NCBI GenBank assembly: GCA_031213475.1
Contig: JARUPZ010000002.1
Span: 16,394,738-16,458,737 of the forward strand
Reading direction: 5' to 3'
Origin: Nereocystis luetkeana
Lineage: Eukaryota; Sar; Phaeophyceae; Laminariales; Laminariaceae
Length of the DNA: 64,000 nucleotides
A program made the translations under genes and the position numbers. The notes under the pieces were generated by a model. The model was not told where the DNA came from. It ran no database searches and worked only from the letters and a program-made list of their open reading frames with translations. Shown one piece after another: positions 1 to 64,000 of this stretch (position 1 is the stretch's first letter; each line of letters starts with the position of its first letter).

Positions 1-19
1 TGGCAATATGACACTCTCA

Positions 20-122
20 CGTGGGACCATAGTTAATAGGACCAAATATTGTTAGTAAAAATAGTTCAATCTATAGATTTTATGTATACCATAGGTCCTA
101 TTAACTATGGTCCCCCCGTAAT
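20..122 (-). mobile_element. MITE family 1 (TA-target palindrome), copy 1
   Basis: This is a near-complete palindrome of about 105 bases, one of 13 in the window. Intact copies run from TTACGGGGGACC to GGTCCCCCGTAA and are flanked by TA on both sides. Inside the ends lie the arms CATAGTTAATAGGACC and its inverse, around an AT-rich core. There is no coding capacity. Here the left end has diverged and lacks the outer bases. TA target choice and palindromic form suggest mobilisation by a Tc1/mariner-type transposase; no such gene is seen in the window. Confidence 0.85.
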
Positions 123-336
123 AACTACACCGTATAACACGTACGATAGGATTACACCCCCCCTTCCCTACGAATTTCGAAGACGATGCTCTCGAAATCG
201 AGGAAGGCGCAAACGCCGAGCGATGCATGTGTTTGTGGAAAGATCTCGCCGAGATATTTCTAAAGCCAACATGTATTATGGCTGTGCGTGCCTACCCCGT
301 TGTTTCGGAGAAATTCGGCTCCGGAATTCCGTTTCC

Positions 337-412
337 GGGGGGGGGGGGGGGTGTACTTGATACCTGGTAGGAGAGATGTACTCGATCTCATGCATGGCCG
401 TAGTCGTATGAC
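337..412 (+). repeat. Fragment of G-tract-headed dispersed repeat
   Basis: A run of twelve or more G is followed by TGTACTTGATA, then GGAGAGATGTACTCGATCTCATG and GCCGTAGTCGTATGACC. The same words appear at 26.15, 28.75 and 45.13 kb and inverted at 27.62-27.69 kb. Relative to the 27.6 kb copy this one carries an extra CCTGGTA at 363-369 (see findings). The family is not recognised. Confidence 0.6.
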
Positions 413-968
413 CGGGGGGGGTGTGTGATATGTTATCACCCGTGTGATACGGTACTGCAGCAGCTTCTACAGTGAAACATTAATGTTCTTTCGGGTACAT
501 AGACGGTAAACAGAAAAGAGCGGCGACTTACCACCGCGAACAGCGACGGAACGGCCGGGGGAAGGAGGGGCAAGAAGAACGTGTCGTTACAGAACGCGCG
601 CCGTTTCGTTCAGTGGCATTGCTGTATGTACATGTGCATCGTACATCAAGGTGGTACGGCAACATCACACCAACCTAATCGGAAGCATAGAGTGTGCCTG
701 TGGGCTTCTGGGTTGAATATTGAAACGTGCTGAATGAATGAACCATGTACGAAATATTCCCAAACACAGGGTGGCATCGTATTGCCGCGTGCAATTTTGT
801 TTGTTGAAAAAATGTAGTACGTATTGTGATCGCCTTAGTTTTGGTACCCGACGGCAGAAGGCAAATCTAAAAGCGGACGACGGCGTTGTTCATATTTTAC
901 GTCGTCTGTTGTACAAGAACACAGGAGGGTTAAACACCCTTTTTTACCCCAGCAAAAATGATCCAAAG
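413..968. other. No gene seen
   Basis: Unique-looking sequence without exon-like reading frames bounded by splice sites. A second G-run follows at about 414-421. Confidence 0.5.
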
Positions 969-1068
969 ACAACACCACTCTGGGTGTCTTTCAATATAAG
1001 GACCGCTTGGTATTCATGTCAGTGTCTCAAACGGTCCTAATATTGAAAGACATCCAGAGTGGCATAGC
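969..1068. mobile_element. Palindromic foldback element (family 5)
   Basis: Two arms of about 35 bases, reading CCACTCTGGGTGTCTTTCAATAT and then GGACCG, face each other around a loop of about 28 bases. The inverted right arm ends at about 1068. A foldback of this size without coding capacity fits a MITE. Only one copy is visible in the window, so the family assignment is weak. Confidence 0.55.
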
Positions 1069-1093
1069 ACCAAAATCTTTCAGTCGTCGGACA

Positions 1094-1215
1094 GATAGAT
1101 GATCTACAGATAGATCATCTGCAGATAGATCATCTACAGATATATAGAATCTACTGATGGATCATCTACAGATAGATTATTTACTGGTAGACCATCTACA
1201 GATAGATCATCTAGA
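1094..1215. repeat. 15-bp minisatellite
   Basis: About eight degenerate units of ATCATCTACAGATAG follow each other head to tail. Confidence 0.8.
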
Positions 1216-1559
1216 TCCTATCCTGCCGTTATGGGATGCTGTGCAGGATCTGTACAGTACAGATCCCACCGACAGGAAACACGTCCTAGATCATGCAGGT
1301 TATACAGCGCCCACCCGGCAACGTAAGCTCCAGTAGATCGTACAGATCAATAATAAACGTATCTTTCCTGACAGGTCTAGATCAGGAAGTAGGAATCGAT
1401 TACCTGTGCGATGATATGTACGAGACGCTTGTCTCCAAAACGTATGCGCGTTTCTAAAGTTACTATTAGTATTGCTATTAATAGTATCGTCAGCAAAAAT
1501 CTTAACTAAAAATCATAGCATGAACACCCGATCCCTCGACCATTACCTGAGCTGTAACT
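1216..1559. other. No gene seen
   Basis: No exon or named repeat recognised. One TATTAATA word lies at 1476. Confidence 0.4.
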
Positions 1560-1564
1560 AAAAA

Positions 1565-1815
1565 AGGTCACCTGGGAGAAAAAACCGCCGGCTCTTCGGC
1601 GTTGGGTTCTCGCAAAGCAACCTTGCCCGTTCCCATCGTCGCGTTGGACGCCGCATCAAAAGCGACAAAAAAGTGGTCGGCACCAAGCACGCACGCCTCG
1701 AACTCTTGTCGAATCCCCTGAGCAACACGAAAAAACGTTGAGCAAAACCCATCGCGGTCGACGATAAGAGAGGGGCCCGGGGGGAGCGCATGCACACGAA
1801 AGCAGATTGTTTTTG
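1565..1815 (-). CDS. Possible terminal exon of an unknown gene
   Basis: One minus-strand frame reads like protein, with stretches such as EFEACVLGADHFFVAFDAAS and GTGKVALREPNAEEPAV, and ends at a stop near 1565. A pyrimidine-rich stretch followed by AG lies within it (around 1720-1740 on the minus strand), so the true left border is unclear. No family is recognised and no upstream exon could be joined with confidence. It could also be a chance open frame. Confidence 0.25.
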
Positions 1816-1876
1816 CGGTAACCGTAGTGACGTTTCGTGGCGGGAGATACCAAAAGATAGGTCGTCTCCACGTCAC

Positions 1877-2650
1877 ATCAAATCAAGTTACGTTTTCGTT
1901 TCCCCCCTCTTAAAGCCTTGATGTGGATCGTCCGACGTGATTTTTTTTTTGGGGGGGGGTTCCCTGGCCGCGTCTCTGTCGTTGGGAAAGGTCCTTGGGT
2001 CTTTCGAGGTTATACCTGACGCCTACACACTACCAGTGTATGCGTATGATATGTACATCAACATTTTTTTCAGGCGGTGGCGTCGTTTTTGTTGTGTCTG
2101 TGACGGGATCGATACGTATACGTAGACATGGGAACGCATGCGTGCTTAGGATTGTTAGAAGAAGTGATGTCACACCTCTCAAAACGAGGTGCACACGGTA
2201 GATTAGGGGAACCTCGACAGTAGATGTGTGCCGGGTTCCCCTGTCTCCAGCACTGTCTCCTGCTCCTGCTTCGTCTACCCTTTTATCTCCTGGATTATGC
2301 ACCTTCTACGTGGCTACGCTCGTTTGATGAAGCGACAGCGGCAGCGATGAATGGACGCATAGCACGATGGGCTTAATTTCAGCACCGACATACCTGCACC
2401 CCTACGAAGCAACTCCCTCAAAATGATGGGCCTACTTCTGACACGGAGACAAATTATGTCTCCACGTCTTGTGGTGTCTTGTGGGCATGACGAGTGGCGA
2501 GTCCCTCTTCTATATGTACCAGGTAGTCATTTGCCACGGTAGCAACATTAGCATTGCTCGAGGACGGGAACGGCCGGAAAAAAAAGGCTCGAGGTATCCA
2601 TTTGCACGAGTGGCCAATCAAGCCACCCCCCCCCCCCTCCCCAAAAACAA
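1877..2650. other. No firm gene
   Basis: Mostly unremarkable sequence with a T9G9 junction near 1940-1958 and one TACCAGGTA word at 2517. Confidence 0.4.
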
Positions 2651-2654
2651 TCAA

Positions 2655-3310
2655 CGTTTTTTCCGCGAGCAAAGCCCTTCACGTTATGCACGGCAAAACG
2701 TTATCCATCGTGTCTAATTCTACGCACTCCCAGTTTTTGGGCTCTGGTGTGAGAGGTGCAGCTATCAGCTTTCTTCCTGTTGAACACAACAAATCCGTTA
2801 ACTGGCCCGGGGTCAGACCAACAAATCATCTTATTTCTGCACGGTTACACGGGGTTCACCTCGGCGGTGGCTCGGAGAAGCGTTTGCCTCTTTATTCGAT
2901 AAGTCTGGGCTGTGTGTCCTAAATCTGGCCACCAGTAAGCGATCCCATCACCATCGCGTACACACTAGCACCGAACTGATCTGATAGATATACACGCCAC
3001 AATCCTACCCGGGGGAGTGTTTTCGGAATGTTTTTGAGTGATCGACGTTGAAGCCCACACTGCACTTTGGCGGATGGCAAAGCGCAAGAACAATAGCGGG
3101 AACGAGGATACGCCTTCGCGGCACACACCCGGCGTTTTCCAAGCTATCGACTCAAACCTTTGGATAAGGGTGCTTGCTCTCCACAACGACGCCGTGCACT
3201 CGTCGACAGAGCTGCTCGAATGGCTCGGACGGGTTTGTATGCCTGCGTGGGGCGAAACGTCCAAGTGCGACGACGGCAAAAAAGCGATGCTTGTTGCACC
3301 CCCTCAACGG
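2655..3310 (+). CDS. Two exon-like stretches of an unknown gene
   Basis: Two plus-strand stretches read like protein. The first (about 2665-2860) includes HVMHGKTLSIVSNSTHSQFL and FLPVEHNKSVNWPGVRPTNH. The second (3054-3310) includes ALWRMAKRKNNSGNED and LIRVLALHNDAVHSS-like text, and ends before a GT at 3311 (CAACGG/GTGACC). An AG acceptor precedes it at 3052-3053. I could not fix how they join and recognise no family. The stretch points tail to tail with the minus-strand gene that ends at 3449. They may be exons of one host gene or remains of a mobile element. Confidence 0.3.
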
Positions 3311-3448
3311 GTGACCCGGAGTGCATGTGGTGCTGCTATGTCTGCTTCATCTTGCTGACACCATTACTAGAGGACGCATGTGTACTGCCCCGAGATGTAA
3401 CATAGGCGTAACCTAATGTCTAGGTGCGAAAAAAAAGCCCACCATCAG

Positions 3449-6400
3449 TCACTGCGTCTCGTCAGGCTCCAGCTGCGACCTGGGTAGCAAAAGACACGTC
3501 CACTTTTGATCACACACACGCCACTTGCTGCTACTAGCACGCCGTTTTTTTTCTCGTCGCCCCAGGAGAAAATGTCCTACGCACACCTCGACTCCTCCGT
3601 CTCCTGCTCCATAAGCTCTTGCAGGCGTCGCACCGGTACGCCAAATCTCGCCGCCTGCCATACCGTCGAGCTAGCCGCGGCTTTCTCGGCAGCTTTTCGG
3701 TGCTCGGCGTCAGCGGCCAATTTTTCCTTCTCCGACGCGCGGGATAGCAAGGAATCTAGCGCGGCGGAAAACGCCCGCTCCCTCGCGGAAACCCTGGCCC
3801 TCGCGCACACCCTTCCTTTGGCCCACGCCTCCCTGCGGAAACAGTCGCGGTGAGGTTGAACGAACAATGGGGTGGTTGTGAGTCTCACTTTTCGGTAAAC
3901 GCTGCCGGTGAACGGTGTCGGTAGAGTGACTGAGCGGTGTCGTCTTCTCTCTCCCTATGTATGTACTCGTAGTGCCTTTTGCCCCTTTCGAGCAGGACTT
4001 CTGCGCACCCCACCCCGGCATAAACGTGACTACGTACTCGCACGGGCATGCAGTCAAGCCAGCGCATAAATATATATATATATCATCGCCCTCTCTTGCC
4101 AAAACTAGCTCAAGTCATGAATTAGTTGATTCCCTCTAACCCTGCCCTAATTTGTATCTATTCATCATTATTGTTGCGTTTGATATTATGATCCATGCAT
4201 TCCATCTTAGCCGCTACAGCCCTGTGAATTTTACACCTTGAAGCTCATCGTCAGACCCACATAGATAAGCATTGCGGAGTTTTGCTTTCGTGTGATTGAT
4301 GGTGAACGCAGCCGAGGCAAAAAAAATGGTACCTGTTCAGGGCTGCGTCGATGATAGATTGTGCGGTCTTTCCCGCCACCTTCCTGTGCAACTCCGTCTC
4401 GGTAGGGCGACGGTGGATACGCGTGTGCCAAGACTCCTTTGCTTGCTGCCCTTGTTCTTTCACTCGCAAATCTTCCTCGTGTCTGGGTGACGTGACAGGA
4501 TCGGCGGAGGAGAAGGACACACCGAACCAAATGATTTGTCTCCCTCCTAGGTTTGACGTGCAACGTTTAAAGCGCGACCGACGTGTACCACAGCAGTGTC
4601 GATCAATCAATTCGATCGATATCACAGCCGGCGTATTGACAACAGACAACTGCAAACATACCAGGGCCCGAACACCTGGTACCAAGTATCAACACCGGTA
4701 CGACGTGTGGTCTACAGCGGCAAACGGGAGTCTGGAATCTTCGCCGCCGCTTGGAGAAACACGGAAGGAGATAGGATGCCAAATTGCGTCATCACATATC
4801 ATATTAGGCTCATTCTTATCGGAGAAAGTTTTTTCCAAAAATTCCAAAGTTTGGAAATAATTGGAGATATGTATCGAGATACGGAGGCGTTCTGTCACTA
4901 TTCGCGAAATTCTCCAGAAGCAAACATATCAAGTTCGGTAACATTCCAATAATTGGAAAAAAAAGACAGGAAAATATGGGAGATTGAAAAATTGCGCGAA
5001 AAAAATGTCGAAAATTTGGACAAAAAGCTCTCCGATAAGAACGACCCTTATATGTACGTGTACTTACACAGCAAGCCGTCGTAAACTTCCTACGGTTGCT
5101 CACATACAAAATCAACGACATCAACAACCACAACAACGACAACAATAAAGTGTGTTGCTGTCGTTTTGTTTTCTGTTGGGAATATGGGGGGGGGGGAGGT
5201 TCGGTTCAGGGACTTGGTCGGACACACTGGCTTAATACAAGAAGTACGCATATATATACAGTACGCGACAGCAGCCAGAATATCCTATTTTGGCTAGGGG
5301 TCGATCTTAACGAGGGCTGTTTTTTAGTTTTTTTCGGTATGTTCCCGAAATTTCGTTTTTTTTTTTTTTTAATTTTTTTCGGTATTTTCCTGAAATTTCG
5401 GTATTTTAAAATACCGAAATTTCAGGAAAATACCGAAAAAAATTAAAAAAACAGCCATTTCCTATAGGAAAATACCGAAATTTCGGGAAAAAAACGAAAA
5501 AAAACTAAAAAACAGCCCGCGACCCTAAGGCTCGAGGCTTGTTACGATGTCATCGTCGAGCATAGGTTATGAAAAGCTAATATATAGGATTTAGAGTAAC
5601 GTCCCTCGCTGAGCACAGGTGCAGCTGTAAATTCTTAAACTACAGTAGTAAAAGAAACGTCAACCTGAAATCTCAAGTCCCAAATCTTCACACATGCAGC
5701 GTATTGTACGACGTATTTTATCGTAACCAAGCACATGGTGCACGACCACGTTGTTGGGCTCGCAACACTCGGCTCGAGGTACCTATCGTATTAAATGCGC
5801 GCACCTTTGTTCGGCGAGGGCGTTTGCACTCTTCCAAGCCGTCTGCACCTTTTGCTTGAGATCCAGGTACTCCTGGTAGCATCAGACGGCCAGCATTAAA
5901 GTTACGGAGGTCGTACTCGTACTCAGTGCGTGTTAATGGGCCACTCCAGCTGGGGGTGTTACTATTGTTGTATTTGAGAGTGTCGTTCGTACGATAGGAC
6001 AGTAATAATCCTTGGGCAATCGCTGATGTCCCAGTCTGTGCGTACGAACGATATTTTACTTTCAATTCGTACGTGCGTGAGAGGGAAACTATTTCCCAGC
6101 GAAAACGTGGGGTCATTCGAACATCGTACGTACGAGCACGCGGCGAAGTGACGGATTTTCGTGCCCGCTGTATCATATGCTGTACGTGTACGTGTAGTCA
6201 AGATAAAGGCGCAGCGTTATTATTACACCCACCAGGTACCTATACCTGCTTCGGTGTTCTGCAGGACAGAACGACGGACTCGTTGACCATACGCGTTTCT
6301 GATGGAAGGGCAGTATACCCTTCTGCTTGTCCGCCTACTGTCTCGGCAGCTGTCTCGACAGGCGGGCGGGTCGAAGGACAGGTTAACCCTTCTTCTTGTC

Positions 6401-6833
6401 CCCCTACTATCTCGGCGGCTGTCTCCAAAGGCGGGCCGGTCGAAGGAGAGGGTTCTTGGCAGACTTCATCTCTGTCATCGCCGCTTTGATTCGCCGCTTC
6501 CCCTGCTCCATCGACGTCACAACTTTCATTGGGTGCTTCAGCTCCATCTTCGCAACTTTCATTCGATGCTGCAGCAGCTGCATCACCGTCATAGTCGCCG
6601 CTTTCATTCGATGCCGCCGTAGTTTGGGAGCGCTCCTCTGACGTGTGCTGTTCGAAGCTTTCTTCTTCCTCCGATGACGCTGCTGCTGCGCCCAGCTCCT
6701 CTTGGTTGCTTAGTCTATCGTTTACAACACCTGCGGCGGACGTGCTCGCACCCTCCAAAGACGATAGCGGCGACAGAGACAGCTCGAATTCGTCGTCGCT
6801 GCTGTATGCGTCGGAACATTCCACGGTCGTCAT
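3449..6833 (-). CDS. Unknown acidic/coiled-coil protein, five exons
   Basis: Five minus-strand exons join in phase: 6833-6246, 5872-5805, 4482-4333, 3832-3587 and 3479-3449 (stop). Donors read CAG/GTATAG, AAG/GTGCGC, CAG/GTACCA and GAG/GTGTGC; all acceptors are AG. From the ATG at 6833 the product has 360 residues. Residues 1-196 are acidic and low in complexity: Ser/Glu/Asp-rich, with an ASNES-type repeat and two copies of a P-P-x-E-T-A-A-E-x-V-G-G-Q block. Residues 197-360 are charged and helical, with heptad-like stretches such as LDLKQKVQTAWKSANALAEQ and EKEKLAADAEHRKAAEKAAA, which predict a coiled coil. No catalytic motif is seen. The 1.3-kb second intron holds two foldback elements. The gene may begin further upstream, with the exons at 7157-7662. 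Exon structure is well supported; function is unknown. Confidence 0.75.
4804..5050 (+). mobile_element. MITE family 3 (TWA target), copy 1
   Basis: About 241 bases bounded by inverted ends of the form GGNTCATTCTTATCGGAGA and flanked by TTA on both sides. An inverted relative lies at 22.1 kb, flanked by TAA. A 3-base TWA duplication and GG-starting ends match the PIF/Harbinger superfamily. It sits in an intron of the 3.4-6.8 kb gene. Confidence 0.75.
5314..5518. mobile_element. Long near-perfect palindrome (family 4)
   Basis: The arms begin GGGCTGTTTTTTAG and are each about 100 bases. They contain two rounds of the word CCGAAATTTC next to A/T runs. The arms pair almost throughout, so the single strand would form one long hairpin. 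It lies in the same intron as the family 3 MITE. No second copy is visible. Confidence 0.7.
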
Positions 6834-7156
6834 GATGATGACGATGATGTGACCTTCCTTGCCCCGCTACCCTCTGCCACACAGACGACGCACCGCAAAC
6901 CGTAGCAACAGGTCTTCATTACACGCACTTTTCGGCTTAGAACAAGCAAGTGAGGGGAAGGATGCACATTCTGTACATACGAACTCGTACGCGAATCTGA
7001 TGCACCCGTGCAAGATCTTACCGTTGTGATATTAATAGCACGTTATCCGTCAGCACGAAAGCGTGCACGAGGAACAGACAATAAAAAGTACGCACACACT
7101 CAAAACTAAAGTAACGGACAAAAACAGCGAAAAGAGACAAAAAGTCAACTCCAGAC

Positions 7157-7662
7157 CAGTGCCTTCGAACATTTGGAACACCCGTTCCTCGGCGTTCTCG
7201 TTGAAGACAACGTCGGGAGGCATGCTCTTCAGTGCTTCATTTTATGGCCGGGAGAGGGTACTACGAAGAATAACGTGTGATTGGCTTTGGCGTTTGCTTG
7301 GTCTACGGTCGCGTTTCTGTGGCTACCTTGAGGGTGTTCTACTATGTGTTTTCGAGGAGGCCATGCTATGTAGGGGATGTGAAAACCTAATAGTGAAACA
7401 AAGGGGGGCATGCACTTTGCTTTTTCCGTGGGTCTTTACTGCGGGTTGTGGGTTGTTCCATTCTTTTTTTCAAACAGTTGATGGTGGATGAGAAGGTCAG
7501 AGCTAGACATCCCACGCGGAACTCATCGCTGCATAACCACTCCCCGGACCTCGGTGCTGCACCCAAGGCTTCGCGCAAAGATACGGCAAACAGCGGTCGC
7601 CCATCGTCAACTACCCGAAAGCAGCAGCGTGAATTGTCGTTGGAGAGAAGCATGTCCACCAT
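7157..7662 (-). CDS. Two exons, probably the 5' end of the 3.4-6.8 kb gene
   Basis: Exon 7662-7476 starts with ATG and encodes 62 residues (MVDMLLSNDNSRCCF... to ...LALTFSSTIN), ending in phase 1 before GTTTGA. Exon 7234-7157 follows an AG and encodes SLKSMPPDVVFNENAEE then RVFQMFEGTG. The two join in phase. A donor at 7156 (ACTG/GTCTGG) can join an acceptor at 6854 (GGAAG/GTCACATC), which reads straight into the ATG of the acidic gene as GHIIVIIMTTVE. That would make one gene of seven exons and about 455 residues. The 6854 acceptor lacks a clear pyrimidine tract, so a separate gene is still possible. No family is recognised. Confidence 0.5.
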
Positions 7663-7927
7663 GCCCAGTGAGTGCCACGGTTCGTAGTATGCCGGCCTTT
7701 AGAGTAGAGGAGCACTTTAGTGTAGACACACACGTTCCTAGTAAGCAAAGGGCACGGCCCTCGCAAGGACGCAAGGAGCAAGGAACAGGTTAGACTTGCG
7801 CGTCTTTGTTCCTCTTGCCTGACCCCTTTGGATCGTGGGAGAAAGGCTTCTCCTTCCTCTCTCGTCTCTTGCATACTTGTGCCGTCTATACTACAGCAGT
7901 ACTCTGTACCCTGTACCAGGTATTTTG
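7663..7927. other. Upstream region, no gene seen
   Basis: This is the probable promoter side of the minus-strand gene. I see no distinct element. TACCAGGTA lies at 7914. Confidence 0.4.
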
Positions 7928-8022
7928 CCCTTTTAAAACTGCAGTCCCGTTTTGGGGACAAACCACTGAAATTTAAAATAGTTTGCCCCCAACACGGGAC
8001 CGCGGTTCTAAAAAGGGGTTAA
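7928..8022. mobile_element. MITE family 2 (TTAA-target, piggyBac-like), copy 1
   Basis: A foldback of about 95 bases. Full copies read TTAACCCTTTTAG, then CNGCAGTCCCGTTTTGGGG, then a core, then the inverse, ending GGGTTAA. TTAA at both ends plus CCCTTT-type tips is the pattern of piggyBac-type elements. There is no coding capacity. The outer TTAA is eroded in this copy. Confidence 0.75.
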
Positions 8023-8754
8023 AAAGTTCGATGAAAACAAGAAATTTCGAAATTTCCAAGTTTTTGAAATCAGATGGCCTCGGTTTGTTCTGTTCAGGTG
8101 ATGATGATTTCAGGATCATACCTCAGACCTGGTACTGGTATGAAACAAGCACACCAGCAGACCACACACAGGAGCAGGAAATCACGAGATAAATACGAGC
8201 TGTCACGGGTATCATTGTCATATCACATTAATGCTGTACGTACCTCCAAAGCACTGGTGGTATATCGCACTCATACGAGTACTCTTGTGGCAGACTCGTG
8301 TGCTCCTCGTAATGCTGCTGACTGGCCTATGCTATTATTGTGGAAAAAACATGGGCACCCTCACCTGCTCTGTCTTGCCGCGGGCTACTGCTGTGTGGTC
8401 CGGAGCTGAACGGGGGCCGTGGTCGCGCTGTTCGCAAGCTTCGTGGCGAAGCAGCGCGGTTTCGTGGATGGCTGGATTCGCGAGCGTTGCGTACGTACTT
8501 TTTTGCACTACATTCAGAGTGAACTGCTCCCGATTCTCGTATTTTCCTGTAAATATTCAACCCGCCTCGCGCGTTTTCGGTAATGTACCAAGTAAATACT
8601 CGTACAGCCAGTGTAGTATTACTATTAGCAGGAGGTTGTTTTTGGCAGTGTTGGTACGTATACACCAGTTATTATTATTAATAGTATGCTTGCCTTCCTA
8701 CAATATAGCGTAGATGCCATTCCAATATATACCGAATATCCTTCCGTAAATCGA
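8023..8754. other. No gene seen
   Basis: No exon with convincing borders on either strand. TATTAATA lies at 8676. Confidence 0.4.
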
Positions 8755-9379
8755 GGACCTTTAACAATCTGGGAGAAGGGATCTTTAGGTTGGTAGGCTG
8801 TTCAGGTGTTTTGGTTCCTGTTGGGATCAAGGTACGGGCGAAGACCCAACCCAACCCCTGACCCTAACCCTAACCCCAAACCGCAGCCAAAACGGGAGGA
8901 CCTTTAACAATCTGGGAGAAGGGATCTTTAGGTTGGTAGGCTGTTCGGATGTTTTGGTTCCTGTTGGGATGAAGGCACGGGCGAAGACCCAACCCAACCC
9001 CTGACTCTAACCCTAACCCTATCCCTAACCCTGACCCCAAACCGCGGCCGAAACGGGCCAAAACTCGCCATAAACGAGGCTACGCCGAGTTTGCGTCGAA
9101 CCAGGAAATTTCTCAGATGCGGACGACGATTCCGAAGTGCAGACCACGGTACACATTTTTCAAGTAAATCACATCCCTAAAGATCCCTTCTCCCAGACTG
9201 CTAAACCTACTCCAAAACGGGCCTAAACTCGCCATAAACGCGACTGCGCCGCGTTTGCATCGAACCAGGAAATTTCTCAGTTGCGGACGACGATTCCGAA
9301 GTGCAGACGACCCTAAGCATTTTTCAAGTCAAAAACATCCCTAAAGATCCCTTCTACCAGACTGCTAAACCTACTCCGT
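8755..9379. repeat. Compound foldback of two tandem duplications with telomere-like cores
   Basis: Two direct copies of about 143 bases (from 8755 and 8898) start GGACCTTTAACAATCTGGGA. Each ends in degenerate CCCTAA runs (8863-8880, 9005-9040). They are followed by two direct copies of about 165 bases (from about 9052 and 9218) that end CCCTAAAGATCCCTTCTNCC. The ends of the second pair are the inverse of the starts of the first pair. The whole is therefore an inverted arrangement with tandem arms. Confidence 0.75.
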
Positions 9380-9970
9380 ATATCAGCAGTATTCCTCATA
9401 CGCTTCTCTGCCAGCCGTTTTCCACTTTCCATTCCCCACATCATTTCGTCTTAGCTTCGAGTATGTATCCTATTCCTCAACATTCCATCCCCTATTGCTG
9501 TAGCATAGAGAAGGGAAAGCTGACGATTGGAGAACGGAGAGCGGAGCGGTTCGCTGAAGTGCATTGCGGTTCAGCAAGATTGCTCGCGTGCAGCTTGGCG
9601 CTTGAATCGATCGGTGGTTCGTCCGTCCAACCATGCGCGTGTGTTTTTTACAGCTGCTGTTTGTTGTTGTACCCTCTGGCGAACCGTTTTTTGTTGTCTC
9701 CGACAGACGTGACGGGGGCTTTACCTTTTCGCGGCAGCTCGAGTGCGTGCTCATATTATTAAATACCAGGTATTAGATAGTAGAGCTTACCACGTACTTA
9801 CCAGGTATTGTTCGAGAAAATCGTTGGCACACACTCCGTCCTTTGTACGAGGCAAAGCAGATTTTGATAACCAACGTTCGGTTGCGTCTGATTGGCTCAC
9901 CCGGACAGTATAATCAAGATAATACACTCCCTGAGACGAATTTCAGACCCGGTTTCCTCCAAAACATGCC
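9380..9970. other. No gene seen
   Basis: No supported exon. TACCAGGTA occurs at 9764 and 9799. Confidence 0.4.
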
Positions 9971-10066
9971 TTAACCCCTTTAGAACCGCAGTCCCGTTTT
10001 GGGGACAAACCAGTCAAATTCTAAGTAATTTGTCCCCGAAACGGGACTGCGGTGCTAAAAGGGTTA
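9971..10066. mobile_element. MITE family 2, copy 2
   Basis: A complete TTAACCCC...GGGTTAA foldback with the CAGTCCCGTTTTGGGGACA arm and its inverse. Confidence 0.85.
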
Positions 10067-10301
10067 AGGGGCACACACAACGAAAATGGTGGATCTTGGA
10101 AACATTTCGTCGAGGTGGATGCATGCGACGCGTCGCTCGGCGTATTCAGTTCGCCCTCTCCGTGTGTCGAGAAACCCAGCTTTGAAAATCGTCCGAGGGG
10201 GTGTATTCTGCACGTTATCATACCAGGTATACGGTAACTTCAGGTTTTGCATGGGATTAGGGTGAGCTCTTTTTCGTCTCGTACCTGGTAGACAGCAGTA
10301 T

Positions 10302-10399
10302 CAACCCTTTTAGCACCACATTCCCGTTTTGGGGACAAACTACTTATAATTAGAGTGTTTTGTCCCCACATAGGGAGAGTGCGGTTCTAAAAGGGTTAA
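10302..10399. mobile_element. MITE family 2, copy 3
   Basis: Same foldback, AACCCTTTTAG to CTAAAAGGGTTAA. It lies only about 235 bases from copy 2. Confidence 0.8.
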
Positions 10400-10655
10400 T
10401 ACTACTGTGACCCGCCACCATTTTCTCGAATACATGGTGAGCTCCCCTCTTTGTTACTATTAATACCAAATACCAGGATTTCGACACGGTGGTTTGAGGG
10501 TACTTCGGATACCAATATAACTACTGTCTCCTAATGACCCTACTATTAACAAGACTTAAAACCCTGCTTTGTGAGGTTTGAGTTTTTTTTTTTTTTTTTT
10601 TTCCCCCGTCGACATCCACCACAACTGGTCAGTGTTCGTCCCGATTCTCCCATCC

Positions 10656-10768
10656 TATTACGGGGGGCCATAGTTAATAGGACCTACGGTACACACAAAG
10701 ACCTATATATTTCGCTATTTGTGATAACAATATTTGGTCATTTTAACTACGTATGGTCCCCCGTATTA
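10656..10768 (+). mobile_element. MITE family 1, copy 2
   Basis: TATTACGGGGGGCCATAGTT to GTCCCCCGTATTA. The right tip is slightly changed. Confidence 0.85.
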
Positions 10769-10899
10769 GAGGGAGTACAAGTTCTGTGGTCAGAAAACTA
10801 CGACACAGCCGAGACACAGCACAGCAGAGATACTACATTGTCATGAAGTAAGGGCCCATCTTAACGAACAACCTTTTTCATGATATTAGAATAGGAAAA

Positions 10900-11640
10900 A
10901 AAAAATGATTTGATTCGAATAGAATTTCGTGAAATTTTTTCCTTTTGGGTCCTATCGAGGAATAAGCGTATATATGTTTTAGATCGAATAACGCACAAGG
11001 GTCAACGAACACCAGAGGGCAACCAACGAGGCGAGCGACGGCCCGCGTCCTCCCCGGGGCGCCGCGGGCAGCGGCCGGTTGTTTCTGCCGGCACCGCCGA
11101 AGAGGCTATCGCTCTTGGGATGTCTTGGGTGGCTGGCGCAGCCCCGAAGCCCCACGCAGGCAGCAGCGACGGGGATACAGCGATCGATTTTCTGAGCGAA
11201 GCCGTGACCTGGTCGGTGCTCGTGTGGTTCGCGAGGCAAAGAGGGCTGAAAAACTGGGTTTGCGACGGCCTTTTAATTTTTTGAGGAGCCGCCGATGGTC
11301 TACTCTGTGCTAGGGACCGTCGGACCTCGCGCTGCGGCTGCTCCGGTAACCCTGTCTCTCGGGAACGGTGGATCTCACCTGTGAAGCAGTCGACGACACG
11401 GCTCAAGTTTGCGTGGCTTGCTTCGGTTTCAGGAACATGCCACGTCGAGTTGGACAAACTCCCCGATTTGAATAACACGAAGATCGAAAGAAGTCCCAAA
11501 AGACTTCTTGTCGAATTCGTTTTTTTCGTTTAACATCAAAATGCCTGATGGGTGATTCACATTTCAACCAATCAGATGCAAATCAAATGAAACGAAGAAA
11601 GAAGATCGGCGGAGTATCATAAAAAAAAAAATCTCGCTAT
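10900..11640 (+). repeat. GC-rich dispersed repeat, unit A
   Basis: About 740 bases that recur at 12.04-13.08 kb in the same orientation. Shared words include GGGTCCTATCGAGGAAT, GCGACGGCCCGC, CCCGGGGCGCCGCG and ATGCCACGTCGAGTT, and the tail CCAATCAGATGCAAATCAAA. It has no terminal TG...CA ends, no coding frame and no retroelement genes between the units, so it is not called an LTR pair. Confidence 0.7.
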
Positions 11641-11749
11641 GATGGGCCCTAAGGCCAGCAACTTTTTTTACTTTTTTTTTTTCAATCAATTTGATTTGAT
11701 TTGATTTGATTCGATTTTATTTTAGTCGAATTTCGTGGAACATGGCCGG

Positions 11750-11822
11750 CGTCCCCGGTGGCTCGGTAGGTGGTCCGCGTGCCTATCAAGATCAATTTCG
11801 TGGGTTCAAGTCTCACCGAGTG
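11750..11822 (+). repeat. tRNA-like segment, possible SINE head
   Basis: The segment holds an A-box-like TGGCTCGGTAGG and, about 40 bases later, a B-box-like GGTTCAAGTCT. The distance fits a tRNA or a tRNA-derived SINE promoter. The acceptor stem does not pair well and no anticodon arm is convincing, so a working tRNA gene is unlikely. Confidence 0.4.
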
Positions 11823-12039
11823 CTTGCTCGTAGGGTTTTTTTCCTGCAAAAATCATTAGCAGAAAGCCCGAGAGCGTGAGTGAGCTACTACATTCGATGG
11901 ACATCGACGAGCAGTGGGAAATCCGAACCCTATGCGCGACAAAAAACAAAGGCACGTACCGGGGAGGGTAGAGACACCTGTGACCACGGCTTGTCCAGCA
12001 GCTCGTCGAGGGTAAAACCTCGTACGAGTTAGGCTGGAA

Positions 12040-13078
12040 AGTATAAATGATGATTGGTATGACTTTGGGTCCTATCGAGGAATGACGTATTTTGTTGGAA
12101 GAATCGATTAACGCACAAGGGTCGTACGAGCACCCCACCCGAGGGCAACCAACGAGGCGGGCGACGGCCCGCTTCCTCCCCGGGGCGCCGCGGCCAGCGG
12201 CTGATTACTTCTGCCGGCACCGCCTAAGATGGCTATCGCTCTTGGAATGTCTTGGGTGGCTGACGTAGTCCCGAAGCCTCACGCAGGCAGCAGCGACGGG
12301 GACACAGCGATAGAACTTCCGAGCCAAGTCGTGACCTGGTCCGTGGTCGTCGAGGGAAGGAGGGACGAAACACTTGGGTGTGCGACGGCCTCGTAAATTT
12401 TTGAGGCGCCGCGGTGGTCTACTCTGTGCTAGGGGCCGTTGGACCTCTCGTGCTCCGGTGGCGCTGCCTGTTGGGAATGATGGGTCTCGCCTCTGTGGCA
12501 GTCGACGACACGGCTCGAGTTTGCGCGGCTTGCTTCCGTTTCGTGGAACATGCCACGTCGAGTTAGACAAACTCCCTAGATTGAAGACTCGACCTTTATG
12601 CTGGAGCGGCCTGCACTAAATTTTGTGCAGGGTGCGGGTCTTCTTGGTCAAGGCGGGTCTTTCGGCCGCCCGGATTTTTTTTTCGGAAAAACGACACCAA
12701 AACACGCGGCGGAGCCGCGTGACTGTCCCTGCCGACCTCGAGCTTTGCAATGGGTCGGAGTTCGGGTTCGGGTTGGGGTTCGGGTTAGGGTTAGGGTTTG
12801 TATGGGCCGATGTGCAAGGTTGAAGTTGACACACGCCCTCGGCACAAATAAATTGTCGCGGGAAGTAAAGTTTTGTGCAGACCGCTCCTGCCCAAATTGA
12901 ATAACACCAAGAGCAAAAGAAGGCCCACAAGAAGTCTTGGCGAATGTGACGTTTTTGCTTTTTTCGATCCAAAACGCCTGATAGTCGAATTAATCACTTT
13001 TCGGCCAATCAGATGCGAATCAAACCGAACGAAAAAACACATTTTCGCGATTTTATAAAAATGATCCTCGTTCACACA
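12040..13078 (+). repeat. GC-rich dispersed repeat, unit B, with internal insertion
   Basis: A second copy of the 10.9 kb unit. Its match is interrupted between about 12575 and 12885 by about 310 bases that unit A lacks. The inserted piece carries degenerate GGGTT(C/A)GGG repeats ending in perfect GGGTTAGGGTTAGGG near 12782-12798. Confidence 0.65.
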
Positions 13079-13109
13079 AGAAGAGTAGAGACGATGCAAG
13101 GGATTGTAT

Positions 13110-13218
13110 TATTACGGGGGACCATAGTTAACAGAACCAAATATTGTCAGTAAAAATGGTTAAACATATAGGTTTTTATGGATACCATAGGTCCTGTTAA
13201 CTATGGTCCCCCGTAATA
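13110..13218 (-). mobile_element. MITE family 1, copy 3
   Basis: Complete TA-flanked palindrome. It is the first of three copies within 0.7 kb. Confidence 0.9.
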
Positions 13219-13372
13219 GCGACTTCTAGGTTTGCCACGTCTCTCCCTTTGTTTGATTTCCCCTCCCGCGGTCCTTGAGCCGGCATGTTCCTCTCCTTCG
13301 TGTTGCTTCGTCCGTGCAGCAGCTACTATTAACAGTAGCTGTCCCTCTTGAGTACGTATGCTTTCCTTCTAC

Positions 13373-13483
13373 TATTACGGGGGACCCTAGTTAACAGGAC
13401 CTATGGTATACATAAAGACCTATATATTTGACCATTTTTTTTCTAACAATGTTTGGTCCTGTTAACTATGGCCCCCCGTAACA
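13373..13483 (+). mobile_element. MITE family 1, copy 4
   Basis: Complete palindrome; the right flanking TA is changed to CA. Confidence 0.85.
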
Positions 13484-13705
13484 GCCTTTCTGATCTCCTT
13501 GCGTCATTTCTATTATGTTTGTTTCATGTCATACATATCTTCGTTTTCGTACGTGTTGTGTTTTTGTTTCCGTTTTCTGGTATTTCTTGTGTTGTTGTTT
13601 TCTCGTACCCGGTACGCTGGCGCTTGTTTCACTTGGTCGACCCTTGAATTTGGGATCATTTTCATTTTTGGTCTTCCTCTGTCTCACAGTCTGTGACCAC
13701 ATACT

Positions 13706-13821
13706 TATTACGGGGGATCATATTTAGTACCTGGTAGGACCTACGGTACACACAGAAACCTATATATTTCGCTGTTACGACTAACAATATTTGTTCCTAT
13801 ATACTATGGTCCCCCGTAATA
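13706..13821 (+). mobile_element. MITE family 1, copy 5, with micro-insertion
   Basis: Complete palindrome that carries an extra CCTGGTA in the left arm, giving TACCTGGTA at 13728-13736 where sister copies read TAGG. Confidence 0.9.
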
Positions 13822-14320
13822 GTATCTCTCTATTAATAGGACGAGGGATTAGGACGAACACAGGGTGTATCGATGATCGCTATTAATAGGTAGAAAGGAC
13901 AATTTATTGTCAAGACAACACACAGGTTCTGGGTTCGATACTACTGCTGCTGTAGCAGCTACGTCGTACTCGTAAGCGAGTTCGCTTATGTTTTTTGGTT
14001 TTATATAGCTTCTTGCTTTTTTTTCTTCTCTTTTTTCTGTCGCCGTGGACGACCACTGCTGCCTAAAAGGGATCAGGGTAGCCCGGTGGGATGCCTGTGG
14101 GTGGGATTAGGGTAGCAGGTGGGCCTCCGGCGGCTCCGGCGCAGGGCTTACTTTTCTTATTTCTAATTTCAGTTCTGAACCCTGTGGATGGGAGCGGGGT
14201 ACCACATGATATCATATCCGGCTGGGGTCGGGGTATCATATCCGACTGGGGTCGGGGTGCGGCTGGAATCAGGATGGAAAGGCCCAAAGGTCCGCTCCAC
14301 CTATACGAATTCCCTCATTT
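13822..14320. other. No gene seen
   Basis: Two TATTAATA words (13831, 13881) and a TACTCGTA (about 13968) lie here. A short direct repeat of GGCTGGGGTCGGGGT-type text lies at 14220-14270. Confidence 0.4.
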
Positions 14321-17300
14321 GTTATGGCTCAAGAATTATGGATGAACTTTTTCACATGTAGACCTTAATCGTGCAGATTCAATACCCCCCAACTATGATA
14401 CGCACGACCACACCGTCCTATGTCCCGTACGTATTCCCCCTTCTACCTCTTATGGAAAACCCTCCTACGTTTAATGAATCAGGCTAACCCGAACTCTGAT
14501 GGCCCCGCTGCAAACTCTGCGAGGCTATCTACCGCTCACTACCAACCCCCAAACAATAACACCTACTTGTTGCAACCTGATTCGCCCCCCTCTTGAGCGA
14601 CAGGGCGGGCGGGTTGGAAAGTCGATCAATTGTCTGGGCGCGCTACTTACGAGATTTGCTACGAGATCTCGTTGTTGCCGCCGCTGCCGTCTACACCCAA
14701 GCAGCTAGCTCTACTGACTAGACGCTTTCGGCAGTGGTCTGATCTCGCCTCATCTCACGATTCTGCAAGCTTCTTCAAATTCCAAAACGCCTCCACAAAC
14801 TCCACCTCCCTACGGGAAGTTACATTTTGTTATGGCTCAAGAATTATGGATTAACTTTTTCACATGTAGACCTCAATCGTGCAGATTCAATACCTCCCAA
14901 CTATGATACGAACGACCACACCGTCCTATGTCCCGTACGTATTCCCCCTTCTATTACGGGGGACCCTAGTTAACAGGACCTATGGTGTACATAAAACCTA
15001 TATATTTAACCATTTTTACTAACAATATTTGGTCCTGTTAACTATGGCCCCCCGTAATACCTCTTATGGAAAACCCTCCTACGTTTATTGAATCAGGCTA
15101 ACCCGAACTCTGATGGCCCCGCTGCAAACTCTGCGAGGCTATCTACCACTCATACCATAAAGCAGCCTGATCACTTGAACGTCTTTTCCATGTTGTTACA
15201 AATATTATTTTACGTTGTTTTTGCGAGAGCAGCAGAAACGGCGCTTGCCCCTTCCCCTGCCTCCTTCACGTACGTCATGAACGCCCGTGACTTCCACCGT
15301 CCTACACGCTGAATTTTCAACTCCGAAATTCCTTGGGACGCTAGCTGGGTGCCCCCCCCGATTCTTCCAGAGTGCAACGCGAACTGCATGGGATCTCTAC
15401 CGATGCTACCTACCATAAATCTCAACGCCGCGACCGCTTCTGTTCTAGTCAACGCTTTCCACCCGAGCGGGGTGCTCCTAACCGTCAAGGGCGCTTCTGC
15501 CGGTAGCAGTGGGTATACGTTCAGCAGTTCCAACAGAGCTTCGAACGCTCCTATTGACGCCCCCCCCGTCTCCTTCTCCTGCGCGAGGCGAGTCCGCGTG
15601 ATGGTGCACCCTGCCCGTTTTTGGTCACACTTCGACGCCAAAAACTTTACCTGCATTGCTGTAGCGGTCGCTCTGTTGTCGAAGGTCACTTGCACTCCTT
15701 CAAAAGAAAGAAATGCATTTGCGTGTCAGACAAAACTCGGGATGTACCTGCCCGTTGGCGTACGCCCACAGCTCCGACGCTCGGGACAAGAGAAAGTATG
15801 ACACGGCGAGTCCTATCCACATGACGTACCCCCCGTATTCCATACTCACGACTGCCTGTCGCCCTTCCGCAAGCATTGCCCACGTCAAGGGCAAACTCAC
15901 TTGTTTTTGCTTGGAAGACGTACCGTGGGCGCGGTCTATCCCCTTTCCCACTGCGACGATCATGCAATGCGACAAGGGAAGCTCCCATCCTGCAAACATC
16001 TTGTGGAAAAAGTTGATCGCTGCTAAGTACCCTCTGACGGTCGATTGCTGGCTATTGTGCACAAAACAACGAGACGTCATGAATTCGAGCAGTTCGGTCA
16101 GCGCTTCATTAGGATCGTCGACAATATGCAACCACGGCCCTTTACCCTGCGCTTGCTCTCTTTCACCCACGTGTTCCATTTCGCTAAGTAGTTTTTCTGA
16201 GTACTCTTCCCTACCAAACCAAGCGCGAGCGTTTCGACCAATCTTGCCACCTCTTCCTTGTTTCCTCCTCTGTTGTCCCCTGTTCCTGTAACAACGTGCG
16301 TGTACAGTATGTGTGCCGTGGGTTGAACAAGACATGCATCATAACGGGCGCGCGAGTGAAGCGAGTTCTTCTGCATCGTTCGTCATGAGCGTCCATAAAA
16401 CGTCGTCGTGTTTTGTGAGGATGTTCTTTGTCTGGAGTACAATGTAAAAAATCCCCGACCCCCGGGGACCAATGGATTGTTCGCGCCAGTCGCTGGAGTG
16501 GGTTAGCTCCCTGACCTTGTCTGGCAACATCTCCCTAGGCCACCGTGAAATCCCATCCGCTAAACTGTTCGGCACGCCTGGAATATGTTTTGCAGTGTGG
16601 TTCCATCCGCCCGCTAGTTCAAGGCGCCCCAGCATTCTCATGAGTAGGCAGGCCCTTTTGTCTGGGCCCCCCCCCGATTCGAGACACCCACAAGACGGCT
16701 GCCATGTTATCGCCTCGCATCAGAATCGGGTCGCCTGCCGCGTCTGGCCTGTCTCCTACCAATTCAAGCGTCACCCACGCGGTCACAACCCTTCCCAATA
16801 GAAGGTTGATTGTGATGGTGCAAGTCTCTTGAAGGTCGGCTTTCCTTTTAAGTTCTGCAGTCAGCTCAGTTGGCAAGTCGTATCTCCAAAATGCCTTCTT
16901 CTCAAGACAGAATCCTCCCACCGCCTCAAAGCTTGCGTCAGACAGATAGTGCCTTTTTGGCGGGTCGTTTTATCGCCGTGTAGCAGGGCGCGCTAAGCGC
17001 CTCTCCCTCTAGTAGCAGCTCGTGATCTATCGCTCACTTCCGAAAGAGGAGGTCCGCATGAAACTCTCTACCAAGCTCTACCGTGCGGTTCTGTTTTTTT
17101 TCTAGCGATTGCGTCGTGTAAGCCGGTCAGTCGCAACAGCCTCCATACGAAATACCTGCCCGCTCGCACTACGTACGTGAGGTTCCACTACTTCCCGGCC
17201 ACGCTGAGAACGTCTCTGGCCGTCGCTCGCCTTTTGCTCACGGGCCAGTGATCAAGCAGGAGCCTTTTTGTATGGTTGGCCTTGTCTCGTGGAAACGAGA

Positions 17301-20300
17301 TTCTCATTGTGTGCGAATTGATCGTGAACCCTAACGCGTTAATCGTGGAGTCCCAGTTCGTACTCTTCTCCGGGGCTAAAATGGGCGACACCCCTTCCTC
17401 CCCCCGTCCGAATAAGCGCACGTGATCCGAAGCGAGGGAGGCCGATGCAATTAAGGCCGTCTTGTCGTCATCCGTATGTTGTACCTTGATTAAGAGAAAG
17501 TCGTCTACGTACACGGTTGCGAAAAATGGGTCGGAAATCTCTCCCCCGCTGTGCGCTCTGACTTTTGCGTCCGATGGAATAGGCGTGGGTGTACCCTCTT
17601 CCTATCGATCTACCACCTTAACGTGAACAATCATTTATTTCTCTTCGTCTAATAGCTGAGTCGATTTCAGAGTGGTGTTGCAGTGTGCATGTTCGGCCGC
17701 GGCAGACATGACGCCCCAGAAACCCGGCGATCCGGACCATCCGAAGGTTAATCGAAAATCAATCACAACCAGATCTCCTACTGGGTAGCAAAAGTTGTGA
17801 GCTTGGTCGGGGTCAGCCCGCACATTCCTGAAGGCGTCCACCACATCCGCCTTACTCATAAGTATCCTCTCTACTGGGAACTTCTTTCTCAGTGCCACGA
17901 GCTCGTCAAGAAACTTGGGCAGCGCGTGTGCGCACAGGCATTGGGGAACAGTGTCAGGATCAGCATCTCCGTTAAGCCCTCCTTTCTTCCGTCGACGCTG
18001 TTCATCAAACGATAAATAATTTATGATCCTGACCTTGTGGGTGACTACGGCCGCCAACGGGGACACTCTTAGGTTGGGGATTTCGTGCGCGGCTGATTTT
18101 TGTATGACTAAGCATTTCTGTCGTCTTACATCTTCGCCGATTTTTTCCCAAACCGCTGGCAAATGCTCGTTGACACTGGGGTGGTTTCCGTACAGTAATG
18201 CGCGTTCTGGATCTGCGCCTATCGCTGCTGCGTGTGCAGGTACCCCTCCTGTAACTGTCCTGACTAGCTCGTCGGCTGCCCCTAACCCTTTCAAGTGTCC
18301 GTACCGTTGTATGCGTACAGGGTCTACCGGTGGTGCAACCAGCGATCCTCCTATTGCTCGAGCTACGTCTCCCACGACGCCTCGCTTATCACGCATCACG
18401 GTGGTGCAAATGTTGGCGAGCGTGTACAGCACTTCTTCTCTTTCTCGGGCGTCCAGATCGTTCTTTCCGAGTTTTTCTTTTTCTGCGTGCCATTGCTGCA
18501 CCAAGCTGTCTGATCGTTTCGGACTGCACGACTCCCCATTAGGAAGCCGTGAACGGGCTGACCCGTTACTCTCTCGCGCGTCGACCGAAACAAGCGTGGG
18601 TTCATCGGACTGCTGCAAGGGTGACTGGTCGTACCCTTGTCCTCTCTGCCATTCTAGGAGTGACGTCTGTGCTGCTGTGGGGATTTCTGTGTACTGAATG
18701 GGTGGGCGGCCCTCCAGATTTGAGCCTTCTGCGGTCTCGACACTCTATCGATTCGCGTGAAAGTGGGGTAATCTGGCCCTCTGCTCAACCTGTTCTGTGC
18801 TGTGGTGTGAGTTTTCCGCGTCGCCGATACTGTCTCGGATTCGGTCGGAAGGGGGTAATCTGGCCCTCTGTTCACACCAAGCCTGCTGTACTGAACCTTC
18901 CGCAGCCTCGGTACTGCCCCGATTCGCGAAGAAGTGGGGTATTCTGACCCTGTGTTCAGGCTGATTGTCCCTTTTTATCAAGTACTCCCTTCCTTTGGAT
19001 TATCGCTGGTGTATGCACGTCGCGAGGCTGGTAATCTGATACATGCGGTGAAACGTCTTGCTGTATTTGTACATGCGAACGGGCCGTGCTGTTTGAGCTT
19101 GAAACATTATCACCTCTCCCTTCTGCGTACTCTGACCATGTGGGTCCCCGTGCGTGCATGGCGCAGCGGGGGGCGGGGGAGGGGGGGGGTGAATCATGCG
19201 AAGCTGGGTGGCGCGATTTTTCAGACAATAGAAATCCATGAGCGAGCTTAATTAGGCGGAGGGCGGGAGGGTTGGTGTGTCGGACATGCGAGGGTGGATG
19301 GGACAAGTGGTCTGGCTTGCTGCTGCACTGTGCGCCTACGTGAATCACATTCTCTTTTTGCCGTACGGCCTCATGCCGGGGCGCTGTCTCAGGGGATCTG
19401 CTGCTTGATTAACTGCTTTTGTTTCTCTGTACCAGACTCTCACCGTGAAACAGGGCCGGCGACACCGACCCGGGGGTGGGCGCGTGGAGAATTCCCACGG
19501 ACCTCCTGGCGTCTGCGAAGACTGTCCATTCTTCCCTCGCCCCTGCCCCCCCTTCGGTCGGCTCTGCCAGATGGCAGAGCCCGTATTGTCAGTTGCTGCC
19601 GGTCCCCCGACCCGCTCCGCCCCCGGCTGAAGCCCCGCCCCGACCGCCGGGCGCGTAGTTTCTGCTAAATCGTGCGAAGCTCGGCGACCGAGAGACTCCG
19701 GCCCCTCCTCCTGCAGCCCCACCCCCGACTATAGCAGCCGCCTGGTACTGCGGCGACTGGTGCCGCAGAGCCGGCGGCGGAGGCGGCGGTGGCGGCGGCA
19801 GTGCTTGCAGCTGTTGCTGCTGCGCGACGACCGACGGAGTTGTGCCGGCGGCGGGAGGGTGGGAGAACGAGCAGTTTACCCGCCGGCACACATCGCCGCG
19901 CCATGCAAAATCGCATACGCCCGGCGGTGTCCCCCGCTCCATCATGCGAGCCTTGAACGTGGACCCGCCTCCTCCTCCGGCGCCTGCCCGGCCTTGCGAG
20001 TGGCAAGTCCGCTGTCCTTCCGTGCTGGGGGCTCCTTTCCTCTTAGAGGCTGCTTTTTCGGGGCCCTGCTTCCAGAACGTCTGACGCTCCGTGAGACTGG
20101 ATCCCGTGCCTTCCTCCACCAGCTCCCTCAGCCGCGTGAATTCTAGCGCAGGCATGGGGATGCCTGTGCCGGACGGGGGGGGCGCGTATTGGTACTTCCG
20201 GTGCAGGACGCCCCCCTGCTTTGCGAGGTCGATCATACCCGCCTTCAGACCGCCGTTCATTGCTGTGAGAAGAACCTCGCGCACCTTGTTATTGTGGTGC

Positions 20301-21480
20301 AGTAGTGTTGTGTAGTGACGCTACAATATGCGGGAGGTCCTAACCCGCCCTCTCCTGCTTCTCGCGCTCGACGAGGTGGCGTATGTGTCAGAAGCTGTGA
20401 CAAAACAGCTCAGGACGTTGTCCGAATTCGCCGTAGAAGATTCTTACCCTCCCCTGGCAGCCGGGCAGGCGCCGGCGTCTATGCCAGCTCAGGTGCACTT
20501 CGCCACGTTCGTCGCGGCGTTTTTGGCGACCCTGGAATACGGCATGGAAGGGGCACAGGCGGTCTGCAAAAACCGGGTTCGCACCTTGCGAGAGGAGCTC
20601 GAACAACTACAAAAGACGGCGGAGGTATATCTACGCCGTCACTATCCAACACTGCTTCACCACAAAGACAATTTGCGCGAGGTTCTTCTCACAGCAATGA
20701 ACGGCGGTCTGAAGGCGGGTATGATCGACCTCGCAAAGCAGGGGGGCGTCCTTTACCGGAAGTGCCAATACGCGCCCCCCCCGTCCGGCACAGGCATCCC
20801 CACGCGGGCAGCGGCTGCCCTCCCGTGGCACCGCCCGCCCACAGGCCCCCCGCGATGGCGCCCCCGAGGGGTTGCTGAGCCTGCAGAAGCGGTTGAGGTT
20901 GCTGCTGCTGCAGCAGCTGCTGCAGCTGCTGCAGCTGCTGCTGCTGCTGCTGTTGATGCTGCAAGTGGGACTGGCTGTTTTCGAGACATGTGATCCGTGC
21001 CGCGATCGCGTGGTTGCTCGCCAACAACTGCTGCAGCACCGCCATCATTGCAGGATTGGCTGGTGCTGCGGGAAGGCCCAGGCCGATGCCCGCGGCTCCG
21101 CCTTGGCCGATGCCTCCGTCCGGTGCTCCGGCGCCAGGCAAGCCAGCTCCTTCCCCTTGCTCGCCTCCCACATCTATAGGGGCGGCCTCACCTCCCACCA
21201 CATCCAGCGAGGCGTGCTCCCCTCCCTCGTGGAGGGAAGGCTGGTCGGCCATGCCCAGAAAGTGAAAGTCGATCAATTGTCTGGGCGCGCTACTTACGAG
21301 ATTTGCTACGCATCTCGTTGTTGCCGCCGCTGCCGTCTACGCCCAAGCAGCTAGCTCTACTGACTATAATAGACGCTTTCGGCAGTGGTCTGATCTCACC
21401 TCATCTCACGTTTCTGCAAGCTTCTTCAAATTCCAAAACGCCTCCACAAACTCCACCTCCCTACGGGAAGTTACATTTTT
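14321..21480 (-). mobile_element. Fossil DIRS/PAT-like tyrosine-recombinase retroelement
   Basis: A minus-strand element of about 7.2 kb with split direct repeats in the order A1 (21480-21265), genes, B1 (15160-14829), A2 (14836-14614), B2 (14540-14321). This is the layout known for PAT/Ngaro members of the DIRS order. Recognisable parts are a gag-like region (about 21250-19590) with a C-x8-C-x4-C-x3-H zinc-finger-like motif, a reverse transcriptase region (about 18620-17190) with YVDD, an RNase H region (about 16980-16620), and a tyrosine-recombinase region (about 16390-15210) with the HSGR box. A family 1 MITE has inserted into B1. The coding regions are interrupted and partly rearranged, with roughly five to ten breaks, so this is an old, dead copy. 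The A and B repeat pairs are still very similar, which suggests moderate age. Confidence 0.85.
14952..15059 (+). mobile_element. MITE family 1, copy 6, nested in the DIRS-like element
   Basis: It splits repeat B1. The matching site in B2 (14436-14446 region) reads CTTCTACCTC, while B1 reads CTTCTA, element, TACCTC. This pair shows that the target is a single TA, duplicated on insertion, and that the element itself runs TTACGGGG to CCCGTAA. Confidence 0.95.
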
Positions 21481-21829
21481 TTCCCCCTCTGTATTGGAAT
21501 GCAATGCAATGTCATCGTACTGGATACGACAGGCACGACATGCGCATTTTATGAAAGAATGAAAACATCGAACGAAACAGACGAACAAATCGAGAGAAGA
21601 AACAAACGAATGACGACAAAAAAAGTCGTGCCCCCTCGGAGGAGATGTTGTGGACAATTCGAAGTAAGCAGGTAAGCATAATACACAATAACACCACGTA
21701 TAAACAGAGTAAGACTATATATGGGCGGACGAAAAGGACAGGCAAAACGGAAGCACAACAAACCAAAACCAAAAGCACCCTCCGGGCAGCCGCAGCAGTT
21801 TGTGGTGCGTGCAGCATAGACGGTTGTAC
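21481..21829. other. No gene seen
   Basis: A/G-rich plus strand with no supported exon. Confidence 0.4.
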
Positions 21830-21959
21830 TATTACGGTGGACCATAGTAAATAGGACCGCATGTTGTTATTAATAGTAAAAATTGGAAAACATATACCCT
21901 GGTAGGTTTTTGTATGTACCATACCTGGTAGGTCCTATTTACTATGTTCCCCCGTAATA
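21830..21959 (-). mobile_element. MITE family 1, copy 7, with three micro-insertions
   Basis: Longer than its sisters because it holds three extra words, each at a TA: TTAATA (giving TATTAATA at 21868-21875), CCCTGGTA (TACCCTGGTA at 21895-21904) and CCTGGTA (TACCTGGTA at 21922-21930). Otherwise complete and TA-flanked. Confidence 0.9.
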
Positions 21960-22098
21960 GTATTACTGCCCTGTCTGCCGTCGCCGTCCTGCTTTCGTCA
22001 ACCACATGCCCCACCCCCGGAGAGGATGCATCAGACGAAACAAAACAACCATAGCAGGCTCGTCGTCCACCCACGCCACAAGAATTCTTCCACAAGGA

Positions 22099-22345
22099 TA
22101 AGGGTCATTCTTATCGGAGAGCTTTTTTCCCAATTTTTCTTCATTTTTTTCGCGCAATTTTTCAACCTTCCATATTTTCCTGTTTTTTTTTTCCAAATAT
22201 TGGAATGTTAACGAACTTGATATTTTTGCTTCTGGAGAATTTCACGAATAGTGACAGAACGCCTCCGTATATTGATACATATCTCCAATTATTTCCAAAC
22301 TATGGAATTTTTGGAAAAAACGCTCTCCGATAAGAATGAGCCTAA
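22099..22345 (-). mobile_element. MITE family 3, copy 2
   Basis: Inverted relative of the 4.8 kb element with GGGTCATTCTTATCGGAGA ends, flanked by TAA on both sides. Confidence 0.75.
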
Positions 22346-22747
22346 GAAGGGAGAAATATAGAAAAAAAACGTAACATCAAGAAAATCTTTGAGGATGAAA
22401 GCGCGAAAAGAAGAAAACAAGGCAGATCACGTTCGAACCCGCTGCAGCAGTTGGCGGCACGAGTACCATAGACATGTTCCACCTACGGGTCGGCCTGGTG
22501 CCTTCCTACCCTTTCTGCCCTCTCCTTCCTACTTTCGTCCACTGCGGTTTCCCTTCTAATCCTGTTGCTTCCTTCATCTTCCCCCGTTCTCTCGGTGAGG
22601 CTTCCTTCTATTCCTCTTGTTGCCCCCCCCCCCCCCCCCATCCTCTTGGGCACCAACCACGGCGGATGCGCGGCGCTGCTTACTCAGCTTTGCCTAGTCC
22701 TGGTGCCACTTCACCATGAACCGTCTGGCTGCTTCGAGGACCCCCCG

Positions 22748-23640
22748 TTACTGCTTACATGGCTTTTTCGCTGCTTTAGTCCACAGCGCGGTCTCTACTC
22801 CAAACACCAAGGGGGATCGTTCCGTTGACCCCTCCTCGGTGACTCGGAAATCCCAAAGGTCTTCGACTATGCATCTTTGCCAAGTCTTGAACTGTCCGCC
22901 AGGTCTTGGGTTCTCCCCACCTGCCACCGTCCCGAGCATTGCCCGAGGGGGTAGTCGCTCCTTGTTTTGCCGTGGCACAGCCCCCGCAAACAGTAGCCGC
23001 CGTTTACGGATGGTTGTTTCGATGCTCTCGCAACGTGTCATGTTGAGGGTCTTCGCGTACGAGAGGGTGGCATGGTCAGTACGAAGTCGGCGCTGGAAGC
23101 CAATGACTTGCAAGAGGACTTGGTGGTGAGCCGCTCGGAGCTTGGCGAAGTGTTCCGCTCCGAGGGTCCACGCCACACCCCCGTGCAGCAGGGTCTCAAT
23201 CGTCTCGCCCTGTAGCATTCGGACTTCCAGACTAAGCGGGGCGACCGTCCCATCATACAGCTCCAGGCCGAACCGCTTGAGGCATGACCGCATGAGACGG
23301 ATCCGTCGGTCGATTTCGAGCGGGATGTCAGCGTTTTCGTCGATACATGCCGCCTAGGTGTGAAAACTGGGCCGCCTGTTTATACCACTGGCCTGCTTCT
23401 TCGATGACGAGCGGTGGGCCGAGGGTTGTCTGGTCCGGTGTTCGTGGCAGCACTGTCTCTGTCTTCTCCGATACCGTGAGGCCTGCTGCTTTTGAAGACA
23501 GTCCCGATGACCGTCACCCTTTTAGCGAGTCCTTCAGCCGACGGCGAGACAATTCCTGCGTCATCAGCGTGCAAACATGCCCCACACAGCCTCCGCACGC
23601 ATGCCAACTGCCAACGGCTTCTGCTCCTCGGTTTTTTCGA
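22748..23640 (-). mobile_element. Decayed LINE (non-LTR retrotransposon) fragment, 3' part of ORF2
   Basis: Minus-strand frames show a LINE-type reverse transcriptase from the catalytic box onward: HADDAGIVSPSAEGL (usual form YADD, here with His), then LTVSEKTETVL, then the C-terminal region with ETLLHGGVAWTLGAEH, TIRKRRLLFAGAV and GGQFKTWQRCIVEDL. Such text is typical of RTE/Jockey-like ORF2 C-termini. The frame changes at about 23500 and again near 23345, where a stop (TGA) also falls, so it cannot encode one protein. The 5' part is missing, as expected from truncated reverse transcription. The element is dead. Confidence 0.8.
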
Positions 23641-23819
23641 CTACTTCAACCTCGTTGAGTTGAACCGAATCCTTTACGACGGCTTTGTCTTTGCTGAACA
23701 AAAAGCTGCAAGTAATCAAAAACACAAATCAACCATGGATTCGTAGCGTTATTAATGGTCATCTAGTGTACCGTAGTCACAGTATGTTCAACCTTTGTGT
23801 CGAATAACTGGTGAACTCT

Positions 23820-23924
23820 TTAACCCTTTCAGAACGCCAGTTCCGTTTTGGGGACACACCAGTCAAATTCCAAGTAGTGTGTCCCAAATTGTCCCCAAAA
23901 CGAGACTGCAGTCCTGAAAGGGTT
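23820..23924. mobile_element. MITE family 2, copy 4
   Basis: TTAACCCTTTCAG to CTGAAAGGGTTGA. The core has the longer variant with a repeated TTGTCCC-type word. Confidence 0.8.
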
Positions 23925-24048
23925 GACTTTACGTCTAAACAATGGGCTACGCACGTACGACCCTACAGCAGTACTCTTTTACAGAAATGGCCACTCTATA
24001 GGAGTGGGTAGTGCCGGTATATACAGCGAACAATACCGGCAATATTGG

Positions 24049-24164
24049 TATTACGGGGGACCATAGTTAATAGGACCTGTGGTATACATAAAAACCTACC
24101 AGGTATGTATTTAATCATTTCTACGAACAATATTTGGTCCTATTAACTATGGCCCCCCGTAATA
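24049..24164 (+). mobile_element. MITE family 1, copy 8, with micro-insertion
   Basis: Complete TA-flanked palindrome with an extra CCAGGTA in the core (TACCAGGTA at 24097-24105), absent from sister copies. Confidence 0.9.
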
Positions 24165-24589
24165 GCGGCAACCAGCACTATATACTCCGCATACTGCCGC
24201 ACTGCTGTGCCAAGCGATTTTATTTCACAGGCGCTTTCAAGGGCAGTCGGCACCATCGAGGGACCATTGCCGCTGTTTTTGTTAGGTTGGCAGTGTTCGG
24301 TGCCTCATAGGCAAAAACCTAACAAGGGATACAAAGTGTCCCGACCGTGATCTTAACATCACCTTTGTTCGTAAGTTTTGAGAAGGCCTTAGTTCCTGGT
24401 TCCTGGACCAACCTATATACCTGTGACATGCTTGGGGTGGGGAGGGCATTGGCTGTAACCGCTTTCAAGGACGAAGAGCCAAGCTGAGAGCGAAGACACA
24501 GCAGCTGCAGTAGTCTACACGCCATCGTCGGCGCTGTTGAATTTTCAGTTTTGCGATTTTGCAGTGTGAAACATATTGGTACCGGCTGT

Positions 24590-25320
24590 CGGGTACCTGG
24601 TACCGAAGGTCACGGGCAGTGGTATCCTTTCAGTTTCCCTTCGTCGGTACATTTACCTTCCATTATTGCGCATACTGTGTCGGTACCGAAGCATCGGTAC
24701 CCTTTCCGTCACGCTTCGTCGGTACGCCTTCGCCTTCCGTTGCTCTGCGTCGGTACACCTCTCTCTCATTGTGCCTCGTCGGTACCCTTTGCCATCGTAC
24801 TGTATCGTCTTTTTTTTTTCGGTGTATGTCCTTTCCATTGTGCACTGCCCATGTGTATCCTTCACATGGAGCCTCTATTTCTACACGTCGACATGGAGTA
24901 AGCGTCGGTATGCCTCCCCTTGGACCTGATCGGTACACTTTCCACCGTAGTGCGCCGGTACATACACTTTCCATTGTGCGTACTGCGTCCGTACAGGTAC
25001 CCCCTCCATTGTGCTTCGTCGGTACACCTTCCTGTGTTCTGCCTTGGTACGAGCGCCCCTGACATTGCACTGCTGTGTCGGCCCACCTTCCATGCTGTAT
25101 AGCGTCGGCAAAAATTGGTCGTTACTGACCGTACCCTTTCCATTGTCCTACGTACGCCGATACGAATCCTTTCCGTTGTATCTACTACGTCGGTACACAC
25201 CCTGTCTATTGTTTGTACTGCGTCGGGACATATGTACCCTCTCTAGTGCAAGTGCAACTCCCTGCCGCAGTGTCGGTACCTTTTTTCGTCGTGGTGTCGG
25301 TGCCTTTTTTTGTGCTGAGG
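24590..25320. repeat. Degenerate minisatellite, about 35-60 bp unit
   Basis: Many imperfect units of the form CGTCGGTACACCTTTCCATTGTGC follow one another. They leave long chance open frames on both strands, which I do not call genes. A (CTG) run follows at about 25340-25372. Confidence 0.75.
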
Positions 25321-26039
25321 CGTGTTCGACGTTACGCGCTCCCGCTGCTGCTGCTGCTGCTGCTGCTGCTGCCGCAACTCTCTCTTGTGCACGTGCAGGA
25401 TGGGGGCTTCCTGCAATAGTGGGGCTGCTGTCCATCCTGATGATCAAGGTTTTCTTGGTGCCCAGGTACGTCGATGCTATGTACCCGCTTCTGATTTTTT
25501 TGTTTTCTGTTGTCTTTTCGTCGCGGCCCGTTCTTGCTGTTTTTTGCTCGGCGAGACTGCGATGTTGTTAAACACCTGGTGCCTGGTAGTACATGGCGCC
25601 GCGAAGAATTTTGGCCGTCGCCTCTATTTTTTTGTCTTGTCTTGGGAAAGGTGGAAAAGAGGTTGGGCGTGATAAAATATCGGGGCATGCTTTCAAGAAA
25701 AAAACTTTTTTCATCGAATGGTTGATTTTTCTTTTCATCTCGTCTGCCATTATTTAGTCGAGTCGTTTTTTACGTGGGTATAACAATGCCGCTGTTTTGA
25801 CTCAGCAGGCTTGAGTTACGCTGCGTTCCGTTTTAGGAGCGTGCTCCAAGGATGAAGGCATCCTTACGCGCGTGTAGTCCGGAGAGAGGGTGTGTCTTCC
25901 AGGAGTCCCAGGGCCCAGGGGGGGGTGTCTAGAGAGGGTCCCAGGGAAGCGTGTCTCGAGGAAGTCCTGATTGTGTGGGTCTCGAGAAGATCCCAAGGGT
26001 GTTTACGTAGCTCGAGAGCGTGTGGGGGGGTGGGGTTCC

Positions 26040-26420
26040 GAGGGGATCATAGGGGGGGGGTGTACTCATCATCGAAGGGGAGGGGGTGCGCACACATTTG
26101 TTGCTTGCCTTAGTCATTTGGCCATGGACCACGCATCCCTTTCGAGACGGAGCAGGGGGGGGGGGGTGTACTCGATATCATGCATGACCGTAGTCGTGTG
26201 ACCATACGAGACCCTCGCATTCCTACGATGCCGGGATGGAGCACGTCGGGTTTTCACCGACCGGGCAGACATTGATTGCTTTCTCCAAGTGCGAAGCGAA
26301 ACGTGAAGTATGCGGCGATTCGCATGTGTGGTGAGCTGCATCCTGCTAAGAACCGCTTGCGAGGCGGACATTATTGCGTATGGATGACACCGTCAATTTG
26401 GTGGATTTTGTTTTTCGGTG
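26040..26420 (+). repeat. G-tract-headed dispersed repeats, two adjoining pieces
   Basis: The first piece (26050-26155) has a G-run, then TGTACTCATCATCGA, and later GCATCCCTTTCGAGACGGAGCA, which also occurs at 46.6 kb. The second (26154-26420) has a G-run, then TGTACTCGATATCATGCATG, CGTCGGGTTTTCACCGACC, AAGCGAAACGTGA and CCGCTTGCGAGGCGGAC, shared with 28.75 and 45.13 kb. No gene and no terminal inverted repeat is seen. The family is not recognised. Confidence 0.65.
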
Positions 26421-26608
26421 CGGTCACTTCCGGAGATAGCAACGGGGGTACTGTGTATCTGCCTCGTGGGTGCCCTACCATAAACACTACCTGGTACGTG
26501 ATACGATCATTGGGGTGCCTAGAGGGGGTTACAGCGGGGTAGTCTCGAAAGATCCCTATCCTGCGACAGGAGGCTGATGGAGGCGCTTGGGTTCTGAATT
26601 GATGAAAA

Positions 26609-26737
26609 GTCTCCCCTAACACTCCTTCCGAAGCCTTTCACACCGAGCTGTGTCTCCCCTAACACTCCTTCCGAAGCCTTTCACACCGAGCTGTGTCTCC
26701 CCTAACACTCCTTCCGAAGCCTTTCACACCGAGCTGT
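26609..26737. repeat. 43-bp tandem repeat, three perfect copies
   Basis: The unit begins GTCTCCCCTAACACTCC and ends CACACCGAGCTGT, with copies from 26609, 26652 and 26695. The identity of the copies points to a recent expansion. Confidence 0.95.
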
Positions 26738-27061
26738 GTCTACGACTCGGCCCGTCTTGGGCACAATGGTTGAAATTCTTGACTTCAAACCCTAACTAGC
26801 TAGCCCTACAACCCCGACCGGGAATTTCTCGGAATTTTGTGAAGTGCGGCGTTTGTGTTGGATCTTCAACCATTGTTGTCGAGGCTGTGGGTCAAGGCGT
26901 ACACACGTATGATACGAGACTTTTGATGCCAGACGACGCGTTCTGCCACGCCATCCTCGGTGGACCACGCATACCTGTACACGCACCCTACCCTACCCTG
27001 CTTCGTCCCCATCCCCCGCCCCCCCCTCCTTTCCGATCTAACGCCCACCTCGCCTCCTTCC

Positions 27062-27245
27062 TCGGCCCCTACCTCGCTCCCTCCCTCCCTCCCTCCCTCT
27101 CCCTCCCTTCCTCCCTCCCTCCCTTCCTGCCTCCCTCCCTACCTTCCTCCCTCCCCCCCTCCCTCCCTCTCCCTCCCTTCCTCCCTCCCTTCCTCCCTCT
27201 CTTCCTCCCTCCCTTCCTCGCTCCCTCCCTGCCTTCCTTCGTCCC
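27062..27245. repeat. Pyrimidine microsatellite (CCCT/CCTT)n
   Basis: About 180 bases of CTCCCTCC and CTTCCTCC words on the plus strand. The frames in it are low-complexity shadows. Confidence 0.9.
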
Positions 27246-27619
27246 TCCGCCCCCCCCCTCCTTTACTCCCGTGTCCATTGTACTTATCGACGGTGCCGTT
27301 TCGACGCCTCGTTCCGTTTGGCGCTCCCGCGGTGTAACCGTCAACGTGCTCTGAAATATTGCTTCTACGCCCCCCCAGTCCGACCGAGGGGATGTCTTCG
27401 ATCCAAATCCATGAGATGGTGAGTGTGGGGAGGATACCGCCGCCGCGACCGAAGTTGCAACAAAAACACGTGTGTCAAGGCCGCGGCGTTGAATCCCACC
27501 GCTGGAACGATTTGCCGCTGCTGCTGTTGTTGCTGTTGTTGCTGGTGCTGCTACCGCTGATGGTGATGCTGTTGCTGCCCCTGCTGCTGCTGCTGTGTCC
27601 GTTTCGTGGGGGCAGACAC

Positions 27620-27690
27620 TACGACTACGGCCATGCATGAGATCGAGTGTATCTCTCCTATCGAGTACACCCCCTCATCCCCCCCCCCCC
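27620..27690 (-). repeat. Fragment of G-tract-headed repeat, inverted
   Basis: On the minus strand it reads GGGGGTGTACTCGATAGGAG, then ACACTCGATCTCATGCATGG, and then CCGTAGTCGTAG. It serves as the uninserted partner of the copy at 337-412. Confidence 0.7.
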
Positions 27691-28050
27691 CATCCCCGCG
27701 CGCACGCCCTATATATTCCTACGTGCCTTTTTCAGACCCTTTTGATTCCCATATACGCCCGGCTTCCTAACATATCTTACCACAACAAGGACGCATTTGA
27801 TTTCAGGAAATCACTAGTGAGCCGCACGCTCTCTCCCCAAAAACTATTGTTCCTCGTCGTAATCCCTCCCCCCCCCCCCCCCCCCCATCAACTACCGCCT
27901 CCGTCCAACTGCTGGAGGTGTCTCTATTAGGAGTAGGAGCGGTGCTCCGTCTCGTGACGAATGCGTGGTCAGTGGTCAAATAACTAAGGCGAGCAAAAAA
28001 CGAGTACGCCTCCTCCCCCCCTCCCCCCCATCAACTACCGCCTCCGTCAG

Positions 28051-37829
<9,779 letters not shown>

Positions 37830-39740
37830 GGCCATCGTATGGGGCGCTACAGTAGGCGCTACCCCCCCCCCCTACCTTTCGTGGTCCCTGGCCTGACCTG
37901 ACCTGACCTGACCTGACCTGGCCTGGCCTGGCCTGGCCCGCCCCCGGCCGGCGGGCGCGAGTGTTTCGTTTTGAAAAAGGTCTTGTTTCGTTTTTGTTTT
38001 CGAAAGACGGTTCGTTGTACTTCATTTCGCAACTTAGTTTTTTTTTTTGTTTTTTCATTTCCACTCGTATTTTCTCGTGTGTTCTCGTTTCGAAGTGTGT
38101 TTCGTTTCGTAGGCTTCCGAAAAGCGTTTCGTTGCGTCTCGTTCGGTTTCGTTTCTCGCCCTTTCGTTTCGTTTCCTCCTGTTTTAATTCGTTTCGGAAA
38201 TAGTTTGTTTGCTGCTGTGTTGTGTTGTGTTGTGTTTTGATTTGTTTAGTTTTCGTGTCTGGTCGGCCAGGCCATGTAATTCGCTTTAGTTTTGTTTTTG
38301 TATCGTTTCGTTTTCGATTTTTTTTTATTTGGTTTTCATGTTCGCATCTTTGGTTTTTTGTTTTTGATTTTATTTGTTTTCGTAATGTCTCCTGGACTCT
38401 GAAATACCAATCTGGCCGTAAATATAAGAAACGCTTGGTAATATATGAATGTCTAAACAGTGCTTATATTTCCGTCCACTCAGGGTGGTACTGGTTTAAC
38501 TGTCTGTTGCTGTCTTCACGCAATTTTTGCGACAACGTCGGTACGATAGTATACATACTTTCTGATGGCGTTCACGACCGCATGGTATGTTTTCTGAAAC
38601 CTGGATGATGGCCATTAGTAGGCTTTAGTTAGGCTTTTGAGCCCCCCCCCCCCCCTCCCCCTCCTTCCTAGGCGAAGGGTAGTTCGTTTCATGTTAGAAA
38701 AGGGGCGAAAATTGGTCTCGTAGTCCGTTCGTGGCGAAGTGCTGCTGTTTTTTTTATCGCCGGTAGATAGGACTTAGCGGTTTTCCCTTCGCTGCGCTCG
38801 TGACATGTTGTTCCAAGCGCAAGAGGCCTCGTCGCGGGAGGGGCGGGGGTGGGAGGGGGGGTGGTTGGCCCACTGACTTTTTTTAAACTTTTTTGCGGAT
38901 CTTGGATTTCGCTCTTGCGCTTGGCCAATCAATATAAGGTACACACGTAGCGCGCAAAATCGGAGCACAGGGGAGGGTGGTGTACGAGTGAACCCGTGTC
39001 GTGGCGAGCGAACTCGGTAAAACGACAAGCAAGGTTGTGTGGTGTAAGGCTAGTAGCGTTTTGCTTGATGTTGTGCTCGAGTGTGCATGAAAAAAGACTC
39101 TCGGCGGTGTGTAACTAGAGCTATCGTTTCCCTTTTTTTTCGTCTTTTTTTTTTTCACTGCGGGTTGTTGGGTTGGGCTAAGTTCGGTTTTCCTTCGGTT
39201 CACTGGTCGCCGGGACCCCCCCTCCCTGCCCCCCCCCCCCCCCCCCCCCCCCTCACAATGTGGGCGTAAAACCACCCTTGTTGGTGTATCGAAGAATGCA
39301 TATACAGTAGCAAACCTCACAAAGTGTGGGCGACTCCTCGATTCGGTTACTCCTAGTGGTATTCCAACATTGTTCAATGTCTCCACAAGGATCGATTTTT
39401 CGCGATCGTTGTGCAACAAGGGGGTGGGTCCCGGTAACCTGTGTTTGTACGCGGTATTCGTATCATAGCGCGGCGGCAGGGGAAGGAGAAATGATAGGTA
39501 CGACGGGGTGCTGCATAGTCGAGCGAAACCTATGGACCTGCTCTTGGCTTTGCCGTGCCGAGCCCAGGTTTCGCCCTTGGCGGCGAAAGAGTTTTGTATA
39601 GACCTTGGCCCCGCTGGGATAAACGGGTTGAAAATGTGCCTGACGTTGAACCCTAAATGTGATGCTAACCTCGACCGCGTGGGAAATTCTCGGAATTGAA
39701 GCGTTAGTGTGGGCTATTCACCGTAGTAGTCCTTAACTCC
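37830..39740. other. UXS 3' flank, no gene seen
   Basis: Contains CCTGA(CC) words at 37895-37935, a T/G-rich stretch with many TTCGTTTCG words to about 38400, and a run of about 26 C at 39228-39255. A polyadenylation site could not be fixed. Confidence 0.4.
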
Positions 39741-39935
39741 AACCGCCTGGGAAATTTCTCCGAATTTTGGTGGAAATGTCTCGGAATTGTGGTTGAAGTT
39801 TCTCGGAATTATGTAGCAAATTTCTCGAAATGATGGTGGAAATGTCTCGGAATGATGTGGGAAATTTTCGGAATATGGTGGAAAAGTTTTGGAACGACGT
39901 TGGCAGTTTCTCGGAATGATGAAATTGTGGGAAAT
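39741..39935. repeat. About 24-bp minisatellite
   Basis: Degenerate units of GAAATTTCTCGGAATGATGGTG. Confidence 0.75.
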
Positions 39936-40586
39936 TTCTTGGTATGGAGTGATATCAACCCTCTCGTCGAATCCGGGCCAAGTGGTGGACGCCTCTGGCG
40001 GCAACCGTCGCCGCTGGCGATTGGCCTTATTCCGTACTGAAGGGGTAGGTTATTGCCACTCCCCCCTGGAAGCACGCACGCGGGCCCAGCATATTATTAT
40101 CAATAGGGACCACTCTGAACGAAAATACCAGGACAGTTTTGACAAATAGTATAAAAAATCAAGCGCTTCCTACATTTTTTTGTCCTGAGTTGTAGATGAC
40201 GCCGTAAGTATGGGTGCGCGACGCCGGTAGACTGTAGATTGTCTCCTCTGTTTTCTGGGGTATGAAACCATATTTTTCCGACGCATATAATACGTAGAAC
40301 ATTTTTCCTTGGGATTTTGTCAGGTGTGACGCCATGGTTTGGTATTTTATGGTGGAAAGAGGCCACATTATATTTTCTTCCTCTTGAGTTTTTCGGGTGT
40401 GAGGCCAGGACGTTTTGAGGTGCGCCGAAGGGGCCAGGGGGTTTCCCCCCCCCCGCCCTCAACTTTGTGGGATGTAGTTTCCTCCTCTCTTCCAAGTTTT
40501 TCGGTCGTGAACCCATACTTTTTTACACGCGGGCGGGGCCGGTGTATTTTCCTCAAGGTTTCTTGGTGAAAAGCCAAATTTCTGCG

Positions 40587-40652
40587 AGGCTAGTTTTCTT
40601 CCTCCTCCTCCTCCTCCTCCTCCTCCTCCTCCTCCTCCTCCTCCTCCTCCTC
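40587..40652. repeat. (CCT)n microsatellite
   Basis: About 22 CCT triplets. Related CTCCTC runs lie at 40810-40825. Confidence 0.95.
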
Positions 40653-41029
40653 GAGTTTTCGGATTGGTGAATCCATAGTTTTGTGTTTTATTACATAACG
40701 TAGGTGCGCGAGACCAATTTCTTCCTCGATTTTCGTCGGGGGTGAAGTGAAAAGGCCATTTCGTAGATAGTTGGTACTTCGTGATACGCGAGCGAGGCCA
40801 GTAAAATTTCCTCCTCCTCCTCCTAAAGCGTTTCGGGTGTGAGAGGCCGTACGTAATTTTGGAGGTGCGTGAGGCCAGTGATTTCCAGGGCTGTTTCACG
40901 GGTCATGCGCAACTCGACCCGCGGGTCGGGTCAGGAGGTCTTCAACATCTCACCGGTCGGGGTAGTCGGGCCAGGAGTCTTCAAAATCTGACGCGTCGGG
41001 GCGGGGGCGAGTTGGGTGAGTTGGGTGGC

Positions 41030-41275
41030 CCAGCCCGACCCGACCCGACCCGACCCGCGAGGTTTTACCTGACCCGACCCGCGGGGTTTTACCCGACCTG
41101 ACCCGCAAGGTTTTACCCGACCCGATCCGCGGGGTTTCACCCGACCCAACCCGCGAGGTTTCACCCGACCCGACCCGCGGGGTTTTAACTGACCCGACTC
41201 GCGAGGTTTTACCCGACCCGACCCGCGGGGTTTTACCTTACCCGACCCGCGAGGTTTTACCCGACCTGCGAACAG
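41030..41275. repeat. About 24-bp minisatellite
   Basis: About ten units of CCGACCCGACCCGCGGGGTTTTA. Confidence 0.9.
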
Positions 41276-41662
41276 CCCTGATTGTTTTATTTTCTCGGTT
41301 TCGTCGGGTATGAAGCCATAATTTGATTGTCCGTGTGCGAGAGCGAGACCAGTATACTCTTTTTCTATTTGGGCTAGCTGCCAGTACTAGCGGTGCCCGA
41401 CTTTTTTTGCTCTCTTCGAGTTTCTCTTATTAATACGAGTAACATTCAAATAGTTTTCGGCGCGCGAGACCGCCTGAGCCTGTTCGTGGTCTGGTACGCA
41501 TGCGTTATTAGTTTTTGGCCGTCTTGTCTCCATCGTTGCCGCCCAGTGGTGTTTTTTCGTGTCCCTGGGTGGGTCGTCATATCAAAAGCCTGTGGGTGCC
41601 TGCCTGTTTTCTGTTTTCGTCCTTTGTTTCTCATCATGGTGGCGGGGGCTATTCGGTAGTCG

Positions 41663-41754
41663 TAACCCCTTCAAGACCGCAGTCACGTTTTGGGGATAAA
41701 CTGCTTGAAATTTGAATGGTTTGTCCCCAAAACGGGAGACCGCGGTTCTAAAAG
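41663..41754. mobile_element. MITE family 2, copy 6
   Basis: Foldback with the CAGTCACGTTTTGGGGA arm and its inverse; tips eroded. Confidence 0.8.
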
Positions 41755-42517
41755 ACGTACCAGGTACTGCAGTACCACAGGCATGGTGTGCTGTTTAGGA
41801 CTGCTGCTGTGGGGGCATTCGTTGTGAGTGCTGTTGCTGTGGGGGCATTCGTTGTGAGTGCTGTTGTAGTGTACCGGTAAGCTGTAGTGTCGAGGCGACG
41901 TGCGTGCGAACTCGCCAAAAAAGCGTCGGTGCTGCGAGAAATACGCCGTCACACCTTTTATTATTAACACGAGTACGAGTAAACAGAAAGCAAGACATCT
42001 CAGGGTCTGAGATCGAGCATTCGTCGAGAGTCAAAAAAACATTTTTTTTGTGCTGTCAAGCTGTGCGCGATACGCTGATCGCGCGTGCTATATGCATACG
42101 AGTACGGGTTGTATACGTGCAATTATTAAATAACCCCATCTTTATGGGATGGGTGTTTCGTCTTGTTCGTCTGTGTGCTTGCGCCGGTGCCCACAGGGAT
42201 CACGCACGCACCCGATCCCGTAGTGTAGGAAAACAGGGATAAAGAGCAGAGCACGGGGGCCAGAGGTGAAATATTTTCTCCTTTTTTTCTGTTTTTTTTT
42301 TTTGTTTAATGTTCCCTGCCGGTGTCCAGGAAAAAGCCACCCCACCCCGCGTGTCTGTGCCGCGCAAGCACAAATGAGCACACCTCCCTTTCTGTTTTGT
42401 TCTCATTGTGGACCCTCGAATGGTCCTTCGACCCCTCTGTTAGATTCGACGATGCTTGCTTGGATCTGGAGGGCACCTCGTGTTTTCTTTTTTCCCCCAT
42501 CCGGCCAGTGAGATGTT

Positions 42518-42614
42518 TTAACCCCTTTAGCACCGCAGTCCCGTTTTGGGGACAAACTACTTGAAATTTGACCGGTTTGTCCCCAAAACGGGACTGCGGT
42601 TCTAAAGGGGTTAA
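42518..42614. mobile_element. MITE family 2, copy 7 (best preserved)
   Basis: TTAACCCCTTTAGCACCGCAG to TCTAAAGGGGTTAA with nearly perfect arms and TTAA on both sides. Confidence 0.9.
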
Positions 42615-42703
42615 GAACAACGTGGTATATTCTATGTACATACATACCCAGTTTTTTTTCTTCTGTGATCCGTTTTGATGTCATTCTGTTTTATCCGTGA
42701 TTG

Positions 42704-43092
42704 ATTCGTTTGCGGTAGACATGCCTTGGGAAGAGAGAGCTTGTGCGACCGCTGTTTGTTGTTTATTTTTTATTCATGTGTTACGAACCTAAAAAAGACC
42801 GCTGTCTGTGCTGTGAGGTGGAGAATACCGTCGAAAGTCTTACTTGTAAGCTGCGCGTGATATACCAGGTATAATATACCTCGATCGCGCGTTTTCGGGT
42901 TCGTTTGCGGTAGACATGCCTTGGGAAGAGAGCTTGTGCGACCGCTGTTGTTTATTTTTTATTCATGTGTTATGAACCTAAAAAAAGACCGCTGTGCTGT
43001 GAGGTGGAGAATACCGTCGAAAGTCTTACTTGTAAAAAAGCTGCGCGTGATTTACCAGGTATAATATACCTCGATCGCGCGTTTTTGGGTTA
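42704..43092. repeat. Tandem duplication of about 195 bp
   Basis: Two adjacent copies start CGTTTGCGGTAGACATGCC and end CCTCGATCGCGCGTTTT. Both hold TACCAGGTATAATATACC. Confidence 0.9.
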
Positions 43093-43375
43093 TACACTGA
43101 ATCATATCCCCATCTCTCGTTCTCCCGTAAAAGCCTGTCGCGGCGTTCCGTCAATGTTGTTCTCCTTGGAGTCGAGCGATTATCGGAGTATGGCTTGTGC
43201 TGCGGAACACACTGCTGTACCACCCCTCACAGTAAGGCAAGGCGTCTCGATCGATTTCGCGGTCGCACGGAGGATGCCCTCAAGACCGGGTTGAGTCAGG
43301 CACTGGCGAGGCGTCGTACCGTGTGCGCGTGCGTGACCCACCCATGCTGAGTGTGTTGAAGAAGTATCGTGGAAT

Positions 43376-43409
<34 letters not shown>

Positions 43410-43907
43410 CCCAGTAAACCCTGTTCGGAGCTTTCAAACGTACAAAAAAAAAAAAAAAAATCTACTCACACGTTAAAGTCTTGACACGTGCGTGCGTATT
43501 TAATCATGTTGATGCATGGTAATTTTTATACGTTTTTCGCGTCTATCGTCGATAGGAGCCGCATCCCTGGAATTTATTTGGAACAGTTTCCCCCCGGATC
43601 ATACACATAACCATGGATTATCCCATCAGCAGGAGTTTTTTGCATCGTACCCATTTTCTGGGGATCCGACAGGCAATACATGCCCGCCTGAACACGAACA
43701 CTAAAACCCCTGCGATACCTACCTTCATCAACAATGAAACCCCCCTGCAATATCTACTAGTACTAAAAACATTTTACCCTCTTCATCTCTGCGAAACCGG
43801 TGTGCGGAAGAGCACGCTCCCAGACATGAACGGGATATATATATAGCACAAGCAAACAAACCACAAATCTCGCGCAAATCCCGTCTCGACATATTTGCTC
43901 TCCCCAG

Positions 43908-43974
43908 AGGTCAACGAGGCCATGGGCACCAGCTACCCGGTGTTTACCAGTATCCGCGCCTGCCGGTGGCGGGG
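43908..43974 (+). CDS. Exon-like stretch of an unknown gene
   Basis: A clean acceptor (TTTGCTCTCCCCAG) and donor (GGGG/GTAAGG) enclose 67 bases that read EVNEAMGTSYPVFTSIRACRW in one frame. It lies just past the 3' end of the minus-strand AP endonuclease gene, on the other strand. No neighbouring exon was joined with confidence; it could be chance. Confidence 0.25.
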
Positions 43975-44201
43975 GTAAGGGGGGGGGGGGGGGGGGCTGT
44001 TGAGGCACCCCTGCTGGAACACGCACGTAGGTCTGGTCAACAAGGTAGGGTTGTATCTTTACTCGTCCAGCCGCTGCACCTATGGAAGCCTCCCCAAGAA
44101 ATATACGTGACTCCTCTTCCCTTAAATCATTCCTAAAATCCTAGACCCTGGGTCCGGAAGTCTACAGGCTACAGGGCAATTCTTCGTATACCACGACAGC
44201 G

Positions 44202-47200
44202 CTACTTGGTGATACACAGCACGAGGCCGATCGGGCAGTGATCGCTCAGGCCTACGGTGGCCGCCTCCAGCTGAAAGCAGTCGTGGACCACCGCTTCCGG
44301 GCTGGACGAGCGAGATTTTTTCTTTTTTCCACCCCCCGCTCGCTTCCCGCCAGCGGACGCGCCCCCACCCCCGCCGCCGCCACCGCCTCCACCGAACAGC
44401 GAGGCGGTGCAGACGAAGTAGTCCAGGCGGAGTCCCCTATTGACGGGTCGCTGCAAAAAAAAAAACGAGGTACGGATACGTAGAGAGGTAAGGCGGACAA
44501 TGAGCGGGAAGCGGGGTCAGCGAAGGTATGTAGCAAAGAATAACGTCTTCGTACGGGGTGGTGGACCCCCCCCCCCTTTTCGCCCCCCCTCCCCCCCGTG
44601 CCGAATAAAAACATCGCTTTACCGCGGAGGGCGCTGCAGTGCTTGTACAATGGGAGTGGATCACAGTGAAGTTTAATTCCGTGAACGGGACATCGAACGA
44701 GAAGAAAATGTTATGGAGGCTTTATCGTACTCTCCGCTGTTGGGAAGGGTCAACCGGGGTTCATTCGCGAGTAGCGAGTGGGAGCCCAAAAACAACGAAA
44801 CAGATGCGACGAACAAAAAAACAACTCTCGAACGGTAACACAGCAGCAGCAGCGGCACACCAGCACCACGTGCGCGCGCGCGCTTGAGAGCTCACCGCGT
44901 TTGTCCGCATGCTCCAGTACGTGTAGGCCCCCCTCGCGTCCGGGTGCAGCCGCCGGAAGGCGTCGGCCACCCCTCCCTCCTTCATCCACGAGTCGAACGA
45001 CCCCCGCTCTTCCTTCGTCGTGCCCGCACCTTTGACCAAGTGCTTCGCCCCGCAGTTGTAAATATCCAGATCTCTGTCCGCGGCGGCAGTAGCGGGGGTG
45101 GCAGGGGCGCGCGGGGGGGAAGGGGGGGGGGGGGGGGGGGGGGGGGTGCTCAACATCATGTTTGGCCGAAGTAGTATGATCATAGACCCTCGTATCCCCA
45201 CAATGCCGGGACGCAGCACATCGGGTTTTTACGGACCAGGCAGACATTGATTGCTTGCGCCAAGCGCGAAGCGAAACGTGAGGTGTTCGGCGAGTCGCAT
45301 GAAGGATGAGCGCTAGCATCCTTCTGAGAACCGCTTGTGAGGCGGACTTGCACGTGGATGACAAGCTTCACTGAGTTGAGCGCCGCTAAGCGCGCGAGGT
45401 GTTCGGCGATGTCGCATGAAGGGTGACCTAGCATCCTGCCAGATGACAGCTTCAATGAGTCAAACCTATTTTCCGGTGCGGCCACCCCCGGGCGGGCGGC
45501 AGAGACGGCGGCAGCACGCGGCGCAGAAACACAATCTGGGTGTGTGCTCGGTTGGACGAAGGATTGTTATATATGGCGCGCTCCTCCCGTTATGAAAGCG
45601 TAACAAGTTGATACCAGGGTACGAAAATTACATATTCAACCATCGCGGGGGTATCACGCGTCTTCGCTCCGCAGTTGTAGCTGTAGAGGTCTCCGACCAC
45701 CGGCGGCGGCGGCGGTAGCGGCGGCGGCGGCTGGGGGGGGTGGCAGCGACGGCGGTATTATGCGGTGCAATACGCGGCGCAGGCAAAGCCGGTGTGTGTG
45801 CGGTCGGCTGATGGTTTAAGTTTGGCGCGCTCTTCCGGTTACAAGAAAAAAAAAAAAAAACAGCAGATTACAGAGTCTAAAACGGAGGTACTACACTGCC
45901 TGCGCTCCCCCGATGGCCGAGATCAGCAAGCCGCGCGCGGTGCGGTGCGGTGCGGTGCGGTGCAGCGTAGTGCTCTGCCGTGGACGGTACGTCGCGGTGC
46001 CGTGCTTTTGCAGTGCTCTCCGGTAGACGGTACTCGACGGCGCGGTGCAGTGCGGCCGCACACCCCCTCAGGCGGATAATTGCGGAGAATTACCCTCATG
46101 GGGGGGGAAGTACTGTGAGAGCTTGTGTTTGCAATATTCCGAACGACACCCTCCGTATTTTTGTTTTTGGTCGGCGCCCCATCCCCCAAATCCTCCCAAA
46201 GACACGAGGGCTCCATCTTCATGAACACCCAAACGCGCCGCGAGCCAAAGAAAGAGGGCAAGAGAAAGGAGCCGGTAAACCACGCCGTCAGGCGATGCCC
46301 GCGAACACTCACAAATGGGCGACGTTGAGATCGCCGTTGACCACGACCGGCTTCCCCTTCGCCTCCAGAGACTTCACGTACGCTCGGAGGGCGACGTCCC
46401 ATTCCTTCGTGCGGTACCCGAGCCGCTCTAGGTTCTGGCCCGAGTTGGGCACGTACAGCGTCACCACGAACAACTGCACTTATTTTTGTTGGGCGGTATA
46501 CCAGCAAGGTTCGAGCGAACGTCGATTGCAGGGCGCGTGGGTGGGAGTGGGAGGGGGGGGGGGGGGGGGCGTACTAATTGTTGCTTGCCTTTGTCGGTTG
46601 ACCATTGACTCGCATCCCTTTCGAGACGGAGCACCGATCCTATACTATACTCCTAAGAGAGACACCTCCAATACTTGGGTGCTCAATACGTTGTTTCCAC
46701 ATATATTTTTGCTATTACGGGGGACCATAGTTAATAGGACCTATGGTATACATAAAAACCTACATATTTCACCATTTTTACTAACAATATTTGGTCCTAT
46801 TAACTATGGCCCACCGTAATAGTCTTATCCCCTTCCTGTTCGGCCGCTTGTGGCCAGGGGGGGTTACCTTCCGCGAGGCCAGCTGGCTGAATTTTATCAA
46901 GATGCATTGCTCCTCGAGGGTGCGGCGCGTCAGTGGGTGTGTATTCGACCGTAAACGAGTACCAGGCATTCAAGACGGCTTCCTTCGCCAACCTCCCTTC
47001 CCCACCCCCCGACGCTATGCTTCACGCGCCTGCGCTCGGTCTTGGCATAGCCAAGCAAAAACATCGGGCACACCAACCGCACCGAAAATACCGCCTGTTT
47101 TGGAGGGAAAACCTCGCACCCTCTCTCACCGAACTCCCGACCAGCACAAGATCAAACCCGCGCCCTATGTCGGCCACCGGGTATGCAACATGTACTCTGC

Positions 47201-49262
47201 TCCTTGGTCAGCGCTGGCGGAGTACTGAGTGACGTGATTGGGCTACCCCGTCTAACCAGCAGCCAATCACAAGAACGGGCAACTAAACCAAGTATTACGG
47301 CGGGCTACAGCTATCAGAGCCCAATATGGGCAAAAAAATCAGCCGCCCCCCGATGTTTACAATCCATAATAGCTCCATTATTATATTGTTATTATGTGTG
47401 TGTGTGTTGTCGTCACACAAAAGATCATCATTTCTACGCTCCTATTACGGGGGACCATAGTTAATAGGACCAAATACTGTTAGTAAAAATGGTTAAATAT
47501 ATAGGTTTTTATATAAACCATAGGTCCTATTAACTATGGTCCCCCGTAATACCTACATCAGTACACCGAGTGTCCGTCCTAATTACTCACCCTGGAGAGA
47601 TCTAAATCCAAAAAAGAAAAATATCGCAAAAGGCATCAGGGCAAAAGGGAAATGAAGATGCCACACGTACCGGGCATGCGAACACAACAACAACAACAAC
47701 CCAAACGGGAAAAAAAGAGCGACACAGACAGCAACGCCAAAATAATCACGAAAAACGAACGACACAGGCTACAAGCGATGCAGGAGGGTCAGACAGGCTG
47801 CGAGAAAAAAAAAAAAAAAGCACGCGTGCTGAAGAGGAACTTATAGCTGCCGCACGGACGAAGCGACACGAAGCAAGAGGTACACCGTAATACTTCGAAG
47901 TCTAGTAGAACAGCACGAGCACAAGCACATGGTTTATCAGCACATCTTGCCTTGTCATACTCGACCGTGATCGACCGGCCTTCCCCGTCGTGTTTGGAAC
48001 TCCCGATCCCGAATCGCACCGCCAGTACCGCGAGCCCGCTGCGGCCGCCGGGTAGGGCCGCCGCTTCCTCCGGGCCTCCGTCGGCGGCGCCCCCGGCCGC
48101 GTCAGCGGTGGGGAGCTTCTTGGCCTTGTCCGTCTTAGAACTCGCGTCCTTGGGCGAAAAGAACGCCGACATTTTCCCCTGCTTCTGCTTTTTTTTCGCC
48201 TTTCCCAAGAAAAAATGAGCGGGGAGTCGTTTACCAAGAGCAGCAGCAGCAGCGAGCAGAATCCAGAATATCCGATAAGGTGCGGGAACGTTCTTTTTTT
48301 GGGGGGGGGGGGCGCTTAACCCCTTTGGGCCTGCACTGCTTCCTGCTTTTGGGGGGGCAAATTACTCGGGATTAGAGTCACGTACGTGTACACTCGATAT
48401 ATGTATGCTTATGCACAGCAGTGTAGTACTATGAGGGTTACGAGGGCGGGGCAGGCGGGTCGGGGGAGAAGGGACGCCGACATGTTGATCTGCTTTCTTT
48501 TGCTCCATTTTTTGTTTGCGTTCGACGAGAGAGAGCAACAGCTACTGTAGCACCGCGAGCAGCAGCACCAAGAACAGCAGGGGTCAGCACCAAGACCGAG
48601 CCAAGAGCGAACAGCAGAGCATAAAAGGTCGTGGATTGTTTTTTGTGAGCTGAAGAGAGGGGCAGCGGGTCGGCGAGAAAGGGGACGCCGACGTTTTCCT
48701 TTCGTTCTGCTTCAGTTGTCGTCTCCTACAAGAAGACTACATGCCTAGATATACCAAGAGCGGCAGGCTACGGTGAGGTGATGAATTGTTTTTGTGCTGT
48801 AGGGCGGGGGTAGCGAGTCGGGGAAAGGGGACGCGAATTTCTCGGGTCTAAGCGGGCGCAAAGGCGCCGTCGACGCGGCCGGAGTACGAACCGGAAGGTC
48901 ATGCAAGCGATCAAAGGTCTTCGCCAAGTCACATCAGGTCGCTCTCTATAGTTGGTTCGATTTTTAGGTCGCGAAAAAAAAACCCCGGAGGAATCTCTGA
49001 CGACACAAACAAAACAAAAAAACTTCTCGCCGGGGACAGCGAGAGCAAATACAGTTGCTACAAGGTGCGCCTTGCCAACTGCCCGATGCCAACGTCCAGC
49101 GAGGCGGCAAGCACCGGCAAACTTCGTTGCTGCTGCTGCTGCTGCTGCTGCTATTGCTGCTGCTCCACTGCTGCTGCCATTTGCTGCCGTTGGTCCAGCT
49201 ACTGCTACTGCTGGTGCCACTACTGCTGCTTCTGCCACTGCTGCTGCTGCTGGTGCTACTAT

Positions 49263-49308
<46 letters not shown>

Positions 49309-52300
49309 GCTAATGCTGCTACTACTACTGCTGTTGCAAGGCGATCCATGGGAGGGGCAGGTGGACGAACAGGAGAGGGAAGAGACTCACCGGCTCGGGG
49401 ATTGCTCCCCCATTGGGCCCCTCTCCGCCCATTGCCCACGCCTGGGCCTGCTTGGTGAAAAACACCGCCGTCCCCGCGTATCCCTTTTTCACCGTAGAGC
49501 AGGACCATTCCGAGGCATAGCCGGGGAGGATGTTTAGCTCGCGCATGCATTCAACGTCCTTTTCCTGCAGCTTTGTCTCCTGACGATATTGGTTGAGGGG
49601 GAAGGAGGAAGGGAGGGATTCGTTAACCCTGTGGTGCTCGCGCGGAAACAGACGCGCACAGATCTCGGTGAAAATGGAATACCAGGACCCTTCACCTCTC
49701 TATTCATTGTTAACAGTGGGCAAGGCAGGTTGCGCTTTCACGAAAGTACAAAAATAAAATACCTCAACTCAGCTGTCGTGACATCGAGACATCTCCACGT
49801 GCGGGCAACTGCTCTGCTCTAAAAAACATTCACCCCCCCCCTTCTTGCAGCAGCGCTTGACAAAAATATGATAAGACTCGTACACAGCTTGTACAGGCGC
49901 TTCGCGCAGCGGGGGGTTTCGCCCGCTACGCGCTCTCACGAGGAAGAAGAACGGAACGGAACAGACGGTCCAAACAAAATAGGTGCGAACAGGCGACTTG
50001 CACATGCCAAGACCTCCACGCTCCATCCAGGAAAACAACCCGAACGCCGTACGCATGCCGCACGTACATACCCCAAGTAAGGTACTTATTTTCTTGTTTC
50101 GATCAGAATTACGAAAGAGAAGGCACAGCACCGCAAAAAAGATTGAAGAAAATCAAATTTCAGAGAGAGAAAAAAAAAAAAAAAAAACGTCTCCTTTAAC
50201 CCTTTTAGCACTGCAGTCTCGTTTTGGGGACAATTGGGGACAAATTACTTGGAATTTGAGTTGTTCGTCCCCAAAACGGGACTGGAGTTCTAAAAGGGTT
50301 AATACGCTCGCTCACGAGGAAGAATAGAAGAACGGAACAGACGGTCCGAACAAAATAGGTGCAAACAGGCGTTGGCGTTTCGTTTTTTTCATTGTTTTTG
50401 CGGTGCTGTGCCGTGCTGTGCTTCTCTTTCGTAACTATGGTCAGAAGAAAAAAATCAAGTAACTTACCTGGGGTGATTACGTACGTGCGTGCATGGGGCG
50501 GTCGGGTTGTTTTCCTGCGTGGAGCATGGAGCTCTAGGCCTTTGCAAGTACGGAAATATCAGAAAGAAAGAAAAATCCTCGCCCCCTCTGACGTCATTTT
50601 TTCCGCTTGGTGAGCTGTTTCCTATGCGGTTCGATTTCGAGCCTTAGGTTTGTATTTTTCGATCTCAAAAAACGAAATGACCCTGCTTATGCAGTCCAAA
50701 TATGCAAAATCCGACCGGATTTTTTTTTCGATTTGAGAATCCAAAATCCGACGACCTGGGTCATCAGATTTTCAAATCGAAAAATGGCATGCTCTCTAAA
50801 ATCAAGATGTTATCCATGACAGCAAACAGCAGCAGACCGATCGATGAGTTGGATGGTGACACAAGTGTATAGCTACGTTGCTTCGCGCCCGACGCTCGGG
50901 CGGCAGGCGGCGCGACCCTCCGTGGCCAGACTACAGTCGCCTGGCGCGGGCTCGGGCCTAGAGACCAAGAAAAGCGCACTCGGCACGCACCTCTCCGTGG
51001 AGTACGTACGAGTACTCGTAGGTAGACTATAAACTGCTGTACAGCAGCAGTCAGTCACAACATGGAACCCAAAATACCAAGACAGGTTGGCTCTAGCGCA
51101 TTCGCCACGTCTCTTCGCCGCCAGACCAGAGGCGGTCAGCCATGGCTCGGATGTTTGGGTCCTACGCGCAGTGCAGCGCAGTGCAGCGCAGTGCAGCGCA
51201 GTGCAGCGCAGTGCAGCGCAGTGCAGCGCACCCAGCGCATCTCTTCGCGGCGCCAAACCACAAAAACATCAGTTGGTCTCGGCGTTTGCTCAAATCTCTA
51301 CACACACAATAAATCTGGTTTTTCCGCATAGGAAGACCGTTTCGATTTGCCTAGTTCACATCTGAAAATGCGATGGGGTCAAAATCTGAAGCTCAAAAAT
51401 CGAACCGCATAGGAAACGGCCTGATTGGAACATCTTGCGCCGGTCAAAAGAAAAAAAATGAACAGCAGACCTTCTCTCAGCCATGTACGCTGCCCGCCCT
51501 TCTAGCGACCACCTCGCCACCGATTCGGTCTGGGTAAAGCTTTCCTCATTTTCTACCCCAGTGAGCCCCGTCGCGCACTTCGCGCAAAGCCCGGTGCTCA
51601 CCGAGGCCCTCGTTCGCCAGCTCGACAATGTATGTGCTCAGACTGCGATGCTCTCTCTCTGAAATTCGGCTTGGCCGCAAAAATAAGCACCGCTTGAATA
51701 TATTTTTCGATCCTGAACGACCCTTATAGACTCGTACATAATACAAGGTTCCCCTCCTGGAGTGTGCCTGGGGGAGTGGCGCAAGAACGAAATACGAATG
51801 ATAAAATACTCGTATGAAATACCTGCACACCTGTTTATTAATAGAACATCCCACCCATCATTATTCACAATGTGAAAAACACACACACACATTTATGAGG
51901 ACAGAACTGCTGTGTACTGCTGCTGCTGTTAAAACAGTTTGCGGAAATAGTGTCATTACTTATTAATAGTTGTAGATAATATGAAAAGGAGGGTATGCCG
52001 GTAGCACAGGCACTGTTACATACCTGGTGCAGTATAGGGCCGCCAATAAGAAAGTGCCCACTAAGAACATAATATGCTCACCTTTTGGGGAACGCTAAGA
52101 GAAGTAGGTTAAGAAAAACGGCTCTCTCAGTGGTAATATCTACACTGAACCCTATATAAAAGCATATGCTCAAGTTTCAAGATGGCGCCCCAATAAGAAT
52201 CTCAGGTTTACCCATACTCTGTACCCTTTCGGTTGACAGTAAAAATCACACCACTCTTATACTATTACGGGGGACCATAGTTAACAGGACCTATGGTATA

Positions 52301-54619
52301 TATAAAAACCTATATGTTTAACCATTTTTACTAAGAATATTTGGTCCTGTTAACTATGGCCCCCCGTAATACTATTGCTGTGTTCTCTGTAAGAAAAGCC
52401 CGACATTAATATCAAATAGTGTACAGCAGCAACAGCAAGTAGGGTAAACATCAGCCAGTGCTTCGTCGTACGTACGATATTTGTGCGAACTACTGTACGT
52501 ACTACGTAGTGTACATGACATGATTTCATACCTGGTGGTATGAGAACTTTTACACCAAGAAACAAAACAAAAAAAAACGCCAAGCAGACTGCAGCAAGCC
52601 GAGCAAGAAGCTGTGTGCCTGGTGCGTAGCGGCCAACACGACAACAGCAACGAGCAACAGGTCCCCGTAGGCACATGATTGCTGACGGCCGGCCTCTCCG
52701 CTGCAGCAAGCATCGCACTACTGCTTCGCTGTTGCTGCTCTGCAGCTGTCTATCTATAGCAAAAAAAAACAGAAGAGCACGCCAGCAGCTGCAGCAGCGG
52801 TAGATTTAAATTTGTGCCGTCACTCACCAAAGATGTCAGGAGACATGTCAATCAAGGCAAAACGTGTGCTGTCAAGGGTGCAGGGCCGAGTGTTCTACAC
52901 TAAAACCTAGTAGTATTTTGGTGTCAGTCGAGGCATGTCAAGGCAAGCTTGCTTTCCGTCATGGGCTAAAACGTTTGTTCCCTGACATCATTGTTACACA
53001 GCGAGCACAGACAGTCTCCATCCACCGTACAGCGCGCGGCTCTACCACACGTGCATGGTGTTGCCGACTGTTGATGTTGCAGTTAGCTGGCAGTCAGCAC
53101 GCTCTCTGCGCTGCTCGTGTTGACGTCTGTTGCCGGAGTCGCACTGCTGTGTGCAACAGCCCCAACATGTTTTGTACCATCCCACGATCGCGCACAGCTT
53201 CAGAGAGAGGTGTGTTGTTGCGGGATGATCGATCTCGTGTCAGAAAAAAGCAGATAGCCACAGCAATACAGCAGCATGTAGACCTGCCACCCGTGCCCGT
53301 GGCTGACCACTGCTGTGCTGCTGCTGCTGCTGCTGCTGGACGGCAGGGTTGAAGCGCGGTACGCAGCCACGTTCTTTGCTCCGATGCTGCTGTATTGGAC
53401 TGCTGTCTGTTGTCTGTATTGTGTGTTTGTGTTCAGACGCAAAAAAAATACGTACCGGTACGTACTATTAATATGAGTACATGAAATACCGAAAATATGA
53501 CGACTTTTCAGAGGTACGTACGTCCAAAATAAGGCCTCTCGTGCTGAAACCAGGGAAATCGTCTTATCCACTCCCGCCGGAAAAAAAACTTTGATCGCCT
53601 GCCACGCGCTCCAGAGTGTACGGATCGCGCCGAGACCTCGACCAATGTGTCCGGCCGGGCTTCATGTGCCCGAGCACGTGGTGTTCCGGCGAAAAGTGCA
53701 CGAACGAAGAGAAAAGTTGGCAAAAGTACGAAAATTTGACAAGCACACGTTTACATGTATCCAACCCCACACCAGGAGACCAGGCAGAGCCCATTCAGGC
53801 TTCCCTCGTGTCTCGAGGCACACACAACGCCTAGCCACGAAAACGGTAACCGCGCTCCTTCCAATCCCCCTCTACCCGCCAGCGCCCGCTGACACCCGCG
53901 ACGGCGCCGGGCTCGGGCGGTGTCGTGCTCTGGGTACACGCACGCACACAAAACAAAAGAAGAAAGAAAAAAGGCCCTCGCCGGCAAGTAATAGAAGGAG
54001 ACGGTGTCCAAGTGGGAGATCTGAGATGCCAGGGATGTACCAACCGAGCACGCTCAGAGAGAAAGATCCCAGGTATTTATGTAAGAAAGTCTATACCTGG
54101 TACCTGGTATACAACAAGTATCCGAACCTGAAAACAGACCAAGTCGGGCCTCTCGGTCTCCACCATGCGCCTCAGCACCTCCAGGCCATTCTTCACGGTC
54201 GCTCGAATGCCGTTGACGTTCCACGATAGTACCGTGAAGCAGGTACTTTTCCCGCTTCCGCCGTCGGAGGGCAAAGGGACGCGCGCAATGGGATCCCTCA
54301 CGGTGCAAATCTCCACCTCCTCTTTCTTCTTGCTCGCCTTGCCGTTGCCGGCCTGCTTGCGCGCGGTCGCTGCCGTCTTTTTCGTTTGCTGTTTCTTGCC
54401 GCCTTTGCCTGTGTTTTTGCCTTTGCCTTCAACCACCTTGTCCTGCCCCCCTTCTCCATCTCCCTTGTGCTCTCCGTCATGGCCCTGCTGTTGTGTCTGG
54501 CTGCCCAACAGTGAGTCATCTAGCGAGTCGGTCGCACAGCTGTTTGGCATCTGTTGGGTATCCTGACTGTCATCCCCCGCAGTTGTCATGCCGTCCTCCT
54601 GAGACTGGGATTGGCTCAT
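44202..54619 (-). CDS. AP endonuclease, exonuclease III/APE1 type, with inserted PIP box
   Basis: The product incises DNA at abasic sites in base-excision repair. Six exons: 54619-54128, 49579/49580-49391, 48199-47951, 46473-46313, 45073-44896 and 44450-44202 (stop), about 505 residues. Residues 1-120 are a charged tail (Lys-rich, nuclear-type). Catalytic motifs are all present: WNVNGIR, QETKLQ (metal-binding Glu), LYVPNSG (Tyr), [13 protein letters not shown] and the final LSDHCP. Exon 3 adds a block of about 50 residues before the strand RSITVEYD that holds [14 protein letters not shown], a canonical PCNA-binding box (Q-x2-M-x2-F-F, 48181-48158). A Gly/Lys-rich loop precedes LSDHCP in the last exon. 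Intron 3 has a GC-AG border (GACAAG/GCAAGA). Exon 2 carries five A at 49560-49564 where four would keep phase after QETKLQE, so as written the frame shifts by one base; sequencing error or a recent lesion are both possible. Introns are 0.45-4.5 kb. Confidence 0.9.
45119..45485 (+). repeat. G-tract-headed dispersed repeat, longest copy
   Basis: A run of more than 20 G is followed by TGCTCAACATCATGTTTGG, the CATCGGGTTTTTACGGACC block and CCGCTTGTGAGGCGGACTTG. Then a second, shorter round of the GTGTTCGGCGATG text follows. It interrupts the match between the two duplicated units around AP endonuclease exon 5, so it inserted after that duplication. Confidence 0.65.
45655..45845 (-). pseudogene. 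Degenerate duplicate of AP endonuclease exon 5 start
   Basis: On the minus strand this intron 4 segment reads [10 protein letters not shown], matching [10 protein letters not shown] at the start of the real exon 5 (45073 downward). The flanking GGCGGCGGCGG tract and a further block (GTGTGTGCGGTCGG, TTTGGCGCGCTCTTCCGGTTA) match the sequence on the other side of the insertion at 45.13-45.48 kb. After CGAAG the frame no longer matches the enzyme. It is a tandem duplication of the exon margin, now a decoy exon at most. Confidence 0.7.
46545..46625 (+). repeat. G-tract-headed repeat fragment
   Basis: A run of about 16 G, then TTGTTGCTTGCCTTTGTCGG and GCATCCCTTTCGAGACGGAG, as at 26.05-26.15 kb. 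It lies in AP endonuclease intron 3. Confidence 0.65.
46713..46821 (+). mobile_element. MITE family 1, copy 10
   Basis: Complete TA-flanked palindrome in AP endonuclease intron 3. Confidence 0.92.
47443..47551 (-). mobile_element. MITE family 1, copy 11
   Basis: Complete TA-flanked palindrome in the same intron as copy 10, opposite orientation, with almost perfect arms. Confidence 0.92.
48315..48379. mobile_element. MITE family 2, half copy
   Basis: TTAACCCCTTTGGGCCTGCA and CTGCTTTTGGGGGGGCAAATT match only the left half of the family 2 foldback. Confidence 0.5.
48448..48845 (-). pseudogene. Three degenerate copies of the AP endonuclease exon 3 margin
   Basis: Plus-strand blocks at 48448-48512, 48657-48720 and 48803-48845 share GCGGGTCGGGGAGAAGGGACG and then CCGACRTTTTC with the real exon 3 (48149-48190), spaced about 150-210 bases apart. 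Read on the minus strand two of them still resemble the PIP region ([10 protein letters not shown] and [10 protein letters not shown] beside KQGKMSAFF). They lie in intron 2 and have no intact frame. Confidence 0.6.
49125..49340. repeat. (GCT)/(ACT)n trinucleotide tract in intron 2
   Basis: Runs of CTG, CTA and ACT triplets over about 215 bases, directly beside exon 2. The poly-leucine and poly-threonine frames are shadows. Confidence 0.9.
50196..50302. mobile_element. MITE family 2, copy 8
   Basis: TTAACCCTTTTAGCACTGCAG to TCTAAAAGGGTTAA with the longer core variant (GGGGACAATTGGGGACAAATT). Confidence 0.88.
51170..51236. repeat. 10-bp tandem repeat
   Basis: About six perfect copies of GTGCAGCGCA. 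It lies in AP endonuclease intron 1. Confidence 0.95.
51483..51629 (+). CDS. Possible exon on the opposite strand of AP endonuclease intron 1
   Basis: An ATG after CTTCTCTCAGCC opens 49 codons (for example [19 protein letters not shown], and [15 protein letters not shown]) that end exactly at a donor, GACAAT/GTATGT. Codon choice looks like a real exon. No next exon was found and no family is recognised. Confidence 0.3.
52263..52371 (+). mobile_element. MITE family 1, copy 12
   Basis: Complete TA-flanked palindrome in AP endonuclease intron 1. Confidence 0.92.
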
Positions 54620-55057
54620 AAGGAGTGGTGATTTTGGCGGGTGATTGTGTCGGGCCCGTGGGAGCTTGAGCTGCGCAAAGTATTCTCACGCAAGCCACAC
54701 CCTTTATCTACGCGCCAGTTAAGTTGTTTCGATTGCACGTACTGCTCGCAACTCGTAGCGTGGCCACAAAGTTCGCTTCCCAAAAGGGCCCAGAGGTAGC
54801 TGTGATTTTTAAATTCAAACATGGAGTTCCAATACGTTGTGAGGGCGCTATATACCAGGGGTTGATACTATCTCAACCCCGGTGTAATACCCGCAAGCTT
54901 GTGTCCTCCGGTGCTCTGCTGCTGCAGCAGTGTTGTAGCTTGGTGACTCCAACAACGCAACAACTAGTAGCTGTAGCTGTGGTTACATAGGCACACGACA
55001 CACTTGCCAACCAAGGGCTGCTGTTCGCCCGTGCTGTCTCTACAGCAGTGCAAGCTG
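54620..55057. promoter_or_regulatory. Shared upstream region of divergent genes
   Basis: The AP endonuclease (minus, start 54619) and the lumen-type protein (plus, start 55058) are head to head with about 440 bases between their ATGs. A shared promoter is inferred from the layout. No TATA-like or other defined element is clear. Confidence 0.4.
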
Positions 55058-58000
55058 ATGACGCGGTTTGCAACCCGGCTCATGCCTGTCCCATCCCCAT
55101 CACGTCTGTTGGTGACAGCAGTGTTCACAGTGCTGCTTCTACCAGCAGCTCGCATGGTGACAGGGTTCATGACCGGCCCGATGCGAGGCGGTCTTTGTAT
55201 GAGCTGCGACCAAAGGAAAAGGTGGGATCTGGCGTTGCTCGAAGAGACGCAGTCGGCAAGCAAATTACTACTACGCAGCACTGTGTTGGTCTTTGTGTTT
55301 TGATCCAGATCGGACCAAGGGCGCGTGCCGCCTTCGACATTCTTTATTACCGGGGGGCATAGTTAACAGGACCTATGATATACCTAAAAACCTTTATATT
55401 AAACCATTTTTAACTCACAATATTCGGTCCTGTTAACTATGGTCCCCCGTAATAGTCATGTTCCTTCATGTGTCACTTGTCACAAAACGAAGTCGTTTCA
55501 AGTCGTGACTCATATGTACCAGGTACCTGGTATCCATATTTATAGCAGGCCGGCAGCAGGCAGCAGTACGCGTAGCTCTGGAGATGGGGCTACGAATTGC
55601 GGCAACAGCACAATTCGATTCCTAGAGCCCCGCTTTTCGCAAGGAGCACTCACCTTAGGGGATCTTTCTCATCTTCCTGGCATACGCCTTTTACACGTAT
55701 CTCGCATGTACACCGGGTACATGTACAAGTAGAGATAGGCGTGTACGTACAGCAGACAAGCTCTCGCACGAGTACAAGCTACACGTACTCTCTTGCAGGA
55801 CGGCAGGCACTACGTACGTGAGCATGTATTCCGCGAACCCCGTGGCTGGTTGTTTCGAATGTGTAAGGCCTCACTTTTGGCGTCAAAGGAGAACTGATAC
55901 AGTACGACGCAGGCGAATACAGCAGCAGCGGTGGTTAGCCATTTGAGTCAGTTTCGACTGCGTATCACACGGCTCGCTGACGCCCAACGGCAATCTCAAT
56001 TTTTAATAGTTACGAGTAGCGGGAACAGCGCCTCTGCAGGCGAATTATCGCCCCAGTTGTTGTGAAATCTGCAGATGCACCATACCGCTGGTACTTGAGG
56101 CTGAATGAGATGTTCTCAAGGGTTCCATGTACAGCAGTATGTGCGATGTATGACATGAACAGCATCGTGTTGGCTATATGGGTGATCTGACACCTCAATA
56201 TATTCGCCCATGTGCGTTTCGACGTCTCATCCGGCAGTCCGCAACCGGCGCTGCCAGAGTCGCGGCTGAAGTTCTTGAGCGGGCTGGTGGGAGGCGCGGC
56301 TGCTCTGGCGCTGCCGGCGGCCGTACTGGCCGACCCACCTTTAGAAAAGTTCGTCAAAGATGAGGTAGGGTGACATGGTCAGCCGCACATGGTACACAGA
56401 GTGGCTAGGAGCATGACTTTTTGAACACCTTGGTTGTTGCAACTATTAATACTGTGCTTGTTGTTACTACCGCCGCCGACGGCGAAGATTAGTCATGCTG
56501 TATGTGTTGACTAGGTGTGGAGACGGCGGTGGCCGCACCCATCCCCTGTTGATTGCTTCGTTAATTGCTTGTTTGGTGGATGAATTGAAGGGTTGATTGA
56601 ACGGTCGATCTGAAAGAGCTCTTTTGCAGACCAAGACTTGAACTGTCTAGCGCGTGGCCCAATGAACAACGTACAACGAGCTACACTAGGCGCTCGGAGC
56701 TCTCTGCGCTTACGGCGGCTTCCTCCTCAACCTCTAACGTAACACGGGCTGTTCCGTGACCTGCCCCGTATTATACATCTCTGCCACAGGTTTGCCTTCA
56801 GAGAAACCTCAACGGGTCTTGCAAAAAGTTTGGCATCGAAGGCAAGGATGCACAGGTGCGATCGCTTCTCTGAGGGGTGTCGGATTTTCCACCCCAGCTT
56901 GAATACGTGGTGACCACAAGAATGCCCGCTACTCTTAGCCGAAGCATCACCTACCAGTGAGGACTGGCTTGAGGACACAACCACCATTTATTTGGGTGGG
57001 TGGGCTGTATATGTCTTGATCTGAGGGTGCTGTCGCGGTCGTGGGGTCTAAAAGTGTCGTTGTAAGATCCGTTGGATCTAGTGGAGCTGTTGTGAGATAC
57101 GTTGAATCTAAAACTGTCGTTGTGCCGCGTTTTTGGCTAGGCGCTGAAGGCGCTGGTAAGCCTTGCGTTCGCTTTTTTTACCATTGACTTATCTTCTCTC
57201 TCGGCTTGCACGCGCACCCTTCGGCAAACGAACGGCTTAACTGGTGAAGGTTGATCGCGTCTCTACTACGGCCGAAGTGGAGGAACCGGAGAGCGAGCTG
57301 CTGGCTAAGCTCAAGAAGAGGTGCGGTGCATACGGTCGCCCTCGGATGTGGCTTGTTCCTGTCGCGAGTTATTCTATTGGAATGATTTGAACACATTTAT
57401 TGACAATCGTTTCATTTTTTTTTGTTTCGCCGTGCGTGGCCTCCCGCGAGTCGCGTCCTTTTTGAGTATCACCGTTACCCTCTGGTAGGTTAGCTTGGCC
57501 ATAGGCGTTGAGTTTCCTCCCGCACATTCCTATTACTGTACGGGTATGCTGCTCTGTCACAAGAGAGTAGGCCGCCACACTCTCGAAGGGAGACCGATTC
57601 TGTTTTATTTTTCTCTGCTGGACCATCTGTTTATCAGGACGCTGCCTGTTCCGGAACACAGGCATTCAAGGGCCAGCCCTACTGTAGCTTACACATGTAT
57701 GCAACTACATGCAGACCCCCCGTTATTCATTATGCTGAGCACTAGGGGTATCTCGTGTTTAGATACGATTCACTTTACGTCTTGCGTGGGTCTTGCGCTC
57801 GTTGCGCACCGTCTTTCCAGCCGCGAGAGGCTGACCTTCAAGCTGAGATTAGCGTTACGCTTGGCGGCCCATGATTTACTGTGTTTCGGTTTCGTCCAGA
57901 ACTGCTGAGAACAAATCCAAGAACGACGAGGAGATAGCTACCAAGACCTTTGTTAACGGCCAATCGGGGGAGTTCGGGCCTTTTAGTAGGTGAGAGATCG

Positions 58001-58651
58001 CTGCTCGGCTGCTCAGGCGCCGTACTGGTCAGACTTGTAACGCGTCCACCCGGCCAACGATTCACCCGTCCTTCGCCCTCATCTTCCCTGAACTACACGG
58101 CATATGGTACAACAGGTATAGTGTACCTGGTATCGTAGTTTTTGTTATATCATGTGACTTATGCTGTAATATTTATGCGTCAGCTGTGAATTTCACAGGA
58201 ATAATGTTCGGCCGAGGTAGCCGATACTTAGCATCCGGGTTTGTGCAACCACCGCAACTACAGCTGCTGCTGTGACGTGGACTCGTATCGTAAGTGTTTT
58301 CGGTGACGTGTGCTGGCGCCTCCCCGGTGTTGTGTGTGCCGCTGCTGCATGGAGTTGTGTCTCCACGAACTTGCTCACAGTGCTGGTGTACGATTGATAC
58401 TGCGCGCTGGCGATTTAACCTAACCTCTCGTGTTGCCTCCCTTGCTGCCGTTCGCCTCTCCCTTTTCTGATACTTTGCTCGCCCCTTTGCTGTTATGCTC
58501 TCACTTTCTCGCCGGTGCAAGATACGTCCCTGTCAAGCACAAGGACACGGGGCGATACGAGCTCGTGCTCATTTCTGAGCTAGAGGGGATGAAGCAATCG
58601 GGGTTGGTTGTCAGCGAGCGTGGTGTAGACTTCTTCGCAGACGCGAAATAA
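55058..58651 (+). CDS. Probable thylakoid-lumen protein of unknown function, five exons
   Basis: Five exons join in phase: 55058-55221, 56238-56364, 57250-57320, 57900-57989 and 58522-58651 (stop), 193 residues. Residues 9-37 form a signal peptide (PSPSRLLVTAVFTVLLLPAA, then a site near VTGF/MTG), followed by a basic, Ser/Met-rich stretch. Residues 73-87 form a second hydrophobic signal, LVGGAAALALPAAVLA, with an AxA-like end before DPPLEKFVKDE. The remaining 105 or so residues are soluble and charged (ESELLAKLKKRTAENKSKND, GEFGPFS, RYVPVKHKDTGRYELVLISE, and the end VDFFADAK). This tripartite layout fits import through four plastid membranes and then into the thylakoid lumen. I do not recognise the mature domain. 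The first exon is the least certain; a second ATG lies at 55082. A family 1 MITE sits in intron 1. Confidence 0.7.
55345..55454 (+). mobile_element. MITE family 1, copy 13
   Basis: Complete TA-flanked palindrome in intron 1 of the lumen-type gene. Confidence 0.9.
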
Positions 58652-59282
58652 ACGGCGGGGGGATCGGCCCTGCTGTTTTCTGTCGTTTTGTGGTGTCAGA
58701 GAGTATCTTGCCTTTCGTCCTTGACCTGGCACGTTGCACGTTCATGGTGTCACGTTGCACGTTCGTGGTGTTTTTTAAGTTGATATCCTCTCCTCTTTTC
58801 GCCCCTGCGAGCCATGTACCAGGTATTTCACTGGCTCTGATACGAAGCCAGTTCCAGCTCCATTTACTGCGTATTATGTTGGATTCACATGCACTGTCTC
58901 TGAGTTGTGGCAACACGCCTCTCCCTGAGGGTGACATCAACACCATCCGTCCACGAATGGCGGCGTGCGAGTCGCACCACTGACTGCTGAGAGTTGCGCA
59001 GCGCGGGAAGTGATTTGCTATTGATAGCTCCTGCTCGTGTGTGTCCAGACACTGAATTACGAGTCACGAGTCACGTACGCATGGGAGAGCCTAGTACTCT
59101 GTAGAGCTCGTCCATCAGTGTACACGTGCAGACAGACCACTGCCGTACAGAGTACCACTACAACATAGATACCCGGTAATGTGTACCTAGAGCTCGCGAC
59201 ATGGGTACCGTGTCACACGGGTGACAAGATAACACACCCCAGCTGAGACAAATTTCGGGCCCGAGTTTCTCCAAACCATGCC
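58652..59282. other. 3' flank, no firm gene
   Basis: A short direct repeat (GTTGCACGTTCRTGGTGT, twice) lies at about 58733-58770. TACCAGGTA lies at 58817. Confidence 0.4.
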
Positions 59283-59386
59283 TTAACCCTTTTAGAACTC
59301 CAGTCCCGTTTTGGGGACAAGCCACTCAAATTCCAAGTAATTTGTCTCCAATTGTCCCCAAAACGAGACTGCAGTCCTAAAAAGGC
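59283..59386. mobile_element. MITE family 2, copy 9
   Basis: TTAACCCTTTTAGAACTCCAG to CAGTCCTAAAAAGG; right TTAA lost. Confidence 0.8.
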
Positions 59387-59748
59387 ATGCACAACGAAAA
59401 TGGGGGCCTTGACTCGACGAGATCTCTCCATATAGACCTATTGCATGGCAATTCCAGCGCTTTTCATGTTGTCAAGAAAACCAGCTTCGAAATTCGTGCG
59501 AGGCGGTGTATTGTCATGCGTGTTACACGGCATGCACTCACACAATGCCTTTTTTTTGCAGGGCTGTTCCTCGCCACGGTTTGAGAGCCCGGCACGAACT
59601 ATAGTGCTTGCTCAAAATCCGAACGCGCGCAACACGCCAACGCCACGCTGGATTGATTCTAAAAGGGACACAATTCCACAAGTGTTAACTTGTGGTATCT
59701 AGAACGGATTCAGAAAATTTGTCTGTCTGCCCGATCAGGGTCACTCAC

Positions 59749-60314
59749 AAATTTCTTTCGAAACGGCGCCGCCCATGCCGTACGCATCAGGTCGAAGCCC
59801 TCGCGGAGGTGGTCGTCATGGTATATATGACACCTCTTCGCGTGCCCTGTGTGTGGAGTTATCAGAGTTGACTTCCAGCACCCCGAAAAGGGTGACGGGA
59901 CGTGGGAGCTCGTCCGAGGCCAGCGGGAAAAATGTTTGTCGGCTCTATTTTCAAGTGAAATAATATGAAATTCTGGAAGTGCTGTGAACTGCTGTGCAAC
60001 GAGCCATCAGCGGCAGTCGCAAAGATTTTCCTTCGTTCTTCCCTCCCTCCCGCTTCGTTCCATCCCTCCCCCGCTTCCCCCCTCTCTCCATCCCTCCCTT
60101 CCTCCCTCCCTCCATCACTCGCTGTCTCCCCTCCCTTCCCCCCCCTCTCCTCCTTCCTTGCTGTCTTGAAAATATTCCAGCCTGATGCCCGCTTTGCGGG
60201 GGCAGAGTAACCTATAAATCGTGCTCGTGCTGTCACGCTGTCTAGGGCACCCTCGTAAGGTACGCAAGCGTCCAACTGCTGCAGGACGACTTTACAGCAC
60301 CTTCTGTAGAATGC
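59749..60314 (-). CDS. Two joined exons of an unknown gene (partial)
   Basis: Exon 60314-60251 reads AFYRRCCKVVLQQLDACVPYE and ends in phase 1 (GAGG/GTGCCC). Exon 59846-59749 follows CACACAG, completes the codon and reads HAKRCHIYHDDHLREGFDLM then RTAWAAPFRKKF, ending at a perfect donor (TTT/GTGAGTG). The phases match. The intron between them contains a CCCT microsatellite. Start and end exons were not found; a stretch near 60390-60480 (DLTLRSYFRSKIMLFE) may belong. No family is recognised. Confidence 0.4.
60037..60165. repeat. (CCCT)n microsatellite
   Basis: Pyrimidine-only words CCTCCCTCC over about 125 bases. It lies in the intron of the unknown minus-strand gene. Confidence 0.9.
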
Positions 60315-60499
60315 CTTGATTTCAGTGCCGAACAACGAAACAATGTGCCGTGCAAAAAAAGATACGAGAAGCTCGATCGTGAGCTGCTACCTTCAAACAG
60401 CATAATTTTACTTCTAAAGTACGACCGGAGCGTCAAGTCGCCATTTTGAACTCGACTTTGCACAACTCGTAGATGGATAGACATCATACTTACAGCAGT

Positions 60500-61620
60500 G
60501 GCAAGCAGCGGTGAGCGGTGAGGCTATCGCTGAATGGATCCACATCAAATGATCAGCCGGATATTTCGAGTTTTTATAATGTTTGAGTTTCCCTTTTCAT
60601 AAACGCCATCCTGCCAACCTCAACTCCGACGCAAGGCCTGGGGTTCCCCGTTGCGACGAGCATCGCCGAACTGACAAGCGATACTCCTGTCCTGAAGACT
60701 CTGTAGAGCTACATCGTCAGTGATCGTCGAAAGGAATGAAAGGTGCGGTGTCACCGAACGCAGTCTGCTTTGATTCTTATTTGTTCTCGCCTGTTGATGC
60801 AGGAACCATCTTCGGGATGAAGCGGGTTCGTTCTTCGGATGCTGGTACTCGTACAGAGTACACAGCAGTGGCCGCAGCACATGTCTGAAGCTCTGAAGAA
60901 TGCCCCTACACAAGTAGTTGTCGATTCGTAACATCCCACCAACGCGGGGCGATTTTTTTAGTGGACACAAAGGGTCAACAAGCGTAGGGGTCCGCGCCCG
61001 ACCACCGTGTTCACACCGAATATCCACCGAAATACAAACTCGACACGAAGCGCATGCACTGCTGTTGGTTGTTGTACTCGTGACTCGTAATAGCCGTGTT
61101 TTGATCGCGTTTCGACCTGCTTGACCGTTTTGACCTGTTTTGACCCCTTTCTTTCACCAACAACTCGCACTGCTGCACGTCTTACACACCACTGGGTCGC
61201 GGTGGGGCGTATACTAGGAAGAGGGGGCGGAAAGTACGCCGCCGTAACTGTGCTTCTGATTGGGCTCACGGCGTTTTTGTCGGTACTGCTTCTGTCCCCC
61301 CGGTTCGGCGGCCAACACTCAAAGTTCCCGGTTTCAGGTAAGTAGCAATCTCAAAGCGGTACGAATTGAAAAACATGTTGGTGCAAAAGTTACAGCAGCA
61401 GTACTTCTCGTTGTCCATCCATGTGTTGAACTTGGACCCCCACCTCCCCTGCATCTGTCTCCCTCCGCCGACTGCTGTACTGCCGCGCTTCCGTCCCCCC
61501 TTCTTGTCTCATGCTACTCCCGCTGCGTACGTACTGCGGCGCGCTCAAAATATAAATAAAAACTATTAACCACGCCCACGTATTATACGTACTCCCACCC
61601 ACCCTCTCGAAGGGCTGTTT
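60500..61620. other. No firm gene; upstream region of the DJ-1-like gene
   Basis: Open frames exist on both strands but none shows paired splice borders and protein-like text. GC/pyrimidine-rich text lies just before the ATG at 61621. Confidence 0.4.
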
Positions 61621-63294
61621 ATGGTATTGGTGTCGCTTTTAGTTGGGGCCTTGCCCAAAGCCCACGCGTTCGTCGGTTCCGGCCGATTGTTCGTAGCGAA
61701 GTTGTCGGTACCACCCTCGGCTTCCCGGCTAGCAACCGCACGGCCTCTGGCAATAGGCCGTTACCGGGTCGGAGCGGCTCCTGCGCGCACCGACTCTGCA
61801 GCCTCGGCTTTGAAAAGTCTGACGGGTTCTTGGGCGCTTTTCGCCTCAGGCGGTGCTGCAGTCGGCGCGGCTGGGCGAGGCGCGGCAGCTGAAGTGACGG
61901 CGGAGAGGGGCGCCGCTGGGGAAGTGATGACAAAGCACGTCCTGGTGCCGGTGGCGGACGGCAGCGAGGAGATCGAGAGCGTGACGATCATCGACACCCT
62001 TGTGAGGGCCGGGGCGGTGGTGACCGTGGCCAGTGTCGCGGAGGGCGTGGAGGTGAAGACAGCTTTCGGAATACACTCCCGTTGTGTGGACCAAACACTT
62101 GGAATTCAAGTCAGATTTAGGTTTTATGTAGAGTGCAGTACCTTTAAGGGGTTCATAAGAGACCGAGGCATTGACCCGGGCTAATTCAAGTCAGATTTAG
62201 GTTTACGTAGAGTGCAGTACCTTTAAGGGGTTCATAAGAAAACGGAGGCATCGACCCGGGCTAGGTTCCTTGTGTGAGCAAGGGTGTTCTTCCACACTGG
62301 TGTCAGTGCATCCGCTCTGGAAGTTCTTTATCCGGACGTGCAAGGATGGAGTTTCTTGTGGGGCTCTCTCTTACGGCAGGGCTCATCGTGAGAGGGCCAG
62401 TACTGTGTTGGAGTCGAACGTCGTTGTTCGCCGCTTTTCGTCGTTGATGCTATCCTCTCTCATCGGGTTCACTCTGGCTTTGGGCGCCTATCATGGGTAT
62501 ATCTGGTAGCCTTCTTCGGCGATGCTGAGATTTGCCCTCTAGTATGCACCTTTTGTACGGGGTACCTGACTTTTTCCCACCCAGGTAGGAATATGAAATG
62601 TTGAGGAACGCGCGGTGACACACACATGAGGTGGACACAGAGACACAGAAGCAGTGTGAGCGGGTGAGCTTGTACGAGTACAGAGTTATTGTTGCTGTAG
62701 TTCTCACATTAACTCATCGCGTATATTCCAGTCCGTGGCCTTATTAATGGCTGGTTCCAGTATTTTTCTGGAAGGATAAACTAACAGAGTACCAGGTATA
62801 GCGTACGCAAACTACAGTAAGGCGCCAGCGGACGCTTTCTGGCTCCCGGTTCCCTTGTTTCATGGTTCACGACTGCACACGCACATGGCGATTCGGAGGA
62901 AAAAACGAAATACGAGTGAGTACTATGCATGTTATTCGTTCACAGATTACATATTAATGTTAATAGTTCACAGTTTAGAACTATCAATAGTGCCGTTGAT
63001 ACCAGGTAGTTCACAGTTTAAAGGTAGTTCGCAGTTTAAAGCGGCGGTAGTTTTGCGCTCATATTTCGAGAAAACGGGCCCGTTTGCGTCGTTTGATGCT
63101 GCGCCGCTTGCTTTGCATGGTCTCGTTTTTTCCCCCCGCAGGTAAAGTGCTCGAGGGGGGTCGTCATCAAAGCGGACTGCAGACTAGCGGAGTGCGAGCA
63201 GCGCGACTGGGACGCTGTCGTGTGTCCTGGCGGCATGCCCGGCGCCACGCACCTTAGGGAGAGCGGGGCTCTCGAAGCCATTCTTAAAAAGCAG
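61621..63294 (+). CDS. DJ-1/PfpI family protein, plastid-type presequence, 3' end outside window
   Basis: Two exons are visible: 61621-62052 (144 codons, donor GAG/GTGAAG) and 63142-63294 (51 codons, ending CAG/GTTAGA). They join in phase. The start MVLVSLLVGALPKAHAFVGS is a short signal peptide ending in AHA/F, the heterokont plastid-import cleavage motif. A Ser/Ala/Arg-rich transit region of about 85 residues follows. From MTKHVLVPVADGSEEIESVT the DJ-1 fold begins, including the conserved Glu of GSEEIE; exon 2 gives VKCSRGVVIKADCRLAE, then DWDAVVCPGGMPGATHLRES. The exon with the nucleophilic Cys (usually AxCAxP) is not present before 64000. Family members act as glyoxalase/deglycase-like or redox-stress chaperones; which one applies here cannot be told. 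Confidence 0.9.
62101..62265. repeat. Tandem duplication of about 82 bp in DJ-1 intron
   Basis: Two adjacent copies start AATTCAAGTCAGATTTAGG and end GACCCGGGCTA, differing by a few bases. Confidence 0.9.
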
Positions 63295-64000
63295 GTTAGA
63301 TACGCTCAGCGTATGTGTGTGTGTGTTCTTCGCCTTAAACCGTTCTTTCTACCCGTCGACATGCAGCACACCCAGTGTCCGTGCCGATATCCTAGAGAGA
63401 GATAAGGCTCTGTGGTAAAAAAACTATGACACAGAAAGATTTCACGTTGTGATGCAGCACGAGGAGTAGACAATGCAATGCCCATGCCATCGTACTGGAT
63501 ACGACATGCGCAACAACGGCGTATGATACGTCCATGGGTTGGTGTTCACGAGGAAAATTGTCTCATGATCAAGGACACCTATACTCCATCATACTGAAAT
63601 ATTGTACGTGTACGAGTCTCTTACCGAAAAAAGAACCTTGCCTCGTCGGCACTTACTATTTCGAGAAAAAAAATCGAAGCCGTCGGCTGTGAGTACTCCG
63701 GGGTTGATGGATACCCCTATGAGTCTGTTGTGTCATATCATACGAACGGTATGGAGAGATAATCTTGTACGAATATACCTGGTAGAAGCAGAACAAATCT
63801 CGATCTCGTCCGCAAGCTCACACGAAATTTGTGCACTTTTTTGCACAACGGTACTGCCGCTGTCCCTTTTTTATAACGGTACTACTGCAGTACTGCTGGA
63901 AGCTGTATACCAGTACATGATAGCGTATGGATCATATATGATTTGCGCGACCTGGTACGTATACGAATTATACGCGTTTCGCACTGAATCTCCGCGGGAG
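63295..64000. other. DJ-1 intron, right end of window
   Basis: No further DJ-1 exon is recognised. TACCTGGTA lies at 63776. Confidence 0.5.

Follow-up and report, generated by a model that had tools for sequence, protein, structure and literature searches.

The nine-base palindrome TACCWGGTA, which is scattered throughout the stretch of Nereocystis luetkeana DNA that we analyzed (64,000 nucleotides; hereafter, the window), is very probably an excision footprint, that is, the scar left by a cut-and-paste element (MITE3) whose insertion at a TA creates a second copy of that TA; this assignment is based on comparison of sequences. The genome most likely contains approximately 180,000 excision scars of this small TA-site element.

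The window contains exactly 24 copies of the word, and all 24 coordinates listed in the original prediction are exact; dinucleotide shuffles of the window yield a mean of 0.22 copies and a maximum of 2, and none of 100 shuffles reaches 24. Single scars in the form TACCTGGTA are located at 361–369, 10282–10290, 24594–24602, 26488–26496, 58124–58132, and 63776–63784, and those in the form TACCAGGTA at 2517–2525, 7914–7922, 9764–9772, 9799–9807, 10221–10229, 41758–41766, 58817–58825, 62790–62798, and 63000–63008 (all coordinates are given without strand). A local duplication has the scar in each of its copies (42863–42871 and 43053–43061), and a six-base form, TACCAGGGTA, occurs at 45612–45621. 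In the whole genome (465 Mb) the word occurs 182,395 times vs 1,744 times for the same word written backwards; the genome-wide count, which the original prediction had singled out as a check, is therefore approximately 100 times its control and not near expectation. A 264-kb sample (the window plus twenty 10-kb stretches) contains 89 copies vs 2.07 expected from a Markov-3 model (43-fold), the highest ratio among the 9-mers that occur at least 20 times and contain at least three different letters. A search of the literature for the word, for footprints, and for algal and kelp transposons, judged by titles and the openings of abstracts, found no description of it.

The insertion can be read directly in MITE1, a 109-bp MITE for which an empty copy (47443–47551; [TA]TTACGGGGG...CCCCCGTAA[TA]) served as reference, trap, and positive control. 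Aligned copies show that TA became TA-CCWGG-TA, as had been claimed. The 53 near-full copies, drawn from a set of ~316 kb, contain 15 scars in 14 copies at five of the 21 TAs. In the window, the MITE1 copies at 13706–13821 (scar at 13728–13736), 21830–21959 (scar at 21922–21930), and 24049–24164 (scar at 24097–24105) contain the word where sister copies have a plain TA, in agreement with the original prediction; the copy at 21830 also contains a second scar, the six-base form TACCCTGGTA (21895–21904). Scars with A and T centers are both found at one MITE1 site, and comparison of carriers with their nearest relatives, at sites with multiple hits, found that scar missing from the relatives in 38 of 39 cases. 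Thus, the word in MITE1 is the result of repeated, independent insertion and is not ancestral, the point on which the original prediction could have failed. A second repeat provides the same picture: the copy with the scar at 361 reads GATA-CCTGGTA-GGAG, and its relatives (window 27620–27688, with the empty site noted previously at 27659, and a copy in L014) read GATAGGAG. Of the 27 insertions of at least 4 bp in MITE1 copies (59 alignments), 14 match CCWGG or CCCTGG scars exactly. Transposon scars may thus contribute a major share of the small insertions in this genome.

The sequences that flank the scars reveal a symmetric target preference that extends seven bases on each side (R at −1, A at −3, A at −6, and A/T at −7; n = 80 unchained scars). 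This preference can explain the chained scars, which had been reported at 54094 and 55517 and are real (double scars at 54094–54109 and 55517–55532): the TAs that adjoin a scar match the preference, with a mean score of 2.69 compared with −2.42 for all TAs and 2.42 for the scar sites themselves, from which the matrix was built. The TAs that flank a scar would therefore suit the element, and some would be struck again to form chains. Double runs account for five of the 84 scar runs in 264 kb; in a scan of viral_contigs the chained word is present in nine contigs, with eight of the nine stretches holding the pair alone and one (L030) holding one more. The same evidence bears on the idea that no element was involved and that selection or mutation bias spread the word as a site for protein binding or methylation. 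The word is palindromic and found throughout the genome, and CCWGG is well known as a methylation motif, but such spread is not expected to produce discrete 7-bp insertions at TA in paralogous copies in place of point changes, or a preference that reaches seven bases to either side; with a matching element also found, we assign this explanation a very slim chance.

That element, MITE3, was found by using MITE1 as the trap: it is ~79 bp in length, is flanked by TA, and has the ends CCACTCTGACCG...CGGTCAGAGTGG. A whole MITE3, with TA on both sides, is inserted in MITE1 (L091/L094), and other MITE1 copies provide the empty site; the terminal inverted repeats (TIRs) of the copy in L091 are 23 bp with 96% identity. 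The 23 full-length copies are 79–83 bp with a mean pairwise identity of 0.69, and exact TA-plus-TIR ends of MITE3 occur 56 times in the genome compared with zero for the control. When 41 copies were read, a TA followed a clear right end in only 12 (the left TA belonged to the query). The flanks of 53 MITE3 insertions correlate with the target preference of the scars (r = 0.68) but not with the insertion sites of MITE1 (r = −0.34); their mean score is 0.57 vs −1.13 for all TAs and −0.03 for the best of 10,000 random sets. The base adjoining TA is preferred to different extents (G at 0.53 for MITE3, A at 0.48 for the scars). The original prediction, that the scars derive from a TA-target transposon, not then seen, whose ends are CC...GG, is thus supported: a TA-flanked CCA...TGG element with the same target preference exists, and it differs in one detail, its ends being CCACTC and not CCWGG.

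Using a MITE3 profile, we identified eight loci in 304 kb with E < 0.001 and 14 with E < 0.1 (none in the reversed sequence). The window contains a diverged copy that still has TA on either side (TA-CCAATCTGG...CAGGGTGG-TA; 38405–38490; E = 8e−9, with support from the letters and the alignment), a diverged family member with ends that are now without TA (ACCACTCTGG...CCAGAGTGG; 974–1062; E = 2e−4), and two weak family relics (51671–51738, E = 0.007; 40109–40189, CCACTCTGAACGAAAATA, E = 0.02–0.03 and a 3-mismatch match). Scars exceed recognizable MITE3 copies 8–14 fold in the 304 kb. Most scars are letter-perfect, while the MITE3 copies are much diverged, so the makers of the young scars must be few or lost. 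Searches for a transposase yielded no PF13358 (DDE_3) match in the organism's own genome (30 candidates scored) and none recognizable by eye in the ORFs of a 4-kb neighborhood (L141); a Pfam search of ten ORFs in the window gave a weak Mucin match only.

An excess of scars over copies, together with the dominance of a single product, might also be expected if germline-limited elements were removed from the soma by a programmed process in each generation, as in ciliates, and the assembly represented the processed state. In the 264-kb sample, however, one-mismatch forms of the word number 97 vs 49 expected (two reverse-complementary central forms were entered once in the sum), with the surplus chiefly transitions; decayed scars are therefore common, that is, scars are inherited and age. 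MITE3 copies are also still present in the same assembly, so we regard programmed removal as highly improbable.

For excision of MITE3, we propose that, as with Tc1/mariner enzymes, a transposase would cut one strand of each end at a point three bases within the element, so that each flank would keep a CCA 3′ overhang; because these overhangs would be unable to pair with each other, they may be joined by a one-base A/A overlap, and fill-in would then produce CC-A/T-GG. The GG of the scar would be the complement of the CC from the other end of MITE3, and CCGG, CCATGG, and CCNTGG would be minor products. In the sequences, CCWGG, CCGG, CCATGG, and CCNTGG each stand between TAs, and CC is the end of MITE3. 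The MITE1 TA context that holds the whole MITE3 has the five-base scar in 193 other places, and 4- and 6-base forms are also found there; the same TA is thus filled by MITE3 in one copy and scarred in different copies, with no single locus seen in both states.

We also considered a different TA-target transposon, extinct or rare, with CCAGG ends and 5-base overhangs that would leave a central A/A mismatch, like the Sleeping Beauty footprint. CCAGG self-anneals except at its center, slipped pairing of such overhangs would yield the CCAGGG form, and a source of this type would account for the scarcity of young MITE3 copies. Four genome-wide traps in the MITE1 context caught 19, 5, 52, and 88 places, of which we read 19, 5, the first 20, and 20, respectively; the first two traps bear on this model. 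The 19 places with TACCWGG followed by a base other than T are scar variants or apparent decayed scars in MITE1 (15) or unrelated (four); the five with TACCWGGT followed by a base other than A are in MITE1-like sequence (four) or unrelated (one). None of these 24 places opens into a long element. TA-flanked elements with CCWGG ends, the search suggested by the original prediction, were not found in 264–316 kb, nor was any inverted-repeat element beginning TACCAGG or any TACCWGG-ended source, when we scanned for inverted repeats and for shared ends and looked for paralogues of half-sites (170 half-sites, 61 with paralogue matches). MITE3, unlike a CCAGG-ended transposon, accounts for the data with an existing element; after the trap reads and the discovery of the whole MITE3 in MITE1, the 5-base-overhang model was dropped, and we judge it unlikely.

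Three candidates from these searches were set aside: a TIR-like pair in L011 (8305–8586) in which the TIR continues past TACC, a TIR-like pair in L022 (6004–8057) that begins CAGTACC, and a junction at L041:1147 that joins two unrelated repeats. With respect to the other reads, eight of the 20 places with TACC followed by C or G are not clean scars. The 20 reads from the 88-place trap were chosen by their third and fourth letters (nine TACCAT, five TACCAC, four TACCTC, and two TACCTT; no TACCAA or TACCTA); seven read TACCATA, which could reflect a duplication of CCATA or a scar of three bases, and these we left uncounted. A longer, unexplained form, TACCWGGTGGTA, is present in two of the five TACCWGGT reads.

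The 182,395 words constitute a readable record of excision in one genome, with MITE1 as an internal control; from sequence alone, this record provides the target preference, the spectrum of repair products, and a count of excisions. The inserted bases occupy sites that would go unnoticed in repeat masking. We raise, tentatively, the possibility that excision of MITE3 far outpaces the build-up of copies and makes scars a leading source of short insertions, perhaps via an excision activity favored or domesticated by the host and not ordinary transposition.

MITE3 has the TA target with duplication and the terminal inverted repeats of the Tc1/mariner superfamily, and its putative scars, with a few end bases between two TAs, would resemble those of that superfamily: for Sleeping Beauty, PMC7827188 describes TA duplication, end bases kept between the TAs, and 3-base 3′ overhangs. 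The footprint lengths differ, with 5 bp prevailing here vs the 2–4 bp given for the superfamily (0–3 bp for ZB) in PMC7913693; the 5-bp footprint probably prevails because CCA cannot self-pair. Stowaway MITEs moved by Mariner-like elements, which have a 2-bp TSD and footprints of end bases with retained TSDs (PMC4561436), are also similar: MITE3 is short (under 500 bp) and non-autonomous, with a 2-bp TSD that is a TA duplication. It differs in that scars exceed recognizable copies in our sample, and in its TIR, which is CCACTCTGACCG. The Stowaway TIR is CTCCCTCC. MITE1 is likewise a MITE with a TA target, although its TIR is TTACGGGGG and its target preference is T-A-C before TA, and TATTAATA (63 sites in 264 kb, 8.4-fold, some within TA-rich simple repeats) appears to be the scar that it leaves; we assign this word to MITE1 because it matches the MITE1 insertion-site preference (r = 0.75; control 8-mers, −0.21). 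MITE1 has approximately one scar per copy (63 in 264 kb; 53 copies in ~316 kb) compared with 8–14 for MITE3. Thus, the kind of mechanism is already known; the scale, ~8–14 scars per recognizable copy in 304 kb, is unusual.

The abundance of the word TACCWGGTA, that is, CCWGG between two TAs (the scar), is real and strong. All 24 window positions listed in the original prediction were confirmed (dinucleotide shuffles give a mean of 0.22), and the genome (465 Mb, 1987 contigs searched) contains 182,395 occurrences vs 1,744 of the same word read backwards, our control. On account of this size the host is taken as eukaryotic; the window is located at C2:16394738. In a 264-kb sample (the window and 20 arbitrary 10-kb stretches), the word occurs 89 times, 43-fold its Markov-3 expectation and the highest ratio among the 9-mers compared; its one-mismatch neighbors are also in excess (97 vs 49 expected, central pair counted once), mostly by transitions, and the excess forms are old, decayed scars. 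Scars average ~1 per 2.5 kb; one stretch (C7:4000001-4010000) has 17 in 10 kb and also, at its positions 3730-3810, a copy of MITE3, a ~79-bp TA-flanked element.

For every scar, the surrounding sequence was set against that of paralogous copies. The best test case is MITE1, 109 bp long ([TA]TTACGGGGGACC...GGTCCCCCGTAA[TA]), with 13 scars in 11 of 43 near-full copies from the window and 20 arbitrary stretches; an enlarged set contains 15 scars in 14 of 53 copies, at 5 of 21 TAs. Nine of these copies are scarred at one pair of neighboring TAs, with both A and T centers and one six-base form. When the 13 MITE1 carriers at multiply hit sites were compared with their three closest relatives, the carrier's scar was missing in 38 of 39 comparisons; thus, the empty TA is ancestral in MITE1 and the hits are mostly independent, bearing out the proposal that TA became TA-CCWGG-TA by insertion. 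In 59 MITE1 alignments, exact CCWGG or CCCTGG scars account for 14 of the 27 insertions that are 4 bp or longer. MITE1 TAs also contain the inserts CGTA (TACGTA) and TACAGCAG (window 10656-10768 and L012:4619-4731, L-numbers denoting other stretches of this genome), possibly scars of further TA elements.

Unchained scars (n = 80) share a symmetric target preference: a purine beside the TA, A at -3, A at -6, and A/T at -7. On the resulting matrix, TAs adjoining scars score 2.69, scar sites 2.42 (the sites from which the matrix was built), and all TAs -2.42; because TAs flanking scars score like scar sites, this preference can explain chained double scars without a special process.

As a positive control, MITE1 itself is expected to leave a scar. 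The word TATTAATA (e.g., window 1476, 7030, and 8676) occurs at 63 sites in the 264-kb sample, 8.4-fold over-represented, some within TA-rich simple repeats. Its flanks correlate with MITE1 insertion sites (r = 0.75; common T-A-C...G-T-A context), as those of other TA-bounded 8-mers (r = -0.21) and of CCWGG scars (r = -0.20) do not. Judged by these flanks, MITE1 seems to leave TATTAATA on excision and is not the source of the CCWGG scar, so that scars from at least two TA elements seem to persist in the genome.

The source was sought genome-wide at a MITE1 trap, the TA after GGGRCCATA, where sequence matches count 193 five-base scars (control 0). TACCWGG followed by non-T occurs at 19 places, all read: four are unrelated and 15 are MITE1 scar variants or apparently decayed scars, including seven TACCAGGGTA, one TACCTGGGTA, and one small-contig duplicate of another. 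TACCWGGT followed by non-A occurs at five places (four MITE1-like, one unrelated), and none of the five has a long insert. Of the 52 TACC+C/G places, 20 were read: TACCGGTA stands in eight of them, TACCGTGGTA and TACCCTGGTA in two each, and the remaining eight have no clean scar. A longer scar-like form outside the model, TACCWGGTGGTA, occurs at the trap in L142 and L143. The 20 places read among the 88 with TACC, A/T, and then non-G included TACCATGGTA once, TACCTTGGTA once, and a whole 79-bp element, TA-CCACTCTGACCGGGAATATAAGC...GCTTATATTCTCGGTCAGAGTGG-TA (MITE3), which lies within MITE1 in both L091 and L094. These two stretches appear to represent a single locus, present once on a chromosome and once on a small contig that is perhaps the other haplotype. 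The small contigs of both L049/L060 and L091/L094 are letter-identical to the chromosome loci over the stretches printed and are probably alternative haplotypes; such contigs could serve in a search for scar polymorphism. A 2.05-kb element (L022:6004-8057; 27-bp inverted repeats from TACAGTACCGGCCCGC, bounded by TA or GTAC) was put aside as a candidate scar source. A dispersed SINE-like repeat, CTATGTGACCCCGGATCTGAGTTACGAG..., often continuing into A-rich tails, was also seen (L041:1147 onward, L012, L017, L022, L023, L025, and L027).

A TA followed by the initial 16 bases of the MITE3 TIR occurs 56 times genome-wide (control 0). We read 41 copies, with 41 left flanks and 12 right flanks (those with a clear right end, then TA). 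Their outer flanks resemble those of scars at -6 (A.49; scars.50) and -7 (A.36/T.43; scars.38/.40); their log-odds correlate with those of scars (0.68) and not with those of MITE1 (-0.34), and the mean on the scar matrix is 0.57 (maximum of 10,000 random TA sets, -0.03). With a MITE3 family in hand that has a scar-like target preference, the original prediction of an excision scar left by a TA-target transposon is essentially right. A profile was built from 23 full-length copies, whose pairwise identity averages 0.69. Over 304 kb it detects 14 loci with E<0.1, eight of them with E<0.001 (a further stretch, E=0.99, was dropped from the count), and none in the reversed sequence; four of the 14 are in the window, where the best match, at 38405-38490, has a TA on either side. 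A genome-wide DNA search for MITE3 gave at least 81 matching rows from 40 of 300 candidates scored. MITE3 copies form tandem-like clusters, spaced ~80-110 bp apart, at C38:3429612-3430516 and C7:3249402-3249797.

Tc1/mariner enzymes are described as cutting three bases in from the ends (PMC7827188). We infer that such cuts in MITE3, with its CCA ends, would leave two CCA overhangs that could not pair, so a one-base A/A overlap and fill-in would give CCAGG or CCTGG, the two orientations of one scar. Losing both A's would yield CCGG, keeping the overhangs in full CCATGG, and altering one base CCNTGG; each of these forms is observed. The TTA overhangs of MITE1 would pair over two bases to give TTAA, which is also observed; in our view, that MITE1 and MITE3 of one genome fit one rule is the best support for the mechanism. 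Among the loci read, none was found in both MITE3-filled and scarred states, and a PF13358 search of this genome for a transposase gave no match among 30 candidates scored.

The same 304 kb (20 kb of it picked beside a scar-rich stretch) contains 112 scars, or 8-14 per recognizable MITE3 copy; rough scaling gives ~12,000-21,000 copies genome-wide. The copies are much diverged and most scars are letter-perfect; the copies behind young scars are therefore few or lost. In the papers retrieved by our literature searches (titles and opening parts of abstracts), we found no description of the MITE3 family, the dominant 5-bp scar, or the excess of scars over copies. The kind of process, transposon excision scars, is already known, and MITE3 fits the Tc1/mariner MITEs in element type and TA duplication.
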